From: Salinisphaera sp. Q1T1-3
GTDB lineage: Bacteria > Pseudomonadota > Gammaproteobacteria > Nevskiales > Salinisphaeraceae
Reading direction: 5' to 3'
NCBI RefSeq assembly: GCF_003602005.1
Contig: NZ_QZWD01000009.1
Location: 1 to 64,000 of the forward strand
DNA length: 64,000 nt
The translations under genes and the position numbers were made by a program. Positions 1-64,000 of the stretch are shown piece after piece (position 1 is the stretch's first letter; each line of letters starts with the position of its first letter). A model generated the notes under the pieces. That model saw nothing but the letters and a program-made list of their open reading frames with translations. It was not told where the DNA came from and did not search any database.

Positions 1-144
1 GCCCAGATCGAGCCGCACCAGTCGGTGGCGATGGGTGAGAGCGTCACGCTGGGCTGCGCGGCCGACAAGCTCTATCTGTTCGATACGAACGACGAGAAGG
101 CGCTGGTCGGCATCGATATCGCGGCTGGCACACCCACCGGATAA
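1..144 (+). CDS. C-terminal end of a sugar-type ABC transporter ATPase (partial)
   Basis: The first 47 codons, open at the window edge and ending in TAA, read as the end of a TOBE-type domain: the segments HQSVAMGESVTLG and DKLYLFDTNDEKAL match the last strands of MalK/UgpC-like ATPases, where a ligand is placed in the phrase 'LFDxxT/N'. In such proteins this domain follows the nucleotide-binding domain and contacts the permease or regulatory partners. The nucleotide-binding part lies outside the window, so the substrate cannot be judged. It is followed by 117 bases without a gene before hslV. That gap is also the proposed left edge of a large rearrangement. Confidence 0.6.
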   Translation, partial: AQIEPHQSVAMGESVTLGCAADKLYLFDTNDEKALVGIDIAAGTPTG

Positions 145-261
145 GCCCCGTCAGCGGCCGGGGCCGCCGCTCGCGGCTGCGCGGTCGCCGAGGGCTTGTC
201 TTGAATCGCTCATCGCGCGGCCCCACAACCTCGTGGAACACATGAACGCGAGAGCACGCAA

Positions 262-804
262 GTGAAGCAATTCGACGGCACGACAATTCTGTCCGTGCGG
301 CGTGGCAACCAGGTTGCGATCGCCGGTGACGGGCAGGTGTCGATGGGCAACACCCTGTTCAAGGGCAATGCACGCAAGGTGCGCCGCCTGTACGACGAGA
401 AGGTGTTGGCAGGTTTTGCTGGCGGTACGGCGGATGCCTTCACGCTGTTCGAGCGTTTCGAAGGCAAGCTGTCCCAGCATAACGGCCAGCTCGTCAAATC
501 CGCGGTCGACATGGCCAAGGACTGGCGGACCGACCGGGCACTGCGACGTCTGGAGGCGTTGCTTCTGGTTGCCGATTCCACGGCCACCCTGATGATCTCC
601 GGCAACGGCGATGTCATGGAGCCGGAATATGGCTGCATGGCGATCGGTTCGGGCGGCTCGTACGCCCAGGCCGCCGCCCGCGCGCTGCTCGAAAACACCG
701 ATATGGAAGCCGCCGAAATCGCGGAGAAAGCACTCCATATCGCTGCCGATACCTGCGTCTACACCAACCACTACATCACCGTGGAGGTGCTCGATCATGA
801 GTGA
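262..804 (+). CDS. hslV: ATP-dependent protease HslVU, peptidase subunit HslV
   Basis: HslV forms the double hexameric proteolytic core that degrades proteins unfolded by HslU in the cytoplasm. The 180-residue product has the family's full length. The N-terminal nucleophile is expected to be Thr7, exposed after removal of the short propeptide MKQFDG, as in other gammaproteobacterial HslV proteins that begin with MxQF. The block TTILSVRR, the glycine-rich [17 protein letters not shown] and the KDWRTDRxLRRLEA segment are all intact. The start chosen is GTG at 262, because no ATG gives the conserved N-terminus. The last 8 bases overlap hslU, so the two are translationally coupled. Confidence 0.96.
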
Positions 805-2197
805 AGCTGCCACCGAAACCCTGGGCACCGAGAGCGCTGAGGCCGCGCTGCCGCGCGCACAGATGACGCCACGCGAGATCGTCGCCGAGCTGGATCGGCA
901 CATCATCGGCCAGGCCGAGGCCAAGCGCAGTGTGGCCATCGCCCTGCGCAACCGCTGGCGGCGGATGCAGCTCGACGATGCGATCCGCGGCGAGATTACG
1001 CCCAAGAACATCCTGATGATCGGGCCGACGGGCGTCGGCAAGACCGAGATCGCGCGTCGTCTGGCCAAGCTGGCGAAGGCGCCGTTCACCAAGGTCGAGG
1101 CGACCAAGTTCACCGAAGTGGGCTATGTCGGCAAGGAAGTCGACTCGATCATCAAGGATCTGGTCGAAGTCGGCATGAAGATGACGCGTGAGGAAGCCAA
1201 GAAGCGCGTCCAGAACGATGCCGAGCTGGCCGCCGAGGAACGGATTCTCGACAGTCTGTTGCCCAAGCCGAAGCACGACGACTGGGACGATTCGTCCAAG
1301 GCTACGGAATCCACCGCCACGCGGGAGGTGTTCCGCAAGCGTCTGCGCGAGGGCAAGCTCGATGACAAGGAAGTCGAGCTGGAGCTGGCGCAGAACCAGA
1401 GCGTGGAGATCATGGCACCGCCCGGCATGGAGGAGATGACCAACCAGCTCCAGTCCATGTTCCAGAACATGGGCGGCGGCAACAAGACCAAGCGCTCCAA
1501 GGTCAAGATCAAGGACGCCTACCGGCAGCTGGTCGACGAGGAAGCCGCCAAGCTGGTCGACGAGGAACAGATCAAGAGCCAGGCGATCCACGAGGTCGAG
1601 AACAACGGTATCGTCTTCCTCGACGAGATCGACAAGGTCTGCAAGAGCTCGGAGGCCGGCAACGGCTCAGGTGGCGATGTCTCTCGTGAAGGCGTGCAGC
1701 GCGATCTCTTGCCGCTGGTCGAGGGCTCGACGATTTCGACCAAGTACGGGATGGTCCGCACTGATCACATCCTGTTCATCGCCTCGGGGGCGTTCCATGT
1801 CTCCAAGCCGTCGGATCTGATCCCCGAGCTGCAGGGCCGTCTGCCGATTCGCGTGGAACTCAACGCGCTCAAGGCCGAGGATTTCGTCCGGATCCTCACC
1901 GAGCCGCACTGCTCGCTGACCGAGCAGTACGTCGAGTTGATGAACGTCGAGGGTGTGAAGATCGACTTCACCGACGACGGCGTGCACCGCATCGCCGAAA
2001 TGGCGTTCAACGTCAACGAAGGCACCGAGAACATCGGCGCGCGGCGGCTGCATACGATCATGGAGCGTCTGATGGAGGAGATTTCCTTCGAAGGGCCGGA
2101 CAAGTCTGGTGAAACGCTGACCGTCGATGCCGCCTATGTCGACGGCAAGCTCAAGGATCTGGCCGCGGACGAGGATCTATCGCGCTACATTCTGTAA
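797..2197 (+). CDS. hslU: ATP-dependent protease HslVU, unfoldase HslU
   Basis: HslU is the AAA+ ring ATPase that unfolds substrates and feeds them to HslV. The ATG at 797 overlaps the end of hslV in the sequence ATGAGTGA and gives 466 residues. The reading frame is open further upstream but inside hslV. The Walker A motif GPTGVGKT is at residues 76-83, a [10 protein letters not shown] block follows, and Walker B reads IVFLDEIDK. The C-terminus ends SRYIL, the tail that docks into HslV and activates it. The variable I-domain between Walker A and B is present and acidic. A strong intrinsic terminator follows 56 bases after the stop. Confidence 0.97.
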
Positions 2198-2253
2198 CGC
2201 AGACGCGGTGTGCCTGAAGTTGACAGGCTTTCGGGCATGCGTTGCCCGAGACC

Positions 2254-2284
2254 GCCGGAGCAGGGCATCCTGCTCCGGCTTTTT
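2254..2284 (+). terminator. Intrinsic terminator after hslVU
   Basis: Ten perfect base pairs (GCCGGAGCAG at 2254-2263 with CTGCTCCGGC at 2270-2279), a six-base loop and five T residues form a classical rho-independent terminator. It ends 30 bases before the next start codon, so the DUF971 gene must depend on read-through or its own promoter. Confidence 0.9.
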
Positions 2285-2313
2285 CATGTCCGGCGAATCC
2301 GCCCGAGCGGCCC

Positions 2314-2676
2314 ATGACTGACGTTCCCACCGACATCACGCTGCACCAGAAATCCGGCGTGCTCGAAGTCGTCTATTCCGACGGCGCGATGTACAACTTG
2401 CCCCTGGAATATCTGCGCGTCTATTCGCCCTCGGCGGAAGTGCGCGGCCATGGCGGGCCGATGAAGCTCGTCACCGGCAAGAAGGATATCGGCGTCGAGA
2501 AGATCGAGCCCGTCGGCAACTATGCCATCCAGCTGTTCTTCGATGATGGACACAACACGGGTATCTTTTCCTGGGAGACGCTGCGCGAGCTGGGCGCGGA
2601 TTACGAGCGCAACTGGCAGGCCTATCTCGCGCGCCTGGATGAGGCCGGGGCCTCGCGCGAACGACAGTGGCACTGA
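2314..2676 (+). CDS. DUF971 protein (gamma-butyrobetaine hydroxylase-like N-terminal domain)
   Basis: The 120-residue product is a stand-alone DUF971 domain, the same fold as the zinc-binding N-terminal domain of gamma-butyrobetaine hydroxylase. The family motifs VVYSDG, LPxEYLRVYSPSAEVRGH and YAIQLFFDDGHNTGIFSWETLREL are present. Its cellular role is not established. It is very often encoded next to hslU in gammaproteobacteria, as here. The ATG at 2314 is preferred to earlier in-frame ATGs because family members begin close to this point and the upstream codons fall in the hslU terminator. Confidence 0.85.
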   Translation: MTDVPTDITLHQKSGVLEVVYSDGAMYNLPLEYLRVYSPSAEVRGHGGPMKLVTGKKDIGVEKIEPVGNYAIQLFFDDGHNTGIFSWETLRELGADYERNWQAYLARLDEAGASRERQWH

Positions 2677-2756
2677 ACGGCCTCTTGCCTGTTTTGATGC
2701 CGGCCCGGGCGCTGTAGCCGCGTTCGGTCACGCGGCATGACATCCGTTTCAGCCGC

Positions 2757-3053
2757 TAGGGCCTGTTGATGTGTCGTGCGAGTCCGCGCCAAGTGCGCCC
2801 TGAAATTGACGATGGGCGGCAAGATGAGGCATGGCACGCATAACATGTCATTCTGCGCCAGCGTGCTGGAACACTGGATTGCCGTCGTGTTTTTGATTTT
2901 GGAGCGCTTGTCCCTTTGGGTTGGGCCACAAATCCCGCCCGGCGGCGTTGCGAGCCTTGATCGTGGCACGCCACGATCGGCAACTCGCGCCTTGCCGGAC
3001 ATGCTGCGGCCTTTCGACGAAAAGGCGCTCGAACGAAGCATCAACAGACCCTG
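2757..3053 (+). repeat. F1 repeat, copy A (MITE-like)
   Basis: About 297 bases bounded by AGGGCCTGTTGATG on the left and CATCAACAGACCCT on the right, which are inverted copies with one mismatch. The similarity continues inwards as TCGT-CGAG on both sides. The left end lies in a CTAG tetranucleotide at 2756-2759; at the right end the expected CTA has become CTG. The body shares long stretches with copies at 6471, 16188, 34011 and 58670, including a perfect inner palindrome (GATCGTGGC-AC-GCCACGATC). Open frames inside are not conserved between copies, so it is read as non-coding. It fills the space between the DUF971 gene and the PEP-CTERM gene. Confidence 0.85.
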
Positions 3054-3270
3054 GGAACGCTCGCACACCGGGGCGTCATATCCAGGGCATGTCGGCATTG
3101 CTGACACGTGTCATCACCAACCGTCGATGGAGGCGGGCCCGTCGCCTGACAACGAGTTCGCCTTGTGCAATCAGGCTTGGCGCGGTATGTGATGCTGCCG
3201 ATATGGCGGCCGTTCATCCCGGAATCCATGTCGATTTTTCTTACAAGTTGCGGCCGGATCTAAAAAATAT

Positions 3271-3286
3271 CCAATTAAAACATTGG
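3271..3286. promoter_or_regulatory. Dyad CCAAT-N6-ATTGG upstream of the sigma-54 site
   Basis: A five-base inverted repeat separated by six bases lies in an AT-rich stretch ending 10 bases before the sigma-54 promoter. AT-rich dyads here could bind an activator or a bending protein, but I recognise no specific consensus. Confidence 0.3.
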
Positions 3287-3295
3287 TTTATGTTT

Positions 3296-3310
3296 TGGCA
3301 CGCATCCTGC
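3296..3310 (+). promoter_or_regulatory. Sigma-54 (RpoN) type promoter of the PEP-CTERM gene
   Basis: TGGCACGCATCCTGC matches the consensus TGGCACG-N4-TTGC at all defined positions but one, with the essential GG (-24) and GC (-12) at the correct spacing. Transcription would begin near 3322, giving a leader of about 37 bases before the ATG at 3359. PEP-CTERM genes in several proteobacteria are known to be controlled by RpoN with the PrsK/PrsR two-component pair, which supports this reading. Confidence 0.7.
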
Positions 3311-3358
3311 GTCGAGCGCTTCGGGACGAGGTTCTTGAACTAAACGAGGCGGGACGAC

Positions 3359-4087
3359 ATGAAGACTCAATTGATGGCAGCGGCGATCGGCGGTGCGATG
3401 TCGCTTTTCAGCGCGAGCGCCTTCGCAACGCCGATTTCCTATACCGATATCGCCAGCGGTTCCGGTGGCGGCCTGAGTTTCAGCGCGAATGCGGGCAGTG
3501 AACTGACCACGCGCACGATCGGTAATGTGACAGGGGCCGGTGTGCGCGGTGGCCCCGGCGGCGACGAACTCGGCATCGGCGAGTCGATTACCGCCTACGG
3601 CGCGAATTTTCTCCTCAACGGGACGTCACTGGCGTTCCTGTTCGATGGCCCGGAATACGGCGACACGCAGGAAATCGCGCGGTTCACGGCAACGTTTGCC
3701 AACGGCGGCACGAGTGTCGCGCGCCTGACCAATATCTACAGCAGCGATGGCGATTCGGATGTCTCGCTGTTCGTCGATGGCACGGAGCGCAATGATCTGG
3801 TCAACAGTGCGACCGAGGCCAGCAGCGATGTCGTCTCCCAGATCGTGCTCGGCGCGCTGTTCGGCGATAACGTACTGTCGTCGCTGAGTTTCGAGGCGGA
3901 GCCGGGTGAGTGCGCGACCGGTAACTGCTACAGCGACTCCGACTATGCGATCGAGAACATCGATGCCACGCGCGTCGATGCCTCGGACGTGCCCGAACCG
4001 GGCACTGTGGCGATGTTCATGATCGGTCTGCTGCTGGTCGGCGGCGGCCTGTTCGCACGCCGCAGTCGTGGTCGTGACTTGATCTGA
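3359..4087 (+). CDS. PEP-CTERM sorting-signal exported protein
   Basis: The 242-residue protein begins with a Sec signal peptide (MKTQLMAAAIGGAMSLFSAS, cleavage after AFA near residue 23). It ends with a textbook PEP-CTERM tail: VPEPG at about residues 212-216, a hydrophobic helix, and an arginine-rich cytoplasmic anchor (ARRSRGRD). This tail is the recognition signal for an EpsH-type exosortase that releases or anchors proteins at the cell surface in exopolysaccharide-producing bacteria. The middle is rich in Gly, Ser, Asp and Thr and resembles the beta-rich surface proteins of this class. It contains one CATGNC pair of cysteines. No exosortase gene lies in the window, so the sorting enzyme must be elsewhere. 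The ribosome site GAGGCGGG precedes the ATG. Confidence 0.88.
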   Translation: MKTQLMAAAIGGAMSLFSASAFATPISYTDIASGSGGGLSFSANAGSELTTRTIGNVTGAGVRGGPGGDELGIGESITAYGANFLLNGTSLAFLFDGPEYGDTQEIARFTATFANGGTSVARLTNIYSSDGDSDVSLFVDGTERNDLVNSATEASSDVVSQIVLGALFGDNVLSSLSFEAEPGECATGNCYSDSDYAIENIDATRVDASDVPEPGTVAMFMIGLLLVGGGLFARRSRGRDLI

Positions 4088-4134
4088 GCGGCGATACCGA
4101 CGTGTCACGAGGGCACGTCGGTCAGGCCCTGGTG

Positions 4135-4170
4135 AGCCGGCTCTCCGCCACGGAGGCCGGCTTTCTTTTT
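4135..4170 (+). terminator. Intrinsic terminator after the PEP-CTERM gene
   Basis: AGCCGGC (4135-4141) pairs with GCCGGCT (4156-4162) around an inner CTCCG-CCA-CGGAG stem and is followed by TTTCTTTTT. It is placed 48 bases after the stop codon. The 200 bases from here to the next start contain nothing else that I recognise. Confidence 0.75.
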
Positions 4171-4370
4171 GGGCTGGGGGCAAGGCGAGGCGTCACGACG
4201 ATGCGTGTGGCGCGTGGCGGAAGGCCCGGTGGTGTCGAGCGCGTTGAACGCGTCCTGCCGGTGTGTGCTGCTCGTGAAGCAACGTCCACGCTTCGATGAC
4301 GAAAACTGAATGTGTCCGCTGATACGGTCGAGCTGGATCAATGATTTATGGCTTGTCAGAGGGCATCGAC

Positions 4371-5438
4371 ATGTCAAGCGACATCGCAGGAAGCGCGCCG
4401 CTCGGGGGCGCAACGATCGAATCAGGTACGGCAACGGCCACGTACACGCGGGCAGCGGTCGAGACGCCGCGTACGCTTGTCGTGCATGTCGGGCTGCCGA
4501 AGGCAGCCAGTTCCTATCTGCACGTGGATGTTTTTCCTCAGGTGATGGGCGGGCATTACGTCATGCCCGGGGCCGCCAATGCGAAGAAATCGGCCTATCG
4601 GTTCCCGCGCAATCGTTTCGGCGTACGCCGCTTTTCCGACGCTTTCCAGAAGGATGCGGCGTTCTGGGCGGCGCATGGCCAGGCCTTTCTGCGTCAGTAC
4701 ATGGGCCTGGCCGATTTCGAGACGACGAAACCGCGCTCGCTGCTGATTTCCGACGAGGCCGTGACGCGTGTCAACCATTACGGCGTGCGCAACATGCCCG
4801 CCGCCTTCGATCCGGGTGCGCTGCGTGCCAATCTGCGCGGGCTCTACGACAGCGCGCGTGGCCTCGGCTTCGACCGCGTGCGCCTGATGTTGATGACGCG
4901 CCGGCAGGATACGTTGCTCGCGGCCAGCTATGTCCAGCAGTCGCGCAAGATCCCGCGGGCCTCGCAGGCCGATTTCGAGCGACGCGTGCAGACTCTGCTG
5001 TCACGTTCGAACGACGACCTGAGCCGGCAGTTCTTCGGTATCGACTACGGGCGGCTTTTTGATTGTTTCGCCGATGTGGTCGGCGCGGAGAACGTCAGCG
5101 TGATGCCGATCGAGCTGATCGGGCCCGAGTTCGATGTCTTCATCGACGAGATGCGCCGCGTGCTCGATGTCGACAATACCCACCTCGACCTGTCTCAGGC
5201 GCCGGTCAATGCGCGTTCGCGTACGGCCAACCGCTGGGGGTTGCGCCCGCTGCTGCTTTACAAATCGCGCCATAGTCGGGTCCAGCTCACGGTGCCGACG
5301 CGTCTGAGTGGCCGGGCCTCCGAGATCGAGTTGACCGAACCGCTGGCCGCGGCTATCCGCGACCACTTCGACAGCGAGAATCGGCGCCTGGCTGAGATGA
5401 CCGGCCTGGATCTCGCCGCCTACGGTTACCACGAGTGA
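4371..5438 (+). CDS. Sulfotransferase-fold protein
   Basis: The 355-residue product carries the two PAPS-contact signatures of the sulfotransferase fold. The first is a P-loop-like 5'-phosphosulfate loop near residue 40 (VVHVGLPKAASSYLH). The second is a strand-helix block near residue 180 (LMLMTRRQDTLLAASYVQ) in which Arg and Ser would bind the 3'-phosphate. Members transfer sulfate to sugars or other acceptors; the acceptor here is unknown. No sulfate-activating genes are nearby. The ATG at 4371 is chosen because AGAGGG lies seven bases upstream; an in-frame ATG at 4341 has no ribosome site. It converges with the SDR gene across a GC-rich hairpin. Confidence 0.6.
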   Translation: MSSDIAGSAPLGGATIESGTATATYTRAAVETPRTLVVHVGLPKAASSYLHVDVFPQVMGGHYVMPGAANAKKSAYRFPRNRFGVRRFSDAFQKDAAFWAAHGQAFLRQYMGLADFETTKPRSLLISDEAVTRVNHYGVRNMPAAFDPGALRANLRGLYDSARGLGFDRVRLMLMTRRQDTLLAASYVQQSRKIPRASQADFERRVQTLLSRSNDDLSRQFFGIDYGRLFDCFADVVGAENVSVMPIELIGPEFDVFIDEMRRVLDVDNTHLDLSQAPVNARSRTANRWGLRPLLLYKSRHSRVQLTVPTRLSGRASEIELTEPLAAAIRDHFDSENRRLAEMTGLDLAAYGYHE

Positions 5439-5449
5439 TCGGTCGTCGC

Positions 5450-5468
5450 CGCCCGGGCAGCCCGGGCG
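5450..5468. terminator. GC hairpin between convergent genes
   Basis: CGCCCGGGC and GCCCGGGCG form a perfect nine-base-pair palindrome with a one-base centre. It lies in the 36-base gap between the convergent sulfotransferase and SDR genes. It lacks a T-tract, so termination is inferred only from position. Confidence 0.4.
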
Positions 5469-5474
5469 CGCGCC

Positions 5475-6245
5475 TCAGCCCCAGCCGGCGTCGACGAAGT
5501 ATTCGTGGGCGGTGCACATCGCACTGTCGTCGGCGGCCAGGAAAAGCACGGTCGGAGCCACATCTGCCGGTGCGAGATGCTGTTTCAGGCACTGTATTTC
5601 GGCCAGTCGCGTCTTGTCCTCGGGCGTAATCCATTTTTCGAGCTGGCGTTGTGTCAGCACCGCCCCGGGGATGACCGTGTTCACGCGGATATGGTCGCCG
5701 CCCAGGTCGCGTGCCATGCTTCGTGTCAGGCCATGCACGGCTGCCTTGGCGGTCGTGTAGCCGGGCATGTTGCCGAGGCCGACCTTCCAACTGATCGAGC
5801 CGAAATTGATGATCGAGCCGCCGCCGGCCGAGGCCATGCCGGGCGCGGCGGCCTGGATAGCGAAGAACTGAGGCCTGAGGTTGATGGCCATGCGCTCGTC
5901 CCAGTCGTCCGGCGAGACGTCGCGCCAGTCGTGTCGATCATCGTTGGCAGCATTGTTGATCAACACACGGATGGGGCCGTGTGCGGCCTCGAACTCCCGA
6001 ATACAGCCCTGCAATGCGGTGATATCACGGATATCGCAGTGGCTGTAACTGACCCGATGGGCCGATGACTCGGCCGTGAGTCTGTCGACCAGGGCACGAC
6101 TGGCCGTGTCGTCGATATCGATGAAATGCACGATTGCGTTCTGGCGCGCGAAGGCCGTGACGAGACTCGCGCCGATACCGCTGCCACCGCCGGTGATGAA
6201 CACGGGGCGGTCTGCCAGGCTGGGGTAGATCGCCGATGAGTGCAT
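5475..6245 (-). CDS. Short-chain dehydrogenase, similar to D-xylose 1-dehydrogenase
   Basis: The 256-residue protein is a classical SDR: cofactor motif TGGGSGIG (about residues 18-25), NNAAND, and the Ser-Tyr-Lys catalytic set in INFGSISW and YTTAK. Aspartate in FIDIDD at the end of the second strand favours NAD+. Several blocks match Caulobacter XylB-type xylose dehydrogenases (start SSAIYPSL, NNAxNDDRH, INFGSISW, KWxTPE, CTxHEYxxDAGW), enzymes that oxidise aldopentoses or related sugars to lactones. No other Weimberg-pathway genes are nearby, so the substrate is inferred from the family. It is a single-gene unit ending at a hairpin shared with the convergent neighbour. Confidence 0.8.
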   Translation of the reverse strand: MHSSAIYPSLADRPVFITGGGSGIGASLVTAFARQNAIVHFIDIDDTASRALVDRLTAESSAHRVSYSHCDIRDITALQGCIREFEAAHGPIRVLINNAANDDRHDWRDVSPDDWDERMAINLRPQFFAIQAAAPGMASAGGGSIINFGSISWKVGLGNMPGYTTAKAAVHGLTRSMARDLGGDHIRVNTVIPGAVLTQRQLEKWITPEDKTRLAEIQCLKQHLAPADVAPTVLFLAADDSAMCTAHEYFVDAGWG

Positions 6246-6470
6246 GTGCGGTCCTTGTCTCGTGCGCGGGCTGCATGGCCCGATGCGTTATGAAAGATAA
6301 GAGATGTCCATGTCCAACCCGAGCGCGGCCGCCAAAACCGTGCCGATACGCAGGCGGTGCAGGTGAGCCCATACGCGCGAGGCCGGGGCGTACGCCCATT
6401 GGACGCGGTGGTTTCGAGACATTCTCGTATGTCGAACATTCACGGCGAAAGACGGCTTTCGTCGGAGCCG

Positions 6471-6761
6471 TTCGGCCGGTTGCTCCGGTCCGAAGCCAAG
6501 CGCTGTTCTGCGGCAAGACGAGGCGTAGCAGGCATAGCGTGTCATTCTGCGCCAGCCTGCTGGAACGCTGTATTGCCGTCGTGTTCTTGATTTTGGGGCG
6601 CTTGTCCCTTGGGGTTGGGCCGCCCATGAAACTCGACGATGGGCGCCCGGCGGCGTTGCGCGTCTGGATCGCGGCACGCCACGATCGGCCACTCGCGTCT
6701 TGCCGGACACACGGCGGTCTCTCGACGAAAAGGCGCTCGAACGAAACCTCAACAGGCCCTA
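6471..6761 (+). repeat. F1 repeat, copy B
   Basis: The right end is well kept (CGAACGAAACCTCAACAGGCCCTA, finishing in CTAG at 6759-6762), while the left end is degenerate (CGGCCGGTTG near 6473). The body matches copy C most closely, sharing CTGCGGCAAGACGAGGCGTAG and GTCATTCTGCGCCAGC. It lies downstream of the MscS gene, 60 bases from its stop. The remaining 225 bases of this gap (6246-6470) belong to the region upstream of the SDR gene and show no feature that I can identify. Confidence 0.8.
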
Positions 6762-6821
6762 GCGTGCGGGGCCAGATGAAACGACAGGGCCGAGCGGGGC
6801 GGCCCGGCCGACAATGCGTCG

Positions 6822-7955
6822 TCAGAAGCCGTCTTCGGAACCCGGCGACGGGTCCGGCGGCGGGCGATCGCCGATCTCTTCGCGATCGGCCCAGGCCGCC
6901 CGCTGACGCGGCAGGTGCTGTGGATAATGTTCGGTGGCAAAGGCCAGCATGTGTTCCCGGACCCGACACCGGAAATGCCAGAGCGTGATCGAATCCCGGG
7001 CGCTGAGTAGAAACCGGATCTTCTTGGTGCGCTCGGTCGCATCGACGACCTGGGTATGACCGATCCGGCGATCCCAGTCGGCATCGGTGCGCAACAGCCG
7101 GTCGAACTCGGCGCGTAGCGGGGCGACCGGCATCGCGTAGTCGACCCAGATGAAGACCTCACCGAACAGATTGGCGGTCTGTCGTGTCCAGTTCTCGAAG
7201 GGATTCTCCACGAACCACTGCAACGGCACGATCAGCCGTCGCATGTCCCAGGCGCGTAGTACCACGTAGGTCGAGGTGATGTCCTCGACCCAGCACCAGT
7301 TGCCCTCGACCTTGAGCACGTCCTCGATCCGGAACGGCTGTGAGAGCGCAATCTGCAGACCGGCCAGCAGATTGCCGATGACCGGGCGGGCGGCGAAGCC
7401 GAGGATCAGACCGCCGATGCCGGCCGAGGCGAGCAGGCTGGTGCCCAACTGCTGGATGGAGGGAAAGGTCATCAGCGCCGCGGCCAGGCCGATGATCGCG
7501 ATCAGGACAGCGAGCCCGCGGCTGATGAAGCGCGCCTGGGTCTCGAGCTTGCGCGCCGAATGATGCTTGCCCTCCACGGCGGGATTCAGTCCGACAATGA
7601 TGTCGCCGATCGCCCGTGTGGCCCGCAGTGCCGCCCAGGTCAGGGCCAGGATCAGGCACAGGCTCGTGACATGACGTATGACCGCGATCCAGGGCAGGTT
7701 CTGGGTATGGCCCTGCCAGGCCAGTTGCAGCACGAACAGAAAGATGACGGTGCCGCCTGCCCGGCTGCAGTCATTGATGCACTGGTGGGCGACTGGATGG
7801 GTACGGGTCAGGCGACGCAGCAATGCCACGCCGCCGATATAGATCATCAGTACCGTGGTGGCGATCGTCAGTGTGACCGCGGCCATGATCACCCAGTCCC
7901 AGGCCGGCGAGGGCAGGATCTTGTCGAGCAGTTCGACCGGTGCATCCAGGTTCAT
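6822..7955 (-). CDS. MscS-family mechanosensitive channel
   Basis: The 377-residue protein has about four transmembrane helices followed by a cytoplasmic beta domain. The pore-lining helix region near residues 175-210 (LLASAGIGGLILGFAARPVIG) corresponds to MscS TM3, followed by the short beta domain with IALSQPFRIEDVLKVEGNWCWVEDI, a family hallmark. Such channels release solutes on hypo-osmotic shock. The ATG at 7955 is preferred to one at 8081, because the longer form would overlap the antiporter gene and adds a basic, low-complexity leader. It follows that gene on the same strand after 82 bases, suggesting joint expression. Confidence 0.85.
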   Translation of the reverse strand: MNLDAPVELLDKILPSPAWDWVIMAAVTLTIATTVLMIYIGGVALLRRLTRTHPVAHQCINDCSRAGGTVIFLFVLQLAWQGHTQNLPWIAVIRHVTSLCLILALTWAALRATRAIGDIIVGLNPAVEGKHHSARKLETQARFISRGLAVLIAIIGLAAALMTFPSIQQLGTSLLASAGIGGLILGFAARPVIGNLLAGLQIALSQPFRIEDVLKVEGNWCWVEDITSTYVVLRAWDMRRLIVPLQWFVENPFENWTRQTANLFGEVFIWVDYAMPVAPLRAEFDRLLRTDADWDRRIGHTQVVDATERTKKIRFLLSARDSITLWHFRCRVREHMLAFATEHYPQHLPRQRAAWADREEIGDRPPPDPSPGSEDGF

Positions 7956-8037
7956 GCCGATAGATAAGCAAGATTGATGCGCGAATGTCGACTGTGACGG
8001 TCGGGCGCGGACGACGCCGGCCGCCCGCCGGGTGGGA

Positions 8038-9891
8038 TCAGCGCCGGGCGAGACGCCTGGCGGCGGTGTCGACCTCGTCACGCGTGCCGGTCAGGGTCAG
8101 CGTGTCGTTGATGCGCAGTACTGTGTTCGGTTCGGCCTCGAGTACGGCATGACGGCGCTCGATGCGCAGTACCCGGACACCGGCCGGCAGATGCAGATGA
8201 CGCAGCTCCAGCTCGGCCAGCCAGCTGTTCTGCAGCTTGGCGATACGAATCTCGTGATTTTCGTCCTCGTGTACGGCGCCATCGATCTGCGCGCCGCCGA
8301 GCACCATGCTTTCCATGAGCAGCAGCTTGGCATAGGCCGGATTGACAACCTGAACCGCGAGCTGGCGGAAGCGCGCGTTCAGCGTCGGGTCGCGCACCCA
8401 GGCGAGCAGCCGTTTGACGGCATGCACTTCGCGCGCGACACGACAGATCTGCAGATTGTCCTCGTCGGTATCGGCCATGGCGATCACGGTGTGGGCACGG
8501 GCCACGCCGGCCGTGCGCAGATGTTCGCTTACACGAGTGCGCGAAGGCGCGGCGCCGTCGTCGCCGGCCGGCAGGCCGTGGGCCGTCTCGACCGCGCGCC
8601 CCATGGTCGTCAGCCGCTGGGCCAGCGTGGCTGCGTCCGGGCTGTCGCCGACCACGAGGATGACCGGCGCGGCCTGATATTGCCGCGGGACGAGACGGCT
8701 GAAGGCGATCGGCGAAATCAGACAGCTGATGATCGCGACCAGAATGATTGCGGCGTTCAGCGCCGGTGAAATGACCCCGATCTCCACGCCGATCGCAGCG
8801 ACCGCGATGATCAGCGACAGGCGCGCCGAGAGCAGCGTGCTGGCCGCCAGGGTCTCGCGCCAGCCGAAGGCGAGCTTGAAGACGAGCGCGCCGACGAGTT
8901 TCACGATGAAAGCCGCGGCGAGCAGCAGTCCGACCGTCTCCCAAGGCGAGTTCGAGCCGAGCAGGGCCGGCAGATTGAACTTCACGCCGACCATGATGAA
9001 GAAGATCGGGATGAAGAAGCCGTAGCCGATCGCATCGAGCTTTTCACGCAGGACCGGGCTTTCCCGGCCGGCCAGCAGGGAGACGATCACGCCGGCGAGA
9101 AAGGCCCCGAGAATGTTCTCGATACCGAGGCTCTCGGCGAGCGCGATGAACACCAGTGCCAGCGCCATCGAACCGCGCACACGAATCTGCGACGTGGCCG
9201 TGGACAGCGCCAGCATCAGCCGCTGGGCCGGCAGATGGGAGCGCATGCGCCCGGCCGTGCGATAGACCGCGACGAAGGCGATCAGCAGCACCATGATCAG
9301 CAATAGATCGACCGCGCCGCCGACGCGCAGCATGGCATAGCCGGAGACCAGCAGAATGGTCACGAAATCGGCGACCAGCGCGGCCACGAGCAGGGCCTGG
9401 CCGAAGGGCGCGTCAATCAGACCGCGTTCCTTGAGCACTGGTGCCACCACGCCCAGCGACGTCGTCGACAGGATCAGCGCCATGAGCCAGGGCTGGGCCA
9501 CCAGGCCGAGATAGGTCAGATAGAACCCGGCGGCCAGCGAACACAGCGTGGTGATCACGAACGCTGCCCCGCCGAGCACGAACGGATTGCGTCGCAGGCG
9601 ATCACCGAGATGACTGGCGCGCAGGCCGCGACGCGGCGTCAGCCCGGAGAAATCGATTTCCAGCCCCGACAGGAACATCAGATAGGCGAAGCCGAAGACC
9701 GACAGCACCCGCAGCACGAAGTCCTGTTCGACCAGATGCAGCCCGCTGTGGCCAACCAGCATGCCGGCGGCGATTTCGCCGACCACGACCGGAATGCCGA
9801 GACGCCGGATGGGGGACAGAGCCACCGGCACGGCAAAGCTCAGCGCAATCACCACCAGCAGCGGTACGAAGGAAATATCGTGGCCGTTCAT
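8038..9891 (-). CDS. CPA2-family cation/proton antiporter with TrkA-N and TrkA-C domains
   Basis: The 617-residue product has an N-terminal Na+/H+ exchanger domain of about 12 helices (residues 1-390; GEIAAGMLVGHSGL, FLSGLEIDF, AFLAGVIVSLLAGRES). A TrkA-N Rossmann domain follows from about residue 405 (VILVVGDSPDAATLAQRL), then a TrkA-C domain at the end (LPAGVRVLRIERRHAVLEAEPNTVLRINDTLTLTG). This architecture is that of KefB/KefC-like and YbaL-like potassium efflux antiporters gated by nucleotides or thiols. It exports K+ or Na+ in exchange for protons across the inner membrane. It shares an operon-like layout with the MscS gene downstream, linking both to ion and osmotic homeostasis. Confidence 0.88.
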   Translation of the reverse strand: MNGHDISFVPLLVVIALSFAVPVALSPIRRLGIPVVVGEIAAGMLVGHSGLHLVEQDFVLRVLSVFGFAYLMFLSGLEIDFSGLTPRRGLRASHLGDRLRRNPFVLGGAAFVITTLCSLAAGFYLTYLGLVAQPWLMALILSTTSLGVVAPVLKERGLIDAPFGQALLVAALVADFVTILLVSGYAMLRVGGAVDLLLIMVLLIAFVAVYRTAGRMRSHLPAQRLMLALSTATSQIRVRGSMALALVFIALAESLGIENILGAFLAGVIVSLLAGRESPVLREKLDAIGYGFFIPIFFIMVGVKFNLPALLGSNSPWETVGLLLAAAFIVKLVGALVFKLAFGWRETLAASTLLSARLSLIIAVAAIGVEIGVISPALNAAIILVAIISCLISPIAFSRLVPRQYQAAPVILVVGDSPDAATLAQRLTTMGRAVETAHGLPAGDDGAAPSRTRVSEHLRTAGVARAHTVIAMADTDEDNLQICRVAREVHAVKRLLAWVRDPTLNARFRQLAVQVVNPAYAKLLLMESMVLGGAQIDGAVHEDENHEIRIAKLQNSWLAELELRHLHLPAGVRVLRIERRHAVLEAEPNTVLRINDTLTLTGTRDEVDTAARRLARR

Positions 9892-10125
9892 CGGGCGCCG
9901 TGTTCGTCGGCTCGGGTCGAGCGGGTCTGGGCGGTGCTCACATCGGCCCTCGTCGTTGCATCATCTGGAAGAAATCGTCGTTGCGCGACGATACGGTACC
10001 GGCGCGGCGCCTCGTCCTGCAGTCAGACGATCGTGGGCGCGGGCCGGAAAACGGTCCGACGGTGGCCTGGCACCGTGGTCGCGTGTGCTGTCGCGCCAGA
10101 GCGCGATCAGACGCCACGCGCTTGT

Positions 10126-10602
10126 TCAGCGGTCGCTGTTGCCGTCCCGTTCGAGCTCGTCGAATGCGGCCAGCCATTCGTCGGTTTCGTCATCCTCGGC
10201 GGCGACACGATCGGCCATGGCGTCCAGCTCGTCGCTCGGGCCGCTGTCGCCGGTCGGTGGCATGTCGGCGGTGTAGGCTGGTGTGCCGAGTGCGCCGTCA
10301 TCCGGTGCGGTCTGGGTGGCATCCGATGACGGCGTCTTGGCCTTGGACTGTTGTCGCGTCGTACGCGCGCCACTCTGGTTCGCGTCCTTTGGCGCGCCGC
10401 GCTTGTCCAGGCTTTCGGTCTCGCAGATGCACACGGTGTCGTCGGTCCAGACGACCTGCGTGATCCGAGCCTGCCATTGCTTGTTGGCACGGGTCACGAT
10501 GCGCACCGTATCGCCGACTTGAACGGGGGCATCGGTCTTGCATCCCCAGTTGCCGTTGCGGAGCTTGCACGGGCTGGCTTCGAGAAGATCGTCGTCACTC
10601 AT
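10126..10602 (-). CDS. Unrecognised protein, small beta-type N-domain and acidic tail
   Basis: I do not recognise this 158-residue protein. The N-terminal 65 residues look globular, with alternating strands (VQVGDTVRIVTRANKQWQAR, ITQVVWTDDTVCICET) and four cysteines (positions 12, 20, 57 and 59). The middle is disordered (Ser, Thr, Lys, Gln rich) and the end is strongly acidic (RVAAEDDETDEWLAAFDELE). No signal peptide is present. The start at 10602 is chosen because the upstream extension runs into the leader of the divergent esterase gene. Codon use resembles that of the neighbours. The 234-base gap downstream to the antiporter start contains nothing that I can name. Confidence 0.6.
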   Translation of the reverse strand: MSDDDLLEASPCKLRNGNWGCKTDAPVQVGDTVRIVTRANKQWQARITQVVWTDDTVCICETESLDKRGAPKDANQSGARTTRQQSKAKTPSSDATQTAPDDGALGTPAYTADMPPTGDSGPSDELDAMADRVAAEDDETDEWLAAFDELERDGNSDR

Positions 10603-10838
10603 GGCAATCGCCGGGCGGATGGCAGGAATATCGTGTCGCACGAATACGTCGACAGCGCGTGCATGGTTATACGAAACCGGATATGACTCAAGACAAGAAG
10701 CCCGGACCACAGCCGATGCGTACGCCGGGGCGCCCGAGACCGCGTGTTTCACGCGGAACCGGCGATTTCATCCGGATGTCATGCGCCGTCCGCGATAATG
10801 CGTCGCATCCACGATCAACCGTGCGACAGGGGCGGCGC

Positions 10839-11957
10839 ATGACAATACGTTCGGGCATGGGCCTGCTGTTGCTGTTATTCGGCTCGACGGGGCTGGCCGC
10901 AGCACAGCCCGTACCGCAGCTGACCTGGATCGGTGAAGCGGATATCGCCACCGGGACCGACTACGACGGCACCGAAATCGGCGGTCTGTCCGGCATCGAT
11001 TACGATCCGGCGAGCGGGCGTTATGTCGCGATCAGCGATAACCGCGGCGCACACGGGCCGGTGCGCTTCTACACCCTGCGTCTGGATCTTGGTGACGGCC
11101 GTCGACGGTTCGATATCAAAGACGTGCATTTCACCGGCACGACCGTCATCCGCAATCGTGCCGGCAAGCCGCTCGCGCGCGGCATCGCCGATCCGGAAAG
11201 CATCCGGATCGGCCCGCAAGGAAACCGGATCTACTGGACCAGTGAGGGCGCGGCCGCCCAGGGCCGGCCGCCGTCGGTCAACGTGATGACCGATGACGGC
11301 GCACCGGTCGGCCGGTTCACATTGCCGCCGGCTTACGCGCCGCGAGCCGGACACGGGGTGCGTGACAATCTCGCCTTCGAAAGCCTGACTTATCAGCCGG
11401 CCGGCGATCTCTGGATCACCGCGGTCGAGAATGCACTCGTCCAGGATGGCCCGGTGCCGACCACGCGCCATGCAAGCCCGGCCCGTGTCCTGGCCTTCGA
11501 TGCGGCGACCGGCCGGCCTGTGCATCAATACGTCTACGAGGTCTCGCCGATCCCCGGCCCCTCGCCCGACGACGGCAAAGCGGCCAACAACGGGCTCTCG
11601 GAGATGTTGACCCTGGGGCCGCACCGCTATATCGCGCTCGAGCGCGCCTTCATTCCCGGCGTGGGCAACCGTATTCGCCTGTTCCGGACCACGACACGCG
11701 GGGCCACCGATATCTCGGGTCGGGATTCGATCCGGGGCGGCCAGATCCAGCCGATGCCCAAGCATCTGCTACTGGATCTCGATCGGGCCGGCATTCAGAC
11801 GGACAACATCGAAGGCATGACCTTCGGGCCCCGTATCGACGGCGATCGGACACTGGTGCTGATCGCCGACAACAACTTCAACCCGCACGAACGAACGCAG
11901 ATTCTGGTCTTCCGACTGCACGCGGGCGCCGCGTCAAACAGCGCATCGGCAGGCTGA
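10839..11957 (+). CDS. Exported esterase-like (phytase-like domain) protein
   Basis: The 372-residue protein starts with a signal peptide (MTIRSGMGLLLLLFGSTGLA, cleavage after AAA). It is then a single phytase-like beta-propeller domain (PF13449 type): GGLSGIDYDPASGRYVAISDNR near the start, DPESIRI, NLAFESLTYQP, and a final block DNIEGMTFGP with LVLIADNNFNP. These glutamate- and aspartate-rich motifs are typical of the calcium-binding propeller family annotated as 'esterase-like activity of phytase'. The true substrate is not known. The ATG at 10839 has GACAGGGG upstream and gives a proper signal peptide; earlier in-frame starts do not. It is divergent from the unrecognised gene. Confidence 0.75.
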   Translation: MTIRSGMGLLLLLFGSTGLAAAQPVPQLTWIGEADIATGTDYDGTEIGGLSGIDYDPASGRYVAISDNRGAHGPVRFYTLRLDLGDGRRRFDIKDVHFTGTTVIRNRAGKPLARGIADPESIRIGPQGNRIYWTSEGAAAQGRPPSVNVMTDDGAPVGRFTLPPAYAPRAGHGVRDNLAFESLTYQPAGDLWITAVENALVQDGPVPTTRHASPARVLAFDAATGRPVHQYVYEVSPIPGPSPDDGKAANNGLSEMLTLGPHRYIALERAFIPGVGNRIRLFRTTTRGATDISGRDSIRGGQIQPMPKHLLLDLDRAGIQTDNIEGMTFGPRIDGDRTLVLIADNNFNPHERTQILVFRLHAGAASNSASAG

Positions 11958-12064
11958 TCGCCGAGTCGCGACCGTGGCCTGCCGTGCGTCACCGATGGGC
12001 GACCGGGATCCCGATTGCCTCGCCACAGACGCTACACTGGGGGCACTGATCGCTCGGGGGACCC

Positions 12065-12937
12065 ATGACCGCAGTGCACGCCAGCCGAACCGCAAGCCGG
12101 CAGACGCCGGTGTCCGATACCGGCGTCGTTGCCGGCACGGACGAGTCATTACTGCTGCCCGCCAGGCCGCCGTGGCTGCGGCGTCGTGTGCTGCGGCTGC
12201 GCAAGTACTGGTATCGCCGTATCCGGCCGGACCGGGTGCGGCTCAACGGTGTGTCGATCGCGATCGATCGTCAGGCGTTTTCGGACAAGATCGTACGACG
12301 GCTCTACGACGGCGGCTACGAGGCCGAGGAATGTCAGGCGCTCGCCAAGACACTCGGTGCCACGGACCGCATGCTCGAACTGGGCTCCGGGCTGGGTTAC
12401 CTGTCGACCTTCGCAGCCCGCCGCATCGGCAGCGAACAGGTCACGACCTGTGAAGCCAATCCGCATCTGATTCCTGTCATCGAGCGCACCTTTCGCGACA
12501 ACCGGGTTGCGCCGCGCCTGCTTCAGGGCGTGATGACCCGTGATGGACGGGCCGGTGAAACCTGCCCGTTCTATGTGCACAAGCGTAATTTCTGGTCCTC
12601 CTCGCTGAGCGATCTCGGCACGGATTTCCGTCGGACAGCGGTGCCCTGCATGCATTGGGACACAATGCTGGCCACACTGCGCCCGAGCTATCTCGTCATG
12701 GACATCGAAGGCGGCGAGATTGCGTTACTGCAGGATTTCGACGCGCCGTTCGTCGACAAGCTGCTGGTGGAATTCCATCCGCAGAAGACCGGTGAAATCG
12801 GGATCGAGCGGGTTTTCGCGCAGCTGGCCGAGCGCGGCTTCGAGCGTACCCGAGTGACCGCCGGGGCCCATGTCTATTATTTCGCACGGCCTGCGACGGC
12901 GGCCGGCGACGCATCATCGCGCGCCCAAGCGTTCTGA
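12065..12937 (+). CDS. FkbM-family methyltransferase
   Basis: The 290-residue protein has the FkbM-type SAM-binding core: motif I LELGSGLGYLSTFAARR (about residues 103-119), the acidic CEAN at the end of strand 2, and the FkbM signature VMDIEGGEIALL near residue 217. Family members O-methylate sugars, polyketides or other small molecules. The first 65 residues are basic and include RRRVLRLRKYWYRRIRP, without a signal peptide. A strong ribosome site (GGGGG) lies just upstream. A second methyltransferase gene follows after 79 bases on the same strand, but the two are not related in sequence. Confidence 0.8.
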   Translation: MTAVHASRTASRQTPVSDTGVVAGTDESLLLPARPPWLRRRVLRLRKYWYRRIRPDRVRLNGVSIAIDRQAFSDKIVRRLYDGGYEAEECQALAKTLGATDRMLELGSGLGYLSTFAARRIGSEQVTTCEANPHLIPVIERTFRDNRVAPRLLQGVMTRDGRAGETCPFYVHKRNFWSSSLSDLGTDFRRTAVPCMHWDTMLATLRPSYLVMDIEGGEIALLQDFDAPFVDKLLVEFHPQKTGEIGIERVFAQLAERGFERTRVTAGAHVYYFARPATAAGDASSRAQAF

Positions 12938-13016
12938 CCGCGGTTTCTCGGTAGCCCGGATGGCCCGTTGACCGGTCGTGTGTCGGCCTGTCTGGCATCG
13001 ATTCGTCGAGTCAGGC

Positions 13017-13691
13017 ATGTTGCCCACTGGGCAGGACAATACAGAGGCGCCGGTGCCGGAAGACCCGAAGACGCGCGATTTCGTCGGTATCACATACGCC
13101 GATCGCGAAGCCCTGGAAGCCTATTACGACGAGTGGGCGGCGACATACGACATCGACATGCCGGACATGGGCTATGATGCGCCGGGCGAGGTGGCGCGCC
13201 TGATGGCCGAGACGGGGCTTGCGCTCGATGCGCCCATTCTCGATGCCGGATGCGGTACCGGGTTGACCGGTCAGGCGCTGGCCGACGGCGGATTTGCCGC
13301 AATCACGGGGCTCGATCAGTCGCAGGCCATGCTCGCGCAGGCGCGTGCCAAGCAGTGCTACACGAGTCTGGTCCGGCATGATCTGAACCAGCCGCTGCCG
13401 TTCGTCGATGACAGTTTCGCCGCCGCTCAGATCGTCGCGACACTGACCTACATCGACAACGCCGCCGGTCTGCTCGGCGAGTTGTGCCGAGTGGTCCGAC
13501 CCGACGGGCCGATCGTGTTCACCCAGCGCAGTGATCTCTACGACGGTGATTTCGCTGCACTCATCGAACGGTTCGAGGATGACGGGCGCTGGCTACGCGA
13601 GGTGCATTCCGATGCTGCGGCCTATATCCCCGATCATCCGCAGTTCCGCGACGATACCCGGATCCACTACGACGTGTTCCGCGTGCGTTGA
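13017..13691 (+). CDS. Class I SAM-dependent methyltransferase
   Basis: The 224-residue protein has SAM motif I as LDAGCGTGLTGQAL and the acidic residue in GLDQSQAMLAQARAK, with the post-I block YTSLVRHDLNQPLPF. The opening YYDEWAATYDIDMPDMGYDAP matches methyltransferases of the group similar to human METTL27. The substrate is unknown. The start is uncertain: ATG at 13017 is used, but a GTG at 13053 has a better ribosome site (AGAGG) and would remove 12 variable residues. A still longer frame from 12978 is possible. Confidence 0.75.
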   Translation: MLPTGQDNTEAPVPEDPKTRDFVGITYADREALEAYYDEWAATYDIDMPDMGYDAPGEVARLMAETGLALDAPILDAGCGTGLTGQALADGGFAAITGLDQSQAMLAQARAKQCYTSLVRHDLNQPLPFVDDSFAAAQIVATLTYIDNAAGLLGELCRVVRPDGPIVFTQRSDLYDGDFAALIERFEDDGRWLREVHSDAAAYIPDHPQFRDDTRIHYDVFRVR

Positions 13692-13780
13692 ACGCGCCGA
13701 TACCCTGGTGACCGCCCGTATGGTTCGTTGCGAATCGCACCGCAACAATGACGCGGTATTTCATTGATCGGACGAATTCC

Positions 13781-14167
13781 ATGCAGACGCAGCCATTCAT
13801 CGACGACGTCGCCCAGCGGGCGCAGTTGGCCGACGACGACATCGCCCGTCGCACGACCATGGCGACGGTCGAGACACTGTGCATCTATCTGCCGCGTCAG
13901 CAGACCTTCGAGCTGGCATCGCAGCTCCCCAAGGACATTGCCCAGGCCGCCGAAGCCGGCGCTCAGCAGGCCGCTGATGCGCCCGAAGAGATCACGCTGG
14001 AACGGTTCTTCGCTCAGGTCGCGACCCGTGCCGAACTGCCGGCCCGTGATATCGAGCCGGCGATCCGGGCGGCGGCGAGCGTGTTCAAGCAGGCACTGAC
14101 GCGCGGCGAAAGTGTGGATGTCGTCATGGACGCGCCGCCCGATCTCGATGCGCTGCTGAGCGGCTGA
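13781..14167 (+). CDS. DUF2267 protein
   Basis: The 128-residue product is a DUF2267 domain: an opening FIDDVAQRAQLADDDIARR, a central TVETLCIYLPRQQTFELASQLP, and ERFFAQVATRAEL. The family is widespread in bacteria and often found with stress or cell-envelope genes; its function has not been settled. It is soluble and all-helical by appearance. The ATG at 13781 begins the protein six residues before the conserved FI, as in homologues; an ATG at 13748 is possible. Confidence 0.75.
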   Translation: MQTQPFIDDVAQRAQLADDDIARRTTMATVETLCIYLPRQQTFELASQLPKDIAQAAEAGAQQAADAPEEITLERFFAQVATRAELPARDIEPAIRAAASVFKQALTRGESVDVVMDAPPDLDALLSG

Positions 14168-14259
14168 ACCGCGGCCCGGCTGCGTCGGGGCAGGCCATGC
14201 GCTCGCCCCGGCCGTCGGCATTCAGGCGGCATGCGGTCGATCCAGCCGAGCATGCGCCC

Positions 14260-14862
14260 ATGAGCACGTTGTACTCGCATTCCCGCTATACGCTGCGCAG
14301 CAAGTTCTTCCGGCTGTTCGGCGGCGCCTACACGTTATACGACGACACCGGACAGGCGCTGGGTTTTGCACAGATGAAACGCTTCCGGCTCAAGGAAGAC
14401 ATTCGTCTGTTCGCCGATGCCGGCCATCATGAGCCGTTGCTGTCGATCCGGACCCACAGTGTTTTCGACTTCTCCGGCGCCTACGACGTGGCCGATGCCG
14501 AGGGCCGACGGATCGGCACCCTGAAGCGATCCGGGCTGAAATCGACTTTCATGCGCGATCACTGGCAGATGCTCACGCCGGAAGGCGAGGTTTATGCCGA
14601 ACTGGTCGAGGACTCACAGGCCAAGGCCATGTTGCGGCGCCTGGCCGGCATGACCGAGATCCTGTCGTGGCTCAACGTCCTGTTGCCGCAGCGCTACGAC
14701 CTGGACCGTCACGGCCGGCGGTTGGTGCACTATCAGCAGCGGTTCAATCCCTTCATCTACAAGCTGGATGTCGCCGTTGCCACGCCGCAGCCGCCCGATC
14801 TGGATAACCGGCTCGTATTGGCCATGGCCGTGCTGCTCGCCGCGATCGAAGGTCGTCAGTGA
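14260..14862 (+). CDS. LURP-one-related / scramblase-fold protein
   Basis: The 200-residue protein fits the LURP-one-related family, a Tubby- and scramblase-like beta barrel. It shows YTLRSKFFRLFGGAYTLYDDTGQALGFAQ at the start, FSGAYDVADAEGRRIGTLKRSG in the middle, and a hydrophobic C-terminal helix (LVLAMAVLLAAIE) that would be the barrel's central helix. Bacterial members have no assigned biochemical role. It follows the DUF2267 gene by 92 bases on the same strand and converges on the threonine aldolase gene 39 bases away. Confidence 0.65.
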   Translation: MSTLYSHSRYTLRSKFFRLFGGAYTLYDDTGQALGFAQMKRFRLKEDIRLFADAGHHEPLLSIRTHSVFDFSGAYDVADAEGRRIGTLKRSGLKSTFMRDHWQMLTPEGEVYAELVEDSQAKAMLRRLAGMTEILSWLNVLLPQRYDLDRHGRRLVHYQQRFNPFIYKLDVAVATPQPPDLDNRLVLAMAVLLAAIEGRQ

Positions 14863-14901
14863 ACGACAAGCCGATCGTGTGCGCGCGGTGATTCGGCGGT
14901 T

Positions 14902-15978
14902 TCAAGCCGCGATTTCAGCCTCGGCCTCGCGCAGATCGGCGATCAGCGCATCGATCAGCGCCGGTGAGGTGTTCCAGCTGCACACGAAGCGCACGCCGCC
15001 TTCGCCGATGAAGGTATAGAACGTCCACGCACGCGAGCGGAGGGCGTTCTGCATGGCAGCCGGCATCTCCAGAAACACGCTGTTGGCCTGGACCTCGAAC
15101 ATCGGCGAGACGCCGGCAATGTCGGAAACCCCGGCGATCAGCCGCTGGGCCATCGCGTTGGCGTGCCGGGCGTTCGACAGCCAGGCGCCGCTTTCCAGCA
15201 ACCCCAGCCACGGCGCCGAGAGGTATCGCATCTTGGAGGCCAGCTGGCCGGCCTGTTTACAACGATATTCGAAATCCAGTGCCAAGCGCTTGTCGAAGAA
15301 GATCACGGCCTCACCGAACGCGAGCCCGTTCTTGGTGCCCGAAAAACACAGCACGTCGACGCCGGCGCGCCAGGTCAGTTCGGCCGGCGATACGTCGAGC
15401 CCGGCACAGGCATTGGCGAAGCGGGCCCCGTCCATGTGCACGCGCAGATCGTGGTGGTCGGCCACATCGCGAATTGCGCGCAGGGCGTTCAGATCGTAGA
15501 CCGTACCGACCTCGGTCGCCTGGGTCAGCGAGACGACGCGCGGTCGCGGGTAATGAATATCGCCGCGTTTGGTGACGGTGCGTTCGATGCCCTCGGGCGT
15601 GATGCGCCCGCCGTCACCGGGCACGGTCAGCAGCTTGGAGCCGTTGGAGAAGAACTCCGGACCGCCGCACTCGTCGGTTTCGATATGGGCCAGCTGATGA
15701 CAGATCACGCTGTGATAGGACTGACACAGCGACGCCAGCACCAGCGAGTTCGCCGCCGTGCCGTTGAACACGAAAAAGACTTCGCAGTCGGTCTCGAACA
15801 ACGCACGAAAGGCATCGCTGGCGCGTGCCGTCCAGGTATCGTTGCCGTAGGCCAGATCGTCGACTTCGTTGGCGCGATGCAGATAATCGAGCGCCTCCGG
15901 GCAGATGCCCGAGGTATTGTCGCTGGCCAGAAAGCGTGGCGTGCTGGCGTGGTCGTCGCCGGAATGATTGTCGGACAT
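14902..15978 (-). CDS. ltaE: Low-specificity L-threonine aldolase
   Basis: This PLP enzyme splits L-threonine or L-allo-threonine into glycine and acetaldehyde. The 358-residue protein has the conserved opening FLASDNTSGICPEAL, the substrate loop YGNDTWTARA, FNGTAANSL, the aspartate that holds the pyridine nitrogen in VHMDGARFANA, and the PLP lysine in CFSGTKNGLAFGEA. It belongs to the bacterial branch in which SGTKNG replaces SLSKGL. A GTG one codon upstream of the ATG could also start translation, and AGGA lies nine bases before the ATG. A perfect palindrome lies 65-80 bases upstream. Confidence 0.9.
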   Translation of the reverse strand: MSDNHSGDDHASTPRFLASDNTSGICPEALDYLHRANEVDDLAYGNDTWTARASDAFRALFETDCEVFFVFNGTAANSLVLASLCQSYHSVICHQLAHIETDECGGPEFFSNGSKLLTVPGDGGRITPEGIERTVTKRGDIHYPRPRVVSLTQATEVGTVYDLNALRAIRDVADHHDLRVHMDGARFANACAGLDVSPAELTWRAGVDVLCFSGTKNGLAFGEAVIFFDKRLALDFEYRCKQAGQLASKMRYLSAPWLGLLESGAWLSNARHANAMAQRLIAGVSDIAGVSPMFEVQANSVFLEMPAAMQNALRSRAWTFYTFIGEGGVRFVCSWNTSPALIDALIADLREAEAEIAA

Positions 15979-16043
15979 CACGATCGATCCTCGTTGGGGC
16001 AGTCGGGCCGCCCATGTCGTGTACGCAGGCTAGCGCGGGTCCA

Positions 16044-16058
16044 TGCACGAATCGTGCA
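16044..16058. promoter_or_regulatory. Palindrome upstream of the threonine aldolase gene
   Basis: TGCACGA-A-TCGTGCA is a perfect seven-base inverted repeat with one central base, 66 bases upstream of the ltaE start. Position and symmetry suit a regulator binding site, but I cannot assign a regulator. The rest of the stretch 15979-16187 is otherwise featureless. Confidence 0.35.
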
Positions 16059-16187
16059 CGTCGCGCGTCTCGCCCGGGCGAAAGCAGGCCCGACGGTGTC
16101 GGCGCACGGCATGGCGCGCCCCGGGCAAGACTCGACAAGAGCGCGCCCGGGCCGTGCGTCTTGGCCGAGGCCGCCTCCGCCTTCGCC

Positions 16188-16470
16188 TAGGGCCTGTTGA
16201 TGTGTCGTGCGAGTCCGCGCCAAGTGCTGTCTTGCGGCAAGACGAGGCGTAGTGCGCGCCGTGCCGTCATTCTGCGCCAGCGTGCTAGAACGCTGGATTG
16301 CCGTCGTGTTTTTGATTTTGGGGGCACTTGTCCCGAAGGGTTGGGCCACAAATCCCGCCCGGCGGCGTTGCGAGCCTGGATCGTGGCACGCCACGATCGG
16401 CAACTCGCGCCTTGCCGGACGTGATTTGTGGCGCCAACGCGGCGCTCGAACGAAACCTCAACACGTCCTA
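16188..16470 (+). repeat. F1 repeat, copy C (most complete ends)
   Basis: This 283-base copy has both ends in CTAG (16187-16190 and 16468-16471). The left end reads TAGGGCCTGTTGATG and the right end CCTCAACACGTCCTA. The matching CTAG at both borders suggests either a TA or a CTAG target duplication. The last three bases, CTA, are the reverse complement of the asd stop codon, so the element supplies that stop. The middle contains ATTGCCGTCGTGTTTTTGAT and the inner palindrome GATCGTGGC-AC-GCCACGATC found in the other copies. The C-proximal part has a local change (GTGATTTGTGGCGCCAACGC) that replaces the TTTCGACGAAAAGG of other copies. Confidence 0.87.
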
Positions 16471-17586
16471 GAGCCGGCCGCGCAGAATGGCGAGCATGCG
16501 CTTGAGCGGCTCGGCCGCGCCCCAGAGCAACTGGTCGCCGACCGTATAGGCGGTCAGGTACTGCCCGCCCATGGCCAGTTTGCGCACGCGCCCGACCGGA
16601 ATCGACAGCGTGCCGGAGACCGCGGTCGCGGTGAGCTGTTCGTTGCTGGCCTGCTTTTCGTTCGGGACCAGCTTCACCCACTCATTGTGGCCGGCGATGA
16701 TCGACTCGATCTCGTCGATCGGCAGATCCTCCTTGAGCTTGATCGTGAACGCCTGGGCATGACAGCGCATCGAGCCGATGCGCACGCACAGGCCGTCCAT
16801 CGGGATCGGGGCATCGGTGCGGCCGAGAATCTTGTTCGATTCGGCGCCGGCCTTCCACTCTTCCTTGGACTGGCCGGTGTCGTCGATGATCGAGTCGATC
16901 CAGGGCAGGGCCGAGCCGGCCAGCGGGAATTCGAACTCGTCGACCGGGAAGTCGGCGCTGCGCATGGTATCCGTGATCTTGCGATCAATATCGAGAATCG
17001 CCGAATTCGGCGTGGCCAGCTCGTCGGCGACCGCATCACGCAGCGTGCCCATCTGTACCAGCAGTTCCCGCATGTTGGCCGCCCCGGCGCCGGAGGCGGC
17101 CTGGTAGGTCATGGCCGACATCCACTCGATGAGGTCGCGCTCGAACAGGCCGCCCAGGCCCAGCATCATCAGACTGACCGTGCAGTTGCCGCCACAGAAT
17201 GTCTTCGTGCCCCGGTCCAGCTCGCGGTCGATGACCGCGCGGTTGACCGGGTCGAGCACGATGGTGGCGTCATCGCTCATGCGCAGTTTGCTGGCGGCAT
17301 CGATCCAGTAGCCGTCCCAGCCGGCGTCCCGCAACGGCTGGTAGACCGCGCCCGTGTAGTCGCCTCCCTGACAGGTCACAATGACGTCCATGGCTGCCAG
17401 GGCGTCCAGGTCCTTGGCGTCCTGGAGCGGCGAAACCTCACGACCGATGTCCGGGCCGGGCTGGCCGGCCTGGGAGGTGGAGAAGAAGACCGGTTCCAGG
17501 CCCTCGTAGTCGTTGTCGGCGAGCATGCGTTCCATGAGCACCGAGCCGACCATCCCGCGCCAGCCCACGAATCCGACTTTCAACAT
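16468..17586 (-). CDS. asd: Aspartate-semialdehyde dehydrogenase
   Basis: The enzyme reduces aspartyl phosphate to aspartate semialdehyde with NADPH, the branch point to lysine, diaminopimelate, methionine and threonine. The 372-residue protein is of the gram-negative Asd type: [18 protein letters not shown] at the start, catalytic Cys135 in [11 protein letters not shown], and [21 protein letters not shown]. The ATG at 17586 gives the family N-terminus; an in-frame start seven codons earlier is less likely. The protein end ([12 protein letters not shown]) is normal in length, and its TAG stop lies exactly in the terminal CTAG of repeat copy C. It is divergent from the DUF421 gene. Confidence 0.95.
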
Positions 17587-17685
17587 TTTTGTTTCCCGAT
17601 ACAGCATTTCATTTCGACTTGTCCATCTTAACGCGTATCGTCACCGCGTCGTACGCAGCAAAAGCCGGCCCGGGGGCCGGGTCGC

Positions 17686-18225
17686 ATGAGTGAATGGTTT
17701 CTCGCCGGGCCCCAGGCCCTCCTCTGGATCGTGGTCTCCACGATCGGAATGTATATTCTGATCATCCTCTGCGCCCGGTTTTCCGGGGTTCGCAGTTTTG
17801 CGGAAATGTCGACGTTCGACATCGTGGTCAGCGTCGCGATCGGCTCGATGGTCGCCAGCGTGGTGGTATCGAAGAATCCGCCCCTGCTCCAGGGCGCGGC
17901 CGCCGTGATCACGCTCTATGCGTTGCAGCTGGCCATCTCGCATGTCCGCAGCATCCGCCGTACGGCGGAGAAAGTCATCGATAACCGGCCGATCTTGCTG
18001 ATGGGCGAGGGTGGTATGATCCGCCACGGCGGACTGCGTGTCGCGCGGGTGACCGAGGATGATTTGCGCACCCATCTGCGTGCAGCCAACGTATCCGATC
18101 CGAGGGCCGTACGGGCCGTGATCATGGAAGGCACCGGCACGATCAACGTGTTGCACGGTGAACACCATGCGCTCACCGACGGCGCCTGGATTCTGCACGG
18201 CGTGCGCGATTACGGCGAAGATTGA
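17686..18225 (+). CDS. DUF421 membrane protein (YetF/YcaP type)
   Basis: The 179-residue protein has three N-terminal transmembrane helices (roughly residues 10-30, 42-62 and 67-85) and a cytoplasmic C-terminal domain. Family landmarks are FAEMSTFDIVVSVAIGSMVAS and IDNRPILLMGEGGMIRHG. DUF421 proteins are inner-membrane proteins of unknown biochemical role. The stop codon TGA lies within the outermost bases of the F2 repeat that follows. It is transcribed away from asd across about 100 bases. Confidence 0.8.
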   Translation: MSEWFLAGPQALLWIVVSTIGMYILIILCARFSGVRSFAEMSTFDIVVSVAIGSMVASVVVSKNPPLLQGAAAVITLYALQLAISHVRSIRRTAEKVIDNRPILLMGEGGMIRHGGLRVARVTEDDLRTHLRAANVSDPRAVRAVIMEGTGTINVLHGEHHALTDGAWILHGVRDYGED

Positions 18226-18400
18226 TCCGGCACCCAAGCAGCTGACGACGTCATCTGTTTCCAACGCCATCGAAAAACAAAAGCTGGCACCTGTCCGTCT
18301 TTTATTTTCAATGGCGTAACGGCCGTTGGCCGTGGCGCGCGTGCTTTCGGACACGCACGCCATCAACCTGAAAAATCATCTATTTTCATGCCGGGTTAAC
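18221..18400 (-). repeat. F2 structured repeat, copy 1
   Basis: Read on the minus strand, this runs from TTAACCCGGCATGAAAATAG to GGTGCCGGATCAAT and matches copy 2 at 26924 along its full length with scattered substitutions. It keeps the GAAA-loop hairpin, the CACGGCC/GGCCGTT hairpin, the CCATTGAAAATAAAA inverted pair and the CAGATGACGTCGTCAGCTG dyad, although the arms have drifted. The outer GTGTTATT ends are lost. It lies between the DUF421 gene, whose stop it overlaps, and the next gene. Confidence 0.8.
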
Positions 18401-18466
18401 CAATGGGTCCGGCGCCCGGGGGATGGGCGCGAGCGACGAATCGATACATTCATCAGGGAGAAGTGC

Positions 18467-19342
18467 ATGAGCAAGTCATGGCGTTGCATTCTGCGGGGGT
18501 GTCTGCTGGCACTACTGCTTCTGGGCGCGGCCTCGGCACAGGCGGCCAAGACCGAGATCACGATCTACACCGACAACTACGCCGCCGACGAGGCGCTCAG
18601 TCGGGTCGCGCGTGATCTGCTGGAAACACACTATGACGTCAGCGTCACGCTCAAGCAGGTCTCTGTCGGGGTGGCCTTCATGGGCACGGCGCGCAACGAC
18701 AACACGTTGTTTCTCGCGGCCTGGTTGCCCAAGACACACGCCGATTACATGAAACGGGTGAAGGACCGGGTCGATACGCTCGGCACCCTGTACAACGGCG
18801 CCCGCATCGGCTGGGTCGTGCCCTCCTATGTCCCGAAAGCCGCGCTTTCGAGCATCGCCGATCTGAAAAAAGAGGCCATCGCGAAGAAACTGGACGGGCG
18901 CATCCAGGGCATCTCGGCCGGGGCCGGGGAGATGCAGCTGTCGCATCAGGCGATGACGGCCTATGGATTGAAGCATCATCTGCGTCTGGTGACCGCCAGC
19001 GGACCGGCCATGACCGCCGCGCTCAAGCGCGCGATCGATCGTCACGAGTGGATCGTCGTCACCGGATGGAGCCCGCACTGGATGTGGGAGCGTTTCGACC
19101 TGCGCTATCTGGCGGACCCGAAACACGTGCTCGGCGGCAAGGAGCATGTCGACATCATCGCCAATCCGTCGATCAAGACCGATCACCCGGCCATCGCCGC
19201 GTTCTTCAGCCGCATGCAGGTCCCGCTTCCGGCAACGAACGCGATGCTCGCCGATGCCAACAAGACATCATACGACGCGGCGGCCAAGCGTTTCGTTGCC
19301 CAGCACCCGGATCTGGTGCAGTCCTGGCTGAAGGCCGACTGA
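18467..19342 (+). CDS. Orphan glycine betaine/choline-type ABC substrate-binding protein
   Basis: The 291-residue protein has a signal peptide (LRGCLLALLLLGAASAQA) and a ProX/OpuAC-type type II binding fold. The segment EWIVVTGWSPHWMWERFDLRYLADP carries the tryptophans that typically build the aromatic cage around quaternary ammonium ligands. AAWLPKTHADYMKRVKD and GISAGAGEMQLS also match this class. Such proteins deliver betaine or choline to OpuA/ProU transporters for osmoprotection. No matching permease or ATPase is adjacent: the neighbouring ABC operon is of the polar amino-acid type. AGGGAGAAG precedes the ATG at 18467. The frame runs upstream into repeat F2, which is not taken as coding. 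Confidence 0.85.
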   Translation: MSKSWRCILRGCLLALLLLGAASAQAAKTEITIYTDNYAADEALSRVARDLLETHYDVSVTLKQVSVGVAFMGTARNDNTLFLAAWLPKTHADYMKRVKDRVDTLGTLYNGARIGWVVPSYVPKAALSSIADLKKEAIAKKLDGRIQGISAGAGEMQLSHQAMTAYGLKHHLRLVTASGPAMTAALKRAIDRHEWIVVTGWSPHWMWERFDLRYLADPKHVLGGKEHVDIIANPSIKTDHPAIAAFFSRMQVPLPATNAMLADANKTSYDAAAKRFVAQHPDLVQSWLKAD

Positions 19343-19385
19343 GCGCGACGGCCGTCTTGTCCGGCGCCGCGTGACGACGAGCGCA

Positions 19386-19428
19386 TGACACCGTAATCGA
19401 CCGGCCTGGCCGGTCGATTACGGTGTCA
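19386..19428. terminator. Perfect 21-bp hairpin between convergent units
   Basis: Bases 19386-19406 and 19408-19428 are perfectly complementary around a single T. The arms begin TGACACCGTAATCGACCGGC. The last three bases are the reverse complement of the TGA stop of the permease gene. It lies between the betaine-binding protein gene and the convergent ABC operon, and would work equally in both directions, although no T-tract follows. Confidence 0.6.
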
Positions 19429-20082
19429 GTGGCGCAGGCCGTAGCGGCGCTCGACCTGGTCGAGCACGAGGGTCACCACGGTGACCAGCACCAGATAGAT
19501 CACGGCCACCACGCAGAAGATGGCGAAATAGCGAAAGCTCGCGGCCCCGATCTCCTTCGCACGCCCCATGAGCTCCGGAACACTGATGGCATAAGCCACC
19601 GAGGTGTACTTGAGCTCGATGACGACCTCGTTGGCCCATTGCGGCAGGGCGATGCGAAAGCCTTGCGGCAGTACCACGTGACGAATGGCCTGACCGCGTG
19701 AGAGGCCGAGCGCGCGAGCCGCGGCGATCTGACCCGGCCGCACGGCCCGGATACCGGCCCGGAAATACTCGGCCTGATAAGCGGCCGTGTTGATGCCGAT
19801 CGCCACGATCGCCGCGGTCAGCGGTGCGAACACGATGCCGATCTGGGGCAGGCCGAGATAGACGATGAACATCTGCACCAGCAGCGGTGTACCGCGAATC
19901 AGTTCGATGTAGCCGACCGCCAGTCGGCGCGAGATCGAACCACCATAGACCCGGGCAACGGCGAGCACCCAGCCGGCGACGAAGCCCGCGATCATCGCTA
20001 CCGCCCAGATGGTCAGCGTGTAGCCGGTGCCGGCCAGCAGCGTGGGCAGGTGCGACCCGGCAAACGCCAGCCATTGGCTCAT
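19426..20082 (-). CDS. Polar amino-acid ABC transporter permease (second permease)
   Basis: The 218-residue inner-membrane protein is a HisM/GlnP-type permease with about five helices and the EAA loop that contacts the ATPase (AAYQAEYFRAGIRAVRPGQIAAARALGLSRGQAIRHVVLP). It is the last gene of an operon transcribed as binding protein, permease 1, ATPase, permease 2. Its ATG overlaps the stop of the ATPase gene by four bases. Two different permeases with one binding protein suggest a heterodimeric channel like HisQM. Its stop codon is part of the hairpin at 19386. Confidence 0.88.
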   Translation of the reverse strand: MSQWLAFAGSHLPTLLAGTGYTLTIWAVAMIAGFVAGWVLAVARVYGGSISRRLAVGYIELIRGTPLLVQMFIVYLGLPQIGIVFAPLTAAIVAIGINTAAYQAEYFRAGIRAVRPGQIAAARALGLSRGQAIRHVVLPQGFRIALPQWANEVVIELKYTSVAYAISVPELMGRAKEIGAASFRYFAIFCVVAVIYLVLVTVVTLVLDQVERRYGLRH

Positions 20083-20846
20083 GGCGTCGTCGCTTCGCCG
20101 CGATGGGCGGCCGCGATGCCGTCGATGAAGGCGCGCGTGGCCGCGGCGTGCGGTGTGTTGAAGAGTTGCCCGGCCGGGCCTTCCTCGACGATCGCCCCGT
20201 CGGCCATGAAGACCACGTCATCGGCCACGGCCTCGATGAAGGCCATTTCGTGGGAGACGATGATCATGGTCATGCCGCCGGCCACCAGTTCGCGCATCAC
20301 GCGCAGCACGCTGCCCACTGACTGGGGATCGAGCGCCGAGGTCGGCTCGTCGAAGAGCATGACCTCGGGGGCCATGGCCAGGGCCCGCGCGATCGAGACG
20401 CGCTGGGCCTGGCCGCCGGACAGCTCGGCTGGCCAGGCCTGCCACTTGTCGGCCAGGCCCACCCGGTCCAGCTCGGCGCGGGCACAGCGTTCGGCCTCAA
20501 CCGCGTCCATCTTGCGGACCCGCCGCAGGCCGAGCATGAGATTGTCGGCGACCCGCAGATGGGTGAACAGGTTGAAATCCTGAAACACGAAGCCGATCCG
20601 GGCGCGCAGGGCATCGATATCGGCCTTGCGGGCAGTCAGCTCGTCGGCACCGAGCCAGACCCGGCCCGTATCGAGCGGTTCCAGCCCGTTCAGACAACGG
20701 ATGAGCGTCGACTTGCCGGCACCGGACGGGCCGATGATGCCCTTGACCTCGCCCTTGGCGACCGAGAGCGAGACATCGTCGAGCACACGCCGGCCGGCGA
20801 AGGATTTCGTCAGGTGTTCGGCGCGCAGGCGCGTAGCATCGGTCAT
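20079..20846 (-). CDS. Polar amino-acid ABC transporter ATPase (GlnQ/HisP type)
   Basis: The 255-residue protein has Walker A GPSGAGKST, the Q-loop FQDFNLFTHLRV typical of the amino-acid importer group, the signature LSGGQAQRVSIARALAM, Walker B VMLFDEPTSALDP and the switch histidine in VSHEMAF. It powers uptake through the two flanking permeases. The ATG at 20846 is chosen because the codons upstream overlap permease 1 in another frame and the MTDATRLRAEHLTKSF opening matches the family. Confidence 0.92.
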   Translation of the reverse strand: MTDATRLRAEHLTKSFAGRRVLDDVSLSVAKGEVKGIIGPSGAGKSTLIRCLNGLEPLDTGRVWLGADELTARKADIDALRARIGFVFQDFNLFTHLRVADNLMLGLRRVRKMDAVEAERCARAELDRVGLADKWQAWPAELSGGQAQRVSIARALAMAPEVMLFDEPTSALDPQSVGSVLRVMRELVAGGMTMIIVSHEMAFIEAVADDVVFMADGAIVEEGPAGQLFNTPHAAATRAFIDGIAAAHRGEATTP

Positions 20847-20862
20847 GGCGACAGGCGTAAGA

Positions 20863-21522
20863 CTAGTGAGACAGGCCGGGCACGGCGAGCCGGCGATCGG
20901 CCCGCGTGAGCGCCCAGTTGGCAGCCAGAGAGAGCGCGAGATAGACGACCGCCGCCGCGGAATAGACAGCAAGCTGGTGGCCGTAGGTCGCGGAAACGAT
21001 GTAGTCGGCCTGGCGCATGAGCTCGACCACACCGATCGTGTAGGCCAGCGACGTATCCTTGAGTTCGGACAGTGCTTCGTTGGTCCAGGGGCCGATCGCC
21101 TGACGCAGTGCCTGCGGTAAAACGACATGGCGAATGCCGGCCGCGCGTGTCATGCCAATGGCCCGGGCTGCGGCGAGCTGACCGGCGGGGACGGCCGCAA
21201 TGGCCCCCCGGATGATCTGCGATTGATAGGCCGCCGAACGCAGTCCGAGCGCCAGCGCTGCCGCGGGGAATGCGCTGATGTTATAGAAGACCGAGATGCC
21301 GTAATAGAACAGAAACAGCAGCACGATGGCCGGAATCGCGCGAAAGAAACGCTCGATGAGAGTGGCGGCCAGCCGCAGGGGCCAGCCGGCATATGCCTGA
21401 ATCAGGCCCAGGCCCGTGCCGACTACGAGGCCGATGACGAGCAGCGTCAGCGCGAGCGCGACCGTGATGGCTGCGCCCTCGGCGAGATAGGGCAGGTTGT
21501 CCCAGATGACGGCGTAGATCAT
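20863..21522 (-). CDS. Polar amino-acid ABC transporter permease (first permease)
   Basis: The 219-residue protein has about five membrane helices and the EAA loop SAAYQSQIIRGAIAAVPAGQLAAARAIGMTRAAGIRHVVLP. It belongs to the HisM/GltK permease family and pairs with the second permease at 19426. It lies 16 bases upstream of the ATPase start and 88 bases downstream of the binding-protein stop, consistent with one transcript. Confidence 0.88.
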   Translation of the reverse strand: MIYAVIWDNLPYLAEGAAITVALALTLLVIGLVVGTGLGLIQAYAGWPLRLAATLIERFFRAIPAIVLLFLFYYGISVFYNISAFPAAALALGLRSAAYQSQIIRGAIAAVPAGQLAAARAIGMTRAAGIRHVVLPQALRQAIGPWTNEALSELKDTSLAYTIGVVELMRQADYIVSATYGHQLAVYSAAAVVYLALSLAANWALTRADRRLAVPGLSH

Positions 21523-21610
21523 CGTGCGATCGAGACTCGGGCCGGGCGACGGCGCTTAATGACAGGCGCCGACGCGGACATCGCCCACGCCGGCATCCAG
21601 GCGGTCGGAA

Positions 21611-22432
21611 TTACGGCGACAGCCCGGGGATCGGCTTTTGGTAGGTATCGATCCCCTGAGGCAGCGCCACCGGGATCGGGGCGATCTGCGCATCGGGCAT
21701 GTACTTGTGGACGATCTTTGCCCACTGTCCCGATTTCGAGATGGCGACCTCGCCAGCGTTGAGCTGCTTCAACAGGGCCGTGTTGCCCTTGGCCACGCCG
21801 AGCGCGTAAACCTGCGGCGGTTGCGGGGTGATCTGACCGGCGATCTTCATCCGGCCGGGATTGTCGGCCAGGAACTGTTGCGCCGTGTCGTCATCCAGAA
21901 ACTGGGCATCGATCCGGCCGATGCCAAGATCCTGCAGGGCGGTGGTGCCCTGTTCATAGGTCTTGATATCGATGTCCTTGCCCTGGGCGACCAGCTGCTT
22001 GAGATAGTCGTAGTTCGTCGTTCCCGTCTGCACGCCCACCGTGTGGCCGTTGCCGAGCGCGCTGTCGGCGGTCAGGTCCGAGTTCGGCGGGACCAGGACA
22101 TCCAGCTTGATCTGCCACCACGGCAGCGTGAAGTCGATCTGCTTCGCCCGTTCCGGCGTGACCGTCAGCCCGGTGACGACCATGTCGATCTTGCCCGCCT
22201 TGAGCGCCGGAATCAGCGACGAGAACGACATCGAGCGGAACGTCACGTCGAAGCCCTGCTGCTTGGCGATCGCCCGGACCGCGTCCGGACCGATGCCCAC
22301 GAACTGGCCGCGCTCGACCGAGGCCCACGGCGGAAACGAGGGCTCGATGCCGGCGACATAGGTCTTGGCGACGGCGCTCGATGCAGCGAGCATCGCGGTG
22401 GCCGCGAACAGCAGGCGGGCAAGAATGCGCAT
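21611..22432 (-). CDS. Polar amino-acid ABC transporter substrate-binding protein
   Basis: The 273-residue periplasmic protein has a signal peptide (MRILARLLFAATAMLAASSA, cleavage after VA) and a type II binding fold of the family-3 solute-binding class: FPPWASVERGQFVGIGPDAVRAIAKQQGFDV, MVVTGLTVTPERAKQIDFTLPWW, and VGVQTGTTNYDYLKQ. Arg in TPERAKQ is the residue that usually binds the ligand carboxylate. It is the first gene of the four-gene operon. The frame continues for hundreds of codons upstream, but that part is antisense to the OPT gene and its promoter region. The exact amino acid is not predictable. Confidence 0.88.
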   Translation of the reverse strand: MRILARLLFAATAMLAASSAVAKTYVAGIEPSFPPWASVERGQFVGIGPDAVRAIAKQQGFDVTFRSMSFSSLIPALKAGKIDMVVTGLTVTPERAKQIDFTLPWWQIKLDVLVPPNSDLTADSALGNGHTVGVQTGTTNYDYLKQLVAQGKDIDIKTYEQGTTALQDLGIGRIDAQFLDDDTAQQFLADNPGRMKIAGQITPQPPQVYALGVAKGNTALLKQLNAGEVAISKSGQWAKIVHKYMPDAQIAPIPVALPQGIDTYQKPIPGLSP

Positions 22433-22667
22433 TCTCGACGGGTCCTCTTGCGGACGGTTGGGCGACCGGACGGATCGGCTCAAGGCGTGTATTGAAGCAC
22501 ACCGAGCGCGCGTGTTCAGCTCTGGCGGCATGCCGGCGCTTGGCGCGGGGCTGTCGGGCGGCGGCGCGATCGATGCATGATAATCCGGGTTCCGGCCGGC
22601 GTGCCCGTGCCGGGGGCGGCGACGCCGTGCGTCGGCCGCGATCGGAAAAACATTCAGGGAGAGGATC

Positions 22668-24623
22668 TTGGCTGCAAGCAGCAAGACGCATCGGGGGATG
22701 CGCGAACTGAGTCTGCGCGGGGTGATCCTCGGCGGACTGATCACGGTGTTCTTCACCGCGGCCAACGTGTATCTCGGCCTCAAGGTCGGGCTCACGTTCG
22801 CGACATCGATTCCGGCAGCGGTGATCTCGATGGCCGTCCTGCGCGGCTTCGCCGATGCCACGATCGTGGAGAACAACATCGTCCAGACCGTGGCCTCGGC
22901 GGCCGGCACGCTCTCGGCGATCATCTTCGTACTGCCCGGGCTGGTGATGGTCGGTTGGTGGCAGGGCTTCGATTTCTTCACGACGGCCGCGATCTGTGCC
23001 ACCGGCGGTCTGCTCGGGGTGATGTTTTCGGTGCCGCTGCGTCGCGCGCTCGTCGTCGATGCCGATCTGCCGTATCCGGAGGGTCGGGCTGCCGCCGAGG
23101 TGCTCAAGGTCGGGGCCGGCTCGCGCGAGGGGGCTGCCGAGTCCGCCCGCGGGCTGCGCGTGATCGTTGTCAATGCCGTGGCCTCGGCCGGCTTTGCCCT
23201 GGGGGCCCAGCTCAAGCTCGTGGCCAGCGAGGCGGCCGTCTGGTTCAAGGTCGGTAGCGGTGCGACCGCGCTGTGGGGCAGTCTGTCGTTCGCGCTGCTC
23301 GGCGCCGGCCATCTGGTCGGGCTGTCGGTCGGGCTGGCGATGCTCGTCGGACTGGCCATCGGCTGGTGGATCGCGCTGCCGGTGTTGACCGCATTGTCTG
23401 GCCAGACCGGTAGCGCCGAGCAGATCGCGACCACGGTGTTCTCGAACGACGTGCGGTTTCTCGGTGCCGGCGTGATCGGAGCCGCCGCGGTGTGGACGCT
23501 GGTGCGCATCATGGGACCGGTGATCGCGGGCATTCGCTCGGCCCTGGCCGCCGCCCGGACCCGGGGCGCCGACGCGCGTCCGGTGGCCGAGCGGGATCTG
23601 CCGATCGGTGTGGTCGCTGCGGTAGCGTTGGCCACACTGGCGCCGATCGCATGGTTGTTCGACGCATTGATCGCCGACGGGCCGCTGGCCGGCTCGGCCG
23701 TGCCACTGATCGCCGGATCGCTGGTCTTCGTGGTGATTGCCGGGCTCATGATCGCGGCGATCTCGGGCTACATGGCCGGCCTGATCGGTTCGTCGAACAG
23801 CCCGATTTCCGGTATCGGCATCCTGGCGATCGTGGCCGCCTCGCTGCTGCTCGTGGCGCTGTTCGGGCGCGATCACGATGCCGATACGACCGCGGCGCTC
23901 GTGGCCTATGCGTTGATCGTGACCGGCGTGGTCTTCGGCGTGGCGACCATTTCCAACGACAACCTGCAGGACTTGAAGACCGGGCAGCTGGTCGGCGCAA
24001 CGCCCTGGAAACAGCAGGTCGCGCTGGTCTTCGGGGTGGCGTTCGGCTCGCTGGTCATCCCGCCGGTCATGTCGTTGCTCAATAATGCCTTCGGTTTTGC
24101 CGGCACACCCGGCGCGGGGCCGGATGCGCTGCCGGCCCCGCAGGCCGCGTTGATCTCGTCCCTGGCCAAGGGCGTGCTGGGCGGTGATCTGAACTGGTCG
24201 ATGATCGGCATCGGGGCCTTGATCGGGGTGGCGGCGATCGGGCTCGACGAAAGTCTGGCACGGGCCGGCCGGCTACGGTTGCCGCCGCTGGCGATCGGCA
24301 TCGGGGTCTATCTGCCGATGGTCGTGACGCTGCCGGTGGTGCTCGGCGCGGTGGTCGGACGGCTCTATAACGCCTGGGCCGACAAGCAGCACAACGCCGA
24401 TCTGGCGCGTCGTCTGGGCGTGCTCACGGCCACGGGCATGATCGTCGGCGAATCGTTGTTCGGGGTGCTGTTCGCCGGGATCGTGGCCGGCACCGGCCAG
24501 AGCAGCCCACTGGCCCTGTTCGGGCTCGGCTTTGCACCGGTCGCCCTCGGTCTGGGTGTGGTCGTGTTCTTCGTCCTGACCGCGCTGCTGTATCGCCAGA
24601 CCATGCAGGCCGTGAACGACTGA
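22668..24623 (+). CDS. OPT-family oligopeptide transporter
   Basis: The 651-residue protein is an OPT-superfamily permease with about 15 hydrophobic helices. Landmarks are RGVILGGLITVFFTAANVYLGLKVGLTF near the start, LPYPEGRAAAEVL, and the SGYMAGLIGSSNSPISGIGI block of the bacterial subgroup. The family imports peptides or metal-chelate complexes. Translation starts at TTG 22668, with GGGAGAGG six bases upstream; no ATG is available before the conserved N-terminus. It is transcribed alone and is divergent from the amino-acid ABC operon. It ends before a near-perfect hairpin shared with sodC. Confidence 0.88.
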   Translation: MAASSKTHRGMRELSLRGVILGGLITVFFTAANVYLGLKVGLTFATSIPAAVISMAVLRGFADATIVENNIVQTVASAAGTLSAIIFVLPGLVMVGWWQGFDFFTTAAICATGGLLGVMFSVPLRRALVVDADLPYPEGRAAAEVLKVGAGSREGAAESARGLRVIVVNAVASAGFALGAQLKLVASEAAVWFKVGSGATALWGSLSFALLGAGHLVGLSVGLAMLVGLAIGWWIALPVLTALSGQTGSAEQIATTVFSNDVRFLGAGVIGAAAVWTLVRIMGPVIAGIRSALAAARTRGADARPVAERDLPIGVVAAVALATLAPIAWLFDALIADGPLAGSAVPLIAGSLVFVVIAGLMIAAISGYMAGLIGSSNSPISGIGILAIVAASLLLVALFGRDHDADTTAALVAYALIVTGVVFGVATISNDNLQDLKTGQLVGATPWKQQVALVFGVAFGSLVIPPVMSLLNNAFGFAGTPGAGPDALPAPQAALISSLAKGVLGGDLNWSMIGIGALIGVAAIGLDESLARAGRLRLPPLAIGIGVYLPMVVTLPVVLGAVVGRLYNAWADKQHNADLARRLGVLTATGMIVGESLFGVLFAGIVAGTGQSSPLALFGLGFAPVALGLGVVVFFVLTALLYRQTMQAVND

Positions 24624-24640
24624 GGCCGGTCAGTGAACAG

Positions 24641-24677
24641 CATCGCGACCGTCGCGTTGGACGCGGCGGTCGCGATG
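24641..24677. terminator. Hairpin between convergent OPT and sodC genes
   Basis: CATCGCGACCGTCGCGT (24641-24657) pairs with ACGCGGCGGTCGCGATG (24661-24677), 17 pairs with a single wobble and a three-base loop. It lies 17 bases after the OPT stop, and is probably a bidirectional terminator. Confidence 0.6.
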
Positions 24678-24774
24678 CGGGCGGTGTGTTTTCGATCGAG
24701 TGCGGCGATGGTGCCGTGATGCGCGTTCTGTAACGACAGGTCCGAGCCGGGCTCGAGCGACACCACCGCTGCCC

Positions 24775-25362
24775 TCAGGTGTCGTCCTTGGCCGTGTCCT
24801 GATCGGCCTTGGCCGGATCAGCGATGCCGATCACGCCACAGGCCTGACGCGCGCCGGCGGCACCGATCGGCGGCTGGCTCGGGTCGTTGGCCTTGGCATG
24901 GATGATGACCGCGCGGCCGATGATCGATTTCGGTCCAGTCAACGCCCCATTTTCAAGCACGCCGGTGTCATGGGCGTCGCCGTTGGCGTCGGCGACCAGG
25001 TTGCCGAGATCCCCGGTGATGCGATCGATATCCTTCGGCGGGTTGAGCGAACTGCCCTGCAGGTTGTAGTGCGTGCCAGCCGACTTGCCGTCCGCGCCCG
25101 AGCAGTCCCCATAGATGTGGATATGATAGCCGTGCTTGCCCGGTTTCAGGCCGTGGGCGACGGTGGTATAGGCCAGCCCGTCGTCGGTGGGCATAAAGCG
25201 TATCGTGGCGTGCACGTCGGCGTTGCCCTCGGTGCCGGAGAGCACGGCGATGCCGGCCTGGGCCTGGTCTTCTTGACTCGCGCCATCGGCGGCCTGAGCC
25301 GCGCCGACCGACGAAAGCCCGGCCACGAGTCCGGCTGTGAAGAGACATTGACGAAGCGACAT
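24775..25362 (-). CDS. sodC: Periplasmic SodC-family superoxide dismutase, zinc ligands missing
   Basis: The 195-residue protein has a signal peptide (cleavage after AQA near residue 24) and the Cu/Zn SOD fold, which converts superoxide to oxygen and peroxide. All copper ligands are visible: His80 and His82 in GYHIHIYGDC, bridging His98 in GTHYN, and His155 in VIIHAKAND. The active-site Arg172 and the disulfide pair Cys87/Cys175 are also kept. In gapless alignment with human SOD1, however, the zinc ligands His71 and His80 are Leu106 and Ile115, while the zinc aspartate (Asp118 in TGDLGN) remains. This pattern recalls copper-only SODs. The Asp/Lys-rich tail after residue 180 is extra. Confidence 0.85.
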   Translation of the reverse strand: MSLRQCLFTAGLVAGLSSVGAAQAADGASQEDQAQAGIAVLSGTEGNADVHATIRFMPTDDGLAYTTVAHGLKPGKHGYHIHIYGDCSGADGKSAGTHYNLQGSSLNPPKDIDRITGDLGNLVADANGDAHDTGVLENGALTGPKSIIGRAVIIHAKANDPSQPPIGAAGARQACGVIGIADPAKADQDTAKDDT

Positions 25363-25513
25363 GATGCGTCCTTGATAATCGGGATTCTCCGATCCCCAGA
25401 TTAAGCACGCTCAGGCGGTCGGACGCCAGCGTTGCGAGGCGCCATGCGCCGCCGGATGTTGTGCTGCGGGGGCGCATACGACAGGCTCGACCGGCGATTT
25501 GGATGCATCCGAA

Positions 25514-25542
25514 TCGTCTTGTATGTAGTACTAAAGTATAAT
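25514..25542 (+). promoter_or_regulatory. Possible sigma-70 promoter of ndh
   Basis: TATAAT at 25537-25542 is a perfect -10 element in an AT-rich island of an otherwise GC-rich region, 82 bases before the ndh start. The best -35 at 17-base spacing (TCGTCT) is weak. A dyad around AGTACT lies between them, so an activator or repressor may act here. Confidence 0.45.
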
Positions 25543-25624
25543 TCGCAAGAATATCGCATCGTCGCTTCGGGGTCAGAGGCGACGAGCTCACCCCCAAGCG
25601 CGCGGCACAACCAAGGATCGGGCA

Positions 25625-26926
25625 ATGGCGGAGCAAACACGTATCGTGGTCGTCGGCGGTGGCGCCGGCGGGCTGGAACTGGTCACCAAGCTGGGCCGCA
25701 AGCTCGGCGGTAAGGGCAAGACCGATGTGGTGCTGGTCGATGCCAAGCCGACGCACATCTGGAAACCGTTGTTGCACGAGGTGGCCACCGGCGCGCTCGA
25801 CCAGAGCCTGGACGAGGTCTCCTATCCGGCACATGCCCGTACCCATGGCTATCGTTATCAGCTGGGCGCGCTCACCGGGCTTGACCGCGAGGCCCGCAAG
25901 ATCCGGCTCGCCCCGATCCACGACGAACAGGGCACGCAGATCCTGGCCGAGCGCGAGTTGTCCTACGATTATCTCGTCCTGGCGCTGGGCAGTGTCTCCA
26001 ACGATTTCGGGACGCCGGGCGTCGCCGAACACTGCTATTTCCTGGACAGCACCACACAGGCCGAGACGTTCCGCCGTGCGCTGCTCAACACCTTTTTACG
26101 GCATTCCGACGGCGGGCCCGGCCATGCCGGCAAGCTGTCGATCGCGATCGTCGGCGGCGGCGCCACAGGCGTCGAACTGTCAGCCGAGCTGCTTTCGGCG
26201 ACCGAGATGCTTTCGAGCTATGGCTATTCGAAGATCGATAGGCAACAGCTCGATGTGCATCTCATCGAGGCGGCACCCCGTGTTCTGCCGGCGTTGCCCG
26301 AACGCATCGGCACCTCGGTCGCGCGCGAGCTGGAAAATCTGGGCGTGACGATCCATCGGGAGACCATGATCACCTCGGCCGACGAGAACGGGTTTCTCAC
26401 CAAGGCCGGCGAGCGGATCGATGCCGATCTGACCGTCTGGGCGGCCGGTGTGCGCGGCGCCGATATCCTGTCCGAGCTGGGGCTGACGACGCGGCCCAAC
26501 AATCAGATCCGGGTGAACGAGACGCTGGTCAGCGTGGATGACGAGCGCATCTTCGCGATCGGCGACTGTGCCGCGTGCCCGATGGGCGAGGACAAGTGGG
26601 TGCCGCCGCGGGCCCAGTCCGCGCATCAGATGGCCTCGACCGTCTACAAGAATCTGCGTGCCTCGATGGATGGGCGGGCGCTCAAGCCGTTCAAGTATCG
26701 CGACTTCGGCTCGTTGATCTCGTTGGCGCATTTCGATGCGGTCGGTAACCTCATGCGAGGCGCGGCGGGCCGCAGTCTGCTGGTCGAGGGCAAGCTGGCC
26801 AAGCTGTTCTATGTCTCGCTCTATCGGATGCACCAGCGCGCGATTCACGGTGCTTTCAAGACCGCGCTCAAGGCCGTGGTGGACGGTATCAACAACGTGT
26901 TGCGGCCGCGCCTGAAACTGCACTAG
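25625..26926 (+). CDS. ndh: Type II NADH dehydrogenase (NDH-2)
   Basis: NDH-2 is a peripheral membrane flavoenzyme that passes electrons from NADH to quinone without pumping protons. The 433-residue protein has the FAD motif IVVVGGGAGGLELVTKLG at the N-terminus, the NADH motif IAIVGGGATGVELSAELL in the middle, the AAGVRG block and the FAD-closing FAIGDCAACP. The last 50 residues are amphipathic (VSLYRMHQRAIHGAFKTALKAVVD), as expected for the membrane anchor. AAGGATCGGGCA precedes the ATG. Its stop codon TAG is the first TAG of repeat F2 copy 2, within CTAG. It converges on the oxidoreductase at 27285. Confidence 0.93.
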   Translation: MAEQTRIVVVGGGAGGLELVTKLGRKLGGKGKTDVVLVDAKPTHIWKPLLHEVATGALDQSLDEVSYPAHARTHGYRYQLGALTGLDREARKIRLAPIHDEQGTQILAERELSYDYLVLALGSVSNDFGTPGVAEHCYFLDSTTQAETFRRALLNTFLRHSDGGPGHAGKLSIAIVGGGATGVELSAELLSATEMLSSYGYSKIDRQQLDVHLIEAAPRVLPALPERIGTSVARELENLGVTIHRETMITSADENGFLTKAGERIDADLTVWAAGVRGADILSELGLTTRPNNQIRVNETLVSVDDERIFAIGDCAACPMGEDKWVPPRAQSAHQMASTVYKNLRASMDGRALKPFKYRDFGSLISLAHFDAVGNLMRGAAGRSLLVEGKLAKLFYVSLYRMHQRAIHGAFKTALKAVVDGINNVLRPRLKLH

Positions 26927-27120
26927 GGCGTGTTATTAACCCGGCATAAAAATAGATGATTTTTCGGGTTGATAACGCGCGTGTGCGAAAGCACGCGCGC
27001 CACGGCCAAAGGCCGTGAAGCCATTGAAAATAAAAAGACGGACCAGTGCCGGCTTTTATTTTTCGATGGCGTTGAAAACAGCTGACGTCGTCAGCTGTTT
27101 TGGTGCCGGATTAATAACAC
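26924..27120 (+). repeat. F2 structured repeat, copy 2 (most complete)
   Basis: The element begins at the TAG stop of ndh (TAGGGCGTGTTATTAACC) and ends TGCCGGATTAATAACAC. Its 17-base ends (26930-26946 and 27104-27120) are inverted copies with one mismatch. Inside are four consecutive hairpins: a 10-pair stem closed by a GAAA tetraloop (26977-27000), CACGGCC-AAA-GGCCGTG (27001-27017), an A/T-rich pair CCATTGAAAATAAAAAG with CTTTTATTTTTCGATGG (27021-27070), and a perfect 13-pair dyad (27075-27101). It has no reading frame of note. Other copies are at 18221 (opposite strand) and 33003 (truncated). Confidence 0.85.
27075..27101. terminator. Bidirectional terminator inside F2
   Basis: AAAACAGCTGACG and CGTCAGCTGTTTT are perfect 13-base arms around a single T, with A4 on one side and T4 on the other. 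It would stop transcripts from both convergent neighbours, ndh and the renalase-like gene. Confidence 0.65.
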
Positions 27121-27121
27121 T

Positions 27122-27221
27122 GCGCGCGCAACCCGACGGGACGGCGGTCATTTTCCGCCATCCGGCGTTGTCGTTCGCGACGCCAGAATGACGGCCGTAC
27201 GCGCGCGATGCCTTGTCTTGC
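27122..27221 (+). repeat. F3 repeat, copy a
   Basis: About 100 bases directly after F2 copy 2 match 33111-33210 in reverse complement, sharing GCGCAACCCGACGGGACGGC, GGCGTTGTCGTTCGCGACGC and CAGAATGACGGCCGTACGCG. It folds locally (GTCG-TTCG-CGAC with a UUCG-type loop, and GGCGG-TCATTTT-CCGCC). The 63 bases from here to the next stop codon show nothing further. Confidence 0.75.
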
Positions 27222-27284
27222 CGCCGCCGGACTGAGTCGCGTGGGGCCAAGGCTCTCCGTACGGCGTTGTCTGCCCCGGCCGGG

Positions 27285-28304
27285 CTAGACGTCGCCGATC
27301 AGGCGGGCCGCGGCCCCGCGGCCGGATAGCCAGGCCCCTTCGACCCGACCGCCGGCCAGCCAGTCGCCGGCGATCGCCAGCCGGCACCGCGGATCCACCC
27401 AGAAACGTTGATCTTCGTCCGGCGCGCCGCTGCCGGGCCGGGCAAAGCGCCAACGCCGGGCGCGAACGACTTCCATATCGGTGACCGACAGGGCGGTGGC
27501 GGCGGCGAACTCCGCCAGCATCGCCGCCGCGAGGTCCTCGGCCATGCGATCCTCGTGATCGGTGCTGAAGGCCGTGCTGGCATGCAGCGTCCAGAGATGC
27601 CGATCGCGCGTCACGCCGGCCTTGGTGGTGTTGTCAGCTGCCCACGACAGTTTGCCGCTCTTGAAGAAGATGGCATCGACGCCGTCGATCGGCGGCGCGG
27701 CGACGACCAGCGAATGACAGGCCGCCATGGCCCGCGGCGCGGCGTCGAGCACGTCGATGCCCTTCGCATCGCCGGCCAGCAACGCCCGTGTCTGGCTCGC
27801 GGGCGGCGTCAACAGGACATGCGAGGCACTGATCGGCGCCCCGCTGTCGAAACGAGCAGTCCACTGGCCGTCCGAGCCGCGTCGCAGGGCGTTGGCGCGG
27901 CGTTCGCAGGCGACATGCAATCCCGATTGCGCCAGTCGGTCGCGCACCCAGTGGTTCATGCCCCGCGGCCCGATCAGGCGTTCCCGATCATCCGGTGAGG
28001 GCGAGAACAGCCAGGTGCCGCCCAGGGGCTCGGCGGTGTTGATCCGGGGCTGCCAGTGTACGAGGCGGCCGGCCTCGAGATCGCGGTCGACGCTGATCCG
28101 AAAGGTCTGCGATCGTGCGGTGAAGTATTGCGCCCCGTAATCGAACCAGTCTGCCGCCGTGTCCGGCGTCACGCGGCGCGTGGCACAACGGCCGCCGGGG
28201 CGGCCGGCCTTGTCGACCATCTGGATCCGGCAGCCGGCGGCCGTCAGATATTCGGCGGCCGCCATGCCGGCCACGCCGGCGCCAATGATCAGGATGTCGT
28301 TCAT
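27285..28304 (-). CDS. FAD-dependent amine-oxidase/renalase-like oxidoreductase
   Basis: The 339-residue protein opens with the FAD motif ILIIGAGVAGMAAAEYLTAAG and the RPGGRCATRR sequence characteristic of the bacterial renalase-like group. It closes with the FAD aspartate in LAIAGDWLAGGRVEGAWLSG. WFDYGAQYFTAR and the RRWRFARP block also match this group. Renalase-type enzymes oxidise unusual dihydronicotinamide isomers; whether this one does so is inference. The ATG at 28304 is the first that gives the FAD motif near the N-terminus. Its TAG stop lies in CTAG at 27285-27288. It converges on ndh across the F2-F3 repeats. Confidence 0.8.
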   Translation of the reverse strand: MNDILIIGAGVAGMAAAEYLTAAGCRIQMVDKAGRPGGRCATRRVTPDTAADWFDYGAQYFTARSQTFRISVDRDLEAGRLVHWQPRINTAEPLGGTWLFSPSPDDRERLIGPRGMNHWVRDRLAQSGLHVACERRANALRRGSDGQWTARFDSGAPISASHVLLTPPASQTRALLAGDAKGIDVLDAAPRAMAACHSLVVAAPPIDGVDAIFFKSGKLSWAADNTTKAGVTRDRHLWTLHASTAFSTDHEDRMAEDLAAAMLAEFAAATALSVTDMEVVRARRWRFARPGSGAPDEDQRFWVDPRCRLAIAGDWLAGGRVEGAWLSGRGAAARLIGDV

Positions 28305-28386
28305 ATCCGGATGTCCTGTACCGCTGTCCGATTGCATGCAACGCGGTATGATGAAACAAATATGTCGAGTCGATCAGGGAAGGCTT

Positions 28387-29772
28387 GTGCCCAGATTCGT
28401 TAGTCGTCGCCTCGGCGTCGTATTTCTTGTCCTGTTGGCCTGCGCGGGTTGTGCCACCCAGGGCGGCGCGCGCGATGCCGCCGGCGCCAATGATCTCACG
28501 GCGACACCGGGCAAGACGAGCGCCACGGCCGCTGACAGCCGCGAGTCCGATGATGATCGCGCCGCCGTTGCGCCGTATCCGATCGATAATCCGCTGCTCG
28601 CGACCGTCCTCGGCACGCCTGCCAAGCTCAAGGCCCCGCTGCCCGACGACGCCCCGATCACGCTGCGCACGCTCGACCCGCTGGTTCAGCGCGACACGCC
28701 GGATACGTTGCGCTATGCGCGACCGTTGCAGTACATGTTCACGCCGCAGGACGGGCCGGCGCCACTGGCGTTCGTGATCGCCGGTACCGGCGCATCGGCC
28801 CTGTCGAGTAAATGTGTGCTGCTGTCCCGTGCGCTGTATGCGGACGGCTATAGCGTGGCCTGTCTGCCGTCGCCGACCAGTGTCACCTTCATGCTGGGGG
28901 CCGCCGAATATCCGGTGCCGGGCCGGATGAAGACAGACGTGGACGATCTGTATCGGATGATGGGGGCTGTGCGTGACGATCTGTCGGATCAGATCGACAT
29001 CACCGGCTATGCCTTGACCGGCTGGAGCCTCGGCGCCACCGAGGCGGCCTTCGTCGCACACAAGGATGCCAGCGCCGGACAGTTCGATTTCCAGCATGTG
29101 CTGTTGCTCAACCCGGCGGTCAGTGTGTGGGATTCCGTCGCGCGCATGGATGCATTGCTGGATCGGACGCTGCCCGGCGGCATCGATCAGGTGCCGTCGT
29201 TCCTGGCCAAGGGCCTGGGTGGTCTCAAGGATGTCTACGCCAAGAACAAGGCCCTGCGCTTCAACGAGGATTTCCTCTATCAGGCCTATCAGTCCGGTGC
29301 GGCCGATCAGAACGATATCGGGGCCCTCGTCGGTCTGGCCTTCAGGCTGTCGCTGGCCAACATGGCTTATGCCGCGGACGTGATCACACGTTCGGACGTG
29401 ATCGTGCCGAAGAACGTCACGCCCGGCCCATACAGTGATATGCGGCCTTATTTCCGGCGCGCGTTCGATATGTCGTTCAACGACTACATTAACGAGCTGT
29501 TGGTGCCGTACTGGAACAGCGATGGACGCCACGTGCCCAAGTCGACGCTGATCCGCGAGGCCGATCTGCACCAGATCGCCGGTTTTCTGGCCAATAGCGA
29601 CAACATCGCCGTCTTCACCAACGCCGACGATCCGATCCTGTCGGACGACGAGGTGGCCTTTCTTTCTCGAACGTTCGGAGCGCGTGCCCGCATCCGGCCG
29701 CACGGCGGTCACATGGGCAACCTGAGCTACGACAAGACGATTCGAGCGCTGCAGGATTTCTTCTCGCCATGA
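28387..29772 (+). CDS. Alpha/beta-hydrolase-like lipoprotein next to mlaA
   Basis: The 461-residue protein starts at GTG 28387 behind AGGGAAGG. It has a lipoprotein-type leader (RLGVVFLVLLACAGC, with a cysteine suited to lipidation near residue 20) followed by a disordered Ala/Asp/Thr segment. The body looks like an alpha/beta hydrolase: LAFVIAGTGASALSSK, the nucleophile elbow TGWSLGATEA, and a C-terminal FTNADDPILSDDEV followed by PHGGHMGNL that could supply Asp and His. Its substrate is unknown. The stop overlaps the mlaA start by four bases (ATGA), so the two are coupled and may share an envelope-lipid role. Confidence 0.7.
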   Translation: MPRFVSRRLGVVFLVLLACAGCATQGGARDAAGANDLTATPGKTSATAADSRESDDDRAAVAPYPIDNPLLATVLGTPAKLKAPLPDDAPITLRTLDPLVQRDTPDTLRYARPLQYMFTPQDGPAPLAFVIAGTGASALSSKCVLLSRALYADGYSVACLPSPTSVTFMLGAAEYPVPGRMKTDVDDLYRMMGAVRDDLSDQIDITGYALTGWSLGATEAAFVAHKDASAGQFDFQHVLLLNPAVSVWDSVARMDALLDRTLPGGIDQVPSFLAKGLGGLKDVYAKNKALRFNEDFLYQAYQSGAADQNDIGALVGLAFRLSLANMAYAADVITRSDVIVPKNVTPGPYSDMRPYFRRAFDMSFNDYINELLVPYWNSDGRHVPKSTLIREADLHQIAGFLANSDNIAVFTNADDPILSDDEVAFLSRTFGARARIRPHGGHMGNLSYDKTIRALQDFFSP

Positions 29773-30536
29773 AAGCGTCGTATTCCCTGAGTCTTCGGCG
29801 TCTGCGCAGTCTGTATGCGCTGGCAGGCGTTCTGTTCCTGAGCGCCTGTGCCTCGACGCCGCCGCCGACCAGCGTGGACCCGCGCACGCCCGACGATGTG
29901 CCGGTCGCCCAGACCACGGCCAACCCGTTGGCGATCGACGACCCGCTCGGCCCGTTCAACCGGCGTGTCTATCGCTTCAACGCGCTCACCGATCACTATC
30001 TGCTGCTGCCGGCGGTGCATGTCTACGACACGGTGGCGCCATCGCCCGTGCGGGACGGCATCGGCAATTTCTTCTCGAATCTCGACGAGATCAATACGTT
30101 CGCCAACAGCGTGCTGCAGCTCAAGCCGCGTGCGAGCGCGGTCACCGCGTCCCGGTTCGTGATCAACTCGACGCTCGGCCTCGCAGGGTTTTTCGATCCG
30201 GCCACGCATTTCGGGCTGCAGAAGCGAGACGAGGATTTCGGCCAGACGCTCGGCCATTACGGCGTGGGCACCGGACCGTATCTGGTGCTGCCGTTCTTCG
30301 GGCCATCCGACATGCGCGATGCCATCGGGCTGGCAGCGGATCAGGGGCTGTTCTACGTGATCGATCCGCTGCAGATCAACGGCAACTTCCCGGCGAGTGC
30401 GGCCTACAACGGCTTCTATGCACTCAACAAGCGTGAACAGACCAATTTCCGGTACTACCAGACCGGCTCGCCGTTCGAGTATCTGCTGGTACGCATGGTC
30501 TATCTGAACTACCGGGCGCTACAGGTCAATCAGTAA
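29769..30536 (+). CDS. mlaA: MlaA (VacJ) outer-membrane lipid-asymmetry lipoprotein
   Basis: MlaA sits in the outer membrane with porins and removes phospholipids from the outer leaflet for return by the Mla pathway. The 255-residue protein has a lipobox (LSACAS), then DDPLGPFNRRVYRFNALTDHYLLLP, VRDGIGNFFSNLDEINTFANSVLQ, RFVINSTLGLAGFFDPATHFGL and GPYLVLPFFGPSDMRDAIG, all strongly conserved in the family. It overlaps the upstream hydrolase gene by four bases. The rest of the mla operon (mlaBCDEF) is not in the window. Confidence 0.95.
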   Translation: MKASYSLSLRRLRSLYALAGVLFLSACASTPPPTSVDPRTPDDVPVAQTTANPLAIDDPLGPFNRRVYRFNALTDHYLLLPAVHVYDTVAPSPVRDGIGNFFSNLDEINTFANSVLQLKPRASAVTASRFVINSTLGLAGFFDPATHFGLQKRDEDFGQTLGHYGVGTGPYLVLPFFGPSDMRDAIGLAADQGLFYVIDPLQINGNFPASAAYNGFYALNKREQTNFRYYQTGSPFEYLLVRMVYLNYRALQVNQ

Positions 30537-30611
30537 CCGGCCCGACGGCGCACCGCACCTGGGGCGAGATGCACCGCGACGGGGCCGGCATCGCGCGGGG
30601 CATGATGACCA

Positions 30612-30741
30612 GGGCGCGTCGTCACGAGATAGGCCGCTGGCTCTTCGGGTTGCTCCTGCCGGCCCCGCCATGCCGTGTTGTGCGTACTGCGTGACACGCC
30701 TGGCAGGGGCAGTGGGCTGCCTATCTCGTGACGACACGCCC
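30612..30741. repeat. F4 element with 23-bp inverted ends
   Basis: Bases 30612-30634 and 30719-30741 are inverted copies with one mismatch; the shared core is GTCGTCACGAGATAGGC. The outermost bases GGGCG(C/T)GT resemble the starts of F1 and F2. The interior of 84 bases has a second, weaker inverted pair (GCTCCTGCC with GGCAGGGGC) and no reading frame. It occupies the gap between the convergent mlaA and corA genes. No second copy lies in this window. Confidence 0.7.
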
Positions 30742-30773
30742 TCGCGCCGGCGAGGTCGTTCGTTCGGTTCGGC

Positions 30774-31727
30774 TCAGAGCCAGTTCTTGTGCTTGAAATA
30801 CAGATACGGGGCGATGCCGGCGGCGATCATCAGACAGATCGCCATCGGATAACCGTACTTCCACGACAGCTCCGGCATGTACTGGAAATTCATCCCGTAG
30901 ATACTGGCGACCAGCGTCGGCGGCAGAAACACCACGGCCGCGATCGAGAAGATCTTGATGATCTGGTTCTGTTCGATGTTGATGAACGAGACCGTCGAGT
31001 CCATCAGGAAGTTGATCTTGTCGAACAGAAAAGCGATGTGGCTCATCAGCGTGTCCACGTCGCGCAGGATCTCGCGGGCGGTCTCGCGGCTGGGCGAGCG
31101 CGCCGGCAGGTGGCGCAGCACGAACGAGATGGAGCGCTGGGTGTCCATCAGACACAGCCGGATCTTGCCGGCCGAATCCTCGAGCTTGGCCAGATTGTCG
31201 ATGGCCGCCTCGTAATCGGCCTCCTCGTCCTCCAGCACGGTGTGGCTGACCTGCTCGAGCTTGAGATGCAGATCCTCGACCGTGTCGGCCAGATTCTCGA
31301 CCTTCTGGTCGAACATGGTCACCAGAAGCGATTCCGGCGTATCGGCCTCGACCTGACCAGCCCGCGCGCGCATGCGCAGGAGACGGAAATCCGCCAGATC
31401 CTCGTCGCGCAGCGTGATCAATCGCGCGGGCTGAAGGATGAAGGCCACCGTCTCCGTTTCGTGTCGGCCCTCGCTTTGCGCAAGAAACAGCGAATGCACG
31501 TGGATGCCGTCGATGTCGACGAAATAGCGCGCCGAGGACTCGATCTCCTCGACGTCCTCGTCCTCCGGCAGCTCGTCCGTCAGGAACCGGTTCAGGGCGG
31601 CGCGTTCGTCCTCATCGGCCTCCAGGGCATCGATCCAGTGCGCGCGGCCCAGGCGCGCCTCGCGCGGCTCCTCGGCCGTGCGATCCTCGACGATGCGGCC
31701 CTGGTCGATGGCGAAGGTGCGGAGCAT
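30774..31727 (-). CDS. corA: CorA-family divalent cation channel
   Basis: CorA forms a homopentameric Mg2+/Co2+ channel in the inner membrane. The 317-residue protein has a large acidic cytoplasmic funnel, two C-terminal helices, and the selectivity motif YGMNFQYMPEL between them near residue 280. The C-terminus FKHKNWL is positively charged, as in the family. The ATG at 31727 is chosen because the preceding codons lie inside the glycerate kinase gene. It is 49 bases downstream of that gene on the same strand, so the two may be co-transcribed. Confidence 0.9.
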   Translation of the reverse strand: MLRTFAIDQGRIVEDRTAEEPREARLGRAHWIDALEADEDERAALNRFLTDELPEDEDVEEIESSARYFVDIDGIHVHSLFLAQSEGRHETETVAFILQPARLITLRDEDLADFRLLRMRARAGQVEADTPESLLVTMFDQKVENLADTVEDLHLKLEQVSHTVLEDEEADYEAAIDNLAKLEDSAGKIRLCLMDTQRSISFVLRHLPARSPSRETAREILRDVDTLMSHIAFLFDKINFLMDSTVSFINIEQNQIIKIFSIAAVVFLPPTLVASIYGMNFQYMPELSWKYGYPMAICLMIAAGIAPYLYFKHKNWL

Positions 31728-31776
31728 GGCGATCTCGGATTGCGGGTCGGCTGCATCATGATAGGGGAGCGCCGGA

Positions 31777-32910
31777 TCAGTGTCCTGCCCCGGTACGCAG
31801 GCGCGGGGCGAGCGCGCGGGCGATTTCGCCCAGCCAGCGCGCCGGTTCGGCCAACGCCGCATCCTGACTGCCGGCCGTCTCGACAAGCGTGCTCAGGCTG
31901 GCGAAATGCTGTGCCAGTTCGTCGCGCGCATCGTCGCTGATCGCGCCCGCGACCAGATGGGTCGGCGTCCGGCCGGCCGTTTTGGCCACGGCCATGGGCA
32001 ACTTGCCCGACAGCGTCTGTCGATCGGAGCGGCCTTCGCCCGTGATCACCGCATCGGCGTCCTTGATATGCGCAGCCAGGCCGGTCAGGCCGATCACGGC
32101 GTCGGCGCCGGATTCCAGGCGTGCGTCCAGCAGTGCCAGGGCAAAACCCAGCCCGCCGGCCGCGCCGCTGCCGGGCCACTCGGCCCGTGCCGGCTGGCGC
32201 GACTGCTCGGCCAGCTGTTCGAAGGCCGCTTCCACGTCGGCGATATCGGTATCGGTCAGCCCTTTCTGCGGTCCGTAGACACGGCTGGCGCCCTCCGGCC
32301 CGAGCAACGGGTTGTCGACATCACAGAACGCGCGCAGACGGGTTTCGGCCAGCCGGGCGTCCAGCCCCGACAGGTCCAGGCGCGCCAGCCGCAGCAAGCC
32401 GGCCATGGTCGGCGCGATCGGTGCATCGTCGGCGTCGCGCGCACGTGCGCCGAGGGCCAGCAGCATCCCGAGGCCGGCATCGTTGGTGGCGCTGCCGCCG
32501 AGCCCGACGGCGATATCGCGTGCGCCGGAATCCAGCGCGTCGGCAATGAGGGTGCCAAGGCCGTAGCTCGATCGATCGGACAGGGCCGGGGCATCGCGCG
32601 TGGCCTCGATCAGCGGCAGGCCAAGTACTTCGGCGGATTCGATCACGGCGGTCCCGTCGGTCATGGCATACCAGCGCGCCGTCAGCGACTGGCGATGCAC
32701 GCCGATCACGCGTATCTCCTGCGAGTGCCCGGCACAGCGGGCGGCGATGGCATCGAGCAGGCCCTCGCCGCCGTCGGCCATGGGGGCGAGCGTGACGCGC
32801 GGCGGCTCGGGCAACTGTGCCAGTCCGACGGCGATGGCATCGGCGACCTGTCGCGCCGACAGGCTGCCTTTGAAACTGTCGGGGGCGATGACGACATGAA
32901 GATCGGACAT
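31777..32910 (-). CDS. Glycerate kinase
   Basis: The enzyme phosphorylates D-glycerate with ATP. The 377-residue protein is of the GarK/GlxK family: IAPDSFKGSLSARQVADAI at the start, PMADGGEGLLDAI, SSYGLGTLIADALDSGARDIAVGLGGSATNDAG, and the ITGEGRSDRQTLSGKLP block. ATG at 32910 is used; a TTG two codons earlier is possible. Glycerate is a product of glucosylglycerate phosphorolysis, and a likely phosphorylase gene is 9 kb away at 41358, so this kinase could complete that route. That link is inference. The gene is divergent from the gamma-glutamylcyclotransferase gene across repeats F2 and F3. Confidence 0.9.
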   Translation of the reverse strand: MSDLHVVIAPDSFKGSLSARQVADAIAVGLAQLPEPPRVTLAPMADGGEGLLDAIAARCAGHSQEIRVIGVHRQSLTARWYAMTDGTAVIESAEVLGLPLIEATRDAPALSDRSSYGLGTLIADALDSGARDIAVGLGGSATNDAGLGMLLALGARARDADDAPIAPTMAGLLRLARLDLSGLDARLAETRLRAFCDVDNPLLGPEGASRVYGPQKGLTDTDIADVEAAFEQLAEQSRQPARAEWPGSGAAGGLGFALALLDARLESGADAVIGLTGLAAHIKDADAVITGEGRSDRQTLSGKLPMAVAKTAGRTPTHLVAGAISDDARDELAQHFASLSTLVETAGSQDAALAEPARWLGEIARALAPRLRTGAGH

Positions 32911-33002
32911 GAGCAAGCGCCTGCATCGATGGACCTGTCTTCATGGTACGCAAAGGACGGGCCGGATCGTGCGTGTCGTGTCGCGCTCCCGGCGGGACGC
33001 CC

Positions 33003-33078
33003 TACGGCCGTGAAGCCATTGAAGATGAAAAGACGGACAAGCGCCGGCGTTTATTTTTCGTGCCGGATTAATAACACG
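33003..33078 (+). repeat. F2 structured repeat, copy 3 (truncated)
   Basis: This remnant keeps CCGTGAAGCCATTGAAGATG, AAGACGGAC, TTTATTTTTCG and the right end TGCCGGATTAATAACACG. The left third (with the GAAA-loop hairpin) and the 13-pair dyad before the right end are missing. It lies between the divergent glycerate kinase and cyclotransferase genes, directly before F3 copy b. Confidence 0.75.
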
Positions 33079-33110
33079 TCCCGCGTGCGCCGCGCCGGCG
33101 CTCATTTTTT

Positions 33111-33340
33111 GCAAGACAAGGCATCGGGCGCGTACGGCCGTCATTCTGGCGTCGCGAACGACAACGCCGGATGGCAGAAAAATGACCGCCGTCCCGTCGG
33201 GTTGCGCGCAAAAACCGGCCATGCGGCGTTGCACGGCTTGACCTTGGCATGAATGACCAGGGTCGGCGCCCTGTGCCTTGCCTGGCCGGTTTTCGGGCGG
33301 CAACGCGGTCAGGTCAGGTGCGACGTGTTAACAGGCCCTA
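33111..33340 (-). repeat. F3 repeat, copy b, with a terminal TAGGGCCTGTTAACACG end
   Basis: Bases 33111-33210 are the reverse complement of the F3 sequence at 27122 with few changes. From 33211 to 33340 the sequence is not shared with copy a. It ends ACGTGTTAACAGGCCCTA inside CTAG (33338-33341), the same kind of terminus as the F1 family. F3 may therefore be part of a larger element of which only this copy keeps the end. The next gene starts 37 bases later. Confidence 0.65.
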
Positions 33341-33376
33341 GAATGGTCGCCCTGCGGCCTACGACAAGCGTTTCGA

Positions 33377-33889
33377 ATGTATTACTTCGCCTATGGCTCG
33401 AATATGTGTACCGCGCGGCTGGCGCGACGTGTGCCCAGCGTGCGGCCGCTGGGCGCCGCCTCGCTCGCCGGGCATCGTCTGGCCTGGCATCTGATCGGCA
33501 GTGATGCATCGGGCAAGTGCAACGTCGTGGCCACCGGCGAGCCGGGCGATGTCGTGCACGGTGTGGTCTTCGAGCTCGAGGCGGATCGTCTCGAAGCCCT
33601 GCACGCAGCAGAGGGTCCGGCCTACGATTTCCTCGAGCTGCCGGTCGTCCATGCCGGTAAGACATTGACTGCGGCGATCTATCGCGGTCGCGCCGACTGG
33701 CTCGACGATGCACGTGTCCCTTATGCCTGGTATCGCGATTTCGTCCTGGCGGGGGCCCGCGAACACGCGCTCCCCCAGGACTGGATCGCCGGGCTGGATC
33801 GGGTGAGCACGGTCACCGATCCCGACGCCGAGCGTACGGCGCGCAACCGCGAGATCCTGGCCGAGATTCCGATCAACCGGCTGGACTGA
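33377..33889 (+). CDS. Gamma-glutamylcyclotransferase-like protein
   Basis: The 170-residue protein has the family's opening YYFAYGSNMCTARLARRVP, where YGSN forms the substrate-binding loop. The catalytic glutamate is in LHAAEGPAYDF, and VFELEADRLEALHAAEG follows the usual spacing. Such enzymes release 5-oxoproline from gamma-glutamyl amino acids or related amides. The exact substrate is not predictable. It stands alone, with repeats on both sides: F3 upstream and F1 copy D downstream. Confidence 0.85.
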   Translation: MYYFAYGSNMCTARLARRVPSVRPLGAASLAGHRLAWHLIGSDASGKCNVVATGEPGDVVHGVVFELEADRLEALHAAEGPAYDFLELPVVHAGKTLTAAIYRGRADWLDDARVPYAWYRDFVLAGAREHALPQDWIAGLDRVSTVTDPDAERTARNREILAEIPINRLD

Positions 33890-34010
33890 GCGGGCGCGAG
33901 GTCCCTGATGACGCGGCCTTGAGTCACCAGACGAGTCGTTGCTCGGCTGGACGGACCGCGCCGTGTCCGACGCATGCCGGGCAAGGGGACGACTTCATGA
34001 CGACCTGCCC

Positions 34011-34324
34011 TACGGCCGGTTGAGGTTTCGTTCGAGCGCCTTTTCGTCGAGAGGCCGTAGTGTGTCCGGCAAGACGCGAGTCGCCGTATCGTGGCGTGCC
34101 ACGATCAAGGCTGGCAACGCCGCCGGGCGCCCATCGTCGATTTTTCATGGGCGGCCCACCCCGAAGGGACAAGCGCCCCAGAATCAAGAACACGACGGCA
34201 ATCCAGCGTTGTCGCTCGCGGGTGCAGCATGGCGGCACGGCGCGCACGACGCCTCGTCTTGCCGCCCATCGTCAATTTCAGGGCGCGCTTGGCGCGGATT
34301 CGCACGAAACCTCAACACGCCCTA
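34011..34324 (-). repeat. F1 repeat, copy D (inverted)
   Basis: This 314-base copy lies opposite to A-C. Its right end reads GAAACCTCAACACGCCCTA and its left end TACGGCCGGTTGAGGTTTCG. It is closest to copy E, with GCCCTGAAATTGACGATGGG on the minus strand and TCGACGATGGGCGCCCGGC in both. The terminal CTA at 34322-34324 provides the TAG stop of the chorismatase gene. It lies between the convergent cyclotransferase and chorismatase genes. The 121 bases between the cyclotransferase stop and its left end have no feature that I recognise. Confidence 0.85.
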
Positions 34325-35281
34325 GGCGGCTCTGAGGTGGGCCTCGACTTCCACGAGCAGTTCGTCACGACAGACGGTGGCCGCCAGCGCGCCGAGCGGC
34401 ACGTCCGGCAGATGTGCGGCTGCCCGGGCGAGCAGTGCGGGGGCGTCTGCCGGGCGACGGACATAGAGTTTCAGACAGGCCAGATCGGCGAGTCGGTGGT
34501 GCCCGATGTGCGGTGTCGCCGCGGCGATCACCGCGGCGACGTTCGCCAGAGCCTCGTCGAGCTGAGCCGGTGCATCGCCGACATGACGGCTCTCGTGGCC
34601 GACGATGGCGGCGGTGCCGGAAACGAGCAGGTATCGGGCGTGGCCGACGGTCATCACGCCGGCCCGGGCGAAGGCCGGCGGCCGGGCCGCATACTGCAAC
34701 GGGTAGGCATACGCGCTGACCTGACGTGGATTCTCGACCGGTATGATCGGCTGCCGGCCGAGCAGGGCGTGCATCCACAGCCCGTGTGCATCGCTGCCGA
34801 CGAGCGTGGCCGGTGGCAACGCAGACCAGTCCAGTTCGGGATCGCTATCGGCTTCGGCCAGCGCCTCGGCCCGGCCGCGACAGAATTGACGATACCGCTG
34901 GGCCTCGCCGACGCCGCCGACCACGTCGGAGAGCACGTGCCAGACCCGCTGAGGGTGCGGCAAGCCGGTCGCCTGCTGGACTGCAAACAGATCGTGATAG
35001 GCCCGACGCGCGATCTCGACGAGTTGTTCGTCCGTGTCGGGCGCATCCAGTCGACGACTCGCCCAGCCGATTCGATCGTTGGCACGCACATGCCAGCCCG
35101 CGATCTGTCGGGCGGTCGTGTGGCCATCGGTGAGCCAGCGCTCGCCCGCCAGGGCCCCGCCCAGGCGGGGCAGCGGTAGATCGGTGCCGTTGAAGGCCAC
35201 ATGGGCCAGCTCGGGACGGTCGACCACGACGTCGTCGAGCGGGGCCCAGTCGATGCCACGGTCCGGCTTGACGACGGTCAT
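34322..35281 (-). CDS. Chorismatase family enzyme (FkbO/Hyg5/XanB2-like)
   Basis: The 319-residue protein resembles the chorismatases that turn chorismate into a (di)hydroxybenzoate or a dihydroxycyclohexadiene acid plus pyruvate. The best evidence is the block NPRQVSAYAYPLQYAARPPAF ARA near residues 190-212, which matches the family's conserved ENPRQ-YPxxYGPRxPSFxRA motif. The C-terminal half is a RidA-like fold (LLVSGTAAIVGHESRHVG, QLDEALANVAAVI). In xanthomonads the relative XanB2 makes 3- and 4-hydroxybenzoate for pigment and ubiquinone. No pigment cluster is visible here. The TAG stop is provided by F1 copy D. It is a stand-alone gene. Confidence 0.75.
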   Translation of the reverse strand: MTVVKPDRGIDWAPLDDVVVDRPELAHVAFNGTDLPLPRLGGALAGERWLTDGHTTARQIAGWHVRANDRIGWASRRLDAPDTDEQLVEIARRAYHDLFAVQQATGLPHPQRVWHVLSDVVGGVGEAQRYRQFCRGRAEALAEADSDPELDWSALPPATLVGSDAHGLWMHALLGRQPIIPVENPRQVSAYAYPLQYAARPPAFARAGVMTVGHARYLLVSGTAAIVGHESRHVGDAPAQLDEALANVAAVIAAATPHIGHHRLADLACLKLYVRRPADAPALLARAAAHLPDVPLGALAATVCRDELLVEVEAHLRAA

Positions 35282-35351
35282 GGACTACCCTGTGTTGTGT
35301 GGAGCCATGCCACGATACCGCGCGGAGGCTTCGGCGCCGAGGGGGGGCGTG

Positions 35352-36437
35352 TCAGTCGGTGCCCGTGGCGAGCCGGTCGACGACGACGCGTGCGGTGTGT
35401 GACGGCGTCAGACGCTCGCCTTCCAGGCTGATGCAGGCCTGGCCCAGCGGCGCGTAATGGCTCGGTGCCGTAGCCTGAAACAGGCCGACGACCGGTACGC
35501 CGGCTGCCGCCGCCAGGTGCATCGGCCCCGAGTCCGCGGCCACGAACTGATCACAGCGCGCCATGAAGGCGGCCAGCTGAGTGAGTGATGCGATCGCGAC
35601 ATGCGGCCGGGCCGGATCGATCGGATCCGCGTCCGGTCCCGGCAGGATCTCGACGAGCACGGCATTCGGCCCGGCTTGGCTGACGGCGGCCAGAAACGCT
35701 TCCCACCAGGGCCGGGCGAGCTGCTTGTCGCCGGTGGCGCGCGAGAAGAAACCGATCACCGGCGTGCGGGGGGCCATGACGCCGAGTGTGTCGTGCCAGA
35801 GCGTCTCCGCGGCCTGGCGATCGCAGGCCTCGGGGAACACGGCGAGGGTGTCGAAACGCTCGATCGGCGGGTCGGAGATGCCCCCGGTCAGCAACTCGAC
35901 CGCCTGTAGTGCCTGATGACGGCTGATCGACCGGCCGGCGGCATGGGTCAACGGCAGCCACTGATCGGCGTTGGCGAAACCCAGCCGCTGGCGTGCGCCG
36001 GACAGTGCCATGCCGATCCGGTTGCTGGCCGAATTACCGGTCGGATCGATGGCCAGATCGTAGCGCTCGCGCCGGATGGCTCGCAGCAAGCCGAACAGGC
36101 CGAACACACGGTTCTTCTGCACCCAGACCCGCCCGACGCCCGGCAGGCTCTGCAGCAGATCGACCTGGGCCGGGCTCTGGATGACGATATCGATCCGGGC
36201 CTCGGGCAGGCTGGCTGCCAGGCTGCGCAGCATCGGGGTCAGAAACAGAACATTGCCGAGACGCTTGTTCAGACGCACGACGAGAATACGCCGCGTATCG
36301 GCGGCCAACGGCCGTCGCCGGGCGCCCGGCGTGCCGAGCAGTCGGGCGAGGAGCTGATTCAAGCGTCGACGATTATTGCGACGCCACTGTCGGGCCCAAT
36401 TCCCCCACGTGGCGGTCTGTGCAGCACCCTTGGACAC
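35352..36437 (-). CDS. Glycosyltransferase family 9 (heptosyltransferase-like)
   Basis: The protein of about 361 residues has the GT9 opening RRILVVRLNKRLGNVLFLTPMLRSLAASLP, the mid-domain YDLAIDPTGNSASN, and the nucleotide-sugar end QFVAADSGPMHLAAAAGVPVVGLF. GT9 enzymes add heptoses or related sugars to lipopolysaccharide cores on the cytoplasmic side. The start is unclear because no ATG lies near the conserved part: GTG at 36437 gives about 56 residues before it (rich in Arg, including WRRNNRRRLNQLLAR), and a GTG at 36476 is an alternative. It follows the histidine kinase gene on the same strand after about 130 bases. Confidence 0.75.
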   Translation of the reverse strand: MSKGAAQTATWGNWARQWRRNNRRRLNQLLARLLGTPGARRRPLAADTRRILVVRLNKRLGNVLFLTPMLRSLAASLPEARIDIVIQSPAQVDLLQSLPGVGRVWVQKNRVFGLFGLLRAIRRERYDLAIDPTGNSASNRIGMALSGARQRLGFANADQWLPLTHAAGRSISRHQALQAVELLTGGISDPPIERFDTLAVFPEACDRQAAETLWHDTLGVMAPRTPVIGFFSRATGDKQLARPWWEAFLAAVSQAGPNAVLVEILPGPDADPIDPARPHVAIASLTQLAAFMARCDQFVAADSGPMHLAAAAGVPVVGLFQATAPSHYAPLGQACISLEGERLTPSHTARVVVDRLATGTD

Positions 36438-36564
36438 AGCGGACTCGTGTATCGGAAATACCCGGACAGGCTGCACCCCTGGGCTTGGCCGGGGCGTCAG
36501 CTTCGCGTTAAAAAAACGTGAATCTTGGCCCCGGCGGCGCCTCGCCAGACCGGGCGTACGGCTG

Positions 36565-37854
36565 TCAGGCCAGGCGCATCTCGATCTGTGTGCCTTCCTC
36601 CGGCCGGCTGGCCAGTCGAATCCGCCAGCCGTAGCGGTCCGCGACCCGCTTGACCAGATACAGGCCGAGGCCCAGCCCCGCGCCGGGGCCGCAGCGGAAG
36701 CCACGATCGAAGACACGCTGCATCTGCTCGCTGTTCATGCCGTGACCGTTGTCGGCCACCGTCAGACGCTGATCGGCCAGGGTGACGCGGATCTCGTCGC
36801 CGCCGTGGCGCAGTGCGTTGCGTAACAGATTGCCGAAGGCGATGACCAGCGCGATGCGTGGCGCATCCACCTCCACCGGGTCCAGAACGCCGAGCTCGAC
36901 CTGTTTGCCGGCCATGATCGGTCGATAGGCGTCCACGACTTCGCGCACGACCTCGTCGGCGCGACAGATCGGGGCTGCACCATCGGCTTCGTGCTGTTCG
37001 TCACGGGCCAGAAACAGCAGGGCCTCGATCAGTTCGGCCATCTGGCCGGCAGCCCGGTCGATCCGCGTGATCGGGCCACTGCCCGACAGGCGCGTATCCT
37101 GTTGCAGGACTTCGACGGCGCCCTGGATCACAGCCAGCGGTGTGCGCAGCTCGTGGCTGGCATCGGCGGTGAAACTGCGCTCGCGCTCGACGAACTCATC
37201 GAGCCGGCCCATGAAGCGGTCGAAGGCCCGTGCGATCACCCCGACTTCGTAATGCTCGAACTGTTCGGCCAGCTGCGTGGTGCGCTCGTCGGGATGCAGA
37301 CGCCCGACGTGATCGGCCAGCGCATTGATCGGCTTGAGGCTGATGCGGGCGATCGCCGAGCCGAGCGGAATCGCCAGTGCCAGCACGAGCAGCGCGGCGG
37401 TGATGGCCACGGCCTTGAACAGCGTCTCGCGATCCTCGATGGCGGTGATGTCGTAGGCCAGATAAGCCTGTTTATTGCCTATCGCGTGGGTGCCCACGCG
37501 ATAGGTCCGGTCGCCCACATCGAGTGTCACGCCGCTGACATCCGGCCCCAGGCCGCGCAGCGCCTCGGGCAGCTGATCGTGCTGGTTCGGGCCGACCACG
37601 TAACCGATCAGGTTCGCCGAGTGCGGAATTGCGCCGTCGCCTTCGGTGGGATAGTCCTCGATCAGTTCCGACATCTCGTGACTGACGATGCCGTTGAGCA
37701 GCTCGGTCTTGAGATGATCGTTGATGGTGAACAACGCGGCGAGCACGGCGCTCACCACGATCGCCACGAACAGCGCCAGGGCGGTCGCCACTCGATACTG
37801 GAGACTGTCGCGCGGGCCGGTGAGCACGCGGCGCAGGAAATCGCGCGGCATCAC
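36565..37854 (-). CDS. Sensor histidine kinase
   Basis: The 429-residue inner-membrane kinase has two transmembrane helices (about residues 25-45 and 148-170) enclosing a periplasmic sensor of about 100 residues. A HAMP linker follows, then the H-box FTADASHELRTPLAVIQGAVEVL with the phospho-accepting His, the N-box FGNLLRNALRHG, and G-boxes VADNGHGM and GAGLGLGLYLVKR. It partners the OmpR-type regulator encoded 36 bases upstream. The signal is unknown. The layout (regulator, then kinase) resembles QseBC or PmrAB but is not specific. An ATG one codon downstream is an equal start. Confidence 0.9.
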   Translation of the reverse strand: MMPRDFLRRVLTGPRDSLQYRVATALALFVAIVVSAVLAALFTINDHLKTELLNGIVSHEMSELIEDYPTEGDGAIPHSANLIGYVVGPNQHDQLPEALRGLGPDVSGVTLDVGDRTYRVGTHAIGNKQAYLAYDITAIEDRETLFKAVAITAALLVLALAIPLGSAIARISLKPINALADHVGRLHPDERTTQLAEQFEHYEVGVIARAFDRFMGRLDEFVERERSFTADASHELRTPLAVIQGAVEVLQQDTRLSGSGPITRIDRAAGQMAELIEALLFLARDEQHEADGAAPICRADEVVREVVDAYRPIMAGKQVELGVLDPVEVDAPRIALVIAFGNLLRNALRHGGDEIRVTLADQRLTVADNGHGMNSEQMQRVFDRGFRCGPGAGLGLGLYLVKRVADRYGWRIRLASRPEEGTQIEMRLA

Positions 37855-37890
37855 GGCCGGCCGTCGCGGCGTCGGGGGGCGCAGGCCGGC

Positions 37891-38571
37891 TCAGCCGGCA
37901 TCCGGATCGATCAGGCGATAGCCCATGGTCGGTACGGTCTGCAGCATGGCCGTGGCGAACGGCTTGTCGATGGCCGCGCGCAGGGCATGAATGTGTGTGC
38001 GCAGCGCTTCGGAATCCGGCGGATGATCGCCCCAGATCGCGGTTTCCAGCTCGGCGCGGCGTACCAGGCGCGGCGAGGCCCGCAGCAGGACTTCGAGCAG
38101 ACGCAGCGCGGTCGGCGTGAGTGTGAGCTTCACGTTCTGGCGCTCGGCCTGCCAGGTGTCGAGATCCAGCGACAGATCCCCGGCCTTGAGCTGGTGCACG
38201 CTGCGCCGCGGCCCGCGATTGCCGAGTGCGGACAGCCGGGCTTCGAGCTCCAGCAGCGAGAACGGCTTGATCAGATAATCGTCGGCGCCGGAGGCGAAAC
38301 CGGCGAGTTTGTCGTCGATCGTGTCGCGCGCGGTCAGCATGAGGATCGGGGTCTGGGAGTCCGCCTCGGCACGCAGGCGCTCACACAGCGCCAGTCCGTC
38401 GATGCCCGGCAGCATCAGATCGAGCACGATGGCATCGAAATTGTGGACGACCGCCAGATGCAGACCGGTCACGCCGTCGGTGGCGTTGTCAAGGACATGG
38501 CCGCGTGCCGAGAGGTACTCGATGATATTGGCAGCCAGATCTTCATTGTCTTCAATGACCAGAATGCGCAT
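37891..38571 (-). CDS. OmpR/PhoB-family response regulator
   Basis: The 226-residue protein has a receiver domain (acidic pocket IEDNEDL, phospho-accepting Asp in VLDLMLPGIDG, the conserved Lys in YLIKPFSLLELEAR) and a winged-helix DNA-binding domain (LTPTALRLLEVLLRASPRLVRRAELETAIWGD to VPTMGYRL). It is the first gene of the pair with the downstream kinase. The ATG at 38571 gives the standard MRILVIEDN start. Targets may include the adjacent GT9 gene, but no binding repeat is obvious. Confidence 0.92.
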   Translation of the reverse strand: MRILVIEDNEDLAANIIEYLSARGHVLDNATDGVTGLHLAVVHNFDAIVLDLMLPGIDGLALCERLRAEADSQTPILMLTARDTIDDKLAGFASGADDYLIKPFSLLELEARLSALGNRGPRRSVHQLKAGDLSLDLDTWQAERQNVKLTLTPTALRLLEVLLRASPRLVRRAELETAIWGDHPPDSEALRTHIHALRAAIDKPFATAMLQTVPTMGYRLIDPDAG

Positions 38572-38759
38572 GTCGCAACTATCCGCCGACGCGTGGGCGC
38601 TCAGTCTAAACGAGTTCTTAACGGCGAAGTAATGGCCGGGCCGATGCGCGGCATGATCACTTGCCGGCACGGCCGGGCATGGGGCCTGAGCGGGGCAGCC
38701 CGACAGTATCCGATGAACATCGTAGACTGCGATGGAACCTCTGGGCGCAGGAGCCTGCC

Positions 38760-39593
38760 ATGTCGACCAAGCGCGCGGTCCGCGCGGTGGTGTTCACCGA
38801 TCTCGATGCAACGCTGCTCGATCACGACAGCTACGACTGGTCCGCGGCGCAAGACGCGCTCGAGGCCCTGAAGAGCCGCGGCGTGCCGGTCTGTCTGTGT
38901 ACGAGCAAGACCGTGGCCGAAGTGCGTGCTCTGCGTCGGGCCTTGGGCAACCGGGCCCCGTTTGCTACCGAGAACGGCAGCATCGTCGCGGTACCGGACG
39001 GCTATTTCGAGGGCGAATTCGCGAACGACAGCGAGGCGGAGGAAACCCTGACCTGCACGACCCTGGGCGCGCCGTATGATCGATTGCGCCGGCTGGTCGT
39101 GGATCTGCGGGCGCGCCACGGCTTCGACTACACCGGTTTCGGCGATATGAGCGTGGCCGATGTCATGGCTGCGACCGGGCTGGATCGGGAGGCCGCAGCG
39201 GCGGCCCGGCAGCGCGATGCGTCCGAGCCGTTGCTCTGGCAGGACAGCGCCGCCGCCGAGACCGCTTTCGCCCAGGCCGTGGCCGAAGCCGGGGCGACCA
39301 CGCGACGCGGCGGACGTTTCGTCCACGTGCTGGGCCTCGCCGACAAGGGGGATGCGCTCGACTGGCTGCGGACGCGTTTCGAGGCGGTCCACGGCCCGAT
39401 TCTTGCTGTGGCCCTGGGAGACTCGGCCAACGATGCCGACATGCTGGCTGCCGCGGATATCGGCTGGTGGGTGGCGCGTCCCGATGGCGACTACGAAGCG
39501 CCGGCCGGCGGTCACATCCGGCATGCCGAAGGTATCGGTCCAGTCGGCTGGTCGGCCGCGATTCATGCCATGATCGAGGCCGGAGAAATCTGA
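38760..39593 (+). CDS. HAD phosphatase, mannosyl-/glucosyl-3-phosphoglycerate phosphatase type
   Basis: The 277-residue protein is a Cof-type HAD phosphatase of the mannosyl-3-phosphoglycerate phosphatase (MpgP/YedP) family: nucleophile motif VFTDLDATLLDHDSYDW, CTSKTVAEVRALRRAL, ATENGSIVAVPDGYF, and the metal-binding motif VALGDSANDADMLAAAD. It would dephosphorylate a hexosyl-phosphoglycerate to the free compatible solute. AGGAG lies just upstream of the ATG. The next gene, 46 bases downstream, is a GT81-like synthase that could make its substrate, as in known glucosylglycerate or mannosylglycerate pathways. Glucosylglycerate is favoured because a GH13_18 phosphorylase is also present. Confidence 0.85.
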   Translation: MSTKRAVRAVVFTDLDATLLDHDSYDWSAAQDALEALKSRGVPVCLCTSKTVAEVRALRRALGNRAPFATENGSIVAVPDGYFEGEFANDSEAEETLTCTTLGAPYDRLRRLVVDLRARHGFDYTGFGDMSVADVMAATGLDREAAAAARQRDASEPLLWQDSAAAETAFAQAVAEAGATTRRGGRFVHVLGLADKGDALDWLRTRFEAVHGPILAVALGDSANDADMLAAADIGWWVARPDGDYEAPAGGHIRHAEGIGPVGWSAAIHAMIEAGEI

Positions 39594-39639
39594 CAACACG
39601 CGGCATGCCCGAGCGGGCGGCGTGCGCGGGGGAGACGAC

Positions 39640-40878
39640 ATGGCCGATTTTCATCAGAACGGCACCATCACGACGCTGCATCGTCTGGCGGACCGACCCA
39701 TCGAAGCGCTCGAGGCCGAGCTTGCCCGTTATTCGCGGCGCCGTCCGATGTCGCTGATCCTGCCCTGTCTCTATTCCGAGCTGGAAGGCGAGGCCCTGCC
39801 CCGGATCGTGGCGGCCCTGTCGCAGGTCGACTATCTCTCCGAGATCATCATCGGGCTGGATGCGGCGAACGAGAAACAGTACGCCCACGCCCACGAGTTC
39901 TTCGCGCCGCTGGCGCCGCGCCATCGCCTGATCTGGAACGACGGGCCGCGGATACAGGCGTTGTTCGATCGGCTCGAGGCCGAGGGCCTGGCACCGGCCC
40001 GCCCGGGCAAGGGCGCCAATGTCTGGAACTGCATGGGCTATTTCCTGGCCAGCGGGCGCGGTCGCGTACTGGCCATGCACGACTGCGACATCCTGACCTA
40101 CAGCCGGGACATGCTCGCGCGGCTGTACTACCCCATGGTGCATCCGAACTTCGCGTTCCGGTTCTCCAAGGGGTTTTATGCGCGGGTTGCCGACGGCTCC
40201 ATCAACGGCCGCGTCGTGCGTCTTTTCATGACACCGATCATCCGGGCGCTGGACACGGTGGTCGGGCCGATCGATTACCTCGATTTCATGGACAGTTTCC
40301 GTTACCCGCTGTCCGGCGAATGCGCCATGACCGACTCGGTGGCCGAGTCGATCCGCATCCCGAGCGACTGGGGGCTGGAAGTCGGGATCCTGGCCGAGGT
40401 GCACCGCAACTACGGGGGCAACGCGATCTGCCAGGTCGACATCGCCGATCACTATGATCACAAGCACCAGGATGTCGCCGACCATGAGGCCAACACCGGG
40501 TTGGCCAAGATGAGCGCGGACATCGCCAAGGCGCTGTATCGCAAGCTTGCGACCTACGGCGTGACGATGACGCCCGAGACCATTCGCACCATCAAGGCGG
40601 TGTATCTGCGCAATGCGCTGGATGCCGTCGAGCGATTCTATTTCGATGCCCAGATCAACGGCCTGACGCTCGACCGGCACAAGGAGGAGAAGACCGTCGA
40701 AGTGTTCGTCGAGTCGGTCATCAAGGCCGGCGAGGAATATATCGCCAATCCGATGGAAGTCCCGTTTATGCCGACCTGGAATCGGGTGCGCTCGGCCTGT
40801 CCGGATCTGCTCGACGACTTCTACGATGCCGTCGAGGCCGATGCCCGTGACGTGGGCAGCGGTCAGGGCATGGCATGA
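39640..40878 (+). CDS. Glycosyltransferase, probable glucosyl-3-phosphoglycerate synthase
   Basis: The 412-residue GT-A fold protein has SLILPCLYSELEGEALPRIV, EIIIGLDAANEKQY, a metal and nucleotide-sugar motif RVLAMHDCDILTYSRDML, and a C-terminal helical part with HDHKHQD-like residues (DHYDHKHQDVADHEANTG). This fits the GT81 family, whose members transfer glucose from a nucleotide sugar to 3-phosphoglycerate. The neighbouring HAD phosphatase would complete synthesis of glucosylglycerate, an osmolyte of salt-stressed bacteria. The ATG at 39640 has GGGGGAG upstream; a GTG six codons earlier is less likely. The subfamily call rests partly on context. Confidence 0.75.
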   Translation: MADFHQNGTITTLHRLADRPIEALEAELARYSRRRPMSLILPCLYSELEGEALPRIVAALSQVDYLSEIIIGLDAANEKQYAHAHEFFAPLAPRHRLIWNDGPRIQALFDRLEAEGLAPARPGKGANVWNCMGYFLASGRGRVLAMHDCDILTYSRDMLARLYYPMVHPNFAFRFSKGFYARVADGSINGRVVRLFMTPIIRALDTVVGPIDYLDFMDSFRYPLSGECAMTDSVAESIRIPSDWGLEVGILAEVHRNYGGNAICQVDIADHYDHKHQDVADHEANTGLAKMSADIAKALYRKLATYGVTMTPETIRTIKAVYLRNALDAVERFYFDAQINGLTLDRHKEEKTVEVFVESVIKAGEEYIANPMEVPFMPTWNRVRSACPDLLDDFYDAVEADARDVGSGQGMA

Positions 40879-40910
40879 TGGGGGTTCGGCATCATTTTCA
40901 AGGACATGTC

Positions 40911-41348
40911 ATGACTCGACGTTCCATGTGGCTGTGTGCGGTACTGCTCGCTGCCACGGCCGTGACCGCGCAGGCCGCCGACGGCGACACGGTCTACCCG
41001 AGCCAGCTGCTCGACAGCAAGCCGGCGCTTGCCAAGCAGTACGCAGCGCTCGTCAAACCGGTACAGCCCGCGCACGGCTGGGTCGCGGCCGGCCAGGGCA
41101 CCGAGACGCCGGTCTCGCATGTCACGATCGCCGGCACGGATTACGCCGTACTGGCCTCCTGCAAGCCCCACGACTGCGCCAGCGAAAACGTGGTGGCGCT
41201 CATGCAGCCCGGGGCATCGAAGGCCGCCGGGGCCTTGGTGGTCAATCACGGCGACGACGGCAGCGGGCCCGGCCAGTCCGAGATCACCTGGCTCGGCGCG
41301 CCCAGCGCCGATCAGCGGCGTTTCATCGGGGCCTATCTGTTCCGTTGA
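40911..41348 (+). CDS. ivy: Ivy-family C-type lysozyme inhibitor
   Basis: The 145-residue protein has a signal peptide (MTRRSMWLCAVLLAATAVTA, cleavage after AQA). Near residues 81-86 it has the Ivy signature CKPHDC, the loop whose His enters the lysozyme active site and whose cysteines form a disulfide. The C-terminal WLGAPSADQRRFIGAYLF also fits. Ivy proteins act in the periplasm against vertebrate-type lysozyme and the cell's own lytic transglycosylases. AAGGA precedes the ATG at 40911. It lies 32 bases after the glycosyltransferase and converges on the phosphorylase gene only nine bases away, so it may share the osmolyte transcript. Confidence 0.85.
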   Translation: MTRRSMWLCAVLLAATAVTAQAADGDTVYPSQLLDSKPALAKQYAALVKPVQPAHGWVAAGQGTETPVSHVTIAGTDYAVLASCKPHDCASENVVALMQPGASKAAGALVVNHGDDGSGPGQSEITWLGAPSADQRRFIGAYLFR

Positions 41349-41357
41349 TCAACGCGA

Positions 41358-43082
41358 TCAGTCACTGATCCAGGCGACCTCGTAGGGCGCCAGCGAGATC
41401 GAGCGCTGCGCGCCGCTGATTTCGGTGGCCGCAGCCACGTTCTTGCGCACGCGAGCCTCCGGCAGGACGTGGCCCGGCACCTTGACCGGGCGGTCGGTCA
41501 GATTGTGCAGGGCCAGCAGGGTCTGGCCGTCGCAGTGGCGCTGGACTGCGAACAGCGACGGCCCGAGATCCACGATCGACTGCGGTGCGTCGGGATGGAA
41601 GGCCGGCTGGCGCGCGCGGACCACGAGCAGTCGCTTGAGTCGGCGCAGCACCTCGGCCGCTGCCGATTCCTGCGACAGCTGATAGTTGAGTTCACCGGCA
41701 TCATAGCGTCGACGGTTGATCGAGCGGCTGGCCCCGGTCGCCTCGACGCCGTCGTGGTCGTTGTGCGTGGCCACCAGGCTGTGGAAATAGAGCGCCGGGA
41801 TCCCGGCCAGGGCCATCGCGATGGCCTGACTGAGCACGAACCGGTCGATGTGCGTGCCGCTATCGCGTTCGTCCGGGGCGGCCAGCAGATCGTAATAGGT
41901 GATGTTGAGCTCGTACGGCCGCGTCGAGCCATCGCCCATCGCCCGAGTGGAGACGAAACCGCCGCGCTCGCGCGTGGTTGCCACGAGCCCGGCCAGCTCG
42001 GCCTCGTCGAGAATCGATTCGACCGAGCGTACGCCGATGCCGTCATGGCTGGCGGTGAAGTTCAGGAAATGACAGCCTGCCGGCAGCGGCGGCAGGCTGG
42101 CCGCCCATTCGGTCAGCCGGGAGCCGTCACCGGTCAGCAGCGTGTGGGCCACCAGCGGTGGCAGCACGAACTGATAGGCCACATGGGCCTCGTCGCCATC
42201 GGTCAGATACGAGATGTTTTCGGCGTGCGGCACGTTGGTCTCGGTGATCAACTGCACGCCCGGGGCATAGTGACCGAGCAGGGCCCGGAAGAACTTGATC
42301 ACGTGATGGGTCTGCCACAGATGCATGCAGGAAGTGCCGATCTCCTTCCAGAGAAATCCCACGGCATCCAGACGGATCAGGCGGGCCCCGCGAGCCACGT
42401 ATTCGAAGATGATGTCGATGAACTCCGCCATCACCTTGGGATTGGCGAAATCCAGGTCGATCTGGTCCTCGGAGAAGGTCGCCCAGAGATATTTCGTGCC
42501 CCGCGCCGTGGGCACTTCAGCGAGCAGCGGCGTCGGGCGGGGGCGGACCACCGAACGCAGGTCGGTCTTGGGATCGACTTCGATGAAGTAATCGCGACCG
42601 GGATCGGCATCGGCCAGATAGTGAGCGAACCAGATTCCCTTGCGTGAGGCATGGTTGAGGATCAGGTCGAACATCAGCGGCTTGTCGTTTGCCAGGGCCG
42701 CGATATCGTCCCAGTCGCCGTAATCGCCGTTCACGGCCCGGTAGTCCATGACCGAGAAACCGCCGTCCGAGCTCGCCGGATAGAAGGGCAGGATATGCAC
42801 CGCGGTGATCGCTTCGCCCAGATTCTGTGCAATGAAATCACGCAGCGTCGCCAGCGGCGGCTCGCCGGGGCGCTGCACGATGTCCGGATATGTGATCATC
42901 ACGTTGAGCGACTGATCCACGGCCAGATCGATCTCGCGCGGCAGGCCGTGTCGCTGGGCAGCATCGATGGTCGCATCGATGCATTCCCGGGCCGGTGCGT
43001 CCCCGTAGAGCGGCACCAGCCATTCGACCAGCGATTGTCGGACGGCATCGTGGGAAGAAGAACTGGCGATGGCTTCACTCAT
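41358..43082 (-). CDS. GH13_18 sucrose-phosphorylase-family enzyme, probably glucosylglycerate phosphorylase
   Basis: The 574-residue protein is of the sucrose phosphorylase subfamily GH13_18: FYPASSDGGFSVMDYRAVNGDYGDWDDI, FDLILNHASRKGIWF, the nucleophile Asp in LIRLDAVGFLWKEIGTSCMHL, the acid/base Glu in QLITETNVPHAENISY, and FTASHDGIG. The GFLWKEIGTSC block is the version seen in glucosylglycerate phosphorylases more than in true sucrose phosphorylases. The reaction would give glucose 1-phosphate and glycerate. The gene is convergent with the synthesis genes, which suits reciprocal control of build-up and breakdown. Substrate is inferred from context and motif. Confidence 0.82.
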   Translation of the reverse strand: MSEAIASSSSHDAVRQSLVEWLVPLYGDAPARECIDATIDAAQRHGLPREIDLAVDQSLNVMITYPDIVQRPGEPPLATLRDFIAQNLGEAITAVHILPFYPASSDGGFSVMDYRAVNGDYGDWDDIAALANDKPLMFDLILNHASRKGIWFAHYLADADPGRDYFIEVDPKTDLRSVVRPRPTPLLAEVPTARGTKYLWATFSEDQIDLDFANPKVMAEFIDIIFEYVARGARLIRLDAVGFLWKEIGTSCMHLWQTHHVIKFFRALLGHYAPGVQLITETNVPHAENISYLTDGDEAHVAYQFVLPPLVAHTLLTGDGSRLTEWAASLPPLPAGCHFLNFTASHDGIGVRSVESILDEAELAGLVATTRERGGFVSTRAMGDGSTRPYELNITYYDLLAAPDERDSGTHIDRFVLSQAIAMALAGIPALYFHSLVATHNDHDGVEATGASRSINRRRYDAGELNYQLSQESAAAEVLRRLKRLLVVRARQPAFHPDAPQSIVDLGPSLFAVQRHCDGQTLLALHNLTDRPVKVPGHVLPEARVRKNVAAATEISGAQRSISLAPYEVAWISD

Positions 43083-43380
43083 GCGCTGATCTGGCTCCGC
43101 GTTTGAACTGGCGAGTCTTTTGCACCGAACTGGTGCGCAACTTCGGTCGTCGTCTGTCCCGACTGATTGAAACAAGAGTCATACCAGTGTTCGACCATCG
43201 TATGATGAACGGGTATGCGAACGCGGCCGGTCCGCCGTGTTGACGGATGCCCTGATTTTCGAACCGATGGCACCAGGCGTTATCATGGCGATTTGACGCG
43301 GTGATCGCGCTGTCGGTAACGACAGGCGCGGGCCGCGGTCTGGCTGTCATTCGCGCGTATGGCGCGCGACGGAGTGCGAT
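43083..43380. other. Intergenic region between divergent phosphorylase and mnmG genes
   Basis: This 298-base gap must hold two divergent promoters. It contains a short dyad GCACC-GAACT-GGTGC at 43122-43136, about 40 bases from the phosphorylase start, which could be an operator. I see no repeat element and no convincing small gene here. Confidence 0.35.
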
Positions 43381-45297
43381 ATGTCCTCGACGCGGCTTGA
43401 ATTCGACGTCATCGTGGTCGGCGGCGGCCATGCCGGTACGGAGAGTGCCACGGCCGCGGCCCGTGCCGGTGCCCGCACGCTGCTGCTCACCGACAATATC
43501 GAGACCATCGGCCAGATGTCCTGCAATCCGGCGATCGGAGGTATCGGCAAGGGACATCTGGTGCGCGAGATCGATGCGCTGGGCGGCATCATGGCACGGG
43601 CCGCCGATCGGGGCGGTATCCAGTTTCGCCGCCTCAATGCCCGCAAGGGCCCGGCTGTGCGGGCCACGCGTGCCCAGGCCGACCGCGCGCTCTACAAGGC
43701 CGCGGTGCGCGACATGGTCGAGGCCCAGCCGAATCTGTCGCTGTTCCAGCAGTCGGTTGCCGATCTGGTCGTCGAGAATGGCCGGGTTGCCGGTGTGACC
43801 ACCGCGATGGGGCTGACCTTCGCTGCCCCGGCGGTGGTGCTGACGGTGGGCACGTTCCTGGGCGGGACGATCCATATCGGCGACAAGCGCTTCGGCGGGG
43901 GGCGCGCGGGCGATGCGCCCTCGAATGCGCTGGCCGAGCGCCTTCGGGCGCTGGATCTGCCGGTGGGCCGGCTCAAGACGGGGACACCGCCGCGCATCGA
44001 TGCCAAATCCATCGATTATTCCCGGCTGGCGGTGCAGCCCGGCGACGATCCGGCGCCGGTGTTCTCGTTCATGGGCACGCGGGCCGAGCATCCGCGGCAG
44101 GTGCCCTGCCACATCACCTATACGAACACGCGCACGCACGACATCATCCACGAGCGACTGCACGAATCGGCCATCTATTCCGGGGCAATCGATTCGGCCG
44201 GGCCGCGCTACTGCCCGTCGATCGAGGACAAGATCGTGCGTTTTGCCGACAAGGATGCGCATCAGATCTTCATCGAACCCGAGGGGCTGGCGGCGAGCGA
44301 GGTCTATCCCAACGGCATCTCGACCAGTCTGTCGTTCGAGACCCAGCTCGCGCTCGTGCGCTCCATCGAGGGCTTTACGAACGCACACATCACGCGGCCG
44401 GGCTATGCGATCGAATACGATTATTTCGATCCGAGGGCGCTTTCGGCGAGTCTCGAGACAAAAGCCATCCCGGGGTTGTATTTCGCCGGCCAGATCAACG
44501 GCACGACCGGCTACGAGGAGGCCGCCGCGCAGGGGCTTCTGGCTGGCATCAACGCAGCGCGCGGCGCGGCTGGCGAGCCGGCCTGGTCGCCGCGGCGCGA
44601 CGAAGCCTATCTTGGCGTGCTGGTCGATGATCTGATCACACGCGGGGCGCAGGAGCCGTATCGGATGTTCACCTCCCGGGCCGAGCATCGTCTGCTGCTG
44701 CGCGAGGACAACGCCGACGTGCGGCTGACGCCCATCGGGCGCGAACTCGGGCTCGTCGACGATGCCCGCTGGGCAGCGTTCACGGCCAAGCGGGATGCCG
44801 TGACGACCGAGCAGTCGCGGTTGTCGAAACACGTACTCAAGCCCGCCGATCTGGGCGCCGATCACGGGGCTGGTCTGCTCGGCACGCCGCTCAAGGAAGC
44901 GACGGCGGCCGCTGATCTGCTCAAGCGCCCCAAGATCGGCCATGCCGATCTGGCCGCGCTGGCTGTGGTCGGCCCGGCCAGCGTCGACGGCCTGTCGGCC
45001 GAGGCCGCGGATGCGGTCGGCGAGCAGGTCGAGATCCAGGCCAAGTATGCCGGCTATATCGCGCGTCAGGGCGACGAGATCGCCCGGGCACGCGAACACG
45101 AAGCCACGATGTTGCCGCGTGATCTCGACTACACGGCAGTGACCGGCCTGTCGAATGAACTCACGGCCAAGCTCGCCGAAGCACGCCCGGAGACCATCGG
45201 CCAGGCTGCCCGGCTGCCCGGCATGACGCCGGCGGCCGTGTCGCTGCTGCTGGTGCATCTCAAGAAAACCGGCGTGAAACTTGCTAAGTCGGCGTGA
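43381..45297 (+). CDS. mnmG: tRNA uridine-5-carboxymethylaminomethyl modification enzyme MnmG
   Basis: With MnmE, this FAD enzyme builds the cmnm5 group at the wobble uridine of tRNAs that read split codon boxes. The 638-residue protein has the FAD motif [23 protein letters not shown], the catalytic-cysteine block [88 protein letters not shown], and the C-terminal helical domain that binds MnmE. The partner and the usual downstream rsmG-parA-parB genes are not here: the next gene is oppA. The full length and all key residues suggest a functional protein. Confidence 0.96.
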
Positions 45298-45453
45298 ACC
45301 GGCTCGGTTCGGGCCGCACTGTCGCCGACGGTGTGACTGACCGCCGCGCCTGATCGTGGCACTTTAGCGCCCCGATCGGGGCAGTGATCGGCCGGCTGCG
45401 TCAGGCCGGCGCATCGAGCGACAGATGGGTCGGTCGTGTAACAGGGGGATTTC

Positions 45454-47154
45454 TTGGCCAGACGACTTTGGAAGACAGCGGCACTGATGTTGTGCAGTGC
45501 CGTCATTGTGGCGGGCTGCGGCGGCCAGGAGGACGACGGTTTCGCGAATCGGCTGTCTCCGGCCAGCGGTGCGAACGGCGGCCCGAAGACCATGCGCTAT
45601 GGCAACGGCTCGGAGCCGGGGTCGTTGGATCCGCACAAGGCCTCCGGGGTGCCGGCCTCCAACGTGCTGCACGATCTCTATGAAGGGCTGGTCATCACGG
45701 GCGATCATGCCCAGATCGTGCCCGGTGTGGCCAAATCCTGGGAGATCAGCGACGACAGGCTGACCTATACCTTTCATCTGCGCGATGACGCGAAATGGTC
45801 GAATGGCGCGCCGGTGACTGCCCAGGATTTCGTCTACAGCCTGCGTCGCAGCGTGGATCCGAAGGTCGCCTCGCCGTATGCCGATATCCATTCTCCGATC
45901 GTGAATGCCGAGCCCATCATCGCGGGCAAGAAGGACCCGGACACGCTGGGGGTGAAGGCACTGGATCCGCATACGCTGCAGATCCGGCTCAAGGAGCCGA
46001 CGCCGTTCTTCCTCAAGACGCTGGCGCATACGAGCAGTGATCCGGTCTATAAACCGGCCGTCAAGAAATGGGGGGATTCGTTCACCCAGCCTGGTCATGC
46101 CGTGACCAACGGCGCCTATGAGATGAAGACGTGGCGCGTCAACGAACGCATCACGCTCAAACGCAATCCGTATTACTGGGATAACGCCCATACCCGGATC
46201 GACCAGGTCGAGTATTTCCCGATCGACGATCCGAAATCCGAACTGTCTCGCTATCAGGCCGGCGGTCTGGACTGGACCTACACGATGCCGCCGTCCGAGA
46301 TCGGCCGCATCAAGAAAACGATTCCGGGGCAATATCATGCGGTGCCGACGCTGGGCATCGCCTATCTGGGGCTCAACGTGCGCCGGGCGCCGTTCAAGAA
46401 CAGCCCGAAACTGCGCATGGCACTGTCGATGGCGCTCAATCGCCGGGTGATCACCGAAAAGATCCTGCGCGGTGGCGAAGCGCCGGCCTATAGTCTGATA
46501 CCGCCGGCGATGAACGACTACGACCCGGTCGAGTATCAGTGGAAAAACTGGTCGGATGCCAAGCGCGAGGCCATGGCCCGCAAGCTCTATCACGAGGCCG
46601 GCTATTCCGACGCGCACCCGCTCAAGGCCGAGTATCTGTATCCGTCGGGCGGTCAGGGCAAGGTCATCGGCATCGTGGCGGCGGCGATGTGGCGCAAGGT
46701 CCTGGGGGCCGACATCACGCCGGTCAACCAGGAATGGAAGGTGTTTCTACAGACCACCCGCGAAGGCTATGAAACCCAGATCTTCTGGGGCGGCTGGATC
46801 GGCGATTACGAGGATCCGAATACATTCCTGTCGATCTTCAACTCGAAGGCCGCCCTGGATTATCCGGGCTACGACAGTGCCGTCTACGATGCCGCGCAGG
46901 AGGCCTCGAGCCATACGCCGAACGGGCCGAAGCGCACCGCGTTGCTGCACAAGGCCGAAGGCACGCTGCTGCATGACGCGCCGATCATTCCGGTCTGGTT
47001 CTGGACCAACCATCATCTGGTCAAGCCGTACGTGAAGGGGTTCACCGGCAACGCGCTGGACAACTATTACACCAAGAATTTCGATATCGTGCCCGCCGGC
47101 TCCAGTGATCGACGTGCGGCGTCAGACAACAAGGGAGCCTCGCATGCGCCTTAA
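45454..47154 (+). CDS. oppA: Oligopeptide ABC transporter substrate-binding lipoprotein OppA
   Basis: The 566-residue protein has a leader with lipobox VAGC (cysteine near residue 22) and the family-5 binding fold: GSEPGSLDPHKASGVPASNVLHDLYEGLV, YTFHLRDDAKWSNGAPVTAQDFVYSLRR, GAYEMKTWRVNERITLKRNPYYW, and a late QIFWGGWIGDYEDPNTFLSIF. It collects peptides in the periplasm for OppBCDF. Translation starts at TTG 45454 behind GGGGGA; the first ATG is internal to the signal peptide. The permease genes follow after 33 bases. Confidence 0.92.
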   Translation: MARRLWKTAALMLCSAVIVAGCGGQEDDGFANRLSPASGANGGPKTMRYGNGSEPGSLDPHKASGVPASNVLHDLYEGLVITGDHAQIVPGVAKSWEISDDRLTYTFHLRDDAKWSNGAPVTAQDFVYSLRRSVDPKVASPYADIHSPIVNAEPIIAGKKDPDTLGVKALDPHTLQIRLKEPTPFFLKTLAHTSSDPVYKPAVKKWGDSFTQPGHAVTNGAYEMKTWRVNERITLKRNPYYWDNAHTRIDQVEYFPIDDPKSELSRYQAGGLDWTYTMPPSEIGRIKKTIPGQYHAVPTLGIAYLGLNVRRAPFKNSPKLRMALSMALNRRVITEKILRGGEAPAYSLIPPAMNDYDPVEYQWKNWSDAKREAMARKLYHEAGYSDAHPLKAEYLYPSGGQGKVIGIVAAAMWRKVLGADITPVNQEWKVFLQTTREGYETQIFWGGWIGDYEDPNTFLSIFNSKAALDYPGYDSAVYDAAQEASSHTPNGPKRTALLHKAEGTLLHDAPIIPVWFWTNHHLVKPYVKGFTGNALDNYYTKNFDIVPAGSSDRRAASDNKGASHAP

Positions 47155-47187
47155 TCGTGTCGCGGGCCCGAGCCGGAGGCGCAGCTG

Positions 47188-48102
47188 ATGCTCTCGTACA
47201 CCATCAAGCGCCTGCTCGGGGCGATTCCGACGGTCTTCATCCTGCTGACGCTGACCTTCCTGCTCGTGCATCTGGCGCCCGGCAGCCCGCTGGATTCCGA
47301 CCGGCCGATGCCGGCGCAGATCCGGGCGAACCTGGAGGCCAAGTATCATCTCGACGAGCCGCTCTACGAGCAGTACGGCCATTATCTGCTCAATGTGGCG
47401 CAGTTCGATTTCGGGGCGTCCTTCCAGTATAAGGACACCTCGGTCAACGATCTGATCGCGACCGGTTTCCCGGTCTCGCTGGCGGTCGGTGGCTTCGCGC
47501 TGCTGCTCGCGCTGGTGTTCGGCATCCCGCTGGGCATGCTGGCGGCCGTGCGCCAGAACCGGTTCGCCGACTATGCCGCGATGAGTGGTTCGCTGGTCGG
47601 TATCTCGGTTCCCAATTTCGTGCTCGGCCCGCTGATGATCCTGGTCCTTGCCGTCTACAACAATTGGTTGCCGGCCGGCGGGCTCGGTGGATGGCAGAAC
47701 TATGTCATGCCGGTCATCGCCCTCAGCGTGATGTACATGGCCTATGTCACGCGTCTGATGCGGGCCTCGACCATCGAGGTCCTGCGCTCGCCGTTCATAC
47801 GTACCGCCCGTGCCAAGGGGCTGTCCGAGGCCCGGGTGTTCTTCGTGCACGTGTTGCCGGCGGCAATCCTGCCGGTGATCTCGTTTCTGGGCCCGGGGGC
47901 GGCGGCGATCCTGACCGGCTCGGTCGTCGTCGAGCAGATCTTCGGCATCCCGGGGCTCGGACGGTTCTTCGTCACGGCCGCGCTCAACCGTGACTACACG
48001 CTCGTGCTCGGTATCACGCTGTTCTACGGGATCATCATCATCGGCTTCAACCTCGTCGTGGATATCCTCTACGGCTGGCTCGACCCGCGAGTGACCTACT
48101 GA
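47188..48102 (+). CDS. oppB: Oligopeptide ABC transporter permease OppB
   Basis: The 304-residue permease has six helices and the typical opening MLSYTIKRLLGAIPTVFILLTLTFLLVHLAPGSPL. The EAA loop (STIEVLRSPFIRTARAKGLSEARVFFVHVLP) contacts the ATPases. GSVVVEQIFGIPGLGRFF matches OppB and DppB. It ends one base before the stop-start overlap with oppC (TGATGG), so the genes are coupled. Confidence 0.93.
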   Translation: MLSYTIKRLLGAIPTVFILLTLTFLLVHLAPGSPLDSDRPMPAQIRANLEAKYHLDEPLYEQYGHYLLNVAQFDFGASFQYKDTSVNDLIATGFPVSLAVGGFALLLALVFGIPLGMLAAVRQNRFADYAAMSGSLVGISVPNFVLGPLMILVLAVYNNWLPAGGLGGWQNYVMPVIALSVMYMAYVTRLMRASTIEVLRSPFIRTARAKGLSEARVFFVHVLPAAILPVISFLGPGAAAILTGSVVVEQIFGIPGLGRFFVTAALNRDYTLVLGITLFYGIIIIGFNLVVDILYGWLDPRVTY

Positions 48103-49010
48103 TGGCTGTCGCAACGAAATCCAAAAGCCGCAAGACGCGCGCAATGGCGGCGGCGGCCGAAGGGGGCAACAGTCTCGGCCGGGATGCCTGGCGACGTCTC
48201 AAGGCCAACAAGGCAGCCATGGCTTCGCTGGTGCTGCTGGCCCTGGTCGGCCTGATGGTCCTGGTAGGGCCCTGGCTGTCGCCCTACAACTATTTCTCGC
48301 AGGACTACAACGCTATCTGGGACGCGCCGAGTCTGGCGAGCGGGCATTTCTTCGGCACCGATCAGGTCGGCCGGGATCTGTTCGTGCGGACCATGACAGG
48401 CGGGCGCATTTCGTTGATGGTCGGCATCGTGACCACCTTCGTGAGCCTGATCATCGGGGTGACCTACGGCGCGCTGGCCGGCTATCTCGGCGGGCGGACC
48501 GATTCAATCATGATGCGTGCGGTGGATATTCTGTATTCGCTGCCCTTCATGTTTTTCGTGATCCTGCTGGTGGTCTTCTTCGGCCGGAATCTGTTCCTGT
48601 TATTCGCCGCGATCGGGGCGGTGAGCTGGCTGGACATGGCGCGCATCGTTCGCGGTCAGACGCTCACGATCAAGTCGCAGCCCTATATCGAGGCGGCGCG
48701 CATGGCCGGTTCCGGTACCGCGAAGATCATCGCCCGGCACATCGTGCCCAATCTGCTCGGCATCGTGGTCGTCTATGTCACGCTCACGATCCCGCAGGTG
48801 ATTCTGTTCGAATCGTTTCTGAGCTATCTCGGGCTCGGCGTGCAGCCGCCGGCGACCTCCTGGGGGGCGCTCATCAACGACGGCACGAGCGAGATGAGCG
48901 TGGCGCCGTGGCTGTTGATCATCCCGTCGATCTTTCTGGCCGTGACCCTGTTCTGCTTCAATTTCATCGGCGACGGGCTTCGCGACGCGCTCGATCCGAA
49001 GGACCGCTGA
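48102..49010 (+). CDS. oppC: Oligopeptide ABC transporter permease OppC
   Basis: The 302-residue permease has an N-terminal cytoplasmic arm rich in Lys/Arg, then SLGRDAWRRLKANKAAMASLVLLALVGLMV, FFGTDQVGRDLFVRTMTGGRISLMVGI and the EAA loop VRGQTLTIKSQPYIEAARMAGSGTAKIIARHIVPN. The C-terminal FNFIGDGLRDALDPKDR is the standard end of OppC. It pairs with OppB to form the channel. OppD starts two bases after its stop. Confidence 0.93.
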   Translation: MAVATKSKSRKTRAMAAAAEGGNSLGRDAWRRLKANKAAMASLVLLALVGLMVLVGPWLSPYNYFSQDYNAIWDAPSLASGHFFGTDQVGRDLFVRTMTGGRISLMVGIVTTFVSLIIGVTYGALAGYLGGRTDSIMMRAVDILYSLPFMFFVILLVVFFGRNLFLLFAAIGAVSWLDMARIVRGQTLTIKSQPYIEAARMAGSGTAKIIARHIVPNLLGIVVVYVTLTIPQVILFESFLSYLGLGVQPPATSWGALINDGTSEMSVAPWLLIIPSIFLAVTLFCFNFIGDGLRDALDPKDR

Positions 49011-49011
49011 C

Positions 49012-49815
49012 ATGCTGCTCGACGTCAATGATCTGAAGATTGCCTTTGCCACGCACACAGGCAGTGTGCCGGCCGTCAATGGCCTGTCCTTTGCCATCGA
49101 GCGCGGTGAATCCGTGGGCATCGTCGGCGAGTCCGGCTCCGGCAAGAGCCAGACCGTGCTGGCGCTCATGGGGCTGCTGGCCGACAACGCCCGGGTCTCC
49201 GGCTCGGCGAAGCTGGCGGGCGAGCATGATGAAACGCCGTCGATCGAGCTGTTGAATGCGCGCTCGCGTGTGCTGCGGGCCGTGCGCGGCGCCCGGATCG
49301 CGATGATCTTCCAGGACCCGATGACCGCCCTGAATCCGCATCTACGGATCTCGACCCAGATGACCGAACTGCTGGCCGCCCATCGCGGGATGAAGCGGCG
49401 TCAGGCCATGGATTATGCGGTCGAGATGATGGAGGCGGTACGGATCCCCGAAGCCGCACGCCGGGTGAAGTATTATCCGCACCAGTTCTCCGGCGGCATG
49501 CGCCAGCGTGTGATGATCGCCATGGCGTTGTCCTGCGAGCCGGAACTGCTGATCGCCGACGAGCCGACTACGGCACTCGATGTGACCGTGCAGGACGAGA
49601 TTCTCGATGTGATCGGCGATCTGCGCGAGCGTACGAATACGGCTTTGTTGCTGATCACCCACGATCTCGGCGTTGTTGCCGGCAACTGCAGCCGCGCGAT
49701 CGTGATGCGCGGCGGCGATCTCGTCGAGCAGGGGGCGATCGAACAGGTCTTCGAATCGCCGCGCGCCGACTATACCCGCAATCTACTGGCCGCGATTCCG
49801 CGTCTGGAAGGCTGA
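49012..49815 (+). CDS. oppD: Oligopeptide ABC transporter ATPase OppD, short form
   Basis: The 267-residue ATPase has Walker [12 protein letters not shown]-loop [16 protein letters not shown], signature [19 protein letters not shown], Walker [15 protein letters not shown] and the switch [10 protein letters not shown]. It stops at [14 protein letters not shown], the point where most OppD/DppD proteins continue for 50-70 residues with the oligopeptide-transporter C-terminal domain (the CxxRCxxA-containing region). It therefore lacks that domain, whereas the separate OppF keeps it. No frameshift remnant of the domain is visible in the following 190 bases, so the short form seems stable. Confidence 0.88.
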
Positions 49816-50084
49816 TCCGTTCAACATCGCGCGGTTGCCCGTCGGCCGTGAGGTGGCGAACAAGGGCTTGGTGCCGGCCGGAATCAAGCCCGTTCGGGGA
49901 TCGATAGGCTGCGGCGTGTTGCGGGGCGGATTTTCCGTTCGATGCGACGGCCCGTATCGGCGGCGCTGTTATCATTGAATCCGGACGGCGCCTGCCGTCA
50001 TCAGCCATGTCATCGCAGGGCAAAGCCCATGTCGCGCGGGTCTCGTTACAGCTCCGGATCCTGCCTGCGGGAACGCCGCGAGCC

Positions 50085-51536
50085 ATGTCGATAGACTTCG
50101 ACGGCATTCTCGATGCGCTGATGTTCTGGGGGCCGGTGTTGCTGGTGGCCGGTAGTGCCCTGGCGGCCACGGTGCACGCATTGCTCAGTCGCGAGACGCC
50201 GGCCAGCGCGTTCGGCTGGATCGGCGTGTGCCTGCTGTTTCCGCCGGTCGGCCCGCTGTTGTATTACATGTTCGGCGTCAATCGTGTGCGGATCCGGGCG
50301 CGACGTCTGGATCGCGCCTCGCGACACGGCCTGGGCGCGCACCGGCCGGGCCCGTCGGCCGCACTCCGTGACTATCGCGGCTTCATGGATGCGCGCCGGC
50401 GTGGTCTGGCCGGTGCCGGCGACCGGTTGTCGGCCTGGCCGGTGGTGCCCGGCAATCGCGTCGATATCCTCAACAACGGCGAGAAAGCCTATCCGCCGAT
50501 GATCGAGGCGATCGACAATGCGGATTCGTTCGTCTATCTGACCACTTACATCTTCGAGACCAACCGGATCGGCCAGCGCTTCATCGATGCACTGGCGCGG
50601 GCCGTCCAGCGCGGTGTCGACGTGCGTGTGCTCATCGACGGGGTGGGCGAATGGTATGCCCTGCCGGGCGAGCGACCGGTCAAGCTGCTCATCGATCATG
50701 GGGTGAGCACGGCGCGTTTTCTCCCGCCGCGGTGGTGGCCGCCGGCCCTGCGGCTCAATCTGCGCAATCACCGCAAGATATTGGTCACCGATGGCGGCGT
50801 GGCGTTCACCGGTGGCATGAACATCGGCGATCGGCATTTCGTGACCGGTGCCCGCGGCGTTGCCGACATGCACTTCCGTCTGGCCGGGCCGGTCGTGCGT
50901 CAGATCGAGGCGGTATTCCTGTCGGACTGGGCGTTCGCGACAGGGGAGCAGAGCCGTGTCTCCGGGCGCGGTCTGCCGGAGCTCGGCAATGCGGCGTGTC
51001 GCACGGTCGAAAACGGGCCCACGCGGGATTACGAGACCCTTTCGACCCTGCTGTTGACCGCGGTTTCCAGCGCGCATGAGCGCATCACGATCGTCACGCC
51101 GTATTTTCTGCCGGGCCAGGCGCTGGTCGGGGCGCTACAGGCGGCGGCGCTGCGGGGGCTGGCGGTGACCATCGTGATGCCCGAGCGCAACAATCTGCCG
51201 TTCGTGGCCTGGGCCGCGCGCCACGGTCTGGGCGAGCTGCTCGGTGCGGGCGCGCGTGTCTATTTTCAGCCGCCGCCGTTCGCCCACAGCAAGCTGTTCA
51301 TCGTCGACGACGATTACGCGCTGATCGGCTCGCCGAACATCGATCCGCGCAGCCTGCGACTGAATTTCGAACTGGCTGTTGAAATCTATGACGAGCCCAC
51401 GGTCGGCGCGCTGCTCGCCCACGTGGGCGACGTGGTCGGTCGCAGCACGGAATACACGCAGCAGGCACTGGCGGCCCGGCGTTGGCCGGCCCGGCTTCGG
51501 GACTCGTTCTTCTGGCTGTTCTCGCCCTACTTCTGA
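50085..51536 (+). CDS. Cardiolipin synthase (phospholipase D family)
   Basis: The 483-residue protein has an N-terminal membrane part (two helices, PLDc_N type, ending PPVGPLLYYMFGVNRVRIRARR) and two HKD motifs: NHRKILVTDGGVAFTGGMNIGD and HSKLFIVDDDYALIGSPNIDPRS. It condenses phospholipids to cardiolipin in the inner membrane. The ATG at 50085 gives a hydrophobic N-terminus; an ATG at 50007 would add 26 residues. It lies between oppD and the detached oppF and overlaps the convergent EEP gene by 10 bases at the 3' ends. Confidence 0.9.
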   Translation: MSIDFDGILDALMFWGPVLLVAGSALAATVHALLSRETPASAFGWIGVCLLFPPVGPLLYYMFGVNRVRIRARRLDRASRHGLGAHRPGPSAALRDYRGFMDARRRGLAGAGDRLSAWPVVPGNRVDILNNGEKAYPPMIEAIDNADSFVYLTTYIFETNRIGQRFIDALARAVQRGVDVRVLIDGVGEWYALPGERPVKLLIDHGVSTARFLPPRWWPPALRLNLRNHRKILVTDGGVAFTGGMNIGDRHFVTGARGVADMHFRLAGPVVRQIEAVFLSDWAFATGEQSRVSGRGLPELGNAACRTVENGPTRDYETLSTLLLTAVSSAHERITIVTPYFLPGQALVGALQAAALRGLAVTIVMPERNNLPFVAWAARHGLGELLGAGARVYFQPPPFAHSKLFIVDDDYALIGSPNIDPRSLRLNFELAVEIYDEPTVGALLAHVGDVVGRSTEYTQQALAARRWPARLRDSFFWLFSPYF

Positions 51537-52345
51537 GGCAGTGAAGCCGCATCGGCCGACGTGCGGCCGGCCAGGCCGCGGGCCAGGTTATCGGGAATGC
51601 CGACGCGCATTGCCACGGGCCGATGATCCGAGAGCACGGCATCGACCACACGGGCCTGGCGGACCTCGAGGCTGGCCGAGGTCAGGATATGATCGATGCC
51701 GCGGCGCGGCCGCCAGCTCGGGAACGTCGGCAACGCCCGGTCGTAGACGCGCAGCGCGCTGGCCGCCAGTGCACTGTCGGCGATCAGCTCCGCACTGTTG
51801 CAGTTCGTATCGCCCATCAGCACGACGTTGGGCTCGTCGGCCACGAGCTCGCAGATCGCCTCGAGCTGCTGGGCTCGGCTGCGCGCGCCGAGCGACAGAT
51901 GCGTGACTACCACGGTCAGCGGCGCGGCCGGGGTGCCGAATCGGGCGATGAGCGCGCCGCGGCCGGGCACCCGGCCGGGCAGTTTGTGCTCGCTGACATC
52001 ATAGGGCGCATACCGGCTGATCAGGCCGAGCCCGTGCTGGGCGACGCGTCCCAGATCGCGGTTGACCTGAACCTCCCAGTACGCATAGCCGGCCTGTCGG
52101 GCAATCGCCTCGATCTGGTTGCGATAGCGCGACCGGCGGCTGCCGGCATCGATCTCCTGCAGCCCGACGATATCGTGGCCGGCGACGAGCTCGGCGATCC
52201 GTTCCAGGTTGTCGGTCACGGCCTGGCTGGGCAACAGATGTCGCCAGCCGCGGGTCACGTATTCGCGATAACGGCGCGTGCCGATCCCGACCTGCATATT
52301 GAAACTCAGGATCGATAATTCGTTGGGCAGGCCCGGGCGGCTCAT
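51527..52345 (-). CDS. Endonuclease/exonuclease/phosphatase-family protein
   Basis: The 272-residue protein has the EEP core: LSILSFNMQVGIG at the start (Asn for metal), GLQEID with the metal glutamate, LTVVVTHLSLGARSRAQQLEAI, VVLMGDTNCNSAE, and the C-terminal SDHRPVAMRV with the catalytic Asp-His. In E. coli an EEP protein (YbhP) is encoded next to cardiolipin synthase ClsB, so the pairing here has a precedent. Its substrate could be a phospholipid or a nucleic acid. It converges on the synthase gene with 3' ends overlapping by 10 bases. Confidence 0.82.
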   Translation of the reverse strand: MSRPGLPNELSILSFNMQVGIGTRRYREYVTRGWRHLLPSQAVTDNLERIAELVAGHDIVGLQEIDAGSRRSRYRNQIEAIARQAGYAYWEVQVNRDLGRVAQHGLGLISRYAPYDVSEHKLPGRVPGRGALIARFGTPAAPLTVVVTHLSLGARSRAQQLEAICELVADEPNVVLMGDTNCNSAELIADSALAASALRVYDRALPTFPSWRPRRGIDHILTSASLEVRQARVVDAVLSDHRPVAMRVGIPDNLARGLAGRTSADAASLPQK

Positions 52346-52498
52346 GCGGATCCTCGTTCGTCCGGCCGTCTCGATCGCGGCTGGCGCAATTCTTGGATAA
52401 CGTGACATACGCCCGTCTGTCCGACTCTCGGGCGATGGTCCGTAGGCATGCAGTCAGCGTACCATCATGGCTGGCCCAACCCATGAGCGCCTTTTTCC

Positions 52499-53506
52499 AT
52501 GTCCGATTCCGCTGTCCTCGCTGCCGAAGACATCAAGGTTCATTTCCCGCTGACCACCGACTGGCCCTGGCAGAGTGCGCCGATGCTGCGCGCGGTCGAC
52601 GGGGCGACCCTGTCCTTGACGGCCGGACGCACACTCGGGCTCGTGGGTGAATCCGGGTGTGGCAAATCCACGCTGGCGCGTGCGTTGACGGGCCTTGCGC
52701 CCATCACGGCCGGCCGGCTACATCTCGACGGTCGTGATATCACGCGGGGCGGGGCGCGCGACTGGCAGGCCCTGCGACGCGATGTGCAGATGATCTTCCA
52801 GGACCCGTTGGCGAGTCTGGATCCGCGCATGACGGTGGCCCAGATCATCGCCGAGCCGCTGGCCAATCTGCGCCGCGACCTGTCGCGCGCCGAGCGGCGG
52901 CGGCGCGTGGCCGACATGGTCGAGCGGGTCGGGCTGTCGAAATCGCAGATGGGGCGTTATCCGCACGAATTCTCGGGCGGTCAGTGCCAGCGCATCGGCA
53001 TTGCTCGGGCGCTCGTGGTGGAACCGCGCGTGCTGGTCTGCGATGAACCGGTCTCCGCACTCGATGTCTCCATCCAGGCGCGGATCGTGGATCTGCTCAT
53101 GGAACTGCAGCGCGAAACACAGGTGGCGATGTTGTTCATCGCCCACGATCTGGCCGTGGTTCGCCAGATCAGCGACGAGGTCCGCGTCATGTATCTCGGC
53201 AACGTCATGGAGCAGGCCGGCGCCGCTGCCCTGTTCGATCAGCCGCGTCATCCCTATACCCGGGCGTTGTTGTCGGCGGTGCCCCGGCCCGATCTGGCCG
53301 CCGAGCGGGCGCGCCAGCGGATTCAGTTGCCCGGTGATCTGCCGTCGCCGGCCAATCCGCCGTCCGGCTGTGTTTTCCGTACGCGTTGCCCCTGGGCCAC
53401 GGACGTCTGTTCGCAACGGATACCGGCTCTGCGCACGCTGGCCGGCGGGCAGGTCGCCTGTCACCACGCCGAGCGCGTCATGGCCGAGTCCGCGGCGGCA
53501 GCCTGA
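52499..53506 (+). CDS. oppF: Oligopeptide ABC transporter ATPase OppF, detached from the operon
   Basis: The 335-residue ATPase has Walker A GESGCGKST, Q-loop MIFQDPLASLDPRMTV, signature FSGGQCQRIGIARALVVEP, Walker B VLVCDEPVSALDVS and the switch HDLAVVRQISD. It keeps the C-terminal cysteine-rich extension (SGCVFRTRCPWATDVCS, then VACHH). It is the second ATPase of the Opp system but lies 2.7 kb downstream of oppD, behind the cardiolipin synthase and EEP genes, and must have its own promoter. A GC hairpin follows nine bases after the stop. Confidence 0.9.
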   Translation: MSDSAVLAAEDIKVHFPLTTDWPWQSAPMLRAVDGATLSLTAGRTLGLVGESGCGKSTLARALTGLAPITAGRLHLDGRDITRGGARDWQALRRDVQMIFQDPLASLDPRMTVAQIIAEPLANLRRDLSRAERRRRVADMVERVGLSKSQMGRYPHEFSGGQCQRIGIARALVVEPRVLVCDEPVSALDVSIQARIVDLLMELQRETQVAMLFIAHDLAVVRQISDEVRVMYLGNVMEQAGAAALFDQPRHPYTRALLSAVPRPDLAAERARQRIQLPGDLPSPANPPSGCVFRTRCPWATDVCSQRIPALRTLAGGQVACHHAERVMAESAAAA

Positions 53507-53513
53507 CAGGCGA

Positions 53514-53537
53514 CGGCCGCCCGGCATCGGGCGGCCG
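53514..53537 (+). terminator. Hairpin after oppF
   Basis: CGGCCGCCCG pairs perfectly with CGGGCGGCCG around the loop GCAT, only seven bases after the oppF stop. There is no run of T, so it is a weak or rho-assisted terminator candidate. Confidence 0.5.
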
Positions 53538-53641
53538 ATTCACCGAGTCGTCGTGCGGGGCGCCTGGACTGCGCCTGATATCCAGCGTGCCTAGCCGGGC
53601 CGGTAGGGCGGTGCTGGGTCATCGCGGATGTTGTCGCGCAC

Positions 53642-53673
53642 AAAAAAGCCGGCCGTGCGCAGACACGACCGAC
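53642..53673 (-). terminator. Intrinsic terminator of the RRM protein gene
   Basis: On the minus strand GTCGGTCGTG pairs with CACGGCCGGC (two wobbles) around a six-base loop and is followed by six T. It lies 47 bases after the RRM gene stop. Confidence 0.8.
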
Positions 53674-53719
53674 TCTTGCGGTCCACCTGAGGCGGGCCGC
53701 TGCAGCAATGCGCGGCTTG

Positions 53720-53995
53720 TTAGAAGCGACGCGGGCCGCGAGGACGCTCTTCGCGCGGACGGGCTTCGTTCACGCGCAGGGTTCGACCCTGAAGGTCCTT
53801 CTGATTCATGCCTTCGATGGCCTCGCGGGCCTCGTTCTCGTTCGGCATTTCGACGAAACCGAAACCGCGGGAGCGGCCGGTCTCGCGATCCATGATCACC
53901 TTCGCGGAGGTGACCTCGCCGAACGCCTCGAACGCGGCGCGCAGGTCGTCGTCCGCGGAGCTCCACGAAAGGTTGCCAACGTAAATATTCGTCAC
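53720..53995 (-). CDS. RRM-type RNA-binding protein
   Basis: The 91-residue protein is a single RNA-recognition motif. RNP2 is IYVGNLSW at residues 4-11, and RNP1 is SRGFGFVEM near residue 42. A basic tail follows (RPREERPRGPRRF). These small proteins bind single-stranded RNA and are induced by cold in cyanobacteria and several proteobacteria. The start is GTG at 53995; a longer frame reaches 54082 but lacks family similarity. A leader of more than 100 bases rich in A/T lies upstream, as is common for cold-regulated genes. Confidence 0.85.
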   Translation of the reverse strand: MTNIYVGNLSWSSADDDLRAAFEAFGEVTSAKVIMDRETGRSRGFGFVEMPNENEAREAIEGMNQKDLQGRTLRVNEARPREERPRGPRRF

Positions 53996-53999
53996 GACT

Positions 54000-54144
54000 G
54001 ATCTCAGCTCATAAAAAGACGTGTCATTACCAAAAAACCGTCCGGACCCGTCAATGACACCAAAACCAAGACCAACGGACAACGGCTCTCAAGCCGCTTT
54101 AATTGAAGTCTACCTGAGTTGAACCCGCCCGCAAGCGGGTTTTT
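54000..54144 (+). ncRNA. Possible small RNA or leader ending in a strong terminator
   Basis: The terminator AACCCGC-CCGCAA-GCGGGTT followed by T (54122-54144) points along the plus strand, but no plus-strand gene precedes it closer than oppF, which has its own hairpin and lies beyond the oppositely oriented RRM gene. A short transcript starting in the AT-rich stretch 54000-54110 would explain it. No promoter stands out clearly. The following 200 bases (54145-54345) contain nothing that I recognise. Confidence 0.3.
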
Positions 54145-54345
54145 CGTCTGGTTTCATGCCAACCGACGAGCGGTTTTGGCAATGCGCTGTGGCCTGTCGT
54201 TGTCAGCACCACTGCGACGAGCTGCCACCGGCACAGATGAACGCACCCGGCCGGTTATGGATGTCCCGGTGGCGAATTGCATTTTTGTGAAAAAAGGTCG
54301 GTGCAGAGCCCTGGCCGAGCGTGCTCATGAGAGGCGTTTCACGGC

Positions 54346-55149
54346 TTACGGATGGACACAGTTCGGATGATTGTCGGCGGCGTAATACAACGACAGAGCC
54401 TGTTCCATGTGCGACTGCAGGGCCTGGATGCGGTTGTCGTTGGAGGGGTGCGTCGACAGGAACGGATTGGGTTTCTGGCCGTCGGATGCCGCACTCATGT
54501 TCTGCCAGAGCTTGACCGATTCGCGCGGATCGAAACCGGCCCGGGCCATGAGCTCGAGCCCGATCAGATCGGCCTCGCTTTCCTGAGCGCGCGAGAATGG
54601 CAACAGAATGCCCACCTGGGCTCCGACACCCAGCGCCGACATGATCGCCTGGCTCGATCCACCGCCGGCGCCGCCGCCCAGGAATGCCGAGAGTGCCGTC
54701 AGGCCGCCCTGCGTGGCGTACTGGTCCGACATGCGCTCGTTCGGATGCTGGGCGATCACGTGGCCCACTTCGTGGCCGATCACGGCGGCGAGCTGGGCGC
54801 CGTTCTTGGCCACCGGCAACAGCCCCGAGTAGACACCGATGTTGCCGCCGGGCAGGGCAAAGGCGTTGATCTGGTCGGACTTGAAGACCTGGATGTCCCA
54901 GGAATCGACCTTGGCGGCTTCGTTGACGCTCGGCACGCTGACGATGGCGCGGGCCACGCATTCGACGAAACGATTGTCGGCGCTGTTGGTATCGGTCGGC
55001 GTCTTCTGCTTGAGTTCGGCGAAGCTCTCGTCGCCCATGGCCGCCATTTTCTGCTGGCCGAAGAACATGAGCTGGTTGCGTCCGGTGGGCGAGGTCGCGC
55101 AGCCGACCAGACCGATCGTCAGCACGGCGCACAGAAGGATCTTTTTCAT
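54346..55149 (-). CDS. M48-family metallopeptidase, outer-membrane lipoprotein type
   Basis: The 267-residue protein has a lipobox (LTIGLVGCATSP) and the zinc motif IGHEVGHVIAQHPNERMS, with the third ligand in EADLIGLELMARAGFDP. NAFALPGGNIGVYSGLLPVAKN is a further family block. It resembles E. coli LoiP (YggG), a peptidase of envelope quality control. The ATG at 55149 begins a standard signal peptide; the upstream frame extends into the uvrD promoter region. It is divergent from uvrD. Confidence 0.9.
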   Translation of the reverse strand: MKKILLCAVLTIGLVGCATSPTGRNQLMFFGQQKMAAMGDESFAELKQKTPTDTNSADNRFVECVARAIVSVPSVNEAAKVDSWDIQVFKSDQINAFALPGGNIGVYSGLLPVAKNGAQLAAVIGHEVGHVIAQHPNERMSDQYATQGGLTALSAFLGGGAGGGSSQAIMSALGVGAQVGILLPFSRAQESEADLIGLELMARAGFDPRESVKLWQNMSAASDGQKPNPFLSTHPSNDNRIQALQSHMEQALSLYYAADNHPNCVHP

Positions 55150-55316
55150 CAATGGTCCCCAGAGGTGACTGTCATCACGCTTGTTCGCATCACGCGGCTT
55201 GTCGGATGGCGGCGCACCGGCCGGCAGCGCCACATCGCAAGACCGATCGCGTATGCAGGCGAGGCTATCAGGGATCGCTGAACGCCGGCCGTGCCCCATT
55301 GGTTACAATGCCGGCC

Positions 55317-57476
<2,160 letters not shown>

Positions 57477-57535
57477 CAGCCAGCCCCGCGCTGCTATGCT
57501 CGCCCGAGGCGTCCATCGCGTCGAAAGGGGGAGCC

Positions 57536-58672
57536 ATGGGGATTCGTTGGCAAGCGCTCGGTCTGCCGGGCTTGATGTTGTTGTGCTCGCTGCTTGCAGT
57601 CGCGTCACCGGCTGCGGCAGCGCCCGAGACCGAAACCGAGAGTGCGACAGCGGCACTGCCGGCCGGCATGGCCGGCCGCACGCTCGAAGTCGGCACCAAG
57701 GTCGCGCCGCCGTTCGTCGAGCGCGGGCCTGACGGTGCGCTCACGGGGCTTTCGATCGCCCTGTGGCAACGGGTCGCCGAGAGGCTCGATCTCGGCACGC
57801 ACTACGTCGAGCGGCCGCTGCCGGCGCTGGTGAGCGGACTGGCGGACGGCTCGCTGGATGTCTCCGTTGCCGCACTGACCGTGACGGAATCGCGCGAGGC
57901 ACGGATCGATTTCAGTTTTCCCTTCTATACCACCGGTCTGGCCATCGCCGTACCGCGTCATGGCGGCAGCCCGATCTGGCTGACGGTCAAACGGTTCTTC
58001 TCGTGGCCGTTCTTCACGGCACTCGCGGCCCTGACGGCGGTGCTTCTGATCGTGGGGGTGTTGATCTGGCTGGCCGAACGGGGCCGCAACGCGGAAGAAT
58101 TCGGCGGCCGGGCGCTCGAAGGCCTCGGGTCCGGGTTCTGGTGGGCAGCCGTCACGATGACGACCGTCGGCTACGGCGACAAATCGCCGCGCACGCCGCT
58201 CGGGCGATTGATCGGTCTGGTCTGGATGTTCGCCGCGATCATCATCATTTCCAGCTTCACCGCCGCCATCGCGACTTCGCTGACGGTCGGCTCGCTTGCC
58301 AGCGGCATTCACGGGGTCAGCGATCTGGCGCATGTCCGCGTCGTCACGGTCGCCGATTCGGCCGCGGTCGAAGCGCTTCGCAATCGCGGCATCCGGTCCA
58401 GCACGCGGGCCAGTCTGGCCGAAGCACTGGATGCCGTGGCCGAAGGGGATGCCGATGCCGCGGTCTACGATGCACCGTTGTTGCGCTATCGCGTCAGCGA
58501 AGACAACGCGCGCGATCTGATGATGGTCGATGGCACGTTCGATCGACAGGACTACGCCTTCGCGCTGGCGCAGGGCAGCCCGCTGCGCGAACCGATCAAC
58601 CGCGCGATTCTGGCCGAGCTGGACAGCAGCGACTGGAACCGGCTGACGCTGCGTTTTCTGGGCAGGCCTTAG
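57536..58672 (+). CDS. Prokaryotic glutamate-receptor-like (GluR0-type) ligand-gated potassium channel
   Basis: The 378-residue protein joins a bipartite periplasmic binding domain to a pore. After a signal peptide (cleaved near residue 29) comes lobe S1 (residues 46-140; KVAPPFVERGPDGALTGLSIALWQRVA, ALTVTESREARIDFSFPFY). Then come helix M1 (about 158-181), a potassium-channel pore loop with the filter TTVGYGD at 209-215, helix M2 with SFTAAIATSLT (240-250), which recalls the SYTANLAAFL of ionotropic glutamate receptors, and lobe S2 (255-370). The order S1-M1-P-M2-S2 is that of Synechocystis GluR0. The ligand, probably an amino acid, is not predictable. AAAGGGGGAG precedes the ATG. Its TAG stop is the first TAG of F1 copy E. 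Confidence 0.85.
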   Translation: MGIRWQALGLPGLMLLCSLLAVASPAAAAPETETESATAALPAGMAGRTLEVGTKVAPPFVERGPDGALTGLSIALWQRVAERLDLGTHYVERPLPALVSGLADGSLDVSVAALTVTESREARIDFSFPFYTTGLAIAVPRHGGSPIWLTVKRFFSWPFFTALAALTAVLLIVGVLIWLAERGRNAEEFGGRALEGLGSGFWWAAVTMTTVGYGDKSPRTPLGRLIGLVWMFAAIIIISSFTAAIATSLTVGSLASGIHGVSDLAHVRVVTVADSAAVEALRNRGIRSSTRASLAEALDAVAEGDADAAVYDAPLLRYRVSEDNARDLMMVDGTFDRQDYAFALAQGSPLREPINRAILAELDSSDWNRLTLRFLGRP

Positions 58673-58900
58673 CGCGTGTTGAGGTTTCGTGCGAGTCCGC
58701 GCCAAGCGCGCCCTGAAATTGACGATGGGCGGCAAGAGGAGGCGTCGTGCGCGCCGTGCAGGCATGCTGCACCCGCAGGCGACAACGCTGGATTGCCGTC
58801 GTGTTCTTGATTTTGGGGCGCTTGTCCCTTCGGGTTGGGCCGCCCATGAAAGAAAAATCGACGATGGGCGCCCGGCGGCGTTGCGAGCCTTGATCGTGGC
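58670..58900 (+). repeat. F1 repeat, copy E (right end lost)
   Basis: The left end TAGCGCGTGTTGAGGTTTCG coincides with the stop codon of the channel gene. About 230 bases match copy D closely, including GCCCTGAAATTGACGATGGG and TCGACGATGGGCGCCCGGCG. Similarity stops within the inner palindrome, at GATCGTGGC followed by GAGCG, and the right inverted end is absent. From 58901 to 59044 lies sequence not shared with the family; it ends with a small hairpin (GCCCGG-CTTTCCT-CCGGGC) before the SPOR gene stop. Confidence 0.82.
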
Positions 58901-59044
58901 GAGCGTGGCGTGTCCCGCACAAGGCTCGCGACGCCGCATGGCGCCGCCGGCGGGATAACCCCGAAGGGGCCAGCGGGCGGGCGGCGCCAATCTGGCGTTA
59001 TCGTTCGCTCGTGTGGCTCGGTGCCCGGCTTTCCTCCGGGCCGC

Positions 59045-59902
59045 TCAGTTGGCCTGTCGAACCATGGTTTCGATACCGTGAGACTTCAGTCGTTGTGCCA
59101 GTGACTGGGCCTGGCCCGGTGAACCGACCGGATCCGACTGGACACGATAGACGGTCTTGCCGGACGCGGTGTTGATGTCGACGATTTCCGCGCTCACGCC
59201 GAGCAGCGCCAGCTGTGCCTTGCGCCGATCGGCATCGGCTTCGGTCGAGAACGCACCGGCCTGGATGACGTAGCGTACGCCGCTGGCGCTCTGACTATTG
59301 CTGCGTTTCGGCGGCGTCGGGCTGGGCGCGGACGCGGCATCCGGCTCGGCCTGTGGCGCATTGTCGGGCGTGTCCGCCTCGTGCGGGGTGTGCTCGGCGG
59401 AGGCGGCTTCACGCGCACTGGCCCGGTCATCGCTGCCCGATACATCCACATGATAATTGGGGAGCATCTTGTAGAAGGAAAAACGGGGCTTTTCCTCGGG
59501 CGCGTTCTTGCTCTGGGCTGTGGCGCCGTCGTCGTCGCCGGATGCCGGCGTGTCGGCCGACGGCTTGTCGTCGCCCGATTCGTTCGTATCCGACGCCTCG
59601 GCCGGCAGGGCGATATCGCGTTGCTCGGTATGGCTCGGTGTCGCGGCCGGTCGGGCGAAGATGTAATAACCGGAGGCGAGCACGATCGCCAGGAAGAAAC
59701 CGCACAGCCCCCACACCCAGGCCGGTGTCCCGGCGGCCGGAGTGCCGCGGGACGGTGTGCTGGTTTTTTTCGCGCGGGGCTTGGGCGCGGGTTTCTTCGG
59801 CCGATTCGGCGTGGCGGCCGGCTTGTTGCGCTTGGCCGGCCGCTGGTTGCGATTGCCGTTGCGGCTGTCGCGGTCGTGGCGCGAGGAGTAATCGCGTGCC
59901 AT
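59045..59902 (-). CDS. SPOR-domain cell-division protein (FtsN/DedD-like)
   Basis: The 285-residue protein has a basic cytoplasmic N-terminus rich in Arg, Lys and Pro, one transmembrane helix (WVWGLCGFFLAIVLASGYYI, residues 62-81), a long Pro/Ala/Asp linker and a C-terminal SPOR domain (residues 210-285; YVIQAGAFSTEADADRRKAQLALLGVSAEIV, VYRVQSDPVGSPGQAQSLAQRLKSHG). SPOR domains bind denuded peptidoglycan at the septum. A short PRFSFYKMLP block before the linker is also seen in proteobacterial FtsN-like proteins. It follows argS by 30 bases, as in many gammaproteobacteria, but hslV does not follow it here. Confidence 0.88.
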   Translation of the reverse strand: MARDYSSRHDRDSRNGNRNQRPAKRNKPAATPNRPKKPAPKPRAKKTSTPSRGTPAAGTPAWVWGLCGFFLAIVLASGYYIFARPAATPSHTEQRDIALPAEASDTNESGDDKPSADTPASGDDDGATAQSKNAPEEKPRFSFYKMLPNYHVDVSGSDDRASAREAASAEHTPHEADTPDNAPQAEPDAASAPSPTPPKRSNSQSASGVRYVIQAGAFSTEADADRRKAQLALLGVSAEIVDINTASGKTVYRVQSDPVGSPGQAQSLAQRLKSHGIETMVRQAN

Positions 59903-59932
59903 GGTCTTAGCGGCGCCCGTGCGTGATGGACA

Positions 59933-61618
59933 CTACATGCGCTCCGGGGCCGAAACGCCGAGCAGTTCGAGTCCGTTGGCGATCACCTGGCGCGCGGTCG
60001 CGATCAGCGACAGCCGGGCGTTGCGTAGCCCCGGGTCGGCGTCGAGGAATTTCTGCGCGTTGTAGTAGCTGTGGAATGCGTCGGCCATGTCCCGAAGATA
60101 ATGCGGAATGGCCTGGACTGACGAATCCGCAGCCGCGCCGGCCACTACTTCGGGAAAACGCGAGATCAGCGTGATCACGCGCTGTTCGTATTCGGAGGTC
60201 AGCTGAGACAGATCGGCGGCCTCGCGATCCCAGGCCATACCCTGTTCGTCGAGCTGGCGGAACACGGCATGGATCCGGGCATGCGCGTACTGGATGTAGT
60301 AGACCGGATTGTCTTCGGACTGGCTGCGGGCCAGATCGATATCGAAGGTCTGTTGGGAATCCGGCTTGCGGGCGACCAGGAAGTAACGCGTGGCATCTCG
60401 GCCGACTTCGTCGATGAGGTCGCGCAGGGTCACGTACGAGCCGGCGCGCTTGGAGAGTTTGACCTCTTCGCCGCCGCGCATGACCGTGACCATCTGGTGG
60501 AGGATGTAATCCGGCCAGCCTTCTGGGATACCGATGTCCAGCGCTTGGAGACCGGCCCGAACGCGCGCGATCGTGCCGTGGTGATCGGCGCCCTGCTCGT
60601 TGATCGCGCGAGTGAAGCCGCGTTCCCACTTGGCCCGATGATAGGCGACATCGGGCACGAAATACGTGTAGCCGCCCTCGGCCTTGCGCATCACGCGGTC
60701 CTTGTCGTCGCCGTAGTCGGTGGTCGCAAGCCACAGCGCGCCGTCGTTCTCGTAGGTGTGTCCGGCAGCGATCAGGGCCTCGACCGTGGCCTCGACACGA
60801 CCCTCGGCATACAACGCCGATTCCAGCGCGTAGTTGTCGAACACGACGCCGAAGGCTCGCAGATCGGCGTCCTGCTCGCGACGCAGATAGGCGACCGCGA
60901 ATTCGCGTATCGCGGCCTTGTCATCCGGATCCGCCGCACCGGTGACTTCCCGGTCGTCCGCGGTCACGGTATCGCCGCGCAGATAGGCAGCGGCCAGATC
61001 GGCCAGGTAGTCGCCGCGATAGCCGCCCTCCGGCCAGTCGGCATCGTCCGGTGTCAGGCCGTTGCAGCGGGCCGAGACCGAGCGGGCCAGCATCTCGATC
61101 TGGTTGCCGGCATCGTTGTAATAGAACTCTCGGGTGACATCCCAGCCCGCGGCCTCGTACAGCCGGGCGAGCGTATCGCCGACCGCGGCCCCCCGTCCGT
61201 GGCCGACGTGCAGTGGCCCGGTCGGATTGGCGGAAACGAATTCGACGAGGACTTTCTCGCCAGCGCCGGTATCGCTGCGCCCATAGGCCGCGCCGGCGTC
61301 GATCGCCTGATCTATGGTTGCGCGGAACGCGCCCGGCGCCAGAAAGAAATTCAGAAAACCCGGCCCGGCGATCTCGACCCGGTCGATGCGCGCGTCGTCG
61401 CCCATCGCATCGACGATCGCCTGGGCGATCTCGCGCGGGTTGCGCCGCGCGGCCTTGGTCAGCTGCATCGCGATGTTGGATGCGAAATCGCCGTGCGCGG
61501 CATCGCGCGTGCGCTCGACGTGCGGCGGATGGGGAATATCCAGGTCCGGCCAGGCACGGGTGGCGGCATCGGCCAGCAGGTCTTGAACGAGGGCTTTCAA
61601 GGCAGATCGCGATCGCAT
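59933..61618 (-). CDS. argS: Arginyl-tRNA synthetase
   Basis: The 561-residue class I synthetase charges tRNA-Arg. It has the N-terminal additional domain ([28 protein letters not shown]), the HIGH-type motif [38 protein letters not shown], a KMSKS-like motif in [21 protein letters not shown], and a DALR anticodon-binding domain at the end ([31 protein letters not shown]). All catalytic blocks are complete. It lies between priA (127 bases upstream) and the SPOR gene on the same strand. Confidence 0.96.
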
Positions 61619-61745
61619 CGGGGTTGAGCGCCCAAAGTCTAACGCTCACGTCGCGGCCCGGCTATATGTCGGTGTTGTCAGGCCGGGGTCGCGTTGCTCC
61701 GAGGTCATTCGGCGGGCCGGTATGGGTCGTGTCCGATCGCGCTGT

Positions 61746-63941
61746 CTACAGCAGATCCTGTGGATCGACATCGATGGACCAGCGCACCCGGCGTGCCAGC
61801 GGCAGCTTCGGCAAGACGGCCTGCCAGGCATCGAGGATCGGATGGAGCTGGGCGCGTGTGCCAGCGTGCAGCAGCAGCTGCGCGCGATAGCGACCGGCCC
61901 GGCGTGCCATCGGCGCCGGCACCGGCCCCCAGCAGGCCAGCTCGCCGCCGGCCGGGACATGCGCGGCCGCTTCGGCGAGAAAATCGTGGGGTTGCTGGCT
62001 GTCGTGGGCTTCGGCGCGCAACAGGGCCAGATAACCGAAGGGCGGGAGGGCGGTGGCCTCTCGCTCGGCGAGCGCGGCGCGGGCAAACCCGGCATAGCCG
62101 CCGGCGAGCAGGCGATGCAGCAGCGGATGATCGGGATTACGTGTCTGCAACCAGACTTCACCCGGCCGGTCGGCCCGGCCGGCGCGCCCGGCGACCTGGG
62201 TGACCACCTGGGACATATGTTCGGTGGCTCGGAAATCGGCCGAGAACAGGCCGCCGTCGACATCCAGCACGCCAACGCACGTCAGACGCGCGAAATCGTG
62301 TCCCTTGGCCAGCATCTGGGTGCCGACCATCAGCTGTGTGGTGCCGTTGGCGACATCGGCCAGCTGGGCTTCTAGGCGGCCCTTGCGGGCCGTGGCGTCC
62401 CGATCGAAACGCGCGATGGTCACGTGCGGGAACCGGCTGCGCAGGGCCCCGGCCACGCGCTGTGTGCCGGCCCCGAGTGCCAGCAGTTGGGTGCTGCCGC
62501 AGGCGGTACAGGCCTGCGGCGCGGCGGCCTGTTCGCCGCAGTGGTGACAGATCAGACGCCGGCCGCCGGCGTGGGCGGTCATCGGGGCATCGCAGCGCTC
62601 GCACGGTGCGATCCAGCCACAGTCATGGCAGGCCAGGGCCGGTGCGAAGCCGCGCCGGTTGATGAAGATCATCACCTGATTGCCGGCCTCGATGTGTGGT
62701 GTCAGCGCGGCGATCAGCGGATCCGACAGGCCGCCGTCGAGCGGTCGCGAGCGGATATCGATCACACGGATGGCCGGCATCGCCGCGCCGGTGGCGCGGC
62801 GCGTCAGGCGCAGGTGCGCGAAACGATGCGACTGGGCGTTGTGCAGGGTTTCCAGTGCCGGGGTCGCGCTGCCGAGTAATAAAGGAATGCCCGCATCCTG
62901 GGCACGCTTGGCCGCTACATCGCGCGCATGATATCGCAGCCCGTCGCCCTGCTTGTAGGAGCCGTCGTGTTCCTCGTCGACCACGATCAGCCCGAGCCGC
63001 GGCATGGGGGTGAAGACCGCCGAGCGGGTACCGATCACGATATCGGCATCCCCCACGGCCGCGGCCCGCCATACATCGGCGCGTTCGCCGTCCGAGCGGG
63101 CCGAGTGGAGCACGCCGATCGCGGCGTCAAAGCGGGCCCGGACACGCTCGATGAGCTGCGGCGTGAGCCCGATCTCCGGCGCCAGGAACAGACACTGGCC
63201 ACCGCTGGCCAAGACATCGGCCATGCGCCGGAAATACAGCTCGGTCTTCCCGGAGCCCGTCACGCCGTCGATGAGCGCCGGGGCGAAACCCTCGACATCG
63301 CGCAGGCGGGTCAGGGCGTCGCTCTGATCGGCCGTCAGGGCCGGGGCCGGGCCTTCATGGCCACGCTCCAGCCCGCCGGGGAGTGTGACCGCCTCGACCA
63401 GCCCGCGCGCCGCCAGCTGGGCCAGCGGCCGGGCGGCGGTCGGAAACCGGGCAACCAGGGTTGCCTGGGCGATGGCCTGGCCGGCCGTTCGCAATGTGGC
63501 CAGAATTTCGCGCTGGCGCGGCGCCCGGGTCAGCGCGGTCTCGGCATCGACGGCCGGCTCCGATACGGCCTGCCAGCCGCGGTTGCGGCTGGCATCGGCT
63601 GCGGCATCGACGCGGCGCAGCGCGGCGGGCAGTGCGGTCGCCACGGTTTCGCCGAGCGGATGATGGTAATAGCGCGCCGTCCAGCGCAGCAGCTTGAGCA
63701 GCGCCGTATCGAGCAGCGGCGATTCATCCAGACAGCGTTCGACTGGGCGCAGCTTGTCGAGCGCGACCGAAGGCGTCACATCGCAGGCCATGACGATGCC
63801 CACGAGATGGCGTCGTCCGAAGCGCAGCAGCACGCGCATGCCGACCGCGATCGCCACGTTCGACGGCACGAGATAGTCGAACATGCCGTGCAGCGGGACC
63901 GGAACGGCCACGCGAATGACTCGTGTCGTCTCCGCCGCCAT
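61746..63941 (-). CDS. priA: Primosomal replication restart helicase PriA
   Basis: PriA recognises stalled forks and reloads the replisome. The 731-residue protein has an N-terminal DNA-binding domain (VAVPVPLHGMFDYLVPSNVAIAVGMRVLLRFGRR), Walker A LIDGVTGSGKTELYF, the DEEH box LIVVDEEHDGSYKQGDGLRYHARDVA, and eight cysteines in four CxxC pairs for two zinc ions (CHDCGWIAPCERCDAP, CHHCGEQ and CTACGST). The helicase C-lobe follows (GVLDVDGGLFSADFRATEHMSQVVTQVAGRAGR). The ATG at 63941 is preferred to one seven codons earlier. It heads the priA-argS-SPOR row. The last 59 bases of the window, upstream of it, show no gene. Confidence 0.96.
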   Translation of the reverse strand: MAAETTRVIRVAVPVPLHGMFDYLVPSNVAIAVGMRVLLRFGRRHLVGIVMACDVTPSVALDKLRPVERCLDESPLLDTALLKLLRWTARYYHHPLGETVATALPAALRRVDAAADASRNRGWQAVSEPAVDAETALTRAPRQREILATLRTAGQAIAQATLVARFPTAARPLAQLAARGLVEAVTLPGGLERGHEGPAPALTADQSDALTRLRDVEGFAPALIDGVTGSGKTELYFRRMADVLASGGQCLFLAPEIGLTPQLIERVRARFDAAIGVLHSARSDGERADVWRAAAVGDADIVIGTRSAVFTPMPRLGLIVVDEEHDGSYKQGDGLRYHARDVAAKRAQDAGIPLLLGSATPALETLHNAQSHRFAHLRLTRRATGAAMPAIRVIDIRSRPLDGGLSDPLIAALTPHIEAGNQVMIFINRRGFAPALACHDCGWIAPCERCDAPMTAHAGGRRLICHHCGEQAAAPQACTACGSTQLLALGAGTQRVAGALRSRFPHVTIARFDRDATARKGRLEAQLADVANGTTQLMVGTQMLAKGHDFARLTCVGVLDVDGGLFSADFRATEHMSQVVTQVAGRAGRADRPGEVWLQTRNPDHPLLHRLLAGGYAGFARAALAEREATALPPFGYLALLRAEAHDSQQPHDFLAEAAAHVPAGGELACWGPVPAPMARRAGRYRAQLLLHAGTRAQLHPILDAWQAVLPKLPLARRVRWSIDVDPQDLL

Positions 63942-64000
63942 TAAGCCATGGCCTGTGGACAAGTCGGTGGAGTATTTATGGACGAGCGCCTCACGGAATC

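What the first reader, a model, noticed from the sequence alone, without database searches (positions are those of the whole stretch)
2757..58900. F1: a family of MITE-like elements with TAGGGC(C/G)TGTTGA inverted ends, five copies in 64 kb
Copies at 2757, 6471, 16188, 34011 (inverted) and 58670 share a body of about 280-315 bp. Four have both ends recognisable and one has lost its right end. Ends are imperfect inverted repeats of about 26 bp. There is no conserved reading frame, and each copy is flanked by ordinary genes. Two sub-types are visible: B and C share CTGCGGCAAGACGAGGCGTAG, whereas A, D and E have CCTGAAATTGACGATGGGCG. At this density a whole genome could carry hundreds of copies. 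I know of no named family with these ends, though I cannot search.
Basis: partly seen in the sequence, partly recalled or inferred. Interest (0 to 1): 0.85.

Follow-up and report, generated by a model that had tools for sequence, protein, structure and literature searches.

The report
Widespread cloverleaf-folding mini-transposon family
Short non-coding DNA elements of about 300 letters, present in hundreds of copies in this Salinisphaera genome, carry the same ends as a resident jumping gene and hold a conserved cloverleaf-like fold that recurs, with different ends, in many other gammaproteobacteria.

Summary
F1 is a MITE family of a Salinisphaera genome: 40 full or partial copies in the 464 kb sampled; 350 end sequences genome-wide, control 0. 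A likely mobiliser is present: a 0.87-kb IS5-family element (NF033580, 248.6 bits) sharing the first 20-21 nt of the ends. Borders read YTAR, mostly CTAG; TA duplication is inferred. The element begins with G, so TA+G rebuilds a TAG stop: 11 of 40 copies supply a neighbouring gene's stop, 3 of 5 in the window. Non-coding CTAG sites alone would predict this. At one locus all 10 congeneric orthologs found are empty.

The interior is not IS-derived. It folds as a cloverleaf with strong covariation. The same core, with different ends, occurs in Halomonas, Azotobacter and a Pseudomonas plasmid and in 71 of 369 sampled Gammaproteobacteria. No Rfam family matched, and my literature searches found no such element. 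End type matches the resident IS in several lineages, not all. The core's function is unproven: selection for a hairpin a protein reads, or template-switch correction of a palindrome, both remain open.

The parts
2759..3051 (+). F1 copy A, both ends; borders CTA|GGGCC...GGTCTGTTGA end, right border TGG
6490..6760 (+). F1 copy B, left end degraded, right end intact (6736-6762)
16190..16468 (+). F1 copy C, both ends
16330..16440 (+). mini-hairpin and right arm of copy C, model R1 110.4 bits (copy C is one of the sequences R1 was built from)
16468..16470 (-). TAG stop of predicted gene 16468-17586 (-), formed by TA plus the first base of copy C
34013..34322 (-). F1 copy D, both ends
34322..34324 (-). 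TAG stop of predicted gene 34322-35281 (-), formed at the border of copy D
58672..58900 (+). F1 copy E, left end and body; right end lost, replaced by other sequence with a weak core match on the minus strand at 58878-58969 (26.7 bits)
58670..58672 (+). TAG stop of predicted gene 57668-58672 (+), at the border of copy E; empty in 10 of 10 orthologs found
33077..33341 (+). second element of the same architecture (F3), right end TAGGGCCTGTTAACACGTCGCACC; core 33191-33306, 95.9 bits (also one of the R1 training sequences); left boundary approximate

Best explanation
F1 is a non-autonomous element (MITE) moved in trans by an IS5-family transposase encoded by a 0.87-kb IS elsewhere in the same genome with the same terminal repeats. 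Shown by sequence: shared ends, hundreds of copies, YTAR (mostly CTAG) borders, one locus with empty orthologous sites. Inferred: that this transposase moves it, and that TA is duplicated. The element begins with G, so insertion at TA leaves a TAG on either side; together with avoidance of gene bodies this puts many copies on stop codons and in convergent gaps. The interior is not a shrunken IS but an old conserved module: terminal stem, two hairpin arms and a mini-hairpin between them. My most likely reading, by inference, is that the folded arms, in single-stranded or cruciform DNA, are recognised by a protein (transposase or host factor), and that selection on this keeps the fold while the terminal repeats drift with the transposases.
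For: Ends: IS CTAGGCCCTGTTGAGGTTTCG and CTAGGGCCTGTTGATGTTTCA, MITE CTAGGGC[CG]TGTTGA[TG]GTTTCG; blastn 20 of 20, 22 of 23 and 19 of 21. Transposase NF033580 248.6 bits, cut-off 110; DUF4096 and DDE_Tnp_1. Copies. Matches in 13 of 13 other genomes of the genus. Empty site: 10 orthologs of window gene 57668-58672 end within 0-3 codons of the same place (7 TAG, 3 TGA), none with an F1 end within 900 bp. At murI the IS sits on the TAG stop here, and a MITE sits on the same TAG in S. hydrothermalis. End type and IS type agree in G000 (304 A[GT] against 3 CC ends), G005 (141 against 24) and G001 (0 against 59, IS remnants), on one Azotobacter plasmid, and between two Halomonas strains. The two ends agree in 28 of 30 copies, 0 of 20000 shuffles. 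Fold: alifold -210 against -105 +/- 4 for 20 column shuffles; 13 of 15 single folds show the cloverleaf by eye; unfitted alignment A1 95.2% paired, covariation 0.379, shuffled 0.126, slid at most 0.085; fitted alignment A2 90.9%, 0.678, shuffled 0.174, slid at most 0.115. Spread: 71 of 369 genomes, 56 of 271 genera; 24 of 25 evaluable loci outside the genus lie between inverted repeats scoring 17 or more, 44 control positions score 6-12.
Against: No movement was observed. Only 11 of 41 two-ended copies have TA on both sides, about what independent decay of two TA borders gives; so TA duplication rests on the consensus and on the IS5 family. G002 has a CC-type IS but 3 A[GT] and 0 CC ends; G004 and G006 have CC-type IS and 0 ends of either type at 1 mismatch. 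G003, G007 (one contig), G008, G009 and G010 (two queries) and G013 (one query) have MITEs but no related transposase. Within this genome the AT or AG choice of the two ends is uncorrelated, 15 of 27. The function of the interior is untested. Deviations are G.T over A.C, 22:10 and 23:8, on each arm's own motif strand, but the model favours G.U, so this is weak. F1 and F3 single folds (2 of 15) do not clearly show the full cloverleaf.
Confidence: 0.8

Rival explanations
1. The fold is a by-product. Long imperfect palindromes are corrected by template switching during replication, which makes both-side changes without selection; the elements are selfish and the interior does nothing.
For: The two terminal arms carry matching changes (28 of 30), as such correction would give. 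The mini-hairpin loop occurs as TTC and as its complement GAA.
Against: Unpaired and mismatched positions are conserved too: a T.G pair is kept in 47 of 47 right-arm and 16 of 22 left-arm sequences of A2, and blocks such as GCGTTGC and GCGCCTTGC stay while the stems around them are rewritten. Correction should erase such defects.
Confidence: 0.35
2. The core is a structured non-coding RNA (regulator, terminator or RNase target) that happens to be mobile.
For: Very stable predicted RNA folds and covariation; copies are enriched in convergent gaps, 17 of 40 against 21% of intergenic bases and 21% of free CTAG sites.
Against: The arm motif lies on opposite strands in the two arms in 22 of 45 sources, which a single transcript does not need; G.T deviations follow each arm's own strand; no Rfam match. 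Convergent bias is also what avoidance of promoters gives.
Confidence: 0.15
3. F1 spreads by another route (a REP-type or other single-strand transposase, or recombination), and the likeness of its ends to the IS is incidental.
For: Several MITE-bearing genomes have no related transposase; single-strand transposases are known to read hairpins (general knowledge).
Against: 20-21 nt shared with the IS at both ends; the same YTAR borders; IS and MITE ends change together in several lineages.
Confidence: 0.07

Closest known systems
IS5-family elements of the NF033580 kind; nearest named relative seen: ISPa67 (60.0% amino-acid identity)
   Same: DDE transposase, CTAG borders, ends CTAGGG[TC]CTGTTGCC[AG]TTT
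   Different: ISPa67 has the CC end type, the IS of this genome A[GT]; F1 carries no transposase and a different interior
MITEPsy1 of Pseudomonas syringae (PMC3189936, passages read)
   Same: MITE proposed to be moved by an IS5-family element (ISPsy2); inserts at CTAG or YTAA
   Different: 100 nt, other ends (GGAAGGTCTGAAAAAGCC), 6 copies, shown to move; no cloverleaf reported in the passages
P. fluorescens SBW25 repeats R0, R2 and relatives (PMC2718517, passages read)
   Same: Hundreds of intergenic copies, two with ends equal to a resident IS, excess in tail-to-tail gaps
   Different: R0 and R2 are 89 and 110 bp hairpins.
Coxiella QMITE1 and QMITE2 (PMC5896051, passages read)
   Same: Gammaproteobacterial MITEs with very stable predicted folds; QMITE2 copies overlap gene ends
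   Different: QMITE2 has 7-9 bp direct repeats; QMITE1 carries DUF1658 frames; [quoted passage not shown]
ERIC, Correia and similar repeats (recalled)
   Same: High-copy structured MITE-like repeats
   Different: Not compared here; any likeness of the left arm to ERIC is from memory only

Membership tests
MITE | short, no transposase gene | tested here: met
   about 130-310 bp; two overlapping ORFs gave no Pfam hit
MITE | terminal inverted repeats | tested here: met
   27-bp ends, 27 two-ended elements in the sample
MITE | target-site duplication | tested here: inconclusive
   TA at 26 of 41 left and 19 of 41 right borders, both in 11 of 41; one-sided changes frequent
MITE | many dispersed, mostly intergenic copies | tested here: met
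   40 in 464 kb, none wholly inside a predicted gene, home-made gene calls
MITE | ends shared with an autonomous element | tested here: met
   IS at contig C58, L041:1139-2005
MITE | occupied and empty versions of a site | tested here: met
   one locus, 10 orthologs
MITE | transposition in trans | not testable with these tools
   needs an experiment
MITE formed by internal deletion of its IS | interior homologous to the IS beyond the ends | tested here: not met
   best match outside the ends E 0.018 over 18 nt; core model R1 finds nothing inside the IS in 19 IS loci (the one hit in L041 lies outside the IS)
IS5 family (the partner IS) | family transposase model above cut-off | tested here: met
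   NF033580 248.6 bits, cut-off 110
IS5 family (the partner IS) | intact frame | tested here: met
   267-aa ORF without stop; DDE residues judged by eye from recalled motif
Rfam RNA family | covariance-model match | tested here: not met
   0 at gathering in the window; 0 at E 0.1 in 10 loci
REP or BIME with RAYT transposase | GTAG or CGTC foot and RAYT gene | not tested
   considered only from PMC3733652 passages
ERIC | sequence match to the ERIC consensus | not tested
   one class-level copy had no match in E. coli genomes, which does not test ERIC itself

The most novel reading that the evidence does not exclude
The core is a class-wide superfamily of structured mobile modules: one conserved cloverleaf with two inverted, related hairpin arms (GCGTTGC and GCGCCTTG blocks, a fixed T.G pair) that has outlived its terminal repeats, changing them as it passes between transposases of many gammaproteobacteria, and whose fold is under selection because a protein reads it as hairpin DNA (or, less likely, as RNA).
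Probability: 0.5. Interest if true: 0.85.

Novelty: new variant of a known kind. Interest (0 to 1): 0.7.

Why it matters
Bacterial MITEs are usually described one genome at a time and as shrunken ISs. Here one interior fold links elements in dozens of genera whose ends differ, so the conserved part is the inside. That makes it directly testable whether a folded core helps a non-autonomous element persist, and gives a covariance model for repeats that annotation leaves blank. The stop-restoring first base is a simple, testable reason why such elements can sit on stop codons without harm.

Tried and rejected
Special homing to stop codons: not needed. 11 of 40 copies use the stop, but 20 of 64 free non-coding CTAG sites, 31%, are at stops. 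With the wider YTAR set the expectation is 12% (33 of 269), so the verdict depends on CTAG being the target.

MITE as internal deletion of the IS: rejected.

Single-transcript RNA as the main reading: not supported, since the arms carry the motif on opposite strands. In F1 itself R1 does not find the left arm; its likeness to the right arm there is by eye.

Phage carriage: only 34-nt matches in 5 mycobacteriophage records. E. coli: no match for one class-level copy. Other own-genome DDE_Tnp_1 loci (L040, L042-L047): L042 is a contig-end fragment of the same IS with one matching end; L046 has one 3-mismatch match; the rest have none.

One search used wrong orientation for many loci and crashed; redid it, and redid three contig-end loci that one search had placed wrongly. 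One search was an empty script. An earlier count said 8 orthologs end in TAG; 7 of 10 is right.

Guesses not tested: ERIC likeness (memory), and Vsr-type repair as the reason that many borders read CCAG instead of CTAG.

Full report
What was claimed and whether it is there. The five copies exist and align over 280-315 bp. Copies A, C and D have both ends; B has lost a recognisable left end and E its right end. The window is G000:C59:1-64000 of a 3.87-Mb genome in 59 contigs. Searches with single copies found 270-294 first-look candidates, of which only 7-40 are scored per search. A direct search for the end found 178 + 172 places with at most 3 mismatches and none for the backward control. In 400 kb of contig C11 plus the window I count 40 full or partial elements, of which 27 have two paired ends; I dropped one pair nested in another. 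Lengths of paired elements cluster near 162-164, 218-220, 269-279, 293-298 and 308-310 bp, so deletion forms have themselves multiplied.

The host. Genome G005 of the same genus is Salinisphaera hydrothermalis C41B8, by identical contig coordinates of its IS. F1 is in 13 of 13 other genomes of the genus.

The partner. Of eight DDE_Tnp_1 loci in the genome one, L041, has a 267-aa ORF without stop bounded by F1-type ends; a second copy is cut by a contig end (L042/L057). NCBIfam names it IS5 family, NF033580, 248.6 bits. The nearest named relative I saw is ISPa67, 60.0% identical. IS and MITE share 20-21 nt at each end and little else. Relatives in Pseudomonas, Azotobacter, Stutzerimonas and Ventosimonas have ends CTAGGG.CTGTT followed by GCC, CCC or GAC types.

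End types. Position 11-12 of the end reads AT, AG, CC or AC. Across the genus the two ends of one copy agree in 28 of 30 copies (0 of 20000 shuffles reach this), but within this genome AT and AG mix freely, 15 of 27, and the IS itself has one of each. Counts of A[GT] against CC ends at up to 1 mismatch (some sequences fall in both lists): G000 304/3, G005 141/24, G009 92/9, G013 22/120, G007 7/66, G001 0/59, G010 8/25, G008 0/16, G011 6/6, G012 5/2, G002 3/0, G003 0/4, G004 0/0, G006 0/0. Resident IS types: A[GT] in G000 and G005; CC in G001 (remnants), G002, G004 and G006. Agreement in G000, G005 and G001; disagreement in G002; uninformative in G004 and G006. No related transposase in G003, G007, G008, G009, G010 (two queries) or G013 (one query); only divergent ones in G011 and G012. 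Outside the genus, Azotobacter chroococcum has AC-type IS and MITE on one plasmid, and two Halomonas strains have AC-type IS and MITE.

Target and stops. Of 41 two-ended copies, 27 here and 14 in relatives, 26 have TA at the left border, 19 at the right, 11 at both; of these 11, 10 read YTAR. The rest often read CCAG on one side. Since the joint count is what independence gives, TA duplication is inferred from the consensus and the IS5 family, not proven. Because the element starts with G, TA+G is a TAG stop on either flank. With home-made gene calls, 11 of 40 elements supply the stop of a flanking gene, in the window C, D and E; the IS does so for both convergent neighbours, murI and the gene at L041:2001-2888. 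Free non-coding CTAG sites are at stops in 20 of 64 cases, so no special homing is needed. Orthologs of the gene next to copy E were found in 10 of 13 relatives; each ends within 0-3 codons of the same place, 7 with TAG, 3 with TGA, none with an F1 end within 900 bp. At murI, S. hydrothermalis has an F1-type element on the same TAG where this genome has the IS. Elements lie in convergent gaps in 17 of 40 cases against 21% of intergenic bases (binomial 0.002) and 21-23% of free sites, like the tail-repeat-tail excess in P. fluorescens (PMC2718517, passages).

The fold. An alignment of 30 genus-wide copies folds at -210 kcal/mol with RNAalifold, column-shuffled -105 +/- 4. Isolated matches to one stretch of F1 in other genomes turned out to be other elements with other terminal repeats and the same plan: terminal stem, left arm, mini-hairpin CCC-TTC or GAA-GGG, right arm. 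Of 15 singly folded sequences from six end types, 13 show this by eye; the F1 consensus and F3 do so only in part. An alignment of the mini-hairpin and right arm of 25 sequences (A1), not fitted to any structure, gives 95.2% paired cells and covariation 0.379, shuffled 0.126, slid at most 0.085 (the structure is the consensus of the same alignment). A model from it (R1) finds both arms in 22 of 45 sources, on opposite strands and about 100 nt apart; on that model-fitted set covariation is 0.678, shuffled 0.174, slid at most 0.115. A T.G pair is fixed in 47 of 47 right arms and 16 of 22 left arms.

Spread. DNA searches found the element in plasmid records of Azotobacter (3), Halomonas (1) and Pseudomonas aeruginosa (1), folding alike. 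R1 matched 71 of 369 Gammaproteobacteria genomes at E 1e-6, 56 of 271 genera, at most 10 matches scored per genome; three of the 71 are Salinisphaera, and E-values from the short calibration are rough. Of 27 fetched loci outside the genus, 25 could be checked for flanking inverted repeats (two are cut by contig ends): 24 score 17 or more, one scores 10, and 44 control positions score 6-12. The repeats differ between genomes; many begin TAGGGCCTGTTAACAC or similar, others are unlike it. R1 finds nothing inside the IS in 19 IS loci. I had no searches left to look for the transposase of each end type.

Reading. That F1 is an IS5-type MITE is well supported. That its interior is selected as a fold is likely but not shown; template-switch correction is the strongest rival, and conserved mismatches speak against it. 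Searches for print: Salinisphaera with 'miniature inverted-repeat' 0 papers and with 'insertion sequence' and 'repeat' 0; MITE and structure terms (listings, and passages of PMC3189936, PMC2718517, PMC10969869, PMC5896051, PMC4853749, PMC3733652); end sequences as text, two unrelated papers. The library is open-access only, and supplements were not searched, so novelty is provisional.

Noticed in passing
window 26926-27120, 18225-18440 (-), 32992-33080 (part); L041:3030-3220: A second repeat (F2) with ends near CTAGGGCGTGTTATTAACCCGGCA and an inner palindrome; its copies adjoin pieces of core-bearing elements. Not matched by R1 itself.
   Followed up: partly
window 27124-27230 and 33077-33341: Core-bearing third family (F3), at 33077-33341 with a TAGGGCCTGTTAACAC-type right end like many class-level copies; the left end runs into F2.
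   Followed up: partly
L128:5115-5225 (contig C11): Hybrid of an F1 left part and an F3 right part, suggesting recombination between families.
   Followed up: no
borders of F1 copies: Many borders read CCAGGG instead of CTAGGG on one side only; a Vsr-like repair bias is a guess.
   Followed up: no
mini-hairpin of F1 copies: The loop occurs as CCCTTCGGG and as its reverse complement CCCGAAGGG in copies of the same genome, as if the loop flips.
   Followed up: no
G000:C58 near 85628-86494 (L041): IS inserted at the shared CTAG of two convergent genes, giving both their TAG stops.
   Followed up: yes
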